DNA of 64,000 nucleotides from the NCBI GenBank assembly GCA_031213475.1, contig JARUPZ010000019.1, positions 767,001 through 831,000 of the forward strand, in the 5' to 3' direction. A program made the translations under genes and the position numbers. Positions 1 to 64,000 of the stretch are shown here, piece by piece. How positions within the stretch are numbered: position 1 is the stretch's first letter; every line of letters starts with the position of its first letter. This DNA comes from Nereocystis luetkeana. Its lineage: Eukaryota > Sar > Phaeophyceae > Laminariales > Laminariaceae. The notes under the pieces were generated by a model. That model worked only from the letters and a program-made list of their open reading frames with translations. It had not been told where the DNA came from and did no database searches.

Positions 1-890
1 CATTCTTTCGAGAGAGACACCAGTACAAGCTCTGTGATCACAAACAACGACACATAACAAACATCGAATGCCAGACGTCCTGGGTACGAAATCAGGACGT
101 ACGTAAGTCTGCCAAACTGTCGGCAAACTACGAGTGCATTACGTAGTAGCCACCACCTTCCGGACCAATGCTACATGTACCACGTACCGATTTTTCTTGC
201 GAGCGAATACGAGTTTCTAATTTTTACAGCGCCCGATACTAAGTCAACACGAAGTTGTCAAAAATTTGCGTCCTCTGACCAAAACAAAAAATTGTCAAAA
301 TAATAGTACCAGATGACTGGTACGAGCAAATAATGTAACCGCGTAATGCGACTACAGTTCGCACTTCTCGCGTTAAGGTGTTTGAAGACAAGCTGATTCA
401 AGACCCAATCACTATGCACACAAAGGTGTACACAACCCGTGAAGTCGGACTACTTCCGTTAAAAGCCAAGCTGATGTAAGACCAAATCATAACACGCTAA
501 ACGATCTCCTACCAACTTAAGTATGCTACTATGCTACCCCCTTGCTGCTTGTTATGGGACCACTTCCTCGTCAGATACTGCAGGCACCCCCCCTCATTTT
601 CACACCCCAGGCTTCAGGGATATACTGCTGGCTGCTTTATAAAACATCTGGCGATGTTATTTCCATCCCCAAACACCAACTTACGCCACAAGCGGCGGTA
701 AGTGGTACACTGCTCTGCCACGTTTCGGCTGCTGCTGCGGCTGGTGGTGCTGCTGCTGGTGCCACTGGTGCCACGTCTTCTGCTGCCACCGCCACCACTA
801 ACCTTCACGCCGTTTCCACGCCATCCATTCCGCGGGCGAGGCGCCCGAAACACCTCATACTGACCTGAATAGACGTCTCTTTTGTTCTGT
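1..890. other. Left flank, no gene recognised
   Basis: No conserved coding sequence was found. Positions about 5-65 resemble the arm of the fold-back family at 42565-42910 (the stretch around ACAAGCTCTGTGATCACAAA matches ACAAGTTCTGTGGTCACAAA there). Positions 727-800 are a GCT/GGT-rich low-complexity tract that gives open frames on both strands. A minus-strand open frame runs through 614-1045 and begins with a duplicated piece of the ACY1 carboxy terminus (see finding). Confidence 0.6.
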
Positions 891-895
891 GGTTT

Positions 896-990
896 AACGC
901 CCTCGGGACTGCAGTCCCGTTTTGGGGACAAAACACACAAAAATTTCAAGTAGTTTGTCCCCAAAACGGGAATACAGTCCTGAAAGGGTG
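896..990. repeat. MITE-B copy 1 (palindromic hairpin element)
   Basis: This imperfect palindrome contains GGACTGCAGTCCCGTTTTGG, a short spacer, and then the complementary TTTGTCCCCAAAACGGGA followed by CAGTCC. It is the same family as ten other copies in the window. The outer CCCTTTTAG ends are degraded here, so this looks like an old copy. It lies just downstream of ACY1. Confidence 0.8.
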
Positions 991-994
991 AATT

Positions 995-1066
995 GAGTCT
1001 CTTTCCGCAGATGCGCCAAGTGTCTTTCGGCAGACGCTCGGCCAAGGTTAGCGCAACAATGAGACG
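995..1066 (-). repeat. Partial tandem duplication of the ACY1 3' coding end
   Basis: Positions 1020-1066 match the end of the ACY1 coding sequence (1114-1160) at about 38 of 45 bases. A shorter, weaker third copy (GTCTCTTTCCGCAGATGCGC) starts near 998. In the duplicate, AERLPKDT corresponds to AERLPKET, and the stop codon position reads TGG, so the frame stays open into 614-1045. It may be a relic of a local duplication or an alternative terminal segment. The sequence does not decide. Confidence 0.7.
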
Positions 1067-1110
1067 TCATCACAATGCGATAATATAATATATATCTCCT
1101 TTGTTCTACG

Positions 1111-3025
1111 CTAAGTCTCTTTCGGCAGACGCTCAGCCGAGGCTAGCGCTGTAATGAGGCGTTCGTACACAGAAATCCCCTCGACAAAAACGCCTGTGTC
1201 GATGTACTCGTTGTGGTCGTGAAGCAATATCGGCGTGTTTCGCATGGGGGAGAACCCCAGAGCCGGGATGCCCAGCTCTCGCAAAAAACGGCTGTCCGTG
1301 CTCGCCGGGAAGATCTCGGGCTCCACTTCCACTCCCACATCTTTCATTGTGTCCTGGCGAAAAAAAAAAGCGTGCGCACGCACGACAACGTGTGCAGACG
1401 CAGAACGACGTGGACAATAGTTAGGGCTCCAAGCATACGGCAACAGCTGAAAGGGAGGCCTGCCAGTCCACAAGGCGCGCCAGAAACTACAGCAGACGAT
1501 ACTAATAATATGCGGCTAGAAGGATGCAAAGCAGGACATATGAAAGTGCAGAGGGAGTCGAAGAACAAAAGTACAACCCGTCACCTACAGATTCGGGACC
1601 AATGTAAGCATATTCGTTGAATGACGCAGGAGTAGCAGGGTGCATGACAATATCTGTTCAGTGTCTACCGCTACAACATACTTCAAGGTGAAACAGGAAA
1701 AAAAAAATGTGAACCATATGGGGAAGCCAGCTACTCGCCAGCACCCTACACTTACATGGACGTGATTCAAGAGCGCCAGATTTTTTTTTGCAACGACAGC
1801 AAAATACACGTGGATTCAAAATCTCCATCAAATGGACATCGCTGGGTGACTGGCGAATGGAAGACCAATGCCGAGAACAAACTTGAGTAACCGTATAATT
1901 TTGTTTCCGTGTGTGGCTTACCAGGAACACACCCCACCACGGGTTTTCTTCACGGTCCATGGAAGTAAGGTAATGCTCGTTCAAGGGCGTGGTCCAGTCG
2001 GCTATTTCCCACGTCACGCCCTCTTCTCGGCACCAGCCGGCGAGGAGGGCGCGAAACTCCTCCGTAGGCGTCCGTGGGCTGATTCGAACGTCGAACCCTG
2101 CGCGGGCCTCGGTAGGGATCACGTTGAGAGCGTATCGGTCATGCCTCTTCTTTCCGTCCCCACCCTCGTCCCCGCCGCCAGCCATGGCAACGCCGGCCTT
2201 CAGCATGGTCAGGTTCAGGGTGGTCACATCTCCCAGCTTCTTGGCGCGGGCGTGGCTGCAGCCACCGCTGTGTCCGAGCGCCGCCTCCTGCTCCGCTCGA
2301 AACGCGAGCGCTTTGTCACAGACAGCCATGAGCTTCTCGACGGCGGTGCCCTTAATGAAGCGGCTGCCGTGGCCTGTCGGCCCTTCCGCGCGAATCATGA
2401 GCCACCACGGAGTCCTCTCCCCGTAGAACACCGTGAAGGCGTCTTTCGGGTTGGCCAGGCCTTCGTCCAGGGCTACCCCGACTGGCTGCAGCGACTTCCA
2501 CTCCTCCGAGGCCACGAGCAAGTTGATGCCGTCCGCGCCTCCGATTTCTTCGTCCGGCACGAAGCTCAGATGCACCGTCCGCGTGGGGACGAACCCGGCC
2601 CGGCGCAGCCTCAGGATCGCCACGAGGTACTGCACGCACACGCACTTCATGTCCTGCGTGCCGCGGCCGTAGATTCGCCCGTTCGCCTCGTCTTTAACCG
2701 CGCCGAACGGGTCCGTGTCCCAGTGCTCCAGCATCGCTGGAACGACGTCGTAGTGAGAGTTGAGCAGCACGCACGGGAGGTCCGGCTGGGAACCGGGCCA
2801 CTCCATGAGAACCACCGGCTTGCCTGGCTTGTACTCAACGGATTTGATGGATGATAACCCCACTTTCTCGCGACCATAGTCCGATATCCACTTGGCCGAA
2901 TCGGCGTAGCTTCCTTCAGGGCCCTCCGCGCTGATGGAGGGGATGCGCAGGAACTCTCGGAACGCTTCCTGCGGCGTTCGATCGTGTCGCGGAGCAACGG
3001 CACAAACAGTAGTGGAGCTTACCAC
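1111..3025 (-). CDS. ACY1: Aminoacylase-1 (N-acyl-L-amino-acid amidohydrolase), peptidase family M20
   Basis: Two exons read on the minus strand: 3025-1922 and 1353-1111. The junction is CTG|GTAAGC to CGCCAG|GAC in phase 0, giving 448 residues. ACY1 is a cytosolic zinc enzyme that releases free amino acids from N-acetylated ones. The conserved metal and catalytic positions are visible: SHYDVV (H91, D93), YGRGTQD (D125), VPDEEIGG (general base E159, ligand E160), LDEG (E188), TGHGS (H219) and LLHDH near residue 413 in exon 2. The join restores the family spacing between NPWW and EPEIFPA exactly. Human ACY1 has 408 residues; the extra length is mainly an insert of about 20 Gly/Asp-rich residues near 281-298. 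The start at 3025 leaves 15-20 residues before the first conserved helix, as in the family. The intron (1354-1921) carries a short A/T-rich tract before its acceptor. The last codons are partly duplicated downstream. Confidence 0.94.
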
Positions 3026-4767
3026 TTATTCGACGATACTCACTCATTGGCCAATTCCTGATGAATTGGGATGTTTTATGGGTCAACACACAACACCAGC
3101 ACACAGAGATACAGTTGTTCTACTTCTGCTCCTGATTGACACGCTGAGCCCACGCCGACCAAAATCGAGGGTCGGCCACAGCAAAACGAGAGTCGCCCAA
3201 AGCTAGCAAGCCCTTTCGTCGGAAAAGTGATAATCTGCCCTCCAACAGTAAGCCACCGGAGTGACAACACGGCATGCTCGCGCCACATGATCCTGGCACC
3301 GAGTGCCAAGCGCCTGATTTTACTGCCTGGACTGCCGTAAGGCTCACACACACACGCATGCGGAACCACGTGTAATAAACCTCAACACTCATACACGTGT
3401 GGTATGGTGGGATGCAGCAGTATGTGACTTGCATAATACACGATCCACGTGCTCGCATGTATTCGTTACCGGTACAACACCCGAAAAACAGCTTTACTTG
3501 TGACCTGCACGTGCTGCTGTAGGAGCGTGGTCATAAGACCCGACTTCAGGAAGGAGCAGCGTTGAACCTTGGCACTCATGAAATAGGTTTGACGTCTCAA
3601 CCTGCCGGCCGAGACATTTCACTCCGCATATCCCAGATCTGTGCACAGGATCATCACTCAGCGCAGGTCCGTTTTACCGCTGCGAACAGTATCCCCCACT
3701 AATTCCAAGTAGTTTGTGCCCAAAAAGGTGGGTTCTTTTCTACAAATAATAAGGAGTGTGGATGCGAAATTCGACGAACACTCGTAGTGCCCCCAGAAAT
3801 GCCGGTGCGGGGTTGTTCGCATCTCAACATCCCACCCATCCAAACCTCAACCTTGATGTACAGAGACTGCATCAGTCAGGCAGACCGGTACACTTCGTGT
3901 TCAACGCGTGCCAGAGATATGATACGTATACCCGGGAATCTGCTCGGGTGCATACGGCGATGTAGGCAGGCACGACGAACAGAGCACGGCATATTCGTGT
4001 GCGTGGCCAGTACTTAAGTACAGGCGTCGCCTCGGTCACTTGTGTGTGTGTGGCCAGTGATTACGTAGTTCAGCGAAGTAAGGGCGAGGTATAGGTATCG
4101 AATATGTAAGGAACACATTGACTCCACGGGCCCCGTCGGGCCGTCTGGTGTGTGTGTTCTTCACGTAAAACCGTTCTTTCTACTCGTGGCATCCAGCACA
4201 ACGAGTCTGGTGGTTGGTGTTGGGTCACTCTCAACGATTTGAACGCTACATACTGGTCTATAAACGACTTCCCAAGAAAGGTGCTGTATTGGCGAGTCCT
4301 CGACATGTTGAATCCCAACTTCTTGCCCTATGAATAGCTCCATGCGAAAGAAATGAGGCACCTACCACAGCATGGGTGTCGCTTCCCGGGTTGTCGGCCA
4401 TATCGCAGAGCGGTGCAGTCTTACCGCGTACTCGTAGTCTCGTACCAGACAGTTGTGCTCGCAAGCTATGGGCTATGTCTCTTTTGTTTGGGGGCATGTA
4501 GCCCGGCCCATAGCTCGCTTTCGTTGAGGGAGGTTTGCATGCACTTTTGTCGGCGTGTTGGCATGATGACAAGAACCGACCATGATGCCGTGGTACCATT
4601 GGCCGATACTGACAGCACTGTATAATCGAACCAATCACAGAACACCCGCGTTTCATTTCCACCGCCGACCCGCGTGGGCGGGCGCGTGATCCACGCTTTT
4701 GGCCGCGCGGCTCCCGGCCACCCGAATTTCGTTGTGCTTTGATCATACAGAAGCAGCACCACCAATA
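3026..4767. other. Intergenic region, no gene recognised
   Basis: Only shadow frames are present. Near 3684-3735 there is a weak resemblance to a degraded MITE-B arm (AAGTAGTTTGTGCCCAAAAA). Positions 4150-4220 resemble the fold-back family at 42565-42910 (GTGTGTTCTTCAC, then AACCGTTCTTTCTAC and CATCCAGCACAAC). The start codon of ACY1 lies at the left boundary, so its promoter should be here, but I see no recognisable element. Confidence 0.5.
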
Positions 4768-6108
4768 GGCCGTTTCCTATGCGGTTCGATTTTTGATCTT
4801 CAGATTCTGCCCCGATGGCATGGAAGCTGGCGAAACAGTCTTCCTATGCGGAAAAATCAGATTTATTGTGTGTGTAGAGATTCGAGCAACGCCGAGTCCA
4901 ACAGTTACTACTGCTGTTTTTGTGGTTTGGCGCCGCGATGAGACGCGCTGGGATGCTGCCCTGCGCGTAGGGCCCAGGCGTGCGAGCTAAGGGTGACTGC
5001 CTCTGGTCTGGCGGCAAAGAGACGTGGCAAGTGCGCTAGAGCCAACCTGTCTTGGTATTTGTGTTCCATTTTGTGACTGGCTGCTGCTGCTGTACGGCAA
5101 TGTATAGATACGAGTACTCGTACGCGTCCACGGAGAGGTGCGTGCCGAGTTCGCTTCTCTAGGACTCTAGGCCCGAGCCCGCGCCAGGCGACTGTCGTCT
5201 GGCCACGGAGGGGCGGCCCCCCCCGCCGCCCGAGCGTCGGGCGCGAAGCAACGTCACTGCACCGCTCTGTCACCACCCAACTCATCGATAGTTCTGCTGC
5301 TGCTGCTGTTTGCTGTCATGGATAACGTCTTGAGCATGCCATTTTTCGATTTGAAAATCTGACGACCCAGGTCGTCGGATTTTGGGCCAAAATCCGACGA
5401 CTTACTTGGGTCATCGGATTCTCAAATCGATCTTTTCCGGTCGGATTTTGCATATTTGGACTGCATAAGGCCACTTCTTATGCAGTCGGATTTGCAGTCA
5501 GTTGGAAATGGTGCTATCGGCACGTTCACACGAGCTTTTGCCCCGAAAATGTGCGAAGTTGCTGTTTCTCGCCTCAGAATGCCGTGGACTTTTCTCCAAG
5601 ACCTATCTAGAGCTGTTTCCCGCTTCTCGAGGTGTCCAGTTGCACGAAATCACTTCCGGTACTTTTCCGATCCAACTGGGTCAAATACGATTAAAAACCC
5701 CGATTGGATCGGAAAAAACGTTTTTTTCCGATCCGATCCCTGGCCGTAATCGTATTTGACCGAGTTGGATCGGAAAAGTTTTTCCGATCCAATCGGGGTT
5801 TTTAATCGTATTTGACCCAGTTGGATCGGAAAAGTACCGAAGGTGGTTTTGTGCAACTGGGCACCTGGAGAAGCGGGAAACAGCTCTAGATATGTCTTGG
5901 AGAATAGCCCAAGTCATTCTCAGGCGAGAAACAGCAGTTTCGCACATTTTCGGGGCAAAAGCTCGTGCGAACGTGCTGATATAGCACCATTTCCAACTGA
6001 CTGCAAATCCGACTGCATAAGAAGTGGCCTAAGCAGGGTCATTCGTTTTTGAGATCGAAAAACACATATCTGAAGCTGGAAATCAAACCGCATAGGAAAC
6101 GGCCTTCA
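4768..6108. mobile_element. Nested fold-back element (outer copy)
   Basis: The left end reads AGGCCGTTTCCTATGCGGTT, then GATTTTTGATCTTCAGAT. The right end carries the inverted complement AACCGCATAGGAAACGGCCT, preceded by an inverted relative of the adjoining sequence. The terminal inverted repeat is at least 20 bp perfect and continues imperfectly for about 20 more. The element holds a second, related fold-back at 5467-6034 and a short palindrome at 5372-5402 centred on TTTTGGGCCAAAA. No transposase is present, so it would be non-autonomous. Open frames inside it are products of the palindrome. Confidence 0.75.
5467..6034. mobile_element. Inner fold-back element with near-perfect long arms
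   Basis: The left arm begins GGCCACTTCTTATGCAGTC and the right arm ends with its exact complement. The arms (about 270 bp each) stay nearly identical inward through TTGGAAATGGTGCTAT, TGCCCCGAAAATGTGCGA and the GATCCAACTGGGTCAAATAC block, which is present several times around the centre. The termini resemble those of the enclosing element (GGCCGTTTCCTATGCGGTT), so both belong to one family. The low divergence between arms suggests recent origin or arm-to-arm conversion. Confidence 0.8.
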
Positions 6109-6165
6109 AGAAAGGTTTTTGCGAGTACTTAGAGAGCCTATCATAGTAGTGGTGTATGCCGCGGC

Positions 6166-6502
6166 GTCCCCGGTGGCTTGGTAGGTGGTCCGCGTGCCTA
6201 TCAAGATCAATTTCGTGGGTTCAAGTCTCACCGAGTGCATGCTCGTAGGGACTTTTTCTTGCATAAAAAAAAAAAAAAATGATTGGCGGAAAGCGCAAGA
6301 GCGTAAGTTAGCTACATTCGATGAAAATCGACGAGCAGTGGGCATGCTGAACCCTATGCGCGACAAAAAATAAAGGCACGTGCCGGGGGGGAGAAGGGAC
6401 CGGACCTGTGACCACGGCTTGTCCAGACGATCTCTGAGGGTAAAACGTCCTACAAGTTAGGCTGGAAAGTAAAAGTGATGACTCAAAAAAAAAAAAAAAA
6501 AA
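6166..6502 (+). repeat. SINE family 1, full-length copy with poly(A) tail
   Basis: The head is tRNA-like. An A-box-like TGGCTTGGTAGG is followed by a T-arm GTGGG-TTCAAGT-CTCAC that contains the B box. After an internal A-run comes a body with ATTCGATG, TCGACGAG and AAAGGCACGTGCCG, and then an 18-A tail. The antisense copy at 31787-32118 matches along its whole length, and 51205-51390 holds a third, truncated copy. It is a retroposed SINE rather than a tRNA gene, because the acceptor stem does not pair. Confidence 0.85.
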
Positions 6503-7211
6503 CGCAAGCATTTTTACATTGAATATGGATGCACTGCTGTGCTATATCATACTGCAGTCACAGCACAGCAGTGGTTGTGGCTGCCTCGCATGAAACCCTC
6601 TGCCCTCGCTCGTAGAATGCAGTTTAGTACAAACAAACGTAATACAGGTAATCTATGCTGAAGCACTACAGCAGTGGACCAGGATACATCACGCATACCA
6701 CAGAGATGTAGAGATGTACGCTGCTGGTGCAATACGTCTATGAATGGATAAGGATATATATACCAAACAAACCAGCTGGTTTAGGTACACCCGGGGTTCA
6801 CCGTGACCAGGATACCCCCCCCCCCTCAGCCCGCCCCGCGCTGCCAACAGCGGATTAATTGGCGGTTTTTTATGCCTCCGTACAGCTCAACGTGTGGGGG
6901 AAATACCTTGTCCCCCTCCCTCGCTGTACTATGTACCAGACGAGCTTTATTTGGCGAAACCTCTCGTTCGCGTCGGCACGGCTCGCTCCAGACTTCGTCT
7001 CATGACTACAGCAGTAGAGCAGTAGACTGACCCGTGTGTAATATTATTCACACCTAACACGTCGGTGTTCGGGCAGTTCTCTTCTCACACACCTTGCCAT
7101 TGGTGCGCCTTTGTGACTCTTCTTTTGCTATCACCGGCGATTGTTTCGAAGCGGACGCGTTCGTCACCACAGTCGTTGATTCTCCTCGGCGCTTCTCCCT
7201 TTTCTCTAGTA

Positions 7212-7256
<45 letters not shown>

Positions 7257-8914
7257 GTCGGCCGCCCTCGAAGAGCGTTTGCACGGAGCCGCCACCGCCG
7301 CCGCCACCGCCGCCCACCGCGCCCGCATCCATGCGCTGCACGACAGCATCTTGTATTGCCAGCGATAGTCTCGTTCCTCCTACGGACCCACCCCCCCCCC
7401 TGCGTTCACACAGCGATATCAATTTCCGCGGCTCGTTGAGAACTACTGCAACTATTTTTTTGGTGCTCGTACCTACAGTACTTGGATTTAATGTGGGACA
7501 CTTTTTTTTTTTCAGGAGTGTATCAGGTGAGGGTTAAATAAAGTACGAGAAAATGGGACCCCATCCGCCCAACCTTCTTCCTCAGCGGCAAGACCTCCCA
7601 CTGTGATAATTCGTGACTAATTCCTCGGTGTCGACACCGGAAAGGTTGGCTAGGAGGGATAACCTACTACTATAGCCTAACGCGGTCAGCGGTGACTCAA
7701 CTAGGAGGGGTATCGCTGCTACTCGACAGGCAACGTCGCCTGGGCTGTTAATTATCTCCCCCAGCGACTAGCTGTGGTCCAACTTGAGGTGTAAGTATTC
7801 CAGTCACACACAAGGCCCTCGGGAATATCGCCATGATTGGTGAACACAACGCCTGTTTTTAGCGTTGCGTCCCCTAGTATGTATCTCTACCTAGGCGCAC
7901 ACACCCTGAAGCACCGCTAACTCGCCTCCACCGCTGGCGGCGCCGTTTTTTTGTTTCCCCGTCTTCCGCATTCTGTTCTGGCAAAGTCTCGACCAAGCAG
8001 TTTCACCAACCCCAACACCGCAGATATCTATCTCATTCGGAAAAGGTCGTTTCTGACGAGCGATTTCACATATATATTTACACTCACACTTCCTCACCTC
8101 CGAGCATCGGCTTGGTTCCGCTAGCCCCCCCCCCTCTAACCAACTCCATCACTACGGTACCTCCCCTACTCTTTATCGGCTACTATGTACGACTGCGGTA
8201 GTTCTCGCTGCTCTCGCTGCCAGGTGCGCTGCGCATGTACAGCCGTTACGAATCGTTGGCCTGTTCCGTTTGTCGTTACTATTTCTGTTCAAGACTCCGC
8301 CTCGCCAACCCACCAGCTGGTACCTCCCTGTCTTGCCATGTAAACCCTTAAAGACACATGGCAAAGGGATACAATAGTTCAGACGCACAGCCGACCGTAC
8401 GCCAGATGTTCGACCGATGCTCGAGAAGTTTTAAATGTGGTGTGGGTAGGCTTTTCTCGGTCCGTCAAACGTCATTTTTTTACGTGTTTTTTCTTACCAA
8501 TAATAGGAAAACTGCAGGCACAAAATACCTTTCGTTGACAATATACGAAATGCTTCGCACCTGGTTATTATACGAAGTGACGAGGAGTAGGGTAAACGAG
8601 TGCTTGCCAAGGGAGGGAGGGAGGGAGGTGCAAGTACGAGCCTTCAAAGAGGGAAAGTGGGATATCACATGAATCGGTTCAGAGCGATAGAAGAGAGACT
8701 ACTACCGCGGAATTGGTCTTGAGAATATTCGGTTCATGCCAGGCTGGACATCGTACGATACATACATACGTAGCCGCAGGGAAACATATGTATTCCTTGG
8801 TATCCAATCTTACGGAGCAGCATGTAATGAATTTAAAGGCCAAAACAGAAGCCTTGCCTTGACGCGCCCAAAGAAACCGATCTCGTGTTGAGGGGGGACA
8901 TACTACTGTATACA
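6503..8914. other. Intergenic region, no gene recognised
   Basis: A (TA)n tract lies at about 7217-7253, followed by CCGCCA-rich repeats near 7270-7320. C-runs occur at 6811 and 7389, and GGGA repeats near 8616. Stretch 7540-7900 is unique-looking but shows no long open frame or known RNA. I see no supported gene. Confidence 0.5.
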
Positions 8915-9020
8915 TTACGGGGACCATAGTAAATAAGACCCAAATACTGTTAGTAAGAGTAGCGAAATATGTAGTTCTTTGTGTGAACTGTGGGTCCTAT
9001 TTAATATGATCCCCCGTAAC
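8915..9020. repeat. MITE-A copy 1
   Basis: The inverted termini are TTACGGGGACCATAGTAAAT and its counterpart ATTTAATATGATCCCCCGTAA. The core carries the usual AAATACTGTTAGTAA and AAATATGTAG blocks. No coding capacity. Confidence 0.9.
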
Positions 9021-10805
9021 AGTAATCGTATTCCAAGCATGGCGAGTAAACATACGGGGGATACGTGTTTTTTTGGGTCCATCGTGGGCTCTGATCCTTA
9101 CTACATATGCCCGTCGATCGCCGCGGAGCAACCGCACACACACACACAAAGGGGAAAGGACGGCATGAACATTTGTTAACAGCATCGTCCTTGTCTACGC
9201 TACCGCGCAATTTGGAGGGAGGGGGGCGGGGGGGGAGGGGGGTGAGGCTCACTAACCCCTAATCGCGTTGCGTTCTTTCATTGTTCTCGCGATATTTACC
9301 AGATCATATGTATTACAGTCAAGGGCGTCCGTGACAAATGGAAAACGACACACCACACCCCCAAGAGGTCGGAATGGAAAATCGTTGCGACCTTTGTGAT
9401 CGAAACAATGAAATGAGAAAAAAGAAAGAAATGTATCCCCATTCTCTCTTTTTTTTCTACCTGTTCTATTTATAGTAACCTCAAGAACGACACGAGCGCT
9501 ATTATCCAGCACCAGGAGTGAGTACGACTCGACCTGGGCAACTTCACCAAAACGGTTGACAGTAGTCCACAGTCCGCACTTACTCCTCGTTCCACCTTCC
9601 TTCTACCGGAAACTTCTCAGGTGGTCGGGGGTGGGGCGGGGGAGGCGTACTCATTTGTTGATTGCTATAGTCATTGGACCATTGACCACGCATCCCTCTC
9701 GAGACGGAGCACCGTTTCTGCTCCTAATAGAGACACCTCCAACACTTGGGCGCTCATTACGTTGTTTCCACATATTACATAAAAACTTGTTGCTAATCTT
9801 ATCCCCTTCCTGTTTGGCCGCCTGTGGCCACCATCTATCTCCTAGGATACGGATTGTTTTCTCGCTGCTATCTAGTGTCTTAAACTCCTCCATGTGGCAT
9901 TCGTCTATTTCCCTCATATCCTCTAGTAACACATACCGTTCCTCCTGGGGTCTTTCACATTCTCCTACTATGTGAATTCTACTCTCTATTTCTTTGCCAC
10001 ACGAGCACATCTGTGCGTCTATTTCGTCCTCCTCCCGGCTACTGGTACCTCTTTCTTCTTTCTGGCAGGCCCAGGTCACCTACACGAAAGCGCAGTTTCA
10101 GCGCTTTCGCGAAGTCCATTGGGCCGTGCAAATACGTTTTCATCCTTCCCTCAATCCCCCGTATATCTCTAAGTGTTTTTCCGATTCCACCTTGTTCCGT
10201 AGCGCGAGCCTTTCCCTTCTTTCTACCCTTTCTTCTACTTCTGCCTTGTATTTCCCAAACTTCCCGGTGGACGTCGCCTCTTCTTGGTTTCCCCCTATAT
10301 CCTTCCATACTTTCTCAACTACGCCATCCCACCTTGTTCCAGTTCGCCCTTTTGTTACTTTCTCCCATACAGCTCTATCAACTATGGCTGGCAACCTCTT
10401 TTTTGGCATGTTCCTTACTTTATATTGCTATTTCTACTTTCTCATATCTCTGTTTGTCTTGTGTGGGTGCATTCCCAGTTCTGCTCTTCATACTGTATTA
10501 CTAGTCGTACTTGAGCATCTTAGCATTTTTTTAGCTGCTCTCATCTGTACTGTTTCCAACTGTTCTACGAGTTTCGCGTTCCCTTCCCATACTTCTCCTG
10601 CATATCCTAGCTTTCGTACTATCACATTCATCGGGATACATCTCTTAACCCTGGTGTCAAGGTGCGAGTATGTTAGGATCGCATTCATCTTGCCTACGTG
10701 TGATTTACCCTTTCCTATTACTTTTGCTATATGTGTGTCCCAAGAGCAGTATTTCTCTACGCCAAGGTACGTATAACGGTCTACGATCGGCAATTCATCT
10801 CCTCC

Positions 10806-11967
10806 TCACTTCCAACTGAATTTTTTTGGGTTTACCTTATCTTCGTTACAAACAACTACTGCGCATTTTTTTACGTTCGCCGTCACCCTCCATTTCCTAG
10901 TGTATTCTGGCGCCTTGTCTATTTTTTTCTGCAAGAAGTTATCCGCAAACATCAATCCCGACACCTTATCTTCCCCTACTGTGACTCCCTGCCTTGCTGT
11001 TTCGACTGCTACTATCAGGTCGTTAATATATATATCTTGGAATAGGTTGGGCGACATCGTACATCCCTGTGCAACTCCTTGTAAAATATCAACATACTTC
11101 GATATTTCCCCGTCCAGCATCACAGCACTTCTCGCACATTCCGTCATCTTTTTCATCATTCTCCACATCTTTCCTCTGATTCCTATTTCTCACAGTTCTT
11201 TCCACAATCCATTTCTCCATACTGTGTCGTAGGCCTTGTGTACATCTAGAAAAAAACAGTACGTTGTTAGTCCCGCGTCTTTCCTACCATGGGTTATCTT
11301 ACCTAAGGTGTACACATGATCTACGCAGCTACGGTTTGGCCTAAACACTGGTCGCCCTTCGCTGATTTTGTCTTCCTTCTCCATCATCGTTCCCAGGCTA
11401 CGTTCAAAATCGTACAAAATGTGTGCCTACTGTGCTAAGTAGCGTTATCCCTCTATTATAGTTCCCCGGGTCAGCCTTATATGCTTTCTTGAATAAGTTT
11501 ACTACTACTCCTTCTGTCCACCTCCTGGGTGCGTACTCGTTTTTCCATATCCAGTTATACAACATAACCAGCATGGTAAGCATTCCTTGTTCCCCGTACT
11601 TCATAAATTCATTCACTATTTGGTCTGCCCCTGCTGCTTTTTTATTCTTAAGTTTAGCTACACATTTTTTTACCTCTTCCCTTGTGAACTCTCTCTGTAA
11701 CCCTTCCGAACCACTGTCTTCCCTTTCTGATGCATCTACGTTCGCCTCTGCCCACGCGTTGATTTCCTTCTCGAATTCCGCGTCGAACGTTTCATTGGCT
11801 GTGGGTGTTCCTAGCTTACGGTAATGCTCTACTACTAGTACTTCCCTTTTTCCCTTCGAACTACTAACCATTTTACCGTTCTGTGCTCTTAAGGTAGCTA
11901 TTCCCGTGTCTGCCCCTCCTGCTTGCATGCCCAGTATCCCTTTTACCCCTACCCACATCTGCTTCAT
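10806..11967 (-). pseudogene. LINE reverse transcriptase domain, broken across frames
   Basis: Three overlapping open frames (11967-11404, 11417-11190, 11168-10806) carry the palm and finger blocks in order. The first has the entry block with AAGADQIVNEFMK and a degraded NYRGITLLS motif (NYNRGITLLSTVG). The second has FRPNRSCVDH and the first catalytic Asp in FFLDVHKAYD. The third has QGCTMSPNLFQ and FADNF. The Asp to Asn change in the last motif removes a metal ligand. Further downstream frames (10793-10488, 10409-10140, 10308-10039, 10079-9651) hold the thumb, connector and CCHC knuckle. Confidence 0.85.
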
Positions 11968-12178
11968 CCCGCCCTCAAAGCCTTCATTCGTTTTATTTAC
12001 TACGTCTTTCCAATATCCCTTTCTTCTTCTTCTCTACCATCCCTTTTACTTTCTTTCTAGCTATATACCATATTCCTCCCATCCTGTCGTAGTTATACTC
12101 GATGTATACCTTGCGTGTGCCATTCTCCTTAATGTTATAGGCTATTTCAACCTCATCCCCCCATTTTACTGCTCTGTT

Positions 12179-12946
12179 TCATACTATCAACTTCTTCCCT
12201 ATTATTACTTTACTTGCTGTGGTCTTGACGAACTGCTCCCATCCTTCTATTAGCCTAGCTCCTGCATCATATCTCTCTATATCGTTCCTTGTTGTACCTA
12301 TTATTTCCAATAGCTCGGAAAATTGCTCTGCATTTTTGGCCATCTCTTCTTGGAACTCTTCCCGTTTCTCTTTTACTTCTAGTTTATCTATTCTCCATCT
12401 GTGTAATTTCCAACCTTGTATTTGTGTGATAACTCTTGTCTGTCGACTGTCTGTCCGTATTAGACAGTGATCCGTAGTTCCTACGTCCGCTGCGCATACA
12501 TGTAGTTTTGTTTCCTTACCAATTCCATTTTCTACTACTATAAAGTCAAATATAGAGTTTGCTTCCTTTTGTGTGCCCTGTCTAGTCCATTCCGGTTCTG
12601 CCTTTTTTACTCTGTCGTTCAACGTCTTCATCTCGTTGTGTTTGAGGAACTTCAACATCTCTTCCCCATTCTTATTTTTTGTTACTTCCCCATACTGTCC
12701 AATGCTCTCATTCAGTTTGCTTGCCTTCCCAATTCTTGAAGTAAAGCCTCCCACTAGTACTACTTCTCCTTGCCTCTTATACTTCTGTACATCTACTGCT
12801 ACTTCTCCGAACTTCCTCTGTATATCTTTTATCGTATTCTTCGACTCTGGGGGCATATAGATGTTTCCTAAGAAGTAATATTTCGCTCCCCGCTCCCCTG
12901 GTATCTCGATCCATATACTTTCGTCGAATTTAGTGTCTTTGATCAC
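12179..12946 (-). pseudogene. LINE endonuclease domain, longest intact open frame (255 residues)
   Basis: This is the C-terminal two thirds of the apurinic-type endonuclease and the linker to the reverse transcriptase. Visible motifs are LGNIYMPPE, the metal-site equivalent GGFTSRIG (family GDFNAR-G, so the usual Asp-Asn pair is changed to Phe-Thr), SIFDFIVVENG, and TTDHCLIRTD with the conserved Asp-His. The N-terminal part of the domain lies upstream at 13020-13150 out of frame. Part of the LINE above, not a host gene. Confidence 0.85.
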
Positions 12947-13744
12947 CTCTACTACGTCGTATGTAACACAAGTATTCTTTGACTAGGAACCCCACGCCCC
13001 CCGCCCCCCTGTTCTTGCTATTCTGTCCCTTCCTCTTCTTCCCTATCCATGCGTACTCCAGCTTTGCATCCTATCTCCCCCCCCTCTTTCTCCCACGACT
13101 CTTGAATTCCCACGATGTGTAGGTCGCGCTCACTTACTTGTTCGGCAATTAATTTCGACCCTTTTGCGCTCTTCCGTGGCGAGCCCACATACGTGCCATG
13201 ATACTATTATCAGCCTCTTTTTCGTTTCACTATCCGCTCTATTCATAGGATTACCTGTTGTTCCTTCTCCGTTGTCGCTAGGAGTATTTATATCATCTCT
13301 TCTTTAAGCATTCTTTCCGTTCCCATTCCTGTTTTAGTCTGCTTGTTCTGCGCCCCTGTGCTTCTCCCCCATTCCCTTTGAGCCACTTGCTGTTTCCTGC
13401 CTCCCCTTGCCTTCGTTCATGCTCGGACTACGTCTTTGTTCCCCTATTCCATTAGCTATAGGGTCATGTTCTCCATCCCAGTCTTTTGTTCTAACCCATG
13501 CCGACACTTTTTCTGTCTCTATCCTCTGCCCCTCCATGCTCGTCTTCGGCTTTAGCGTGCCTCGAAAGTGTTCTCCCTCTCGTTCTGCGTTTCCTATTGC
13601 AAAGCAGTACAGTCCTACTTCGTCGCGCTTCCTCTTGAACTTAACCCCCGTCGTGTCGCTAGGAACTCCAAATATCAGCACTACTAGTACTTTACCCTGA
13701 CAATCTTTCTTGCTACACCCACCCTGCCTCACCGTCTTTCTCCT

Positions 13745-13852
13745 ATTACGGGGGACCATAGTTAATAGGACCAAATATTGTTAATAAAAATGGTCAAATA
13801 TATAGGTTTTTATGTATACCATAGGTCCTATTAAATATGGTCCCCCGTAATA
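13745..13852. repeat. MITE-A copy 2, inserted in LINE ORF1
   Basis: The termini TTACGGGGGACCATAGTTAA and its complement are intact and the copy is flanked by TA on both sides. On the minus strand it splits the LINE first open frame between EEI and RRKTV. Removing the element with one TA restores that frame exactly, so the insertion is younger than the LINE and used TA as target. Confidence 0.92.
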
Positions 13853-13890
13853 ATCTCTTCCAAGAATATCTCCAGCTTGTTTGTGTTCAT

Positions 13891-15165
13891 AATGGTAGTA
13901 GGAAGGAGGTCGGGGGGGTTAGAATTAACGCCCACGGTAGGGGGTTGCACTTTTTCTGCCTTCTGAGGCAATATTTTCCGACCGGTCGAGCTCCTCAAGT
14001 GAGCAACTACTAGTGTACCGATTGGCGTGATATTTTTACGGTATTATTACGGTTACGACTGCGAGGCGCATGCAAATCTTGGTCGGGCTGCGCGAACTAA
14101 ACTTCTTTGAAGTCATGTGTCGGATTAGATAATGAGCTTCTAATGCGAGTGGGGCATCACGAAAGAAGACGCCATTCCTACCGCGCGGCGTTGATCTAAA
14201 TTGAAAGATGCGCACTTTGAATCGTGTTGGCCCCCTTGCCTTATTCATCTCAACTGGCTGTAGGAATAGCGTCGCACAGATGATGACATCGAATGCTCAT
14301 TACTCATTTGATATGCCGACACGCGGGTTGAAAACTTAGGCTTTAAGAGTAGCGGAACTGACGGATGTTGACCTTTCCTATCAATAGTTGAGCAAGTACG
14401 GTAAGCAGTAGACGTACCGTACATATGCAATATGCTGTATACTACTTGCGCGCATGGCGCACATCTATCTGTGCGTTGCACTGCGGATGGGTGCGTTGCC
14501 TCCCCCAGATGTCCGGGTTGCTTCCCTCCGTGTCGCCGATCTGCTGTAAATCGTCCAATATGTCCTGCGTTTTTTCCCCGCTCTAGTCCCAAAGGGTCAC
14601 ACCTAGGACAGACCATGATCTATCTATCTATGTACAGATAAATCACCTACCTGTAGTTCCTCATCTGACATTGTGAGATGTGGTGCGGGATCTGCAGAGT
14701 ACAGATCCAAACCAGGGAACATGTGCTGTGTAGATCATCCACGTTATACGGCTCCCACCCGGCGACATGGGCTAGACCATACAGATCTGGAATATATCTA
14801 TCTGCCCCGAAGTATCTGGATCATTAAGTGGGAATGATCAGCAGATGATCTGTCTGAGGTCTGTTCCAACAAAATCGAGCACCGATCATCTGTGACCAAG
14901 TGAGGGGTGTGCATGGGTCAATTGAAAGCACCAAACAAAAATATGCTGTTTCTGTCCAAACTAGTCAGCTAAGCCGATGAAGGGAACACAACTTTATTGA
15001 ATTTAGCCCAGTCAGAGACGGCTCCCAGCATCTTTAAGACCTACAAAACACCGCAGGCTTCGATTTTGCAGTGCACCACAGTTTATCACACGCCTGCAAG
15101 TAGCCGGGCTCACGCCATAGCCCGCCATCGACCGCAGACCTAAAAAAAAGGGCCTACCTTCGTAA
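13891..15165. other. Intergenic region with an AGATC-rich repeat fragment
   Basis: About 13891-13990 is probably LINE 5' untranslated sequence. Positions 14615-14880 are rich in AGATC/GATCT and TCTATCTATC and share GTACGGCTCCCACCC with 35386-35402. Related AGATC-rich stretches lie at 32150-32280, 35380-35530, 49120-49260 and 63375-63640. I see no gene. Confidence 0.45.
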
Positions 15166-15686
15166 CTAAACGTTCGGGCATACATCTATCTCATCTACCG
15201 GCTGCCTATCCCAGGGACACGACAAGGCCTCGCCCGATTGCTCGGCCTGAGCCCTGAGCTTGTCCACACACGTACCACAAGCCACATGCTGGCAAGGGCG
15301 CAATACTCTGTCAGGCGCCTTCCTGCAACAAAGCCTACACGTGGCGCCCTCCTCCTCCTCCTCTTCCCCGCCCCCCCCCGCTTCGCGCGCCACATTGTCT
15401 CCGGCGGAAGCCTCCGTTCCCGCCGATCCCACCGCCCCCCGGTCCCGCTGCTGCCGCCGCTGTTTCAGAGCGCTATCCCTCTTCCCGGCGGAGAGTTGCT
15501 GCACCGGGGTCCTCCTTCGAGTGCTCCGGCTCGTCGCTCTTGACGCGCGGGTGCCCGTGACAGCTCCCGGCAACGCGCGGTACTCGAACGGCTCCTCTTC
15601 CTCCGAAAGGCGAAGGTCCAGCAGCGGCAAGAGCGGGGACGACGGAGAGAGCACGCCGATGTAATCGGTGCGTCCCGCGGACTGGG

Positions 15687-15724
<38 letters not shown>

Positions 15725-17763
15725 CGCAGTGCTGGCGTCGATGACGATGCGCTACCGCCGCCCCGGTGTGGAAACTCTCCCGTCTCGATCACGGTAACGG
15801 CAGGAGACGAAGAAGTTGCGCTCACACGAGATAAAGGGGCATCTTCCCGGCCACCCGAAGCAGAACGCGTCGCAACCATCGGCCCGCTAGGCGTGGCGAC
15901 TGGCGGCGCGGCAGCGTCAAACGGATCGAGTACCGTCGGGCTTTCATGACCAGGCACCGAGATTACAGGGTCTACTCCTTGGCGGTTGCGCATAGACTTA
16001 ACTAGAGCAGCTGCGGCGTGGTATTCCGCCAGCAGAAGGTCCCACCCGGACCACAGACGCTTCTCGAGGGCAGCAAGCTCCTCCGCCTCCTTTGTAGCCT
16101 CTCCTGGGCTGAGCACGGCCTCGGAGGGCGCCTCCATCCGACGCACGTTGGAACCGTCCATCGAACCGAAACTCTGCTGCGTCAACGCCAACCTCTGCGC
16201 CGTGTCCCTGTGACCAGCGACCTGGCTGCTCGAGGCCTCCCTGTCGACCTCCTCGGATCTCGCCGGGAAAGCCAGAGGCGACAAACTCAGCGGGGTCAAG
16301 GGTGCCTCTCCAACTTTCCTCCTGTTACCATCGCCACTGGCAACATCTCTGGGAGTTGTCCTGCTGCTGTCTCCCGACGGAACCACCGGGCTTGCGGCGG
16401 ATTGAGCACCATCAGCTCCCACAGAGCTAACTTCCTGGGTTTGGCCATCCCCGGTTGGCGATCCGCCGTCACCGCAGTCTCCATCACTGAGCAGTTCGGC
16501 TTCAGCGCGCTCGGGAGAGGCATTTTTAGGGCCCGGCGCTATTGTCGAAGGGGACACCGCAGGTTCTTCTACAAGCGGCGACGAAGGCGGGGGTGGCCGG
16601 ATAGCGATGTCCCCACCAGAAACACCGCTGCTTGCCGGATCCGGCCGGCGGCCATCGTTTTCTTGGACGCTCACTACACGCGACACGTTCGCCTCAACTG
16701 CCACGATCCCGCTCAGCTCAAGACCTGAGCGGTCAGTCGCCGGCTGCGCTCGAGGGGTAACGTCGCTGGCAGCAATTGGCGAGTCGAGACTAGACCCACC
16801 AGCAACGCCTGAGGGCAAGCCCTCAGCGGCCCCGACGGTGCCGCCGCTCACCACCAGGAGATCGCCCCCCAACCCATTGCACCTGCCCACGCCTTCGGCT
16901 GCAACAGCGGCCCTTTGCCCTTCTCCTGGAGACCGCACACCCGCCGGAGTCTTCACTTTCCCATTCGCCTCCGTCCCGTCTGCCCCCGCCTCCCCGGCCC
17001 CGCCTACCACAACCGGAGTTGCAACTCCTCTCCCGTCCGCAGACCCCTCAATCCCCACCGACTCTGGCGAAGGGGTCACCTCTCCAGGCGTCCCCGCTCC
17101 ACCCGCGCCCACCTCTCCCACCGCAATGCCCTTGCCTGCCGCGGTTGCCTCCGCGCCATCCCCCGAGTGTGCTGCTGCGCCTTGGCCCGGAGCGCCCGGG
17201 GCTGCGCTCAACAACCGCTCTTCTTCCGCTTGGGTTTCCCCCGCAGAGGCAAGGGTTTCCACCGCAGAGACGGTATCATCATCGGGACCCTTTCCAATTT
17301 TCGCCGTTTCGAGGGCGCGCGCCGCCTCTGCCCGTTTCGTTTCAAGAGCGAGAGGCTGCGCGGTCGACGCCGTCGCTGACGCCTTTCCCGGAGATCGAGC
17401 TGTCTCCGCTGGTAGAGGTGGCGTGTTTGTTTTCGCGGAAGCTTTTTTCTTCCCGGAACCCGAAATCGAGCCAGTAACCACCTGAGGTAGAGATAAAGCC
17501 GAATTCGACCCGGCGGCCGCCGCCTCGGGTGGAGAAGAAACGTTGGCTCTGAGCAGCGCAAACTCCCGAAGCCTTGCTGCTCTCGAGGCATGGATGTGTA
17601 CGGTGTACATGGCCTTATAAACGTCGGGGTCGACCGGCTTTTTCGTCTCACGGTCCTCGTAGCAGTAGCCGTCCGGAGCCGCCTTTCGTGAGACCACTCC
17701 GGTCCATACCTCCGCCGCGCGTTTCTCATCCTGGGCGGCGTTGTCCATCAGCTTGAAAAGCGG
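15166..17763 (-). CDS. RING-type zinc-finger protein, large disordered region (C-terminal exon)
   Basis: The minus-strand open frame ends at 15166. A first internal Met at 17748 would give 860 residues, but the frame begins right after a good acceptor (TTTGCGCAG, exon start 17763), so it is probably a 3' exon. A short conserved-looking N-terminal part (about 70 residues, with EVWTGVVSRKAAPDG and HASRAARLREFALL) precedes about 500 Ala/Gly/Ser/Pro-rich residues. Next come a predicted helix (EELAALEKRLWSGWDLLLAE), a polyglutamine run encoded by CAG/CTG repeats near 15690-15722, and an acidic run. The C-terminal RING has CRLC, RPCQHVACGTC and CPWD. The last zinc ligand position carries Asp instead of Cys. 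This arrangement suggests a ubiquitin E3 ligase, but no substrate can be inferred. The N-terminal exon at 19632-21131 probably belongs to the same gene. Confidence 0.8.
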
Positions 17764-19631
17764 CTGCGCAAAAAATAAATAGGTGCAAATGAAAGGGCAA
17801 AAAAAAAACTTTGCCGTTAGCAACATGAATCAACCCCCCACACAACGAAAAAATAGTGGGCGAAAAACAAGAAAGAATCAACGCCATGTCGTAAGCAACA
17901 GAGGACACCGCCACCACCACAAAACATCGGGGTACGGCGCACCCGGTGCTATATGATGTATACCAAGTAGACAGCTTGCAAGGGATCGAGCCGGCGACCA
18001 AGAGGGGGGCGACAACGCCCCCGCAGTCGAATTTACGGCTACTCACCGCACGAAAACGCGTGCACCGCGTTTCCGGTGCAGTTGTCAGGCTACTGCTGTA
18101 GACACCTGGTGTCACCCTTACAGCAATGGGTGTGTAGAGTGTAGCTGGCGGTCTGGGCAAGGGGAAGACTGATCTCTACTTCGGGGGAAGGAACTACCTG
18201 CTGTTGAGCTACATACACACAGTCAGCCCCGACTAATTAGTCCTGCAACTATGGTGCATCTGTTACCAGAGAGTACAGACCCCCTCGGGCGAGTTTCCAA
18301 GCTGATTTTCCCGACGACCGGGAGAGTGCAAAGAACGAGCGAGACGTCGACGGAGAGATCTCGACGAGACGAGATAACCATTCCAAAACCATTATTTTCG
18401 TTTCGCGTTTTGCCTCTTTTTTGTTTCGAACAAACTTGGTTCGAGAAATCATCCCAGGGTGTGTGTCATCTTCCGTGTTATTCGGGCACTGCTGTGGTAC
18501 AAGTACAAGCACAGCAACAATAGTACAGGCATAGCAAATAGTATTAATAGGATAACACTGACGAGGGCGCCACGAGTACACAACGAGTACGTTTACGAGT
18601 ACAATACGAGCACATCAAGGGCATATACTCCATGAGTACACTACCTATTGTGCCAGGAAATCATTTCTAGCGAGGGGGAGGGTCACCAACCATATCTCAA
18701 CAATTCACACACACGGGGTAAGCCACCGCTACGCTGACTCGTCGGTCGGCGGGATAAAAAAAGCCTCCGGTACTCCTGGAGCTTACCCCTCATTCAACAA
18801 ATGGTTGGCACACACTGTGCACGAGACAAAGGAACTAATGCAGTCCAATGGTTGATTGAGTCTGATTGGCTTAGGGTTTTGGGTTAGGGTCAGCTCTATT
18901 CGTCTCGTGCACAGCGACCCACGATTTTGTCGAATACCTGATGTGTGGTAAACTACCCTCCAAGCAGATATTTCATGGAGTCAACTGCTGCCATCAGGTA
19001 CATTCGATTTTTACACGTCACTACGTACCGCAACTAAAACTCGCGTGTTGCGTATCCCACAATAGTTGCAGGCACTCGCGAGGACGTTGATTCCGGTGGC
19101 GACTTGTCGATGACATCGGACGAAAAGCGACCCGCTGAAAACTAAAGGTGCAGCAGTAGACCTACTGTTGTTGTACATACTGCTGTACTGCAATACGAAA
19201 ACAGCCCTGCCCACAGCAGTATGACAACTACTGCAGTCGTACTACATGTGTTCGTCCTTCAACATTGAGCGAGACGCAGCAGTGCTGGAAACCCCTCGTG
19301 CGCTGCAGAGGTTGCTGTCCAACCCCATGCCGCGTGTCTACAGCAGTCGAAGTAATTTTGCGACATCATGTGGGGTCATGAAATCACACCACTGCTGTAC
19401 GTCTGAACGAAGAAAACAGAACACTACATCTTGATAACTACTCCTCCGTACGTACCTCGCCGGGAACAGGACACCCTTAGGAAACACAATACATGGCGGC
19501 GACGTAGAGCGGCGCTGCCCCCTAGCTCCAAACACCCTATCACTCCAATCTTTCCTCAGACCAAAACACCCAAAAATGTCGACACAAAAATGTCGATACA
19601 ACAATGCAGCACCGAACTGACCGACCCTCAC
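17764..19631 (-). other. Probable intron between the two RING-gene exons
   Basis: A donor AAG|GTGAGG on the minus strand at 19632/19631 and an acceptor TTTGCGCAG|CCG at 17764/17763 bound this stretch, both in phase 0. Another donor-like CGTGCG|GTGAGT lies near 18048, so a small additional exon (about 18160-18049, also phase 0) is possible. Positions 18560-18660 hold scattered GAGTAC words. Positions 18290-18400 resemble 40558-40670. Confidence 0.5.
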
Positions 19632-21131
19632 CTTTATGCGGTGAACCAGCTCTCGCTTCTGCTCCCTTGTCTCGCGGACGCAGGGCCGAGTCACCAATCG
19701 CGGCTGTTCCGTCTCCTCGAGCCCCCACTCTAAGCTATCCCCCGCGGCCTCGCACAAGACCCGAGCATCGTCGGGGGTCACAGGCAGGAGGCAGAAGCCC
19801 GTCAGGCAGAAAAGTCGCGCCGCGGCGCGTCTCGCCCGCTGCGAACCCTTACCGGCCGCGTAGTACACCCGAACGAGCGATTTCGTCGTGTCCTCGCTGC
19901 CCAAGCGCCAGCCCCGCTGCGTCGCCAGTGGGCGCGATAGGCAAGACGTGGCGTTGATCGAGGTCAGCGGAAACTCCTCCGCCGCTCTCTTGCCGCCGCC
20001 GCCGCCACCGCCACCGCCACCGCTCCGGCCGCTGTTCTGCTTAGGCTTCCCCTCGCGGTCTGTCGTCGCTGCTGCTGCTGCTGCTGCTGTTGCTGCTGCT
20101 GGTGTTGGGGGGGAAACGCCTGGTTCCCCGGTGGGGAAGTTTTGTTTCGGTGGTGCAACCTCAACACCACCGCCGCCAAGATCACTCTCGACGAAAGATC
20201 GCGCCTCGGAGGGCATCAGGATAGATCTACGTCGAGAGTTGCGGGACTTCTTCTGCCTAGCGGCGATCGGCGGAGGTGCCGCGGCGGAGTCCGGTTCCGG
20301 TTCCGGTGCCGCGGTCGATGCCGACGCCGATGCCGGCGGCGATGGCAGCGGTTCTTGTTCCTCTCTCTTATTGCCGCCAGGCGTGAGGGTCGCATTAGTA
20401 GCAAGGCGCATCTTCGTTGCCGTGGTGCTGCTGGGCGCGCGGCTTGTTGCGCTCGTCAACACCGGTGGCGTGACCACCGCGGCCGTTGCAACACCCTCCG
20501 CACTAACACGAGGCCTGTCCAGGCCGGGTTGACGGTTCTCCACCCCCACGGAGATGTGGGCATCACGGTTGGTGCCTTTCACGCTTTTCACCGAACCCTG
20601 ACCCTGGCCCTTCTTGCCGGGGCGGTTCCTCTCCGTCGCCACCGAGCATGCCTGGTTCTGGTTCCCGAGCGAGCCCAGCAACCCGAGCGGTGGCGGGAGC
20701 TTCGGCTCCGGCGTCGTCTCCTCCACATCATCGAACAGGTTGGCAACGACGCTCGGGTCGGGCAGCCGGGCGTCTTGCGAATCGCTGCCGGGACTGGGGG
20801 AGAGAGTTTTCCGTGTAGGAGAGATGGCGAGCACTGCGTTTCCGTCCTCTGCTGCGATGATGCCCCCGCCCACGCTGCCCACGCTCGTGGTGACACCGCC
20901 GGCCTGAGGGATATTCGGGAAGTTCTCGGGGTCGTCGAAATCGAAATCGACACCCGACATGAAGCTCTTGCTGCCTATTGACGGACTTAGGGTACATCGA
21001 CGCGCGCGGCGTCTGCCACCGCGGTCGCGAGCACGACCACCGCCGGAGGGATCAGAGTTCTCGTGGAGCCACGACGTGTCGAACGCCGCCCCGGCAGCGT
21101 CGCCACCGCCTGGTATCCTTTCCGAGGTCAT
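19632..21131 (-). CDS. Hypothetical protein, probable N-terminal exon of the RING-finger gene
   Basis: A 500-codon exon runs from ATG at 21131 to a donor (ATAAAG|GTGAGG) at 19632. The open frame continues into the intron, but that part looks non-coding. The protein is mostly low complexity (Ser, Pro, Ala, Gly, with an Ala run and a Gly run near residues 345-380). A more ordered C-terminal 110 residues has RLGSEDTTKSLVRVYYAAGK, ARLFCLTGFCLLPV and a charged helix ending KRELVHRIK. The bases before the ATG (TGATTGACAG) look like an acceptor, so a 5' exon may exist. The exon ends in phase 0, as does the acceptor at 17763. I do not recognise the family. It could instead be a separate gene. Confidence 0.6.
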
Positions 21132-22054
21132 CTGTCAATCAAGTAGTAGAGTACGGCACGCACGGCAGGGTCGGTTCCTGCGACTGTTAGAGCCCGCCAG
21201 TACAGATTCACCGATGGAACTCGGCGAAGGCACCCTACCTCTCTCACCAATCTGCACTGCACGACACTAACTACATGCACCTATGTCAGAAAGTTAACTC
21301 ACGTTCTGTGACCGACGCCAGCAGGATGTCTTTCGCGCGTTGTCGAACACCAGAAACTCTCTCTCCTCTGGGGAGGCAAACGAAACCCAACGGCAAGGAG
21401 TTCCATTATACGGAAGCTTTACATATACGGAAATAGCGGGAAACGCACCCCGCGCAAGTTCCACCGCACAACAGACTGCTTACCAGCACTCGCTCGAGCG
21501 GAGAGTTAGGCCTTGATGGTGAGTGCCTCTGAAGCAGACATATTCAGCCTTGCAGTGCGCGCAATATAGTCTGTAGCGGAGGCCGCGGTTCCATATGACC
21601 AACAGCGTGCTGCAGGCGTAAGAGGAACTGCTGTGTGAGTGTTGTTTTCAGGTGCACTCATATCTCCTTTCTCTGCTGCTTGACAACGAAGTCTGATACC
21701 TGAACCGAGCTGCGACCTCGCATCACGGACACTTATCGAAGAAACTCATTGCGAGCCATCCAACCCACCACCTGCTGGCAGTTTTAATCTCGAGCTTCTT
21801 TCGTGTCAGCCTAGGAGGCGAACCTTTCATCGGAAACGAAGACGTTATCACTATCACTACTGTACGTGGAGACGACGAATCGGGATATATACACGTTTTT
21901 TTTGGTGGGTTTTGGTGGGTTTTCAGCTTTTGCACAGCAGATGCTGCACAGCAGAGTAGTAATCGTAGTACCAGGTACCAGGTACAGCAGTAGTTATAAT
22001 CCGCAATGCAGTTACCAGGTACCTGGTATTTGCTATTTGTAGGAAGCCAAGCCA
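21132..22054. other. Intergenic region, no gene recognised
   Basis: This is the upstream side of the RING gene and may hold its promoter. The first exact TACCAGGTA motifs of the window occur at 21969, 21976 and 22013, with TACCTGGTA at 22020. No other structure seen. Confidence 0.45.
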
Positions 22055-22745
22055 CCCAAGGCAACTCCTCAGGCTGCATCTTGATTACTCGTATGGGAAC
22101 CCGAAACCGGAAAACAAAACAGGATTTCCCTTCATCGTGTAGAAACCCCAGGGTAGTACCGTCGGTAGACAAGAGCCTTTTCCGATCACTCCCCAAACAT
22201 AAAAACCTGTGCTTTCAACACAGCACCTACCGCCGCCGATTCCTCGCCTCACAGGACACGAGGTGACGTCAAACCTTCAATGCCGTATGTATGCCCCCAC
22301 TGAAACCTTCAATGCCGTATGTATGCCCCCACTGCTCTGAGAGTGCTCGCTACCAAGTTTGAGGGTCGTGATGCTGTGTGGCCGGAGTTCTCGCTCTCGA
22401 GACGTAAGAGCCTGGCCCTTTTCTGGGCGTTTTTTTTCCAGACGGATCGCGTCTCGAGCGAGAACTCCGGCCACACACCATCAACGATCCTTAAACTTGG
22501 TAGCGAGCACTCTCAGAGCAGTGGAGCTTACAGCCTCGAAGGTTTGGTGTCACCTGTGAGGCGAGGGATCATCGGCGGTGGAAGGTGTTTGTGTTGAAAG
22601 CGCGGCTTTTTCCTGCTGCGGCATACCAAATAATACCCCCCATCCGCGGTGTGGGTTTCAACACCATGTAGGGGAAATCCTGTTCTGTTTTCCGGTCTCG
22701 GCTCCCATAAGAGTCAGCCTCAAGCACCAAGGCCCTCACTTGTGC
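22055..22745. mobile_element. Fold-back element with about 300-bp arms
   Basis: The inner arms match closely: ACTGCTCTGAGAGTGCTCGC and GGCCGGAGTTCTCGCTC on the left recur inverted on the right, with a short loop near 22420-22445. The outer arms (GACCGGAAAACAGAACAGGA on the right, a close relative on the left; CTCGCCTCACAGG near both) match less well. A 36-bp direct duplication (AAACCTTCAATGCCGTATG) interrupts the left arm at 22268-22335. No coding capacity. Confidence 0.75.
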
Positions 22746-22828
22746 CAGCATACATACAGCAGTAGTAGCATACATTGTTTTTCGCTAAAACGCAATTTGC
22801 TCCAAGCCTCTAAGTGTGGGAACTAGGG

Positions 22829-23690
22829 CTGTGAGTTGGCTGAATAATACAACGGTCGCCAGCTAGTTACTAGTTGGCTACGAGGTATAATAGTTAGTTG
22901 CGGCCGGGCCAACTATCCAACCATTTTTCACGTTTGGGTTTTTCCTTGCTTGTTGGAAGGCTTGTTTGGTACGGGGTGCGTAATTTCCCGGCATCTCCAA
23001 GTGGTACTACCACTAGCTAAATACCACACAGAGAGGTCTTCTGCAATTCATGGCGCATCAACCCATGGTAATCGACTATGTCTCTCTCGTTAGTATGTCC
23101 AGTGTCCAGTGGATGACGAGCACCTCTGACTCGGATGTTTGAGCGATGCTCGCCCTGAGTTGCGCACGTCTTTTCAGCGAAGACTATGAGGCCCCGAAAT
23201 GAAACCTCGTAAAGCACAGATTCGCTTTGTGTGTTACCATGGTAGTTGGTAACTCATCAAATACCACGGAGGGTATGACATGGTATTTGCTACGTAGCTC
23301 AATATGAACCGTTATTTAATCGCTTAATCGCCGGCGACGAATAATCTATTGTGTGTGCTCCTGTCGTAGAAGAGGTCCTCTCAGTGCAGTATGTTTTTTT
23401 TTTGTGTTGTTTCACTGGTCTGCTACTGCGTGCCGCACGGGTATTTACCGTTACAGACAAAATGTTAACACCAGCGAGAGACCCCCAAATGGGGACGGCA
23501 TGTCCATGTTTCTGGCGAATCCCTGTCAAGTCTTACACACTGAGGCGAAGTTAAAACTTGACCTTTCGAGATCAAAACTAAAGATTGAGCCTGGCCGGTT
23601 TATCATACGTTTTGAGTGCAAAACGTAACCAAATAGGGTCGCCAGCGAACAAACAACTAGGCGGGAACTCCACCCAATTCACAGCCCTAT
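22829..23690. mobile_element. TIR element, possibly hAT-like and non-autonomous
   Basis: The left end TAGGGCTGTGAGTTGG and the right end CCAATTCACAGCCCTA are inverted repeats with one mismatch in 16, and GGTCGCCAGC recurs near each end. The 8 bases before the left end (GTGGGAAC) resemble GTGAGAAC found just beyond a MITE-A that sits at the right boundary, which would fit an 8-bp target duplication. A few extra TA bases lie between, so this remains tentative. No transposase frame is visible. Confidence 0.5.
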
Positions 23691-23693
23691 ATA

Positions 23694-23807
23694 TTACGGG
23701 GGATCGTAGTAAATATGACCAACTATTGTTGGTAAAAATAAGGAAATATGTACCTGGTAGTTTTTTTTGTGTACCGTAAGTCCTATTTACTACGGTCCCT
23801 CGTAATA
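23694..23807. repeat. MITE-A copy 3, with a TACCTGGTA insertion
   Basis: Termini TTACGGGGGATCGTAGTAAA and its counterpart are intact. At 23751-23759 the copy reads TACCTGGTA where the family has TA before GGTTTTT. The copy lies at the right end of the 22829-23690 element. Confidence 0.9.
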
Positions 23808-26800
23808 GTGAGAACCGATCTGTCCAACTAAATACGAGTTACGAGTAAATGAAAACAGATTTTCATTCGATCGGCGGTTTCTCAGGCATTTAGTTAAATG
23901 ACTATCATACAAAAATAAAAGACAGTAGTCTGAAAATATATGACTCCGAATTTGGCAAACGTGTTCCGGAGCCTACACCGCAATATGCGGGCATTACAGC
24001 TTCTGGAATCCAAGTTGGTTTCGTCGAGAAAGGCCATGCCGAGTGAATCTCGTCTCGTACGTAGGTGTTTCGATACTAATGTCTATTCGAAACCATGCAA
24101 AGTGGATGACGCTGCTTCTCGGTGCGAAAATTCCTCGAGGCAAGGCGAAATGATCGATATATCCTCACCACTCACTACCCAAGGTGGTAATTGACCGCAG
24201 TTTAGGGGACGACGTGACCGCATGTGGGCAATCGCGTGCCGTAACGGCAAGTGACGGCTGAATACGGGGAAACGAAAAATATCCGCATATGGGCAACCGC
24301 GTGACGTAACGGCAAGTGACGGCTTAATACGGGGAAACGAAAAATATATCCCCTTCTTTTTTTTTTTCAGCCAGCCTTGCAATTAAATTGAAAACTGGGG
24401 TTTTTGTTTTTGTGGCTTGCCTGCTGCCAAGTGCCAAGCGTACATGGGCGGTTTGAGGGCAAGCCACAAAGATAGGGCGACGAAAGCGATACCTGTGCCG
24501 CCGCGGACGAGTGAACAGCAAGGGTGTGGTAACGGTAACTGGTGCCACTTGACGAATAGTTTCCGGAGAGATATGGGGGCTTTTCTTCGGCGGGGATAGG
24601 GGCTAGCGGTCACTTGACGTCAAAAACCGGTTGCATTTTGTTGCGTTGCCCACAGAAAAAAAAAACTCATTTTGGCCAATTGTACAATGAAAAAAAATGC
24701 CTGAAAGCACTTCTGCTGTACTTACGTTTTTTTCGTCGCCGATATTTCGTCATTCTGTTCTAGCTCAATTTTTTTCCATTGATCCAACATTTGGCATGGC
24801 AGATGTGGGCTCCTTGGTGCACTCCCGTGACGGTGGCAAAGCGGCGGCAGTTTCCGTGCCCTGCTTCCAGTCGGACCTCGTCGTTGAAGTTTGAAAATGG
24901 GCAAAAAATATTGTCCCATGCGTTCTAGTTTGATTGTCTTGTACTGGAGCCAATTATATTTTTGGCTGCTGTAGAAGATTATGTTCGTATCATACTCGTA
25001 CGTACCTGATTCCTTGGTAATTGTTTAGTAACAGTTTTTTATACTTCGTATGATATTTGGGTAGGTCTAAGCCCGGCAGCAGAAGCGTAGAACGTACTCC
25101 GTCGCTCTGCCGCTGCTCTTCAAGGATACAGTAGCTGCTGTATTAGCAAGGCCAGCACGTACCACCTGTCTGCATATGCATCGGGACAGAAAACGGAGTT
25201 ATTTAGCGTGTTTTGACTGTCGGCACGAGCGAGAGCAGGATAGCCGTTTTGTGCATGTGTTTGGTGTTTTTTCAGGCACCATTCTCAGGTCGACCGCGGC
25301 AGCCGGAGGTTCGATCCCTAATTTCGCAAGGCGGAAATGACATGACTGGCTGTATGCGAGCACACAGACGGAAATATGATCAAGTTCGTCGAGGTCTTCG
25401 AGTCGGACCTCGGCCGTGAAAATGGCCTAATGGGGCGACGGAAATGCCTCGATCGAAGCTGCCGTTTGCTTGAAGCTACGATGAACCGAATTCATCCAAG
25501 CCTAGGATGGCCAAGCGCCAACAAGCCACAGAACAGACTCTATCATGACTTGATTGAGTTCCTCTGAGCGTCCTGTGATATTTGGGGGCTTCAGTGGGCA
25601 GCACGGTGACCGTGAAGAGTTCCTCAAAAGGCCCTCTGTGGGGCTGATCTCTGCCAAACCTCGGTTTCTATAATATTCGCGTTTTTTATTTCACCTATAA
25701 AAACATTTTGTGGGCAATGCAACACAGGTGACGTGACCGACGAGACGTGGAGCCCGCGGTGACTGGGAGACGTCACACACCTTCTTTGCTCACCGCCGTC
25801 TAGTTCTCTGTCCGTCAAGAGTCAAGAGATAGAGCTTATTCATGATCCGCAAAACACAGTCAAGTTTTTACGATGAGAGACACAAAATCTCGATTTCCCG
25901 GCCCGGTTTGTCGTTTTTTATGTCTTGAATTTTGGCACGCGATTTATAAACGCTCTTGCCTAGGGATTACTTGGTGCCCACTTTGATTTTTTTACTTTTT
26001 TTTCGTTACATATCGGCGAAACGTCGGCCGGGGCTTTTCGAAAACATCAATTAGTCCACCGCATCCAAGAACAACCGTGATAAACTCAAGCCTCCATTTT
26101 ACACTGGAGAAACCCCGTCCCAAATTTCAGCACAAACTACGTACCGTAAAACGGGGCTGGGAAAACCGCGTCAAATATAGCGGGTCCTTTAGGCTAGACC
26201 AGCTCGTACAGCAGTATAGGACACCTAGTATGCGAGTGCGTATTAAGAAACAGGAAATCTAGCTCAGGATGGATTTCTTATTTGAGATTGGTTGCGGTCT
26301 GCGCTAGCTTCGTAGTAAAAGGAATCCTGAATTTACCGTTGTATTTCCATGAAAGTATCAGCCTGCCTCTTTTGTTGTTCGTTTTCTCATTATGTATCCT
26401 GTCCTGTACCAGGTATGATATATATATATATATATAGATATATAAAATATATAGATATATAGATATATCTACCTTAGTACCCAACACCTAACTCTCCCCC
26501 CCCCCACGCTTGAATGGGGGTTATCGCCTGAGGCTGTCAACCGCTCCAAATACGGTAGTGGGGTGCCCGATTTAAGATCTCCTCGGAACAGGACAGCGTT
26601 GGCCGCTCTTATCTACGAACCGCTTGTATGTCCGTGTAAGACCGGTTTGAGGCTATCCTGGGATGAGAGTTGAAAGCGAAACTCTTTCTTTCATCGGCAT
26701 ATATGTCCGCATGAAGAGCGCTAAAGCCCGCATTAAAGCGGGAGAAGTCAGGTGACAACCGTGATATTCAAGTTTCCGCGTCAAGCCGAATTTACCGCTC

Positions 26801-27212
26801 TTCTGTCCGTTTTCTCGTATTCTGGGCGCTATTCAACCGGGTACCCCACTGAAGTGTGGAGGTGAAAAGGCATCAAGGCAGCCACTTTCTCCCATCTTTG
26901 ACCTTTACTCCGCACGGATACACGTATACCTGGGACCTGACTAGTTGGTTGCCGATAAAGAGGCTGAAGGTGGCTCATAGCAGTAAGAGCTAGTTAGAAG
27001 CAGACAACCAAAACACGTCGCAGTTGGTGTCAGTATCCACAGAGCAGTTTTACCTCTGATTCACCTCGTTGACCTGCCACTCTCAGCGGTCCTTGTACCC
27101 CGCGACTATTCACACGCGCTGGTCCTGCTGCTATAACCCCACCACAGCCTTCCAAAAGCTGGAAAGCTGTCTTTAACCCTTGTAGTACCGCCCTCTACAG
27201 AAACCTATATCT
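23808..27212. other. Long gene-poor stretch
   Basis: No conserved coding sequence. A direct tandem duplication of about 65 bp occupies 24219-24350 (GCAAGTGACGGCT, then AATACGGGGAAACGAAAAAT in both). Positions 26417-26470 are TA and TATAGA repeats. Stretch 26500-27180 is unique-looking and of moderate GC, but without a long frame or a known RNA fold that I can see. Confidence 0.5.
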
Positions 27213-27323
27213 TATTTCGGGGGGCCATAGTAAATAGGACCTACGGTAAACGCAAACACCTATATATTTCCCTATTTGTACTGCAAATATTCGGTCCTAT
27301 TTACTACGGTCCCCCCCGTAATA
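27213..27323. repeat. MITE-A copy 4
   Basis: The copy is in antisense order, with GGGGGCCATAGTAAATAGGA on the left and CTATTTACTACGGTCC plus a C-run on the right. The left TTAC is changed to TTTC. Confidence 0.88.
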
Positions 27324-27376
27324 GTCTGGTTTCGAGTGTTTTCTACCCCAACGGGAGTGCGATCTTATCGGGGTTG

Positions 27377-27471
27377 ACCCTGTTAGGGCTTCTTGCAGTC
27401 CCGTTTCGGAGACAAACCACTCAGATTCTCAGTACTTTGTCCTCAAAACGGGACAAAGTACTAAAAGGATG
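27377..27471. repeat. MITE-B copy 2
   Basis: It is a degraded palindrome with GCAGTCCCGTTTCGGAGACA and CTCAAAACGGGAC. The TTAA ends are lost. It lies just upstream of the first recognised DPM2 coding exon. Confidence 0.75.
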
Positions 27472-27663
27472 GCGTACCAGGTACGCGCCAGTCAGCACTT
27501 CTTCAGCTGTTGGAAGTCCGCCGCGGCAAACCAGTTTGAGGCTCGAGCCATCCCATCTCTCGCGCCCGCCATATACGAAGAGAGCGGTGTCCTGATGGGA
27601 GTTCTCCGCGGGCTGCCCGCTTGTGTGTCCTGTTCTGCCGTGTGCTGCCGTGCTTTGCCGAAG

Positions 27664-30358
27664 GCTGTCGGCAGCGATAAGCTCGTGGGCACAGGACTGC
27701 TGCTGGCGAGCGTCACAATCTTCGTGTACTACACGCTTTGGGTCATTGTTCTGGTGAGCGAGCGCTTTTTTTTTTCGCCTTTCCCGCTGCCGCTACTGAC
27801 TGTTTGCCGTGTGCTCCTGCCCTTGCCCTTGCCTTGCCATTGCCCTCGCCCCTGCCCTCGCGAACAAAATGGCCACTCAGCCTCGTGAGCTATATATACA
27901 TACCACCGACAGCAATAGCAGGGTACCTGGTACTACGAAATACAAGCACCATTTACACACTTGTATGAAAACGAAAGGGCCCTCACATTGCCGACCAGAG
28001 CGGTATCTGGTAGTGCAGTGTTACAGAGTTAGTATTGTGCATGCGGCTGCTCGAACAAAGGTAATTCGAGTGAAGGGCGTAAGGACCGTCCGTGAATTAA
28101 TACGTACCAGGTATGGAACCCCCCCCCCCCAACAAAAAATCCTTAGATTTCCAGGCACAGAGGTATATGCTGACCGCTGCTCTTCGAGAAACAAGGCGAA
28201 CTATACACCTGTTTATGTATCCGCGGTAAAAGTTTGTGCAGCTCCAAGTTTCGGCTGCGGTTTCCCCAAACGTCCTACAGGAGGCGTTGCGTAGCTTGGC
28301 ACCTGCTTTGAAGAGGAGTTGGAAGCAGGGTTACATAGCCGACACGATATCATCGATCGGCTCCCATAAGCCGGGGGCAGAGGTCCTCGATCGTCGAGGT
28401 TGCGTCGATCGGCGTGGCTGGTGCTACTCGAAGCGCGTGCTGTGTTATTCAAGTAGGGTTGGGGCGCTGGGTGACTCGAGGCAGTAGCGATTATACTGTC
28501 GTCAACATCAATCGGTATGTCGGATCGCGGCGGTACACTGTCTCTCATCTCTCCTCTCTCCTCCCGAAACGCATTCAGTGGAGTTCCGAACTATACGACG
28601 GCGTGTTTCTTGGGCGTACGTTCGATAAAAACTACTGGTGAATATACTGACCAGGTCAATCAGTAGATTACTACTGCCAGTACATACTGCTGGGCCAGTA
28701 CCGAGCCCTAGTGTTGACCCTTGTGTGGCATGATTTTTTTGTTCAAGGATAACGACCTAAACATCGAGGAGTGCGGTAGGAAGCGTGTGCAACAGTTCAA
28801 CAGTACACACACCGGACAGGCAGATGAGATGGATCATATCCCCACTTCATTGTCTAGATAATTTCAAGGGAAGACAATATTCCTGGTCTGCGTAATAACG
28901 GAAGGTTGGATAAGGATCTAAAACAAATGTACCGCAGGGTGTGATCTACATCAGACGTGTGCAAACAAACGGCACACACATACGTGGCCATGTCTCGCGC
29001 GCGCGGTATGTACGGCTCCTTACGCCGGAATTCGAACGCGATACACCCTGCCCCCATTTGCAGCTCGGGTTGCGTGGGGCCGCTGATGCTGTACTACGAC
29101 CAAGTAATTTAGTGATCGTCGCCACTATAGGCGTACGTGCTTCGCAGCACTTTTGTGGCCTTTTTGTTTTGTCGCTGGGCCTGATGGGATGGAGCTACCT
29201 CTATACTTGAGGACCTACTACAGTAGCAGCACCCAACAAGGCATGACCCTTATAAGGCATCAAGGCATGCCTTATCGTTTTGTTAGAGCAGTAGTTTTCG
29301 ATGTTTTGACGTAGCGTAGAGGCACACGCTACGATATGGGTGCACCTAGTGTAAATATTTTCCATGGCTCCTCATTCGAAAGAGCTCAATGCATCACCCA
29401 CAACAGCTCGGAAGAAAAGCGTACGCCCAGGCCGACGAGCGATGCCATGGCCTACGAGGCCTACAACAATTGAAAAAAAAAAAAAAAAAAAAAACGATGC
29501 GTGTGTAGTGGTAAGGTCAGCCGAGTATAGCCCCACCAGCCGGAAAAAAAAAATGGCCAAGAAGTGCCGCCCCTAATGTACCACGCGTCCCTGGGCCAAT
29601 GGGATTGCTCGTCGGTTTTAACCCTTTTAAGACGGCAGTCCCATCTTTGGGACCAAACCACTCAAATTCTAAGTAGTTTGTCCCCAAAACGGGACTGCGG
29701 TTCTGAACATGGGTCAAGGGTACCTTTTTTCTGGAAGGCGTTTTTTTGTTGGGTGGTATATAGAGCTCTTCCAAGTGAAGAGCCTCAGGAAAGTTGCACG
29801 TGTACCCCCCCCCTGCCGTAGTAGATGGCGAGCGTCTACTCTACTCTAGAAACTATAGAGTTTCGATATTGTTTTTTATTCGCTGAAGCCCCTTCCAAGG
29901 GGAAAACATATAACATACTGACACCGATAAATTGGTGGCTTCGTTTGTCACTCAGCACCGCTTTGCCTTCCCCCGACCCCTCCCGTGTCGTTCGTTTCCG
30001 ACGCGTGTGTGTACGTATGCACCGTGCGTGCTTGTGTGCTTGCTTGCTTGCCTGCGTGGTTGCTTGCGTGCCTGCTTGTGTGCTTGCTTGCGTGCTTGCT
30101 TGCGTGCTTGCTTGCGTGCTTGCTTGTGTGCTTGCTTGTGTGCTTGCTTGCTTGCTTGCTTGTGTCTGCGCCCTTGCGCCCGGTTCATCACAGCCGTTTG
30201 TGGACACGTCGCATCCGGTGCAAGACTTCTTCCTGCCGAGGAAGTACGCGATCGCGATCCCGACGGTGCTCGTGATCATCGTGGTGGCGCTCGTGGTGTC
30301 CTTCGTCGGTCTCACCGTCACGAAGTCCGCTCGAAAGCCGAAGCAGAAGTCGTCGTGA
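27664..30358 (+). CDS. DPM2: Dolichol-phosphate mannosyltransferase subunit 2
   Basis: Two recognised exons, 27664-27753 and 30194-30358, join in phase 0 (GTTCTG|GTGAGC to ATCACAG|CCG). DPM2 is a two-helix ER membrane protein that stabilises the dolichol-phosphate-mannose synthase complex, supplying mannose for N-glycans and GPI anchors. The first helix is GLLLASVTIFVYYTLWVIVL. After the junction come PFVDTSHPVQDFFLPRKYA, where DFFLPR matches the family KYFLPR, then the second helix around AIPTVLVIIVVALVVSFVGL and a basic tail. From the Ala at 27664 to the stop there are 84 residues; the human protein has 84 in all. The 5' boundary is not settled. The frame is open upstream to an ATG at 27595, but position 27664 follows a pyrimidine-rich tract ending in AG, so the start codon may be on an upstream exon. 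The 2.4-kb intron holds a MITE-B and a TGCT-rich minisatellite. Confidence 0.9.
29618..29719. repeat. MITE-B copy 3, in the DPM2 intron
   Basis: The left part is TTAACCCTTTTAAGACGGCA and the right part is TTTGTCCCCAAAACGGGACT followed by GCGGTTCTGA. The TTAA is clear on the left and degraded on the right. Confidence 0.85.
30027..30172 (+). repeat. TGCT/TGCG minisatellite next to the DPM2 splice acceptor
   Basis: About 145 bp of GCTTGCTTGCGT-type repeats, with GTGTGCTTGCTT variants, ends about 20 bp before the acceptor at 30193. It is open in all three plus-strand frames (Cys/Leu/Ala/Val repeats) but belongs to the intron. Confidence 0.9.
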
Positions 30359-31565
30359 GAGCTTATTTCTCCTCAATCTACGTGTCCGACAGACTTGTTT
30401 ATACATTATGTAGTATGATACCCGTATATATAGATGTACGCGTACTCGTACATGCTGTAGATCGATGTCGTCCGTTCCCCGTGTGATATTTCTCTCGGCG
30501 TTTCGAGTGTTGTGTCCATCGTGGGCTGCCTTCGGGGGGCGGATTGCCGTACGGGTAGCTGTCAGTTCTTGGTGTAGTGCGGACGTATACATGTACACGG
30601 CAGCAGCACTGGGTGCCTTTCTCGGCTCCGCCCCCTGATGGTTTTGCTCGATCACTGCAGGGTATGCTGGGGAGACGTCATCTGGGATTTGCTGGGGGCT
30701 CCGATTATTGCAACAACAACGAGCTGGCGTTGACGTGCGTTTGTGTTTGTGTGTGTGTTTTTTCGTTGTTCAGTCGGCAACAACAAACTACCTACCGTGC
30801 GATGTTGTACGTAGCGTGAAGGTACACTTAACTATACAGTACAAACACATGCAGCATATACGCAGCCGGTGCGGTTTTCTGCTATCGCAAGCTCCGAGAT
30901 TTTCGCTGGTCAGCGACAAGATGACGAGGGGAGTGCTACAACCCCCCCCATCACGACCACCACCACCGCTGTCGCCGTACGGCCGTGTACGAAGGAAGTG
31001 CTACATCACGACCACCACCACCGCCGTCGCCGTACGACCGTGGACGTTCGTGCCGAGTGTGGCACGGGGGGGCGATCAATCACTTCGCAATAACTCAACA
31101 CCCGAAAACGAGCAGTCCATCTCACCCGGTGGGGGGTGATCCGCAGGGTGTCTCACAAACAATGCAGCAACACGATTTCCTCGCCGGAAGTCCAGCGTTT
31201 TTTTCCCCCAGATTTTTTTCAATTTTTTTTTCCCCCAGATTTTTTTCAATTTTTTTTTCCCCACAGAGTATCAGCAGTACAATAGAGTCCTGATTTTGCT
31301 TCCCCCCCCCCCCCCCCCACACACATAATATAGGCAGTACAATGGAGCCTTGTGCTACAGCAGTACGCATTTGTAATGGATACCGGCGGCGGCAGCCAGT
31401 GGCGCGAACCGAACCGAGGTGGTTCGACCGCATCACGCCGTTTTGCCTTTCTGTGCGTCGAAACAATTTCACGCGCGGTCAGTCGTGCGCTTGTTGACGT
31501 CTTGTCATTTCGGCTCGCATGCGTATCGCGAAACATATCCCGAAGCGGCCCCCTCTTCAAATAAT
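30359..31565. other. Region downstream of DPM2, low-complexity repeats only
   Basis: A direct duplication of about 60 bp lies at 30935-31035 (CATCACGACCACCACCACCG, then GTCGCCGTACG in both). Two copies of a T-rich unit (CCCCCAGATTTTTTTCAATT) lie at 31203-31258. A 20-bp C-run is at 31299-31318. No gene seen. Confidence 0.55.
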
Positions 31566-31645
31566 ATTACGGGGGACCATATTAAAGACCAGGTAGGACC
31601 TACGGTGAATACAATAATCTATATATTTCCCTAGTTTTATTATTA

Positions 31646-31750
31646 TTACGGGGGACTATAGTTAATATGACAAAATATTGTTAGTAAAAAGGGTGAAATG
31701 TATAGGTTTTTATGTATACCATAGGTCCTATTAACTATGGCCCCCCGTAA
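31646..31750. repeat. MITE-A copy 6, nested in copy 5
   Basis: Complete copy with TTACGGGGGACTATAGTTAA on the left and the complementary end on the right, flanked by TA on both sides inside the outer MITE. Confidence 0.9.
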
Positions 31751-31786
31751 TAACAATATTTGGTCCTATTTACTACCTGGTACCAG

Positions 31787-32118
31787 TTTTTTTTTTTTTT
31801 TTTTTAATCATCACTTTTACTTCCCAGCCTAACTCGTAGGAGGGGTTTTACCCTCGGCGATCTGCTGGACAAGCCGTGGTCACAGGTGTCGCCCCTTCTC
31901 CCCCCCGGTATGTGCCTTTATTTTTTGTCGCGCATAGGGCTCAGCATTCCCACTGCTCGTCGATTTTCATCGAATGTAGCTAGCTCACGCTCTCGCGCTT
32001 TCCGCCAATCAATTTTTTACGCAAGAAAAAGTCCCTACGAACATGCACTCGGCGAGACTTGAACCCACGAAATTGATCTTGATAGGCACGCGGACCACCT
32101 ACCAAGCCAGCGGGGACG
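31787..32118 (-). repeat. SINE family 1, antisense copy inside MITE-A copy 5
   Basis: It starts with a T-run (19 T, the tail) and ends with the reverse complement of the tRNA-like head (GGTGAGACTTGAACCCACG-type T-arm, head end GGGGAC). It matches the copy at 6166-6502 over its whole length, including the internal A-run region and the AAGGCACGT body motif. It breaks the right terminus of the outer MITE-A. Confidence 0.87.
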
Positions 32119-32149
32119 GTCCCCCGTAATAGTTGCCGAAGAAGGTTGA

Positions 32150-32280
32150 TATGTTGAGGTACTGCTGTGGATATGTACTATATGGTAGATCCTGCACAGC
32201 ACCTCTGAACAGGTTAGGATCTGTAAATGATCTACATCGTGATCTACCAATAGAGGGTCCTATCTGTCGGTCCGACGTGT
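32150..32280. repeat. AGATC-rich repeat fragment
   Basis: GGTAGATCCTGCACAGC, GATCTGTAAATGATCTACA and related words are shared in style with 63375-63640 and 49120-49260. Boundaries are unclear. Confidence 0.4.
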
Positions 32281-32434
32281 GAATCTGTTCGCTCTCCCCA
32301 CGTTTCTGGTACGGACTCTTGTTACGCTTGGCATAAAAGAGTTTAATATTTTCTGCAACGCGAGTTGGCGTTGATGATGCTCTCTCCTCGGGGCATCGTC
32401 CAGTGCATGCCCATTATCCCCCCCCCCCCCCTAT

Positions 32435-32985
32435 TTTTTAAAGGTTGTATTGACGTCGGTTGGCAACGACACTGTAAAACATGCCGCTAACTACGTGAGC
32501 TAGACAACCAGGGTACCGTTTTTTTTTTTTTTTTTTTTGGCGGTCGCCCACAGCTGGTTGTCGAGTTAGATAATTTGTGCGAGGTAAAGAAGCTTCACTC
32601 CGCACAATTGGGAATGATCGTATCACATAGTAGTGTTCAAGGTAAGGCACCCAAGAGGCAGTTACATAGCACTCCCATTGCTGTCTCTGGAAATGCCTAC
32701 ACCGGAAATTAATCTACTCATTGAAGCTGTCGTCCATATGCAAGTCCGCCTCAAAAGCGGTTCTTAGTAGGATGCAGCTCACCCTTCATGCGACTTGCCA
32801 GACACCTCACGGCGCTTTGCGCTTGGTGCAAGCAATGTCTGCCTGGTCGTTGAAAACCCGACATGCTCCCCGTCCCGGCATTGTAGGGATGCGAGGGTCT
32901 ATGGTCATACGACTACGGCCATGCATGAGATCGAGTACATCTCTCCTATCGAGTGCACCCCCCCCCCCCCCCCCCCCCAATCGAT
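32435..32985 (+). repeat. R1 element (poly(C)-tailed SINE-like repeat), long copy 1
   Basis: It matches 52110-52645 along about 540 bp: ACACTGTAAAACATGCCGCT, a T-run, CGTCCATATGCAAGTCCGCC and AGCGGTTCTTAGTAGGATGC, ending TATCGAGTGCA plus a long C-run. The last ~75 bp before the C-run (TGCTCC, GTCCCG, GGGATGCG, GACTACGGC, GAGTAC) resemble the 3' end of the LINE at 9643-13890. No long conserved frame is shared. 5'-truncated copies lie at 35617, 35680, 35943 and 57025. Confidence 0.8.
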
Positions 32986-33871
32986 TGGCTCCGCACCTCG
33001 CAAGCGACTTCTAGGTCGCCGTGCCTCGCCAGTGATTTCTCCTCTCTTTTGTGCGCAACACGAAAAAAAAAAACTCCATCAAGGTACCTCTCTCGGTTCT
33101 GGTTTCTTTGGACATACACAACATGTGGTATTAACGCGTCGCGGGGGGGGGACTTTAGGGTTCGAGAGACTTTGTTTTTCGATGATCAAGATGGCCGGAG
33201 ACTGCCGTCCCCCCGCCCCCAAATGCTAAAGCGTGCACCAGGTACCCTGATGTACCAGGTGAATAAGTATGTATGTATGATATGTACCTTTTCGTATGCC
33301 ACTCGATCATGATTTGAGCTTCTGGTATTTACTGCGATATTGATAGTCCACGTGGATGCGGAGACAAAGATGTTGCTCCCGAGATGAAATACTAAGATTT
33401 CCATCTGTTGGTAAAACTGTTCCGAACACTTGCACACGATTCTTCTGCGCGTTTTCACATTGAGCCCCCCTATATGGGCCGTGGGCCGCCCCACGGCTCC
33501 TTTTCGTCACGTTCACGCACGCACGCTGATTGATGATGATTTATGATGATTGATGGTGCATGATCATCATCATACGTACGTATATACTACTGTGCCCGCT
33601 CGGGTGTAGGAGAGGGGGAGACGATAGACGAGGTCCACGCCTGCCTTCCTGCGGGAAATATACGGCACCAAGTACAAGTACGTACGGAGGTGGAATGAAT
33701 TACGTTTTGGCTCTCGGGAATGTTGTGTGATGTGCTTCTTGTTGAATCCACTCTCCACCCACGGCCATACAGCAGCAGTACCAGGTAAATACGTGAATAC
33801 CTTCTGTCGGTGTTCGCGCGCTCTCGTACACGGTTTATCATACCTGGCATTATATGTACCACTACAGCAGT
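32986..33871. other. Intergenic region, no gene recognised
   Basis: A low-complexity TGATGATTGATG tract is present at 33527-33575. Scattered TACCAGG motifs occur (exact TACCAGGTA at 33779). No gene. Confidence 0.5.
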
Positions 33872-34003
33872 ATTACGGGGGACCATAGCAAATACCTGGT
33901 AGGACCTATACACGGTAGTATGCACAAAAACCTATTCGTACCTGGTATATTTTACTATTTTTACTAACGATATGTGGTTCTATTTACTATGGTCCTCCCC
34001 GTA
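33872..34003. repeat. MITE-A copy 7, with two TACCTGGTA insertions
   Basis: The copy is longer than the family norm because it carries TACCTGGTA at 33893-33901 (in place of TA before GGACC) and again at 33939-33947 (in place of TA before TATTTT). The termini TTACGGGGGACCATAG and its counterpart are present. ACTACAGCAGTA lies directly before it. Confidence 0.9.
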
Positions 34004-35616
34004 CAGTAGATACGTTTTTTTGTTAACATTCCATCTCCTTCCGGTGCGTCAGCGTGCTCGCGCTGTTCGCGACGACCATAGGGAAACATGGACGACGAGG
34101 TAACTCGCACGGCGACGAGCGACTTGTTTTGAAATTTGGTACCAAGGTATGATTTCTCACATACCTGGTGTGCGTATCCGGCTTGGTCTGAACACACAGC
34201 GAAAGTGCAGAGTTAAAACTTTTGGAGCGCAGAAGAATCGAACTGCGAATGTTTCGCGGGTGTATCAATCCTTGACGAGTGGCTGCCAAGGTGTTATTTT
34301 TTACGTATTTACGACGTCGTATATAGTACCAGGTACCTGGTAGTATTTAATATTCATGAGTAGACTTGTACTTTTTTAGCCGAGCACCGGTACCAGATGC
34401 CATTCTGGCCTGAAATATAATCCCGTTTGGTGACTGATGTGAAGATCAAACGCATCTTATATTGAAGGCCATATCGATACGTACGGTAGACGGTACAGAG
34501 GTATGTACATACGTTCGAAGAGGGGGGGTGCATTTTTTTTTCCCTGATGTGGGTTCCAAAGGTAACATGGGGGAGCCATCTTCGTGTGATGTGTTTAGAT
34601 GACACGACTACATCATCACCGATAAGTATTGTACGCACAGCCGAACGAACAATCCACACACCGTCTGAGAGATCACGGACTACTTGCCTTTTAAAGGCGG
34701 GTAGACGAGATCGGAATTCCTAAACGGAGATAGGATCGGGAAACGAGAAGTTCTTACACTGATTGCCGGAAGAACGATCGGTAGGCAGAGGAAAATTCTA
34801 CAGGAGGAGGAGTACATCAGACACGAGGACTTTAGGAGAGTTTGTGGCGGGGGTTGGGACGAGTATATCTCGGTGTCGATTTCCCCCCCCCCCCTACTTC
34901 TCACTTTTCTACCAGAGCACCTCCTTTAACTCTCGCCGTAACAAAGAAGCTATTAATATTAACCAGAAGAAGCGAAGCGCTGCTTGCTTCCCAGCTGCCA
35001 GATGCATATACACCTGCGTCCCTTACCCTTACCTCGGCGCCACCATTTCACACTACTACTAATACTACTGCTGTGTGTAGACCATCTAGATATGGATCAA
35101 AGATGTCAGGAGACATGTCACGCAAAAACAAAAACGTGCGCTGTCAAGGGTGTATGGCCGACCGCTTCACACTACAACCCACTGCATGTTCGTAGCAGTT
35201 TGGTATCGGTCAAGGCGTGTCAAGGCAAAGTTGCTGTCTGTCGGGGGGTGAAAGTGCTGCCTCCAGACATCTTATGCTATAGATCCTATAGCCCACTATT
35301 ATTATGACATGGCGTGCAAGATCATCTGTGTATCACAGACCCAGCCAACGGGAAACACGCCCTTCGATAACGCATGCATGCGGAATGTACGGCTCCCACC
35401 CGAAATGGTGAGTGAGCGATATCATGCATACAACATCAGAAAACCTATCTATCTGCGCACGGAAAGATCTAGATACATATGATGGAGTGGAAATCGATGA
35501 CCTGCCCGATGTATCGAACAATGCCATGGCACTTCGTACAAAAACTTTTTCCGGGTACTTCGTTCGAGGAGTCCCCGCCAGGTAGAACATTGTGGGCCAA
35601 CTAAAAATACCTTGTG
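34004..35616. other. Intergenic region, no gene recognised
   Basis: An adjacent double motif TACCAGGTACCTGGTA lies at 34327-34342. Stretch 35380-35530 has AGATCTAG and CTATCTATC words of the AGATC-rich family. No conserved coding sequence. Confidence 0.5.
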
Positions 35617-35816
35617 CTATAGGGATGCGAGGTCCATATGGTCGTACGACTACTGTACGACCATGCATGATATCGAGTACAATGTCTGCCTGGTCGGAAA
35701 CCCGACGTGCTCCGTCCCGGCTTTCCGTTCCGGCATTGCAGGGATGCGAGGGGTTATGGTTACATGACTACAGCCATGCATGATATCGAGCACACCCCCC
35801 TTCCCCCCCCGTCTAC
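35617..35816 (+). repeat. R1 element, two head-to-tail 5'-truncated copies
   Basis: The first fragment (35617-35679) holds only the 3' terminal part, GGGATGCGAGGTC to ATATCGAGTAC. The second starts at once (35680) with AATGTCTGCCTGGTCGG and runs through GGGATGCGAGG and ATATCGAGCACA into a C-rich tail. The variable 5' ends with a common 3' end are what retroposition gives. Confidence 0.75.
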
Positions 35817-35828
35817 GGTAGTACAACT

Positions 35829-35943
35829 TTTACGGGGGACCATAGTAAATAGGACCAAATATTGTTAGTAAAAATAGGTAAATATATACCAGGTAGGTTT
35901 TTGTGCATACCATAGGTCCTATTAACTATGGTCCCCCGTAATA
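35829..35943. repeat. MITE-A copy 8, with a TACCAGGTA insertion
   Basis: Complete termini are present. At 35887-35895 it reads TACCAGGTA where other copies read TA before GGTTTTTGTG, an exact gain of CCAGG plus one TA. Confidence 0.92.
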
Positions 35944-35978
35944 CGGTCGTGCATGATATCGAGTACCCCCCCCCCCCG
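35943..35978 (+). repeat. R1 element, very short 3' fragment with poly(C)
   Basis: ACGGTCGTGCATGATATCGAGTAC followed by about 13 C: only the last ~24 bp of R1. It abuts MITE-A copy 8. Confidence 0.6.
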
Positions 35979-38900
35979 ATGGCTCTCGGGCCGCCGACGG
36001 AAGAAAATAATAAGTAAGTGAAGCCCGAACGGGTAAAGCATCGTCGCGCCCACGTCCGCACGGTGTGTGTTCTCCGTTTCAATTTGCTTGCAGGACAGGC
36101 AGGACAGGGCATGATGCTTTCATGCTTGTAAAAAAACAGCAGTAACGCTTGTTACATGTATGCGCCGTAATTCTTGCCGGGATGCCGAAAAGTAGGGCCG
36201 TTACACTCAAATTCGACATGTTGGGCAAACAAAAAAAAAACATCCCGAGTATACCTGGTATGCTACTAATCCAGGCTCTGCTGAGATGAGTTCGTTTTTC
36301 GTTGCTCAGACTTATTAAAGGGGCGGCAAGATGAACCTTTTTCGCGAGAGAGGAGAGGCGAAAGAGGCCGCGCAGCGAACGCACCCCGCCCGACCGTCGG
36401 TGCGCTCGACTATCCTCTGCTTTCTTGTCGCCGGGAGGAGGGAGCTTGAGCTAGCGCGCGCGCTCGCTCGACCGACTATAATTAAATCTGTTTGTTTTGT
36501 CTCCGGCAAGCTTGTTAAGCTTCGGACGCGCTCGGCTAATCGTCCGGTCTGTCGCTAAGAAGTTCTTAAGCTCTCAGCACGGGTGGGCGGGCGATCTTCT
36601 GTCGTGTCGCCGCGTAAGAAGTTTAGAAGCTTCGAAAACACGAGCGAGTGGGCCCGCATCTTCCGGAAGAACCCATCGAACAGTCTCCTGCGGCCGAAAT
36701 CAAGAAAAAAAATCAACACCCACACACGGCGTAACGCCAGAAGACGCCACGGGGGGCGAGGCCGGCGAAACGAGGCGATCGGCGACCGACCATCATTCCG
36801 CAAGCACGACGATCAAGTAAATCCGTGGACAGACGAAATGATCAATCGATCAAGCAAATCCGTGGAAGAACAAAAAAAATCGATGTTTCGGTGTACACAG
36901 TAAGTAGTGGTACATAAATAATTAACATGCACCGGGCGGAATCTTGCCTGCCCCAGCGGAGCTACAGTCGGAGCTGCCACCGAACGGGGTGGCGTTTCTC
37001 TATGCGGGGCGAAGGCACCCGTAGCAGGCGTGACTCAAGGGGGAGGGGGGGGGGGGGGGGGGGGGGGAGGCTCGAGTGTTTTTACGAAAACAAAATACCG
37101 AAAGTACATATCTCTGCATCAACGTACGAAATAAACACTACAAGATTCACACGATCCACTCGGCGCTCTGAGAGCGAGCGAGCGATGCGAAAATCACCGC
37201 TGCGCCTCACGAAATTTCTCGCAGCACGCAGGTTGTTAGGGGCGGGTCGACAGAAACATCCAGAAGAGAAGAGAGAAGAGAAGAGAAAAAAAAAAAAAAA
37301 AAGAGAAGAGAGAAGAGAAAAAAAAAAAAAAAAAGAGAAGAGAGAAGAGAAAAAAAAAAAAAAAAAGAGAAGAGAGAAGAGAAAAAAAAAAAAACGGGCA
37401 GGGGCTGCTCAAGCCCCTGCCGCGCTCGTCCTTATCCGGCGCCGCCCTCGCACGCAACACTAACAAGGAGAAACATCACGAGACTCGACAAGTAACACCG
37501 ACCTGCAGTACGGAAAGCGGAGCATTTCGCACCCCGACGTTCATCGTAATCGTATAATGGATTGGCCCCGACCCCATCTTTCTTTTCTGACAACCCATTC
37601 GAATGTCATGATGCTACATTTGTAACGGTGTCAGCGAAGAACGCCCGAGGCCTCCGAAACCGAAATTACCAAAAACCAGGAAACAGAAAATATACTTCTG
37701 AAAGAAAAAAAAAACGCCTAGGACGATACGCTAAATATTGCGTCCTCTCCACTTTCTGTGCAAAGGAAAAAAAAAAGAAGGAACGCAGAGTAGTTAAGTC
37801 GGCTATTGCCGCGGGTATTTCTTATATCGTGACAAGAGCGCCGACGACATCGTTCTTCCTTGCCCAAGCCTTCAGCAAAAACATCGGCGCACACCCCAAC
37901 ACCCACTTCCCCTCTCTCCCTCTCCACTCAAAAGCTAAGATAACAATTCAACACGGTATCCCATTCATAACATGCGCGGTTCAAACGCACCCCCCTTACA
38001 ACCATAAACATTCTTGTGCAAACACGCCCCCCCCCCCCCCCCTCCCCTCCCTCCCCTCCCTCCCTCCCCTCCCTCCCTCCCCCCCAACCTCCCTCCCTCC
38101 CTCCCTCCCCCCCCCATGTATCGGTCCCACCAAAGCAACGCCGACAATTCACGATCCCAACCGGCAAGTTCAACTCACACCGCGGGCCAATCAGACGGCA
38201 CTTCATTCCCGCCAGCCATCGATCGACATGATCTCCACCCACTCAACCCATACTCGGAAAACTAAAGGTTGTTTTCCTTAAGGGGGTGGGATGGTTGTGG
38301 TGGTGGTAGTTGGTCGTGGCAATGTCGGTGGCGGCGGCGGTGCCCCGCGTTCGTACATCCATGTGCGGAGATGGAAGCGGTGTGCATCGACGCGACGAAG
38401 TAGGAATATAGCGCCCCGAGCTCCCGGAAAAAAATAAAAAATAAAAAAATCCCCCCGCATACAAACATCTCCGAGATAGATGGAACGGCAGCACATGTGT
38501 AGAAACGGAAAGAATCCCCACACCCGAAAAATAAACCACAAAAAAGACGCACACAACTTGTTCCGTCGTTGTAGTCAGCCTCAGGTTATGGGCTCATCAC
38601 AGCAAAGAAAAGGTCATTTCTTTGCAGTCGTATCCATACCATAGTCTATAGGCAGCAGCTATCACATTCAAAAACACGAGCCTCACTTTCTTGTCTCGGC
38701 TCAGACACCATACCCAGACGAGCCTCACTCCGCTTTCGGCTCCGTCCCCTCCTCGAGTTATGTATTCCCTCCTCCTCTGCCTCTCTCTCTCTCTCTCCCT
38801 CCCCCCTCCCTCTCTCCGTCTTCTGCGATCGACATCACCGTTTCCGTCTTCCTGGGCCATCGCCCCCCCCCCCCCCCCCGCCTCCCGCCTTCGTCCTCCA

Positions 38901-39214
38901 CACCTCTCTCTCACTCTCCCTCCCCACCGCGCTCAGACAAGGCGACCGAATGCTCGAGCTTGCGCGGCCCTTGGCCGAGCCTACAGTATCTACTCTTACC
39001 TACCCGTGGCGGTGTGACGCTCAAAAAGGCATTTCTCGAGCCCGCAGTTTTCCTATTGGTCAACCAAAATTCAGATGGAAAAGTTTCGATTGGTGGAAAA
39101 ATATGCTGCCACTGGCGTGCCTCCTGCTGCCCTGCGCGTTCGCCGAGCGCCGCCCGCGTGGCCCCTCCTCTCGCGTGCGGTGAGACCTTTACCTGTTCAC
39201 CATGGCCACCATGA
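35979..39214. other. Gene-poor stretch dominated by low-complexity tracts
   Basis: 36320-36900 is GC-rich with many CG dinucleotides and could be a promoter or 5' region, but shows no supported exon. A long G-run lies at about 37043-37067. Four units of AGAAGAGAGAAGAGA plus a long A-run lie at 37261-37395. C and CCCT runs occupy 38028-38116, and C-runs and CT repeats 38780-38880. Lys/Glu-rich and Pro-rich frames here come from these repeats. Confidence 0.55.
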
Positions 39215-42200
39215 TCACCCAGTGCGAAGAATGATGTGGACGCCGCTGTCCGTGTCGACAACGCTAGAAATCTCTCCCACCCGGAGAGACCTCGTTGCGT
39301 CTTCAAAGGGCTGCCGTGCCAGCCAAAAGGCGTCGTAGCATCCGAACACATACGTTTCCACCCAAAAGGAGAGCAAAAAAAACACGAAACATGAAATAAC
39401 AAAAAAAAAAAACAAGGAGAAGGCAGGTAGGTAGGTATGTAGGTAGGTAGGCAGGCAGACAGGCAGACAGGCAGGCAGAATCGAGCAGATGCACGGAGCA
39501 AGCAAGCGCAGCAGAGAGAGTGGGAGAGAGAAAAAGAGAGAGAGAGGCGCGGGCAGGAGTATCACATCAGTTTCGGGATCCACGATCCGGAGGGCTTGCA
39601 GCATGTGATAACATCCATGCCATTTTTTCCGGAAATGTAATGTAAAAGGACCGTTCGGGTACGAGTATGATGCGTGGTACTACCCAAACGGTCCCTACAT
39701 TGGCGGGCTTGGCGGCATCTTGCACCAAATATCGAAAATTATGGGAGATTGACGCCACTACTACTGCACAATGTATTTATCCTTGAACAACGTCTGCCGC
39801 TGCTGTGGCAAAGGTATTACAAAAACTTGTTCCGTTCCATCCATGCCGCTGTCCTACAAAAATATTCTTCCACTCCCTTCCAGTCAACACCATAGTCAGT
39901 ATATTATACACCATGTACGTATCAATACTCAGTCACTACTCCAGGTAGAGGCATGGTAACGGGAGGGGGGGGCGCAGGCAGGCGTGCATGCGCGGGAGGG
40001 TCTCGGGAAAAAAAAAACAGTCCTCAGGGCCCAATCGCTTTTCGAGCGGCCAACAACGAGACCGACTGGACCACGCAGCATGGCTCGTAAAATAGTATGT
40101 CTGGCATGGGGACGTCTACGTCTTCCCTTGCAGCTTGTGATTACAGCAGTAGCCGTTCCTCTGCAGTGACGGCTGGGTAATAATAATGCCATGCCATAGG
40201 GCTGGTGGAATCGCTTGCCGCAGATGGGATTACAAAGTGTGGCGGCTTGGGGAGTAGTGCCATAGTAGTGCCGGTGTTGTTGGCTGGCGCATACCGGCAC
40301 GATAGAGACCCACCCCTACTACCGCTGTATACCGCATCACACGGGTGATAAGATGACACCGTATTTATCACACGGGTGATAAGGTGACACCGTATTTATC
40401 ACACGGTTATTAACATAACACACTACAGTATCACCCGGGTGATAAGATAACACTACCGTATCACACCGGTGAAAACATAACACACCGCATCACACGGGTG
40501 ATAAGATGGCATACCCGTACGACACGGGTGAGAAAAAGGCACACCCCCCCCCCCGCCGGCAATTTTCCAAACCGATTATCTCGACAACGGGGAGACTGCA
40601 AGTCAGCGCCGATTGATGCGGCTATGGGAACATCTCGACGAGACGTTTCCAAAGTCACCATTTTCGTTGTGGATGCCCTCCTTCAGACACGTTTGGGAGA
40701 AAACCGCCTCGTCAATTTGCCCCAGGTGGGGTGTTTTGCCTTGCGTGCTACGCGTACTCCCCTCCTGTCTTGGCCGAGCATGAATCGCGCAAACCAGATT
40801 TTCCGATACGAGTCAGATCAAAACAACGACAAATAGATACTTCGAAGTATTACCTCTGTACCAGGATATAGATTACTATTAATACTTTTACGGGGGACCA
40901 TAGATAATGGGACCTATGGTATACATAATAAACTATATACCTGGTATTTAACTATTTTTACTGACAATATATGGTCCTATTAACTATGGTCCCCCGTAAT
41001 AGTATACACGCAAATCGAAACAATCGGAATCCATGAGGGGAAATGCTATCGGGGGGTCCTTGAAGCAGCCGAACGGTTCATGGCGCGGTGGCACGAGGAT
41101 GAGGCACAGCTGAGTAGACAGCGCCGCGCATCCGCCGTGGGTGGCGCCCACGGGAATGGGGGGAGGGGGGGGCAACAAGAGGAGTGAAAGGAAACCCGAC
41201 GGTTGATTGGGGGGAGGGGGGGCAGCAGGAGGAGTAGAAGGGAAGCCGCGGTGGACAAAAAGTAGGAAGGAGACGGCAGGCAGGGTAGCAAGCAAGGTAC
41301 CAGGCCGACTATTAATAGTATGTAGAAAATGTCCAAGCTACCCGTGCCTCCAACTGCTGCTGCTGCTGGTTCGAACGTGGTCTTCCTTTCGTCTTATTTT
41401 TGTTTTCGCGTATGATCCTCCGTGATTTTCATTTCAGGACTTTGATTTTTTCTTTCAGCTATGAACAGTCCTTGTGAAAGGAGTCGTGTGGCGTTGGTGT
41501 ATGACGAGCCTGCTTTGCTTGCTTCGTATTGCCTGACACATCCTCTCCCGGGGGTGGGGCATAGTTGACGAAGGCAGGGCGGAGACGGCAGACGGGGTAG
41601 CAAGGTATCAGACCGACTATTTCATACCTGGTAGCAGGGAGAACCTGGCCATGGTACTCGTACAACAGGGAGCTTTGTGCTTCGGTCTGCCTGCTATTTC
41701 CCTTGGTTCTAAGCAGCTAAGTCTCACTCTGTTCATAAGTTTACATGTCATACCGGTCGCCCCGGTGGTTCAAGTGGTTAACCTCGAATTCTACTTGTTT
41801 GAGTCCTGGGTTCGAGCCCCAGGTGGGTCGGACTTTGACTTTATTTGCAAAAATAAAAAAGGATTCAATTGTTGAGAGCGCCTTGCAGCGTGGGTAGGCA
41901 CAATTCGATGCGAGTCGACGAGGGAAGAAAAGGCTGAAATCTTCTCGCGATAAAAATGAAGGCACGTACCGTAGCGGGAAGGGGGGAGAAGAGCTTGCTA
42001 TGTGACCCCGGATCTGAGTTACGAGTTGGAAGGAGAGAGAGAAGAAGATGTGCGAAGATAATGAATGGGATGAGAAAAAAAAAAAAAAAAAAAAAATGTC
42101 GAGCAGTGGTTCTGTTTCTTCATAATAATATAACAATAGCTCGTTTTTTTCCAAGGGTCTGCCACATCTCCAGGGGAGGTACGACAGATTTTTACTTCTT

Positions 42201-43426
42201 TTTTTCCTTTTTCTCTTTCGACTTGTTGTTGTTGTTGTTGTTGTTGTTTCTTTTTGTTTTCTCTGTTTCGTAGAATGTGTATGTCGTGTCTGCCGTATGT
42301 GTGTGTTCTCCACATTAAACCGTTATTTCTCGTATCCAGTCGTACCCGGTACGCTGACACTTCACTTGCTTCACACTTGAACTTGCGATTTAGTTTTATT
42401 TTTGGTATTCCTCTGTCTCACAGTATGTGACCGCAGAATCAGTACGGTATCTCTCTAGAATAGGGAATCAGGACGGGCACTGGGTGTACTGATGAAGCTG
42501 GGTAGAAAGGGCGATTTAAAATGAAGACAACAACAACAACAACAACAACAGTAGGATGAACATGGCATTGCATTGTCTACTCTCTTTACTGAATGGCAAT
42601 GTAGTATCTCTCTGCTGTGTCGTAGTTTTGTGACCACAGAGCTTGTTTCTCTCGATGATTGAAGAATCGGCACGGACACTGGTTGTGCTGGATATCGACG
42701 GGTAGAAAGAACAGCAACACGCACATACCAGGTGTGTGTGTGTGTTCTTCACATTAAACCGTTCTTTCTACCCGTCGACATCCAGCACAACCAGTGTCCG
42801 TGCCGATTCTTCAATCCTAGAAGAGATACAAGTTCTGTGGTCACAAAGCTACGCCACAGAGATATTACGTTGCCACGTGCGCAGTGTGAACTGCAGTGGG
42901 CAATGCAAAGCCATGTCATCATACTAGATACGACAGGCACGACATACGCAATCTATGAAATAGTGAAACGAAAAGAAACAATCAAAGAGAAAACCAGGTA
43001 AGAGTTTGCGGATGCGACAGTAGTTCAGAATTAACCTGAGACTTTTCTACAACAATGGAAAATATCATCTACGTAACATCAATCAGTACCTGGTATGGGC
43101 AGCCGGTCGCCCCGGTGGTTCAAGTGGTTAACCTCGAATTCTACTTGTTTGAGTCCTGGGTTCGAGCCCTAGGAGGGTCGGACTTTGACTTTATTTGCAA
43201 AAATAAAAAAAGGGATTCAATTGTTGAGAGCGCCTTGCAGCGTGGGTAGGCACAATTCGATGCGAGTCGACGAGGGAAGAAAACGCTGAAATCTTCTCAC
43301 GATAAAAAATGAAGGCACGTACCGTAGCGGGAAGGGGGGAGAAGAGCCTGCTATGTGACCCCGGATCTGAGTTACGAGTTGGAAGGAGAGAAAGAAGAAG
43401 ATGTGCGAAGATAATGAATGGGATGG

Positions 43427-43469
<43 letters not shown>

Positions 43470-46400
43470 GCATAGAACGATAAATCAACTCGAAAAAATC
43501 GGAACCCGTGTGTGAACGATATGATATATGTATACCCCAAGAGTTGGTACACACCATGTGGGTCTCCCTGCTTACTGATTACCTCTGCGGGGGAGATAGA
43601 TCCCCGTAAAGAATCTACTCGTACATCCCAACATGTCCGGAAGTTTAACCCTTTTAGGACCGCAGTCCCGTTTTGAAGACAAACCACTCGAATTCTAACT
43701 GCTCCGTACCCCTGACGGGACTGCAGCCCTAAAGGGGTTAACCCTTTTAGAACCGCACTCCCATATGTGGGGACAATTCACTCTAAATATAAGTAGTTTG
43801 TCCCCAAAACGGGACTGGGGTCCTAAAAGGGTTAAGCGTCAATTGGGGAATATTCATACTCCAGTATTAATATATAGCATGGACAGAAAAACAATCCTTA
43901 CATCTCCGGACAGAGTGATCCCATAATCGAGTGACACACTGATCCCACCAATACCATCACCTCGGGTACCTGGTACGTATAGGTGCGTATCTGACATGAG
44001 CGTAACAAGCTACTCGACGAATACGTACGTTTTATATTGATACCTGGTACAGAAGACTCGTACGAATGCCACGCCGTGCTGTGCACCGGGTTTATGTACA
44101 TGCACATCACATCGTACGAATGTTGCATTTAGGTTATCATACGGGCTTAACCCCTTTAGAACCGCAGTCCCGTTTTGGGGACAAACCACTTGAAATTTCA
44201 ATGGTTTGTCCCCAGAACGGGACTGCGGTTCTAAAAGGGTTAATATACTTCGTACGTCGTGCTGCTGTCTGTCGCGTGATGCGCGTTTTCGGGCCTGTTT
44301 CCCTTATTCGCGCATCCGGGTTGGCAGATACGCCATGTTCTGGGTCTATAATAGTTGCAGGTAATATGTGTGGCAGATACGTTTTGTTCTGGACTTAGGT
44401 AGGATATCTACATGATGACCCGGAGTCCGGAAAAGGGTCCTAGCAAAGAAAGGCAGCAAAAAAAGCAGGCAGCAGGCGGCAGGCGCACCGGCGGAGCAAG
44501 CACCAAGTCGTGTTAATTAAGCTTGCTCTATCTAAGTCGTTTTAAAGTAAACATAGCAGCAGGCGCCCTTGCAGTATGATATTCATAGTAAATATTACCA
44601 TCTTGCCCGAACACAAACAAAAAGCAGAGGGTGATAAAAGCCCGGCCCATCTACACACATATATATCTGGATGACAAACGGAACATCCGAAAAAGTAGAA
44701 CCAAAACGAGAAAACGAAACACAGCAAGCAGTATTAGGTACGGCAGTATTACGGGGGACCATAGTAAGTAGGACCAAATCTTGTTACTAAAAAGAGGTAA
44801 ATATACTGTTTTTTGTGTGTACCGTAGGTCCTATTAACTATGGCCCCCCGTAATAGTAGTAATAGTATGGTTGTAACAGGGCTGAAGGCGCTGGCCGAAA
44901 ACCAACTACCCTGAGGTATTTATGATCCCGAACTGATACACATCATATTCATGCATAAACCATCCTATGATATCAATCAACACCGCCGTATTATGTGTAC
45001 AACGACGAACCGAAACCGCTCCGACTCCGGCGCTGGCCTGGCCCCAACCGAAACAGGGGCTGCTGCAACAATGGGTAAGTTACCGGACGTCGTACGCCGG
45101 CTTCGAAGTCAAAATCGCGGTCAGGGGTTGGCCGTGGGAGTAGAGTCTGTCTGCACATCCCTGGCCCACGGGCCAGAGGGATGATGATGCGTAGTACAAG
45201 GAAAGCATGAAAGAAGCACCCGCGGTAAAACAAAGGTTGGTGTCGGTGAATATTGGTTGTCGAGTTCCGGGATAGTTGGATACGGTTGTTCGGCAAGGCC
45301 GGTCTCGCGCCCCCCCAGGACATCAAAACAAAATGTGACAAAAAAAAATAAATGAAATCAACCATCGAAACCATTAACCAGGCGTCTCAAGTAAAGTCCA
45401 GCTGGCAGGAAATGAAAAAAAAAAGCAAAAATTCCAGAGAAAAAGAAAAGGAAGAAGGAATGCGGGGAAGGGAAGGGGGGGGGGGGGGGGGCGAAACACG
45501 AAATAAATCAGGCACAAGCAGCAGGTACGAGAGGTAAGCAAGCAGCAAGCAGTCCAAGGTCCGAGAAAACACACGGAATGCCATACTGGTACCAGGTCTC
45601 TGGTATTACAACGAACAAACGTGACTGCAAGCCGGTAACAATGGCAAACACAACAGCAGCGTCGGTCGTTCATTCCATGTGTAAAATATATGTCCCGCAC
45701 CTTCATCATCTGGCCGTCCCCGAACTCGCCGAGATCTCCGCCGGATCTGGCGCTGCCGCAGTCGGAGTGCTCCTGGGCGATCTCGGCGAAATCTTCCTGG
45801 GTCGATATCTTGCCCTTTAAATCCATGAGCATGTTTATGGCTTCCGACTGCGGGATAAGTCGATCGAGTCGTCCCGAGATTTTAGGCGGGAGAGCACATG
45901 GGGGTAACGGCGAGGGCGAGAGCGAGAGATAGAGGGCGTTGATGGGGGGAGGGGGGGAGGGGGGGGGGGGGGGGGGGGTACTCATTTGTTGCTTGCCGTA
46001 GTCATTTTACCATTGACCACGCATCCCATTCGAGAGACGGAGCACTGGGGGGTGGGCTAAAAAAGGGGGTGAGACGGGCGAGGGAAATACAGCGACGACT
46101 GACGGAATGGGGTCGACATAATTTCGCAGTGCTGCTGCTAAGCTCGCTGGATGCTCTACCGCAACGAGCTTCTCGGGAAAAAAAAAATGTGGAGTGGTGG
46201 TGGTGGTGGTGGTGGCGGTGGCAGAAGAAGCTGCAGAGTAGCTTGAGACACAAGAGACCGGTCATTAATCCTATTTCCTCCCGCACAGGGCAGAAGTCTA
46301 CCGGAAAAAGGGGCAGGGAAAAGGCCTCGGTACTCAATGCTTCAACAAAAGCCATTCCAGTGCTGTTGCTGTTGTTCAATGGCTCACATATGGGACAGAG

Positions 46401-47767
46401 AAAAGGGCTGAACGTGCTCCCATGGGTCCAACCAAAGCCATTCCATGGTATTTTTTGTACTATGAACAAGGATTAAGTATGGATAGTACCCTGGTTATTA
46501 TCACGCAGTTATTGTGTTTATTGGTCACCAGATGACAAAAAATATCATTATTGCGAGCTGCAGTCGGGGGGGGGGGGGAGGGGGGGAAGGAAGATGGTTG
46601 GAACCCCTGCATACCTGCGCGCCTAGGGGCTCGAGATGGTTAACCGTTAACAACCGGGGCATGAACGGTGACCAGGCAGCTTGGCAGCCGGAAGGAACCG
46701 AGAGGCTGACACGACGCGCAGAATCTGACGGAGCTTTTCACCTTCGCCACGTCTGTTCAGAATACATTTTGAAGACTGGGAACAACAACAACGTGGAATC
46801 TGGCTCGGCTCCTCAGCTCGGCTTTTGCTACTTTTAGGCTTTCCCCTTTTCTGTCCTTTTCGGCTTCGCTGTGCTTTATTTGGTACGTATGCCTGTTGTT
46901 GCTTGTTTGTGCTGTTGGATTGCATAGCTTTCAGCCTGCCACTGCTATATCTATGACTCTGTTGTATGTCGTGCGAGTATATGGATGGGCTACTGACTGC
47001 GGTAACTGAGTAACAGGAACGAGGAGGGAAGAAGAACGATGTTGATATGTATGTACGATACGAGGAGAAGTTTGTGTACCAGGTACAGCAGTATCAATAG
47101 TATACGTACCTGGTACCTGGTATGTAACTTCTCGTTCGTAGAGAGTGTAGTTCGTAGTTTTGTTTCTGCGCATGAAGAAAAAAATAGTCGTAATCGTATT
47201 TACAGCAAAGTCTTCATCCGTCGGAAAAGAAAGGTCCACGGGGGTGCAGCGGAGCCCCGCCTGGTCAACTCGGGAGCAAGGCTCACTGACAGCCACCCGC
47301 GGTCAGCCGGTCGCCGTAGACTGCGTTGCACCGGAAAAGGAACGCCTTGCAGCAAGCGCAGACCGGACAAGAGTTTTTTTGCCCGGTTTTTTCTCCTTCT
47401 GCTACTATGCCGGAACGTATAATGCACGATGGAAGAGCCATAACCATAGCGTATCTGTCTTTATCTCTCGCGGCGTCTTGGATTTTTTCGTGTTTTTCGT
47501 TCAGTTCGGACGCAAGGCATCCAAAGAGGGGGTAGGGCTCTTTGCCGGCTGAAACCTGCCGTGCCCAACGAACGCTCCTCGTCGTGTGCGTGTGCGCCTA
47601 GTACATGCTATAGGCATCTGATCAGAGCAACGAAAGAAGAGCTATAGAGCAGGGCACAGCACATAGCGTACCTTCGTGCGCGTCTTGATCTGCACCCCGT
47701 CTTGATCCTTCCACGAGGCAGTTCTGCGACTACCTTGGTGCTTCACCAGGATGTGCGACGCCCGCAT
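39215..47767 (-). CDS. PIN1: Pin1-type parvulin peptidyl-prolyl cis-trans isomerase
   Basis: Three exons on the minus strand: 47767-47672, 45847-45701 and 39310-39215. All junctions are phase 0 (ACGAAG|GTACGC to CCCGCAG|TCG; ATGAAG|GTGCGG to ACGGCAG|CCC), giving 112 residues. The enzyme isomerises phospho-Ser/Thr-Pro bonds. Exon 1 gives RASHILVKHQGSRR, with the active-site His (H5) and the phosphate-binding Lys/Arg cluster (K9, R14, R15). Exon 2 gives EIAQEHSDCGSARSGGDLG with the active-site Cys (C62). Exon 3 gives PFEDATRSL and VVDTDSGVHIILRTG with the second His (H106). There is no WW domain in the recognised exons and the length is close to the plant single-domain Pin1 (119 residues). The ATG at 47767 is directly before RASHIL; the frame is open a little upstream, so a slightly longer start is possible. 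Introns of 1.8 and 6.4 kb are full of repeats. Confidence 0.93.
39420..39480. repeat. GTAG/GCAG microsatellite in PIN1 intron 2
   Basis: GGTAGGTAGGTATG followed by GGCAGGCAGACAGG-type repeats, about 60 bp. Confidence 0.85.
40330..40541. repeat. Minisatellite with palindromic CACACGGGTGAT units, PIN1 intron 2
   Basis: About seven diverged units of roughly 27-32 bp centre on ATCACACGGGTGATAAGATG. Each unit is partly self-complementary (ATCAC and GTGAT). The segment right after it (40558-40670) resembles 18290-18400 in the RING-gene intron (TCTCGACGAGACG, then CCATT and ATTTTCG). Confidence 0.8.
40888..41001. repeat. MITE-A copy 9, with a TACCTGGTA insertion
   Basis: Complete termini (TTACGGGGGACCATAGATAA and counterpart). 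TACCTGGTA at 40938-40946 replaces a TA of the family sequence. Confidence 0.92.
41753..42096 (+). repeat. SINE family 2, copy 1, poly(A) tail
   Basis: The tRNA-like head has an A-box-like TGGTTCAAGTGG and a perfect T-arm CTGGG-TTCGAGC-CCCAG. The body has ATTCGATG, GTCGACGAG and AAGGCACGTACCG, and the tail is about 22 A. It is nearly identical to 43103-43466. The head does not form a tRNA acceptor stem, so this is not a tRNA gene. It lies in PIN1 intron 2. Confidence 0.88.
42293..42515. repeat. Fragments of the fold-back family next to 42565
   Basis: 42293-42345 resembles the right arm (GTGTGTTCTCCACATTAAAC). 42410-42515 resembles the left arm (TATGTGACCGCAGAATC, CTCTCTAGAATAGGGAATCA, GGGTAGAAAGGGC). 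Confidence 0.6.
42565..42910. mobile_element. Fold-back element with about 150-bp arms, PIN1 intron 2
   Basis: The left arm reads TTGTGACCACAGAGCTTG, AAGAATCGGCACGGACACTG and GACGGGTAGAAAGAACAG. The right arm carries the complements in reverse order (CTGTTCTTTC-like, CCCGTCGACATCCAGCAC, CAGTGTCCGTGCCGATTCTT, CTGTGGTCACAAAG). The loop at about 42720-42755 holds ACCAGG and a (GT)n tract. Related pieces lie at 5-65, 4150-4220 and 42293-42515. Confidence 0.75.
43103..43466 (+). repeat. SINE family 2, copy 2, long poly(A) tail
   Basis: It differs from the copy at 41753 at only a few positions (T-arm GAGCCCTAGG instead of GAGCCCCAGG). The tail is about 40 A. The near identity of the two copies indicates recent retroposition. 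It lies in PIN1 intron 2. Confidence 0.88.
43645..43741. repeat. MITE-B copy 4
   Basis: TTAACCCTTTTAGGACCGCA on the left and CAGCCCTAAAGGGGTTAA on the right, both with TTAA. It shares its right TTAA with the next copy. Confidence 0.9.
43738..43835. repeat. MITE-B copy 5, tandem with copy 4
   Basis: It starts in the TTAA that ends copy 4 and ends with its own TTAA at 43832-43835. The inner arm on the left is altered (CACTCCCATATGTGGGGACA). Confidence 0.9.
44147..44243. repeat. MITE-B copy 6, most intact
   Basis: TTAACCCCTTTAGAACCGCA on the left and CGGTTCTAAAAGGGTTAA on the right; near-perfect hairpin with TTAA at both ends. Confidence 0.93.
44747..44855. repeat. MITE-A copy 10
   Basis: Complete termini (TATTACGGGGGACCATAGTA and counterpart). 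No CCWGG insertion in this copy. Confidence 0.92.
45979..46055 (-). mobile_element. LINE 3' end, 5'-truncated copy, PIN1 intron 1
   Basis: Read on the minus strand, the last ~75 bp of the LINE (GATGCGTGGTCAATGG, GACTACGGCAAGCAAC, AAATGAGTAC) run into a long C-run (a G-run on the plus strand at 45954-45978). It matches the 3' end of the long LINE copy at 9645-9720. The C-run is the direct view of this LINE's tail. Confidence 0.85.
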
Positions 47768-49794
47768 GATGATGATGACGATGGTGTTTGTTGTCTCCAG
47801 AAGGTCAAAAGTACAACGGACTGGCTGGCTGGACGAATAAGAGACAGCGATCCAAACCGAGCAGCGGCAGCAGCAGCAGCAGCGAAAACCGGGGAGGTCG
47901 AAAGAGGCGCGACGCTGAAAAGCTTGGTATAGGGCAGAGGTTGAACGCGGGACCCCGGGCAGAGCGAAATATCACCGACTACGATGGGGGGAGGAGCTGC
48001 AGACCAGACGGTAGGGGGAACAAATCACAAAACTAATCAACCATCCCACATCTGAATCCCACAGTTTTTTCTCCGGGTTTGCCTCGGCATGATCGTGGAA
48101 ACCCCCGGGTTCGATTTGATTGTAGAATATCGTCATGTTTCTTGTTTTTTTGGGTCTTTTTGTTTGTTTTCAAGTCATTTCTTCTGCAATTTCACATTTT
48201 CACAGATCTCATCAGATCTCGGTCCCAATCCTACTGCTGTACGGCGACTGGGCAGGGGTTTCAGAGGGTAGCTTTCGCAGTCGGTTCTCTAGCGTCGCCT
48301 GGCAACTGCCATAAGCTCACGGCTTATAGCGCTGAGGTGGAAGGTGGAGGGTGGAAGGTTTGCCGGCAGGGGGACCGCGGTCGAAAATCAATTTTTTGGT
48401 GAACATCAAGATGATCCTTCGACCGAGGAAAAGGCGGTGTGACACAAGCAGAAGCACCGAGCATGCTCCAGCTCCCCACCCCGTGCATGGACAAGATCCG
48501 GGGGTGCTGCCTTCAGGTGAGAGGCATGTCTTTGACCTCTTGCGGTTCTCGAGCACTCAACCCTTCGCGTTCGGTTAGGTCTTATTGCGTCGAGCTAACC
48601 TGCTCAAACTCAAATTCTCAAGTTTTGAAACATGTACCAGGTACACAACGACAACAGCAGCAACACCAACAGCCTGCAGCAGCAAGCAGGAGCATTGATA
48701 GTAGCCGCGATGCGCAATACTACGTACCTGGTATAGCGTACATATCGCACGTCGCGCTAGAACGCACACAGAGTAACAAGATCATATCATTTATCACCCT
48801 CGCGCGTACATCAGATCAACCGGCGACTTGGACTCGACACACATACCGGAATGTCGGAATGCGGTACGTACGAAGGAGTAGTCAAAGGAGCGGAGCCTGT
48901 AGGGCAGTAAATAATACCAGGTGGTACATCAAACAGCCAAAAAACAGCAAGAAACTGCTGTACCTGACACCCAGAGGTGCAAAGTGCAAAGGAATCGTCG
49001 TGCGCAGTACAGGAATACGGCAGCAGTTACATACGTACGTACCCTGTACGATGTACCACATCTGGGCGGGATTAAAGGAACGTTTTATATATAAATATAA
49101 ATGACCAACGTTGCTTATATTTTCGATCAGATCGGTAGCCGGTACTGCTGTCTGTCACAGATCGTCGACAAATAGATCCATACAGATCCATATCCGTATC
49201 TTGAAGAGTGTGTAAAACCCGGTACGAACGATATCTATCTGCAGATAGATCTACAGCTGTGCTGTACCAAGTGCGTATGTATGTACATGGTACGTAGCTG
49301 TTACGCTGCTGCACACACACACTGATATATACCAGGTACTGCTGTACATAGTAGACCAGTACGTATGTACTTCGTAGTTTTTCGACTCGGGAGATACCTG
49401 CTGCAGCTGCTGTGTACTCCCAAGTCTAAAACTGTACGAGTGCACTGCGAAGTACCAGGTATGCTGTAGCCGGATACATAATATCCAGAGAGCAGTGATG
49501 AAGATGATGTTGATATCACATTATTAATAGCTCATTTCCCTGAAATCCTGCCTGTGGTCACACACAGTATGTTACACCATGTGCTTCAGAGGGTCCTTGG
49601 TATAATGAGAGTTTGTAATTTCCAGGGCTGCTCGCGGGTCAGGTCAAACCTCACGTTTTTTTGTTGTTTTTTTATCCTCCGGCGGATTGGTAAAAATCAA
49701 GCTTAAGCTCACCACACTTCCACGTAACCGTGTCGTGTGTCAATTTAACCTATAGCTCCCGTTGCAACCTCAGCATAAGCTGCTGTTACTACTG
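47768..49794. other. Intergenic region upstream of PIN1
   Basis: No conserved coding sequence seen. Exact TACCWGGTA motifs at 48635, 48725, 49330 and 49453. AGATC-rich repeat at about 49120-49260 (GATAGATCTACAGC, ATAGATCCATACAG). The PIN1 promoter should lie at the left end but is not recognisable. Confidence 0.5.
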
Positions 49795-50945
49795 GCGCTT
49801 GGGCACGTTGACCCGACCTGACCCCCGAGAGGGGCAGGTGCGGTGGAGATAGGAGATAGCCACCCGGGGGAGTCATCTCTCCCGGGTAGTGTGCGACTTG
49901 CGCGAGCTCACCCACTAACAAAAAACGAGGCTATGAGGCCTTCCCGCCGGACTTGGCCCAGTTACGGTCCACCCTACCCGTTGGGGCGTTGGTCCTCACG
50001 GGTCAGGCCGGGTCGTGTCGGATCAGCTGACCCGACCTGACCTGCGCTTTTTTTTTATGTCTTGACCTGACCCGACCCGACCCGACCCGCGAGATTTAGG
50101 AAATCTCCGGACCCGACCCGACCCGACCCGACCCGTGAGATTTGAAAACCTCTTGACCCGACCCGACCCGACCCATGAAATTTGAAAACCTCTTGACCCG
50201 GCCCGACCCGACCCGACCCGACCCGCCAAATTCCGATGGACCCGTGAGATACGGGTCGTGTCGCAGGTCGGGTCACCTCGACCTTTGAAACCCGTTGCTC
50301 TCGACCCGCGGGTTGGACCCGCGGATCCGGCCCGTTGGTCGACAAAATCAACAAGTAAACGTTGATTTTTGAACCCTGCAGCAATTCTTAGTGGTTATGG
50401 ATGGATGCAAACATGGGCATATAGACTTGGCGGTGTTTTACTTTTGGAATGTGGTATCATAGGAATGCTATTGAGTATTGGTGCGAGAGAAGCCTTTGGG
50501 CAGAACGAGAGAAGCTTTTGAAGTGTCGGGTCCGCGGGCCGAATGCGCGGGTCCGACCCGCGGGTCAGCGGAAGACAACTCGTTGGTCGTGCTGGCCCGC
50601 GAGCGACCCGTTTCTCGCGGGTCGTGACCTGACCCGAACCATGAGCTATTCATCACCTCTTCACCCGACCTGTTCCGACCCGCGAGATTTGAAAAGTTTC
50701 TTGACCCCACCCGACTCGTGAGATTTGAAAAACTCTTGAACCGACCCGACCCGACCCGACCCGACCCGTGAGGTTCGATTTTTTTTCACCCGACCTGACT
50801 CGACCCGCGAGATTTGAAACTATTTTGACCCGACCCGACCCGACCCGACCCGTGAGACTGTTAGCACTTGAGATTTTGAACACTTCATGACCCGACCCGA
50901 CCCGATCCGTGAGACTTTAAACTCCCCATGACCCCACCCACGGGT
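49795..50945. repeat. Minisatellite of CCCGA pentamers with an interspersed spacer
   Basis: Runs of CCCGA (GGGTC on the other strand) alternate with a conserved spacer GTGAGATTTGAAAA(A/C)CTCTTGA. The array is interrupted at about 50290-50640 by less regular sequence that also holds ACCCGCGGGT words. Open frames with Gly/Arg/Val/Ser repeats on the minus strand come from the array. Confidence 0.9.
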
Positions 50946-51204
50946 AGGGTCATGACCCGCGAACAGCCCTGGCAATTTCCACGGCGCCAAAAATTGAGGC
51001 TGGCTGAAGCTGTATTTCACTGGTGTTTAATTGGATGTTTCCACCGCCCCATCTACGACCGCGATCTACTAAAAGATAGAAACCGGGACCGGCGATTTTT
51101 GTGTTCCACCAATCACACAAACGCAAGCGCACGTGCAGACGAGCAGAGTGCAGCGTACAACAACACACAGCAGAAGTGTACATACATAACGAAGCATGCA
51201 GCCA
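50946..51204. other. Unique-looking stretch, no gene recognised
   Basis: No conserved frame or repeat recognised between the CCCGA array and the SINE fragment. Confidence 0.5.
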
Positions 51205-51390
51205 ACAGTAGGAGTTCCAGCCCAACTCGTGGGAGGCTTTTACGTTTCTACCCTTCCTTGAGCGGCCTTCTGGACAAGCCGTGGTCACAGGTGTCATCAT
51301 TTCTCCCCCCCCCGGCATCCGCTTCCATTTTCATCGCGCACGGGGTTGGGTATTCCCATTGCTCGCCGATTTTCTTACGTCACGTTTATT
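51205..51390 (-). repeat. SINE family 1, truncated antisense copy
   Basis: CAACTCGTGGGAGGCTTTTA, GACAAGCCGTGGTCACAGGT and CGCACGGGGTTGGGTATTCC match the body of the copy at 31787-32118. The tRNA-like head is missing (the match stops near 51385). Confidence 0.8.
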
Positions 51391-52109
51391 GTCAGTACGA
51401 TACTTAGTTGCGGTGGTATGGTTGCAGCAGTGGTGGACTACTCTGTATATGAAGTGGCATAAACGAGCCGCGCTTTCCAAACGCCCAAACCCCTCCAGCA
51501 CAGTCTAGACTGGCGTGCCACCCCCAACGTGCGGTAATTCTTGCAACTATGCACGGCACCCCTCGGCAGCTGTTAAATTGCTGCACGTTTAGATAAACGA
51601 ATCAACCGCAATTGAGCCCGTGTGAGCCCACGTCAAACGGAAATCTGCGAACACCCTACGCAGCCGATCCAGAGGTCGCGCAATCTAGGCTCCAAATCAA
51701 ACTGGATCCGATCATCATTAAATCAGTCTAAATATATTTTTACGAAATATTTGCTGGTACGAACCAGTTTCGTATTATAGTAATATTATGAATAGAAGTC
51801 AACATTAATACGGGATCCAAGTCGATGAGGTGTTCCGCAACCTCTTTCTTTGGAGGGGACGGGAGGCGGGGCGGCGGCGGGGGAGGGGGGGAGTTTGGTT
51901 GTTTTCCGCTGCGCCGCGAGCCGAGATCAACACAGGTGAACTGCGAATATATATCAGGTAAACCAATCATTGACCATTCTGAAGGAAGAGCGGCAGGATC
52001 GCCCAGCGGAAGGGCGTCGGTAATGTCGATTCGCTTTCCCGTCGCTACATCCCTGCTTCAGTAGTGAACTACTGCTACACACTATAAATAGTCAAGGGAC
52101 ACCCCCCCG
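51391..52109. other. Intergenic region, no gene recognised
   Basis: G-rich GGCGG/GGGAG repeats near 51855-51890; otherwise unremarkable, no supported gene. Confidence 0.5.
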
Positions 52110-52645
52110 ATACATGGACCCTATTATATATAGGTTGGGTTGGCGTCCGTTGGTGACGACACTGTAAAACATGCCGCTCACTGCGTGAGCTAGACAACCA
52201 GGGCACCGTTTTTTTTTTTTTTTCAGCTGGTGGTCGAGTGAGATCATTTGTGCGAGGTGAAGAACCTTTACTCCGCACAAGTGGGGATTGATCGTATCAC
52301 GTAGTGTTCATGGTAAGGCACCCAAGCGGCAGTTACATAGTATTCCCACTGCTGTCTCTGGAAGTGACTACACCGGAAATTAAATCAACTCATTGAAACT
52401 GTCGTCCATATGCAAGTCCGCCTCAAAAGCGGTTCTTAGTAGGATGCAGTCCACCCTTCATGCGACTCGCCGGACACCTCACGGCGCCTCGCGCTTGGTG
52501 CGAGCAATGTCTGCCTGGTCGGTGAAAACCCGACTTGCTCCGTCCCGACATTGTAGGGATGCGAGGGTCTATGGTCATACGACTACGGCCGTGCATGAGA
52601 TCGAGTGCATCTCTCCTATCGTGTACACCCTCCCCCCCCCCCCGT
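52110..52645 (+). repeat. R1 element, long copy 2
   Basis: Aligns with 32435-32985 throughout, with about 90 percent identity by eye. It has the same internal T-run, the GTCCATATGCAAGTCCGCC block, the GGGATGCGAGGGTC and GACTACGGCC 3' block, and a C-rich tail (CCCTCCCCCC). Confidence 0.82.
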
Positions 52646-52741
52646 GCGACATCGTGGGAGCCAACACCATGCGCATTTTGTGGGGAGGCTCCACGATCCA
52701 ACGTACTGAACACTTCGAGGGTAACCAACGTATTGAACGCT

Positions 52742-52838
52742 TTAACCCTTTTAGGACCCCAGTCCCGTTTTGGGGACAAATCACTTGGAAATAGGCTGGT
52801 TTGTCCCCGAATCGGGACTGCGGTGCTAAAGGGGTTAA
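52742..52838. repeat. MITE-B copy 7
   Basis: TTAACCCTTTTAGGACCCCA on the left, GCTAAAGGGGTTAA on the right, TTAA at both ends. Confidence 0.92.
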
Positions 52839-53207
52839 GGGGCACTCGAGAGGCGGTGGTTCATGATGCACTTCTTAGGGTATTCCAGGTATGTCGTTTG
52901 ATGTTGCGCAGTACATACCGGTATCTGCGACTGACGTACCTGGTACATGAGACAATTGTGGTGTGGTTTGGTGTATGGTTTGGTGTGTGGCGTGTGGTGT
53001 GGTGTGGCGTGATGTCGTGAGGTGTGGGTGGTGCGCGGCAATGGGCTACGAACAATACTACAGAGTGTAGAGCTCCTCTGTTAGGAGGGTCATGGCCCAT
53101 ATAGGTGCGCGGTGTGCAGCGAAGGCAGCTTTCCGCGGGGACTTCGGCGAAGCAAGGCAGAACAGTTTTTGCGGGCGTAGTGACTTTCGTACCGAGCGTA
53201 ACACACT

Positions 53208-53226
53208 GCTGCTGCTGCTGCTGCTG
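53208..53226. repeat. CTG trinucleotide run
   Basis: Six to seven CTG units. Upstream, GTGTGGTGTGG-type repeats lie at about 52965-53035. No gene between 52839 and 53583. Confidence 0.8.
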
Positions 53227-53583
53227 CGTGGAGACTTCCCGACGATTGCTGCTGTGAAAATGTGTTGCCGCAACAGGAACAATAGGCATTCAAACATTCA
53301 AACCGCGGGGCATTGTTTTGTTTTGTTTTTTTTCTTCCTTCCGCTGTCCGTGCACATACATACATGTATGATGATATGATTCATTCATACGGAGTATTTA
53401 CTGTATATGAACACGTCACATTATATGCAAAGTACAGCAACGTCTAATACTCATGTTTATGAAAGTGATAATAGTAGTACCGCCGCGTGGACATACGTCA
53501 GTAGCAGCGTGAGAAATCTAGTTAATGTTCGTATATATTGCATTTTTGAATGATATCACTCTCGCGAGTGACGCAGAGCGGAT

Positions 53584-53672
53584 ACTTTAGAACCGCAGTC
53601 CCGTTTTGGGGACAAACTACTTGAAATATGAATAGTTTGTCCCCAAAACGGGACTGCGGTTTTAAAAGGGTT
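53584..53672. repeat. MITE-B copy 8
   Basis: GAACCGCAGTCCCGTTTTGG and its complement, very well matched. The outermost CCC and TTAA are lost on the left and degraded on the right. Confidence 0.88.
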
Positions 53673-53823
53673 GCTATCAATAGTAACGATGGGAGAGTTG
53701 ATGGAGTTGTGAACGGTTCCCGGTCCCTGGCACACGACATCCCAAACACAACAGCCCGAATATTAGCAGCCAAAGAAAGCAACAGCCCAGCCACGGCGAA
53801 CAGCAGCCAGAAGCAACTACTAT

Positions 53824-54035
53824 TTACGGGGGACCATATTACGGGGGGGCATATTAAATAGGACCTACGGTACATACAAAATCCTATATTTATCACTATT
53901 TTTACTAAGAACATTTGGTCCTATTTACTATGGTCCCCTGTAACAGTAAATAGGACCAAATATTGTTAGTAAAAACAGAAAAATATATAGGTTATTGTGT
54001 GTACCGTAGGTCCTATTTAATATAGTCCCCCGTAA
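53824..54035. repeat. MITE-A copy 11 (outer), hosting copy 12
   Basis: The outer element begins TTACGGGGGACCATA, is interrupted after TA, and resumes at 53946 with GTAAATAGGACCAAATAT, ending GTCCCCCGTAA at 54035. Confidence 0.9.
53839..53943. repeat. MITE-A copy 12 (inner), nested in copy 11
   Basis: It starts TTACGGGGGGGCATATTAAA and ends GGTCCCCTGTAA. TA precedes it and CA (a changed TA) follows it, as expected for a TA target. Confidence 0.9.
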
Positions 54036-54498
54036 ATATCACCAACAGGACCTACGAAAAACAACACTACAGCCCGCAGAGGGGAGAACCCCAAAAGCGC
54101 AGCACCAACAAACAGCCCGAACAAACAGCGCCCCCCACGCCTGTTGTGTACCAGCACGTACCTCTTGGGCAGGGGTGCCAGCGCGTCCCTCTGCTGGTAG
54201 TTGCTGTATTTTTCTACTGTGCATGCACTACTTCTGCTGTCGATACGCGTGGCCACCATATACTCCAGTTTGTAAAGCTGCGCGTTTTGATGTTGTGCGT
54301 CGTTTGGTGCATCAACTGCTATTTATACTACAGTCTAATAGTACCAGTATACAGCAGTACATCAATCGCTCCACTCAAAAGCAAAGAAGAAGAAGAAATG
54401 GCGTCCAGGGGTATTCGTACACGAAAACAACAGAAAACTTACAGCTGTAGCCACACTCGCTCCCATGTCGGAATCGAAAATAAGCAACCTACAGCAGT

Positions 54499-54601
54499 TT
54501 TACGGGGGACCATAGTGAAGTAGACCTACGGTACACACAAAAACCTGTAATTTTTCCTATTTTTACCAACAATATTTGGTCCTATTTACTGTCCCCCATA
54601 G
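54499..54601. repeat. MITE-A copy 13
   Basis: TTACGGGGGACCATAGTGAA on the left. The right end is degraded (ACTGTCCCCCATAG). CTACAGCAG lies directly before it. Confidence 0.88.
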
Positions 54602-54654
54602 TAGTACGAGCTACGAGCAGCAGGTTGGGATTTTGGCCAGAAATTACCGTCGCG

Positions 54655-56983
54655 GAGGGGGGTAGGGAATAGGACCAAGTATTGATACTTAAAATAGCAG
54701 AATATACACCACACCCTGGACAATTACCATTCCTATAGTCTATTGTGTCTACAATTGATTCAGGAGGATGTGTCTTGATAGGGTCTGTCTTGACAATTGT
54801 TTTTGGCGACTGTCTATTAGTTGACATTGTCCATACAATTGATTTCGGCGATTGCCCATTGATTGGAAATGGCCAGACAATTGTTTTTGGCGATTGTCTA
54901 TCGATTGGAATTGCCCAGGCAATTAATTTCGAAGACCATCTGCTAGTTGGAATTGCGTGAGCAATAGGTTTCGAGTGTTGCCTATGAATTGGAACTGCTG
55001 TCCAAAACAAATGGTTGCGGAGACTGCTAATTAATTGGAATTATTCAGAAAATTGATTTCGGGTGCTGATTCAATAATTGGAAGTGTTCAGACAATTGAT
55101 TTCGGATGTTGTCCACTAACTGAAATTGGTCAGGTCAGGCAATTGATTTCGGGAGCTGCTGTCTATTAAGTGGATTTGTCTGAACATTTGATTTCGGCTG
55201 CTGCTTATTGACTGAAATTGTCCGCACAAATGATTTCGGGCCCAGTCAATTAAATGGAATTGTCCAAACGGACTTCGGCGATTGGAATTAGTTGGAACTG
55301 TGTGTCCGCACAATTTGTTTCAAATGCCGCGCAAGAAATCAATTGCTCGATAAATGTCATGGCCGTGTACCTACAGTAGTTATTGTATTGTGATAGACAC
55401 TCCCCATTGAATAGATACTACTCGTAAGATGGAACAAAAAAGGACCTTGCATATTTCTGCTTATAGAGGAAAGTTCCCGATCGTGTTGTAGAGGCAACAC
55501 TACCATGATGGTACTGTTGTGTACTGTCCAAATCAACTGTGGTTCTACAAGTAGCTGCCAGCTTTGATATAACAGAGCCCTCTTCAACTCGATAGTCACG
55601 ACAACTCCAATTAGTAGATCGCTTCCGAAACCCATTGTCCGGACAATTCCAATTAATGGGCGGTGTCCCAAAGCAGTTGCCCCGACAAGTCCAATTCATG
55701 TAAATAACCCGAGATCGGTTGTTCAAGCAATTCCAATTATTAGACAGCCTGTGAAATCATTTGCCAGCACAATTTCAATCGATGGGCAGTCTCCGAGCTT
55801 AATTGTCTGGGCAATTCCAATCTTTGAAAAGCACCAAACACCAATTGTTCAGACAATTCCAATTCATGGGCAGTCTCTGAAATCAATTATCAGGGCAACT
55901 TCAATTGATAGAGAATCTCCAAAATTATTTGTCCGGACAATTCCAATTGTTCGTACAGTACCCGATATCATTTGTCCGAATAAATCCAATTAATAGACAA
56001 TATCCAATCAATTGTCTAAACAATTTCAATTGCTAGACAGTCTATGACATCACTTGCCCGGACAATTCCAATTGATAGACTATTCCGTGAATCTGCTGTA
56101 GGGGCAATAGTCTATTGATAGGTCTATTGTCCCAAGGCGTAAGCAGAACAGGGCGGGACACCCCAACTTTAGTTTTGTATGTTATGTCCGCACGTAGAAA
56201 GTATTGATACCGCCTAGCCCATGTGCTCATACGTAAATATTAAAAAAAGGTTTCACATAACAAAATAATCCGTGTGCACTGATGTTTTGAAAAGTACGGG
56301 CAGCAGACTTGAGAGACTGCCCACCAACGGCATTGTCTGAGGTAGTTTTGGAGATTTAGTATTTGTCGAAATGGTCCGGATAATTGATTTTGTATACCGT
56401 CTATAAATTGGAACTGCACGGATAATTGATGTAGAAAGCAGTCTGCTACTTCGTAGTCGAAAATTGTCCCGACAATTGATTTTGGAGACTGCGTATAAAT
56501 TGGAATCGTCCGGCCAATTGATCTGGGAGACTGTCTATTAATTGGAGTTGCCGGGACAAGTAATTTGGACGTCAGTCTATGAATTGAATTTGTCCGGACA
56601 ACTATGTCGGGGGGCCGACTATTAATTGGAATTGTCGGGACAATTGGTTCGGGAGACAGTCTGTCAATTGGAATCGGCCAGACAAATTATTCAGGAGAAG
56701 GCCCATTAGTTGGAATTATCCGGACCATTGATTTCGGAGACTGCCTATAAAGGGAAATTGTGTGGACAATAGAGCCAGGTAGGGATCACTTGGTAGAAAT
56801 TGTCTGGATAATAGAGCTCGACACCTTTCACCTAACTGGAATTAGGGACCACAATAGACAGTCAATTCGCAATAGGAAGCTATTAATAGACTATTAGACT
56901 ATTGTCTATTGTCCACAGGGTGTGGAAAATATATAGGTTTTTGTCTGTACCGTTGGTCCTATTTACTATGGTCCCCCGTAATA
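54655..56983. repeat. MITE-A copy 14, split by a 2.2-kb insertion
   Basis: The left half (54655-54706) has AATAGGACCAAGTATTG and AGAATATA. The right half (56928-56983) has AATATATAGGTTTTTG, GGTCCTATTTACTATG and GTCCCCCGTAA. Together they make one ordinary MITE-A interrupted at AATATA. Confidence 0.85.
54707..56927. mobile_element. 2.2-kb TIR element filled with oriented ~60-bp repeat units
   Basis: The ends CCACACCCTGGACAAT and ATTGTCCACAGGGTGTGG are inverted repeats. AATATA flanks both sides and may be a 6-bp target duplication, though AT-rich. The inside has no coding frame. It is built from many diverged units of the form ATTGGAATTGTCCGGACAAT plus TGATTTCGGAGACTGTCT. The units read plus at about 54745-55330, minus at about 55555-56080 and plus again at about 56380-56760. 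This suggests a non-autonomous DNA transposon whose subterminal repeats have been amplified. Confidence 0.75.
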
Positions 56984-57024
56984 AGACATGTTTTTTTTTG
57001 TTTTTCTTCGCTTGATTTCAAGTA

Positions 57025-57260
57025 CCTCACCCTTCATGCGACTCGCCGGACACCTCACGGCGCTTTGCGCTCGGTGCAAGCAATGTATGCCTGGTCGGTG
57101 AAACCCGACATGGTCCGTCCTGGCGTTGTAGGGATGCGAGGGCCTATGGTCGTACGACTACGGCCATACATGAAATCCAGTACCTGGTACATATCTCCTA
57201 TCGGGTACCCCCCCCCCCCCCCCCCGCCCCCCCCCCCCCCCCCCCCCCCCTCCCCCCCCA
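57025..57260 (+). repeat. R1 element, 5'-truncated copy with TACCTGGTA insertion and long C tail
   Basis: From TCACCCTTCATGCGACTCGC through GGGATGCGAGGGCC to TATCGGGTAC, then about 50 nearly pure C. At 57181-57189 it reads TACCTGGTA where the copy at 32435 has a single TA before CATCTCTCC. Confidence 0.82.
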
Positions 57261-57510
57261 CCCCGCTTCTCTGGGACTAACAAAAAAAGTGAGTGGGTCG
57301 TTTTTTCTTGTCTCTTGAGCACTTTTGGTTGGCCTGTTGGTCGTTGGTCGCTGGTCGTTGGGTTGAAGTTCGAACCATGCCCCCCCTCCTACCGACCAGC
57401 TCCTGAAATCTTCTTTCGTGAAATAAAAGCCGTGAAATAAAAGGGTTGGATCTATTAAACAATAAAAGTTGATAATTTAAACAGCTGTCGCTATGAACTC
57501 GCGAAGTAGG

Positions 57511-57541
<31 letters not shown>

Positions 57542-57801
57542 TATATTATAAGTGTCGTCAACTTGTGTGCGTTGGGTGTTGAAAGAAAAGAAAAAAATGA
57601 ACAAATTCATGTAACGAGCGTACTGGGTACGAAAATCAGGACATGCAACAAACAACCTCACGGCGAGTAGCTCGTACACCGACCGCACCCCACCCCACTG
57701 GCCAGCCGCTGAGGCCTCATCGATTTCGAAGGGGGTCCCCATAAAAGCGCCGTCGAAACTGAAAATACTCGCATTCGCTCGAAGTAATCTATAATAGCTA
57801 C
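57261..57801. other. Intergenic stretch with a TA microsatellite
   Basis: (TA)n at about 57511-57536. Otherwise no supported feature. Confidence 0.55.
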
Positions 57802-57918
57802 TATGACAGGAGACCATAGTAAATAGGACCGTAAATAGGACCTAAGGTACACACAAAAACTACATATTTACCTATTTTTACGAACAACGTTTGGTCCTAT
57901 TTACTATGGTCCCCCGCA
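57802..57918. repeat. MITE-A copy 15
   Basis: Both arms are present, with a short internal duplication (GTAAATAGGACC twice) on the left and degraded outer bases (GACAGGAGACC). Confidence 0.88.
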
Positions 57919-57986
57919 CTACTAATAACTCGTAGTTGCGGCGTTGTAATTACTGTAGCTGCAGCTGTTAATATATTACAGCAGTA

Positions 57987-58084
57987 TCCCTTTTAGGCGC
58001 CGCAGTCCCATCTTGTGGACAACCCACGCATGGTCTGAGTGGTTGTTCCCCAAAGCGAGACTGCGATTTGCCCTAAAAGAGTCA
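57987..58084. repeat. MITE-B copy 9
   Basis: CCCTTTTAGGCGCCGCAGTC on the left and GCCCTAAAAGAG on the right, with a diverged core. First of three copies within 500 bp. Confidence 0.82.
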
Positions 58085-58272
58085 AACACTGTGAAACACG
58101 CAAAAAGGTAATACGCCCATTTTCCTTTTTTTTCTACCGGTACATGGACGATTTCTTCCCCCGATTTTTTTTTTCATTTCTCCGAAACTATGTAGGGGGG
58201 AGGGGGTGTGCGTGCGGAAACGGCGAAAATGGTGGGCGTTGGAGAAATATCTCGTCGGGATATTTCTTCAAA

Positions 58273-58366
58273 CCGTTTCAGGACGGCAGTCCCGTTTTGG
58301 GGACAAACCGCTCCTTTTTTTTTCGTGGTTTAGTCCCCCAAAATGAGACTGCAGTTTCAAACAAGG
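58273..58366. repeat. MITE-B copy 10
   Basis: GCAGTCCCGTTTTGGGGACA on the left, TTTAGTCCCCCAAAATGAG on the right, with a T-run in the loop and lost TTAA ends. Confidence 0.8.
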
Positions 58367-58379
58367 GATTTACTACCAC

Positions 58380-58470
58380 CCGCTTAGGACCGCAGTCCCC
58401 GTTTTTTGGGGACGAACCACTTGTAGTTCGAGTCGTCTGTCCCCAAAACGGGACCGCAGCTCTGAAAGAT
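58380..58470. repeat. MITE-B copy 11
   Basis: TTAGGACCGCAGTCCCCG on the left, CTGTCCCCAAAACGGGACCG on the right; ends degraded. Confidence 0.82.
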
Positions 58471-59150
58471 CGATCGCTCGGCGTTTGCACCCCCCTCCCC
58501 GCTGTTGAAAAAACTACAGCAGTGGCTTGTGAGTTGGTCCAAGGGAGTGCGCTATCTCATGACCCCGGGGAAAAGTGTTATTGCGGTGGCGTTGTCTGCT
58601 GAGTTCAGGGTATACTCACGAGTACCCATTCCTCTGTGGTACGAGACCGTGCACAATATTCAGGTGCCCTTCTCCCAGATTTTTGGACCTGGTGGCAGGT
58701 ACAGCAGGTAGGTGAGGTGTACAGCAGCGGTATTGGGAATTTCAACGATATTGGACATTTCGATTTTTTTTTTTTTTTGTTGCGGGTGGTGCCTGAGAGT
58801 CTGAGAGTACCGGAGGGGGGGGGGGGTATACGATACGAATGCTGTGCTGCTTCTCTATGAGCGCTTGTTTTTTGACACTGCGATGCTCGCTTTGCTGCTG
58901 CTTCTGCATGATGAGTGCTTGTTTTTTGGCAATGCTATGCTTACCTTGCTGCTGCTTCGAGTACAATATTGTACCGGGTTGTGCTCTACCAGTACCTTGT
59001 ATCGTTTGAGAACGTCTCCCTCCTTTGAACGTAACTAAAAACTAGAACAGGCGCTGGCTGAGCTCTGAGCCACGCATCGCGGTTGTCCGAACGTTATTTC
59101 CTTGCGTTTCCGCGCTTTCGTGTGTCGAAGCTACGACCCACGATTCACTA
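58471..59150. other. Intergenic region, small tandem duplication
   Basis: A direct duplication of about 55 bp at 58860-58960 (GCTTGTTTTTTG, GCAATGCTATGC-like, TTGCTGCTGCTTC). No gene. Confidence 0.55.
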
Positions 59151-59256
59151 TTACAGGGGAGCATAGTAAATAGGACCAAATATTGTTAGTAAAAATAGGA
59201 AAATATACTGGTTTTTGTGTGTGCCGTAGGTCCTATTAACTATGGTCTCCCGTACT
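59151..59256. repeat. MITE-A copy 16
   Basis: TTACAGGGGAGCATAGTAAA on the left and its counterpart on the right, standard core. Confidence 0.9.
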
Positions 59257-61552
59257 ACAACGACGAGATCTCTGGCTTTATCTGCCACAATGAGCCAACT
59301 CTCGCAGGTATGGAGGGTTCGCGTCAGTAGCCCGACGCGCTTCATGATGAAGTAGGTTTGGTCTGGTTGTCTATGGGCCGGGCCGGGATAAAAAAAATGT
59401 TGCGATTTGGTCAACTTCCGGTTTGCTGCTCGTTGTTTGTCGTTGTTTGTTGTTGTTGTTGTTGTTGTTGTTGTTACAGTTTTTGACCCCTTTTTTGAAT
59501 AAATTGCTGGAAAAGCTATTCTATTTTAAATCTAGAGTAGGTCGTCTCCAAAGAACGAAATGGTTGCGCTTGGAAACGAGCGACAAAGCAAGTGGCGTTG
59601 TGCGTGCAAGTCACTCCGTTTTTGGTTGAACTTTGCCGCTTTTGCGCCCGACCACTTTAATCTCTTTCGGAGATTTATGATTCTCGTGGTGATGGCGCGC
59701 GTCTAGGGCTCCGGCCACGACTGTCGATATACGCCCTTTTTGTTTATTGATAGTGTCTTGTCAAAGCCCATGTGTATGCCCATAGATGGGCGCGGATGGT
59801 CTTCGGACACGCCCCGTAATTCAGTATCGAGGGCAGGAGACGCGCTTTATTTTTTGTGTTGCACCAGATATGGAGTGTACCATGGTATAGCGGTATTGCG
59901 GCTGTGATGCGGTGGTTGGGTTGATTCGGCGCCCTCCGAAGACAAGCCGTCCACACTTCTACACAACCTATCGTACGTGCTTACGCCAACGCCGGCACGC
60001 AGGCACCCACGTCAGCCATGACACCGTTTGTTTCATCCAAAAAAAAAAAACTCGCTCGCCCAAGAGCCCCACGGACACGTCGACGCAAGCCACACGTCAG
60101 CGTTTTGGACACGTTAGGGGCGGTTGCAACTGATGAACTTCGCGAAATAAAGACGCGAAATCGTACCTAAACAGTACGAGCATGTGGACAATGGATGCGT
60201 CGACACACACGTCAGCGCGATATCACGCGGAAAACGATGGAGGAACAAGCCCGGGTTCTTATGCAGCGGTACGGATAACAAAAAAAAACGATCGTCAAGA
60301 AAGGCAGGCTGAGACCGAGATCTCCAGGAGAAGAAGAAGCCCGGAAGCCGGGACGCTGAAGGGGGTCACGTGGGGTGTGGAGTTGCACTCTTTCCCGTCG
60401 AGGAGGCCCAGGGCTGGGCCGGTGTTCCTGTTTTACAGCAGTCGTGCTGTTCTGGGTGACAAGTCCTGTGCTGCACACGACACCCTATACAACACACGAC
60501 ACCCTATACAACACTGGGTATTGAATATCACTTCGGACGGGATTATAGTAGCCGTTTGCACTCCGATGCGAAGACTCAACTGGTTTATACTTTTCTCGGC
60601 TAGAGTGATCGTCGATTTTGGAAACTAGAAATTGGGCGTTGTGCATTTTGTACGTACGCTCTTGTGTTCCCGGGTAGTGGAGACAGGTCATTGGACAATG
60701 GACATCGGACGTCGGGCGTTGGTCCTTGGACACTGTGCACTAGGCGTTGTGCATCGGACATGCTGCTGCTGCTGCTGCTGCTGGGTGCTGGGTGCTAACC
60801 GACCATTGTACTACAGCTTTGGTCCGGTATACGGGTTATGTGTACTCGTACATGGGTAACTATCACACCGTTCTCATGTTTCTAAAAAACAGCTGGTATC
60901 GCACGCTATCCCCGTACGTGTGCACCAGGTATGTAACACTCTGGATGACACACCATCTCGGACTGTTTTCCGAGTTTTTTGTTTTTTCCTTCGACAATGG
61001 GTAGGGCGCGCATCCTCGAGCGACGCGTCCAAGGAAACACTTTTGCCGCTGACACCGTTCTTGTTGTGTGTGCGCCCCCTTGTTCGCAGAGAATCTGCTT
61101 GGAAACCCAGCCCAGGGGGGTGTGTTATCTGGTGTGTTATCTGGTGTGTTGCTGGGTGTGTTGCTGGTGGTGCTGGTGGTGCCGGTGGTGCTGTTGCTGT
61201 TTTTGCTGCCTAGCATGCCGTGGGTACGCTCTCTGCCAGAGCTCGGGGTCTTACTTTTAACCAGCACCTATCCCTCCCCCTTCACTCGCCCTCGGAGGTA
61301 CGATGTGTTCCTGTTCCTTTTCAACGGAGAGAGGCGACCAGCACACAATGAAGGATTCGTGCGTGCTATCAGGTACCTATCGTAAAGCCGCTCGCGGTGG
61401 GTTGATGCTGGGCCCTCCCCGACAGGCACTTGTACTTTACTGTCTGGGGGTCGCAAAAGGCCGCTCCGCGATGCGCTGTGCTGCGCTGCGCCCCCTCTCT
61501 CGCGCCGCTTGGCGCGTCGTCCGGGCCGACCCTGGTTCTCTGGGGGAAGGGG
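59257..61552. other. Gene-poor stretch, no supported gene
   Basis: (GTT)n at 59446-59476. GGTGTGTT/GCTGGTGGT repeats at 61115-61205 that read as a hydrophobic frame. Several 70-150 residue frames exist on both strands, but none shows conserved motifs or consistent splice structure. Confidence 0.5.
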
Positions 61553-61700
61553 GGTTACTCACTTTTTGCTTGCCTTAGTCCTTTGACCATCGACCACGCA
61601 TCCCCTTCGAGACGGAGCACCGTTAGTACTCCTAGTAGAGGTAGAGTAGAGACGCCTCCAAACATTTCGGGGCGCTTTCATTTGGGGCATTGGGGGGGGT
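61553..61700 (-). mobile_element. LINE 3' end, second 5'-truncated copy
   Basis: Matches the LINE 3' end at 9645-9745 over about 150 bp when read on the minus strand (GGTGCTCCGTCTCGAAGG, GATGCGTGGTCGATGG, AAGGCAAGCAAAAAGTGAGT) and is followed by a C-rich tail. Confidence 0.85.
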
Positions 61701-62699
61701 GGGTTGACTCTGTACCCAAAGCTTGACGCAGGCTTGGGTTAGCCCGTGGGTGCGACCGCTTGCGCGGGCGCATTGATACGGAGGCTGTTGCGCAGCAGCC
61801 ATCGCACAGCAGCAGCAGCAGCTGTGGTATCGAGGAGCGGCCTGACGGGCTGGCTGTTGTAAGGATGCGGGACGGCGGCGATCGTCGGCGGTGAAGGAAA
61901 AGCCGTGCCGGAGGCGTTCAACGCCGCAGGCGCGAGAGATGGCAACGGGGCGGGGTCTCGGTTAGGCGCGAGGTGCAGTGACGAGCCCTTTTTTTCACCA
62001 CGCCCCGCCTCAATGACATGACAGAGGCTGCTACTTCTACATACAAGCCGGGGGGGGGTGTACGTGGCAGTGCGGGCTCCCCCGTGGTGGGCGCGAGAGA
62101 TGCAGCGAGCCCCTCTTTGTGACCGCGCGGCGTGCTGCCGTCGCATGCATGACGAGAGGTGCTATATGAATAGCATACGCACAAGCCAGGATCGGAGGCG
62201 CACGTTAGCGTTTCGTTCCTGGCGACTGGTTCTCTCGAGAGGAAACTTGACCCGCTCGCTGCCTGCATGACAGAGGGAGAGAAAGGCTCGTGGCCTGACT
62301 GTCCGGGGTATGGACTCAGGCATGGAGGCCGCGGGTTGGCCCCTTGACTGACCGCTTTGACGAGGGTTGAGTGCTGGCACAACCAGTATGTACTGACCGT
62401 AGCGATCTACTGGCAGTAGCAGTCTTCCCAGGTTGGTCAGGCCAGTATGTTCGCCAGTATTTTTTGTCGTACGTACGCCCAAGAAGCACGCCATATTATA
62501 GTACGGAGTCCCAGCAATTACGTTTCGGGAGGAGATCGGAGAAGGGGAGGGGCAGTATACTGCTGCGATCCAGTATACTGATTGTTTTTGACGACAATAT
62601 AATCGCTACTGATTGAGTCAGCCAGTGTCCAGCCCGAGCTTAGACTGACCGCCCCTACTCTATGATTACTGCTTCTAAGTATAATAGTCGTTTGGCCGT
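61701..62699. other. GC-rich stretch, possible but unproven coding
   Basis: A minus-strand frame from 62146 to 61739 is Ala/Pro-rich and of exon-like GC, ending in a run with TTAAAAAVRWLLRN. No family is recognised and the opposite strand is also open, so no gene is called. Confidence 0.35.
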
Positions 62700-63190
62700 T
62701 ATTATCGGAGAGCCAGAATTTCTATATGTGTGAAATAATTAACGATTTTCCATTTTTTTGTGAAATTATTTCCAAATTTTGCGAAATTTAACAGAGGACG
62801 AAATATCCGGAAAGTCAAATTTCGTAAGCGTTGAAAATTATTCCACTTTTTTTTAAATGCTCTCCGATACATTTAAAAAAAAATGCTCTTTGACACGTAT
62901 AATGGCCCTAGTTTCCATATTTTTGTGAAATAATTTCCAAAATATGTGAAATTTAACTGAGGACGAGATACCAGGAAAGCTAAATTTCACAAGAGTTGGA
63001 ATTTACTTATCAAAATTTGAAAAAAATTGCCCTCCGATAATATTGGTCCTCATTTCCATTTTTTGGGGAAATAATTAGCAAAATATGTGAAATTGAACAG
63101 GGGACGGACTATCAGGAGAGCTAAAATTTCACAAATGTTGGAAACTATTTAACAAAATTTGGGGAAAAACTGCTCTCTAAAAATCCCGGC
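62700..63190. repeat. A/T-rich tandem array, three units of about 150-160 bp
   Basis: Three diverged units contain GTGAAATAATTTCCAAAATA, TGTGAAATTTAAC, GAGGACGA, GGAAAGCTAAATTTCACAA and CTCTCCGAT. Units begin near 62740, 62910 and 63050. Confidence 0.82.
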
Positions 63191-64000
63191 CCTAGATATT
63201 AATATGCAAGCGGTTCCTTTATTTCGGGACGGAGTTGGTAGTATAGTAAGGCCCGAAGGGACCTTGATGCCGCCCCCCCCAAACAATTCGTTTGTATTCT
63301 GGAATTAATATATACGCACCACGATGATGCCCCTAGATATGAGGAAGCTTTCAATTAAATATTACACACCTCGGACAGACCATCTACAGATTATCTACAG
63401 GTCATTACCACTTGATGATCTACGTAGATACTTTATAAGGGCAGATAGATCTATCTATTCCCGATCTTGAATGACCTAGCTCATGCTGCTGGGTGGGTCC
63501 CGCATAATCCGCACAATCTAGCGCGTGCTTCCTTGGTTGAATCTGTACTATATACAGATCGTGCACAACCTCTCACAGCTGCAGGTAGATGAGGAACTGT
63601 AGATGATCTATCTGTTGATAGATAGATACTAGATACATCATTATCTGTCATAGGTGTGAAATATCAATATTCGTATACAAACGGTGTGGTTTTAATTTTT
63701 TTTAATTTTTTCGGGACAGAGTGACAGCGTTTCCTGGAGTCAGGTGACAGCGTTTCCTGGAGTCAGGTGGGACACGCCTCCTGAAAAAGGCTCATTCCTC
63801 ACCTTCGTTAATATATCAATAGTATCGTTTTCTTGTAGAGGGAATGCACGACAGGCCACCCTTGTCGCGTGTGGTACGCACCAGGTACCAGGTACCTGGC
63901 AGGCATTTCTTGGGCATGGGTGGGAGGTAGAGACCGCGTCCGGCGGGAGACGGGAGACGGGGGCCTGTTAACTCTCTTAGTGCTCGAAGTGTAATGAGAT
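63191..64000. other. Right flank, AGATC-rich repeat and small duplication
   Basis: AGATC-rich repeat at about 63375-63640 (CAGATAGATCTATCTATC, GTAGATGATCTATCTG). A 24-bp direct duplication at 63722-63768 (GACAGCGTTTCCTGGAGTCA twice). No gene. Confidence 0.5.

Follow-up and report, generated by a model that had tools for sequence, protein, structure and literature searches.

Excision footprints of cut-and-paste transposons have usually been studied singly and in the laboratory. The bases left behind by Sleeping Beauty are those of the element's termini, the footprint of Minos is longer than three nucleotides and carries the terminal bases CGAG between TAs, and the ends of the mariner element Mos1 begin with CCAGG. 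The consensus footprints described for Sleeping Beauty are TACAGTA and TACTGTA (PMC4378557), and the 5' breaks of mariner are described as lying two or three nucleotides in from the element end (PMC2642840). The kelp DNA analysed here carries a longer word of the same general form, TACCWGGTA (hereafter the token), in very high copy number.

Abundance and Distribution of the Token

The window is the whole stretch of DNA analysed, 64 kb in length. The first-pass annotation had placed about 32 tokens between 21,969 and 63,894 and none before, with about 0.5 expected by chance; the exact-word scan returned precisely 32 over that span and zero in 1-21968, and 100 dinucleotide shuffles of the window gave a mean of 0.45 and a maximum of 2. 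The genome-wide excess that it anticipated is also found, as the 465-Mb genome holds 182,395 tokens against 1,744 copies of the reversed control word, an excess of about 105-fold and a density of approximately one exact token per 2.5 kb. Shuffles and reversed-word control together rule out a chance origin.

The token-free left part of the window coincides with a sparser TA-N5-TA target (62 such words in the first 21,968 bp versus 220 in the remainder, tokens themselves counted), and across 27 blocks token density tracks TA-N5-TA density with a Spearman coefficient of 0.74, tokens again being counted among the TA-N5-TA words. The near-palindromic form and the strong genome-wide excess would suit a functional sequence kept by selection, such as a palindrome to which a protein binds, that bears no trace of insertion. 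That reading is barely credible, since density follows TA-N5-TA, decayed token variants are in excess, and tokens are gained by 7-bp steps within repeats. In IMG/VR, nine token-doublet matches with two to three tokens per locus look like chance, and single words from MITE-A and MITE-B gave no match.

The tokens of the window are as follows; no strand is assigned to any of them, and the evidence is the exact-word scan unless otherwise given.

21969..21984, token doublet TACCAGGTACCAGGTA, then CAGCAG-TA
22013..22028, inverted token doublet TACCAGGTACCTGGTA
23751..23759, token gained in MITE-A copy 23691-23810 (word scan, alignment, indel list)
26407..26415, token
27475..27483, token
27924..27932, token
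28105..28113, token
31589..31595, decayed token GACCAGGTA in partial MITE-A copy 31562-31641 (alignment, indel list; gain relative to one comparison copy)
31774..31782, token, not polarised by the gap method
33779..33787, token immediately 3' of TA-CAGCAGCAG
33893..33901, token gain, left hotspot TA, MITE-A copy 33867-34004 (word scan, alignment, indel list)
33939..33947, token in MITE-A copy 33867-34004, adjoining an extra TTCG step (word scan, MITE-A alignment)
34327..34342, inverted token doublet TACCAGGTACCTGGTA
35887..35895, token gained in MITE-A copy 35825-35947 (word scan, alignment, indel list)
36252..36260, token
40938..40946, token gained in MITE-A copy 40882-41005 (word scan, alignment, indel list)
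41625..41633, token
43087..43095, token
43967..43975, token
44041..44049, token
47077..47085, token, then CAGCAG-TA
47107..47122, direct token doublet TACCTGGTACCTGGTA
48635..48643, token
48725..48733, token
49330..49338, token, then CTGCTG-TA
49453..49461, token
52937..52945, token
57181..57189, token gained in repeat R1 (word scan, indel list)
63886..63894, token

Gain of the Token within Repeats

Repeat alignments revealed that the token is gained as a 7-bp step rather than lost. In an unsupervised indel list, CCWGGTA was the top indel longer than 4 bp by number of independent sites (10 sites). Relative to other repeat copies, such gains occur in the window at 23751, 33893, 35887, 40938, 57181 and, in decayed form, 31589, with four further sites in other sampled loci, each compared with one or two copies. 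Polarity is firmest where many copies lack the token (35887, 40938, 23751, 57181 and 33893), and at 31589 it depends on a single comparison copy. The window positions are ones at which the annotation had proposed a gain; of the other two that it named, 33939 lies within the MITE-A alignment but has the additional TTCG step as well, and the gap method did not pick up 31774. One haplotig pair (C384/C3) is identical over 7 kb and offers no token difference to compare.

The MITE-A hotspot gave 997 matches versus 2 for the control, with TA next in 908. Among the first 100 places at one MITE-A TA, 96 read TA-CCWGG-TA. Forty fetched hotspot places comprise 39 with TA-CCWGG-TA and one with CCAGGG; 22 of the 40 run on with the exact TAGGACC, one more reaches it beyond a second token, and the rest run on, by eye, with diverged MITE-A sequence, which in L054 and L084 is preceded by a few additional bases. 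No longer element was present at any of 43 fetched places among those first 100, the other 57 being known only as far as the next TA. The inserts sit between duplicated TAs and are gained relative to empty sites, as is characteristic of excision footprints.

Target-Site Preference

Analysis of 212 token flanks revealed TA at position -7 in 63, compared with a background of 7.5% (p 1e-21), and a purine at -1 in 174, compared with 60% (p 1e-11). The signature is symmetric about W (43 versus 38 over 115 tokens). Briefly, insertion favours RTAY plus a second TA exactly 7 bp off, and this symmetric integration-site preference centred on TA is a further characteristic of excision footprints. Decayed neighbouring tokens were rejected as the origin of the -7 TA, since the 52 intervening 5-mers differ from CCWGG to roughly the same degree as do generic TA-N5-TA words. 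At MITE-A's own insertion flanks (n=42), TA is found at -3 and not at -7, where it occurs once versus 3.1 expected. MITE-A is rejected as the source, its ends (TTAC/GTAA) being wrong and its flank preference different; the annotation had likewise expected it not to leave this footprint.

Doublets, Duplication and Decay

Doublets sharing a TA number 15,917 genome-wide, and the four noted in the annotation (21969, 22013, 34327 and 47107) are all present. Since the token is itself a TA-N5-TA word, the preferred target shape, further insertion into it helps to explain them. Some doublets probably arose by tandem duplication and not by a second insertion, and a broader reading holds that tokens spread mainly by tandem duplication or inside larger token-carrying repeats. 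The first 59 plus-strand doublets include 40 direct repeats, as duplication would give, and 19 inverted ones, which it cannot produce. T-type hotspot matches of MITE-A are skewed toward CCTGG (51 versus 15), which suggests multiplication of a single MITE-A copy with a token, but A-type matches are balanced (18 versus 16). A 528-bp satellite carries TACCAGGGTA, and two kelp sequences differ by a 6-bp CTGGTA that may have arisen by duplication. By eye, however, the flanks of the 32 window sites are largely unrelated outside MITE-A. Such spreading accounts for a share of tokens only, and as a general explanation it is very improbable.

Among the decayed variants, outer C-to-T changes outnumber inner ones 2.8-fold, an imbalance that simple decay does not predict. 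This surplus may reflect CCWGA as a second product, or mutation that depends on context.

The Six-Base Minor Product

A minor product with six bases between the TAs occurs 13,000 times versus 771 for its control. Among 100 listed places from part of contig C1, 93 are CCAGGG and 7 CCTGGG (p 3e-20), and 86 versus 7 remain in the same listing after subtraction of seven satellite copies. Because the sixth base keeps phase with A, the token seems to be the end of a longer sequence that starts 5'-CCAGGG, and judged from the sequence the bias fits inserted bases derived from element tips.

This product bears on whether the token has a parent at all. A recombinase, or a nuclease and ligase, that recognises TA-N5-TA might add the 7-bp CCWGGTA directly, copying its own site; the equal spacing of preferred target and token, the lack of a longer element at the 43 fetched hotspot places and the uniform product length at 96 of the first 100 all accord with this. 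The 93-to-7 bias, however, suggests a source sequence extending past the fifth base, and a candidate element with CCAGGG ends exists (see below). Parentless direct insertion ranks below an excision footprint in likelihood, and is unlikely overall.

Search for a Parent Element and Transposase

The best of 43 inverted pairs, TA-bounded at both sides with ends TACCAGGGTC, lies at L032:6568-9378 and was equalled by 16 of 2000 shuffles (p about 0.008); from its ends it is a lead as the token source. The first scan of the sample for TA-bounded inverted repeats missed it because only 2 mismatches in 14 were allowed. In the 7 of its 16 frames (at least 70 aa) that were scanned, no Pfam transposase was detected and one sub-threshold match to DUF7682 (E 0.0092) was; no second copy occurs among the sampled loci. 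L029:7206 bears a third such end, with CCAGGG and GGAACCTGTA, and has no convincing right end in the next 7.5 kb.

A six-frame, intron-free search of the genome returned no match to DDE_3 (PF13358) with 30 candidates scored; its control was positive in 3 of 14 genomes, and split or diverged genes, such as those of the PlantMar type, could escape it. PlantMar elements are described as targeting TA and as having hosts among the stramenopiles (PMC7325037). Transposase_1 (PF01359) likewise gave no match, but its control was positive nowhere. DDE_1 has 28 matches, and the four best loci, examined approximately 1.5 kb to either side, lack inverted CCWGG or CCAGGG ends. For DDE_Tnp_4 (PIF/Harbinger) there are 57 matches; the family read sits in a repeat of more than 9 kb, the ends of which lie beyond the stretch read. 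That repeat was set aside as a source, two copies compared over 9 kb, short of the ends, sharing both tokens and differing in none.

That no transposase was identified with DDE_3, DDE_1 and Transposase_1 or in the L032 frames, within these scopes, would also accord with another, unfamiliar process of templated repair at TA breaks. The fixed sequence, the symmetric target signature and the phase-locked sixth base all indicate transposon ends instead, which makes such a process distinctly improbable.

A Probable Excision Footprint

Taken together, the preferred reading, at a probability of about 0.72, is that each token is the excision footprint of a putative TA-target cut-and-paste DNA transposon. 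The annotation's proposal of a TA-targeted micro-insertion, probably a footprint of an element with CC...GG ends, gains support from the repeat-based gains, the symmetric target and the CCAGGG bias. Neither of the outcomes that it had set as refuting, a lack of genome-wide excess or an ancestral motif that repeats have lost, was observed. The transposon would have terminal inverted repeats starting 5'-CCAGGG and would insert at TA, duplicating it. Excision would cut one strand flush with the end of the element and its partner 5 nt further in, leaving each flank with a 3' overhang, TA-CCAGG. These quasi-palindromic overhangs could anneal CC:GG around one A:A mismatch and be ligated, by analogy with the TACWGTA of Sleeping Beauty, and repair of the mismatch to A or T would yield TA-CCWGG-TA. 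A cut or fill one base deeper would give the minor TA-CCAGGG-TA. The footprint, being TA-N5-TA, would attract further insertions and so yield doublets, which do occur in both relative orientations; the remaining doublets would stem from tandem duplication. The low level of decay suggests a young source, probably still active.

Several observations count against the footprint reading: no transposase with CCWGG ends was found in the families searched, the 43 fetched hotspot places hold no longer element, the L032 candidate has neither a Pfam transposase match in the scanned frames nor a second copy among the sampled loci, the L029 element shows no convincing second end, outer C-to-T variants are in surplus, and the proposed stagger of 5 nt exceeds that of mariner, given as two or three (PMC2642840). 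A fuller version is tentative, at somewhat less than even odds: an active TA-target transposon of this kelp excises so efficiently that its scars far outnumber its copies, the scars attract further scars, and its transposase falls outside the tested Pfam models of TA-target families.

At this length the footprint can be picked out anywhere in the genome, so element turnover, in sites entered and vacated, could be counted and need not be guessed. It becomes possible to test how many past visits there were for each present copy, which targets are preferred across well over a hundred thousand natural events, and how a brown alga repairs mismatched overhangs; tokens could also mark strains or species and supply 7-bp indels. 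Among the literature matches listed (titles and abstract starts, partial coverage), there was no comparable genome-wide footprint record in brown algae. If the fuller version is true, this genome would have been shaped by a self-reinforcing 7-bp scar.

Comparison with Known Systems

As in Sleeping Beauty, a member of the Tc1 family, terminal bases would lie between TAs, the overhang is quasi-palindromic with a central W, and both W forms occur. Unlike Sleeping Beauty, five bases (CCWGG) replace three (CWG), the footprints are natural, inherited and about 182,000 in one genome, and no DDE_3 transposase is detected here. With mariner (Mos1) the token shares the TA target and would share terminal bases remaining between two TAs, whereas the stagger would be five and not two or three, and Transposase_1 is undetected, with its control positive nowhere. 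Minos resembles it in a footprint of more than three nucleotides and would do so in having terminal bases between TAs, and differs in having CGAG in place of CCWGG. Within the same genome, MITE-A copies sit in TA (TA/TTAC...GTAA/TA), so that MITE-A also looks like a TA-target element; its TTAC/GTAA ends and the TA at -3 in 42 flanks set it apart from the token source and mark it as a target of the process.

Gain of the 7-bp word

The window holds 32 exact copies of TACCWGGTA (the token, whose central W is A or T), compared with a mean of 0.45 and a maximum of 2 in shuffled windows. Across the genome searched (465,085,209 bases in 1,987 contigs, the window being C19:767001-831000), 182,395 copies were found versus 1,744 of the reversed word used as control.

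Aligned copies of MITE-A, a repeat family that sits in TA and has TTAC/GTAA ends, show single 7-bp gains at TA, in which CCWGG is added and the TA duplicated. In an indel survey blind to the token, an all-versus-all comparison of 20 stretches of 10 kb, a handful of small loci and the window, the 7-bp CCWGGTA was the top-ranked indel longer than 4 bp, with 10 sites (6 in the window); for five of the ten, one or two comparison copies supply the evidence. The left hotspot of MITE-A, a TA often carrying the token, gave 997 genome matches versus 2 for the control, 908 of them followed by TA; among 100 matches listed, TA came next in 96 (two listings matched by eye). Forty of these 100 places were retrieved, 30 of A-type and 10 of T-type (two kinds of hotspot match) and hence not a random choice, and carried TA-CCWGG-TA in 39 cases and TA-CCAGGG-TA in one. 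Exact TAGGACC came next in 22 of the 39 and, after a second token, in one more; the other 16, read by eye, run on into diverged MITE-A, with a few additional bases intervening at loci L054 and L084. The remaining three listed places lacking a following TA comprised a decayed token, a second TA-CCAGGG-TA and an apparent short deletion. No longer element occupied the hotspot in the 43 retrieved places, the other 57 listed being known by their following TA only. T-type copies carried CCTGG 51 times and CCAGG 15 times, compared with 18 and 16 for A-type; a single token-bearing T-type MITE-A has probably multiplied, so that the hotspot matches are not all independent.

Target-site preference and doublets

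The target sample (106 runs, 309 kb, 115 tokens) provided 212 flanks. In 63 of them another TA stands exactly 7 bp outward from that of the token (background 7.5%, p 1e-21), and a purine immediately precedes the token TA in 174 (background 60%, p 1e-11), with both sides of W equally favoured (43 vs 38 over the 115 tokens). TA at -4 was also raised, with 34 versus 14.9 in 86 runs. That the TA at -7 is a remnant of a decayed neighbouring token was rejected, as the words between the TAs were not recognisable as decayed tokens. Over 27 blocks, token density tracked the density of TA-N5-TA, two TAs spaced as in the token, better than that of TA (Spearman 0.74 vs 0.54), the former value being inflated because tokens themselves count as TA-N5-TA.

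Doublets, two tokens sharing one TA, numbered 15,917 genome-wide versus 2 in the control; about 1,150 would be expected if second hits struck TAs at the average rate estimated from the 309-kb sample. Because the token has the TA-N5-TA form itself and a G preceding its TA, further hits beside an existing one are expected. Among 100 matches listed, the 59 plus-strand doublets comprised 40 direct, 14 AT and 5 TA (manual count). This excess of direct doublets suggests that some come from tandem duplication, which cannot make the inverted doublets in the same list and thus does not account for all.

Six-base variant and candidate parent elements

TACCWGGGTA occurs 13,000 times genome-wide versus 771 for the control. 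The sixth base goes with A: in a list of 100 places from contig C1, CCAGGG accounts for 93 and CCTGGG for 7 (p 3e-20), or 86 and 7 after removal of seven copies in a 528-bp satellite. Slippage in the G run would extend both W forms alike, and the bias thus indicates that the source runs on as 5'-CCAGGG. The satellite, at G000:C1:1305185-1308353, is apparently tandem and carries this 6-bp variant, with TACCAGGGTA occurring seven times at a period of 528 bp.

A search of sampled sequence for TACCWGG ends without a following TA yielded 43 inverted pairs. The best, L032:6568-9378, is 2,811 bp long, has a TA on each side and ends in TACCAGGGTCAAGTGGACGATGGAACCTGT and TACCAGGGTCGACGAGACGATAATACTTGT; 15 of 23 bases behind TACCAGG are equal, a value matched by 16 of 2,000 shuffles. 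No second copy was present among the sampled loci. Sixteen of its frames reach 70 aa, and the 7 scanned gave no Pfam transposase. A third end, L029:7206, has CCAGGG plus GGAACCTGTA in common with it, and no convincing partner lay in the next 7.5 kb. Judged by sequence, both are leads to possible parent elements.

Search for the transposase

Profile searches covered six frames without introns, scoring the best candidates only. DDE_3 gave 0 matches in the genome, as did Transposase_1, with an uninformative control. DDE_1 gave 28, and matching ends were absent at the 4 loci inspected. DDE_Tnp_4 gave 57, among them about 10 copies that score almost alike and are situated in a repeat, presumably Harbinger-type, whose ends lie beyond the stretch read. 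Two copies, L044 (G000:C10:1009500-1018500) and L045, are 99.1% identical throughout the 9 kb read, so this repeat exceeds 9 kb and is young; they show no token differences. PlantMar is described as a family that targets TA and has hosts among the stramenopiles (PMC7325037).

Age and probable recent activity

The inner C-to-T variant, TACCWAGTA, exceeds its control by 5,362, equal to 2.9% of the exact-token count for two sites together, or about 1.5% per site. The outer variant, TACCWGATA, exceeds its control by 15,149 (8.3%), and outer variants outnumber inner ones 2.8 to 1 genome-wide. In places TACCWGATA forms direct tandem pairs, and the surplus may reflect a second product or context-dependent mutation. 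One-mismatch variants made up a relatively larger share in two smaller samples: one had an excess of about 65 beside 94 exact tokens (our own sum), the other 71 core substitutions versus 30.8 expected, beside 115 exact tokens. On either measure many tokens are young, from which we infer that activity was recent.

Locus L046 (JALZWD010000061.1), a contig of Flavimaricola g3_MAG_00016 (GTDB), is 98.6% identical to the kelp genome over 3.7 kb and, judging from this match, is probably host DNA that was wrongly binned with a bacterial MAG. A study of 79 kelp-blade MAGs uses g3_MAG names, names Nereocystis luetkeana, and gives kelp DNA as 39.0 to 49.8% of whole-tissue metagenomes (PMC9238374); the contig would then be bull kelp. 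One MITE-A site differs, with TACCTGGTA in L046 and TACCTGGTACTGGTA in the genome, a difference that either a 6-bp duplication or a second visit may have produced.

Other features of the window and genome

An M20 peptidase frame (window 1658-3025) has brown-algal proteins as its best named matches, Laminaria digitata showing the highest identity among those listed (94% over 65%). Two further features were as follows:

11404-12982, minus strand: non-LTR retrotransposon-like pieces in two frames, read by eye, with no Pfam match for either frame
54742-56765: long array built of 42-bp units that have diverged and lie in either orientation

Other TA-bounded words were in excess over 264 kb, namely CAGCAG/CTGCTG (31 vs 2.4) and CGAG/CTCG (46 vs 11.4), and may represent either trinucleotide repeats or the footprints of further TA-target elements. 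(CAG)n words directly adjoin tokens at four window places (example sites 21983, 33768, 47084 and 49337); other TA-bounded words also lie at 4429, 5109 and 18594. Elsewhere, G000:C384:5001-12000 and G000:C3:3738753-3745752 are identical over 7 kb, C384 being either an assembly duplicate of that C3 stretch or a perfect repeat.

Probable excision mechanism

Known TA-target transposons on excision leave their own terminal bases between two TAs. With a probability of roughly 0.7, the token is such an excision footprint. The data show the gain, the duplicated TA, the target signature and an added sixth base that accompanies A; the stagger, annealing and mismatch repair, like the transposon itself, are inferred from them. 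A five-base stagger at CCAGG ends would produce overhangs pairing CC with GG around one central A:A mismatch, repair of which would give either CCAGG or CCTGG. In mariner, the 5' break falls two or three nucleotides inside the element (PMC2642840), and the consensus footprints of Sleeping Beauty are TACAGTA and TACTGTA (PMC4378557). The kelp footprint would be a five-base version (CCWGG) of a TA-bounded excision scar that in Sleeping Beauty has three bases (CWG).
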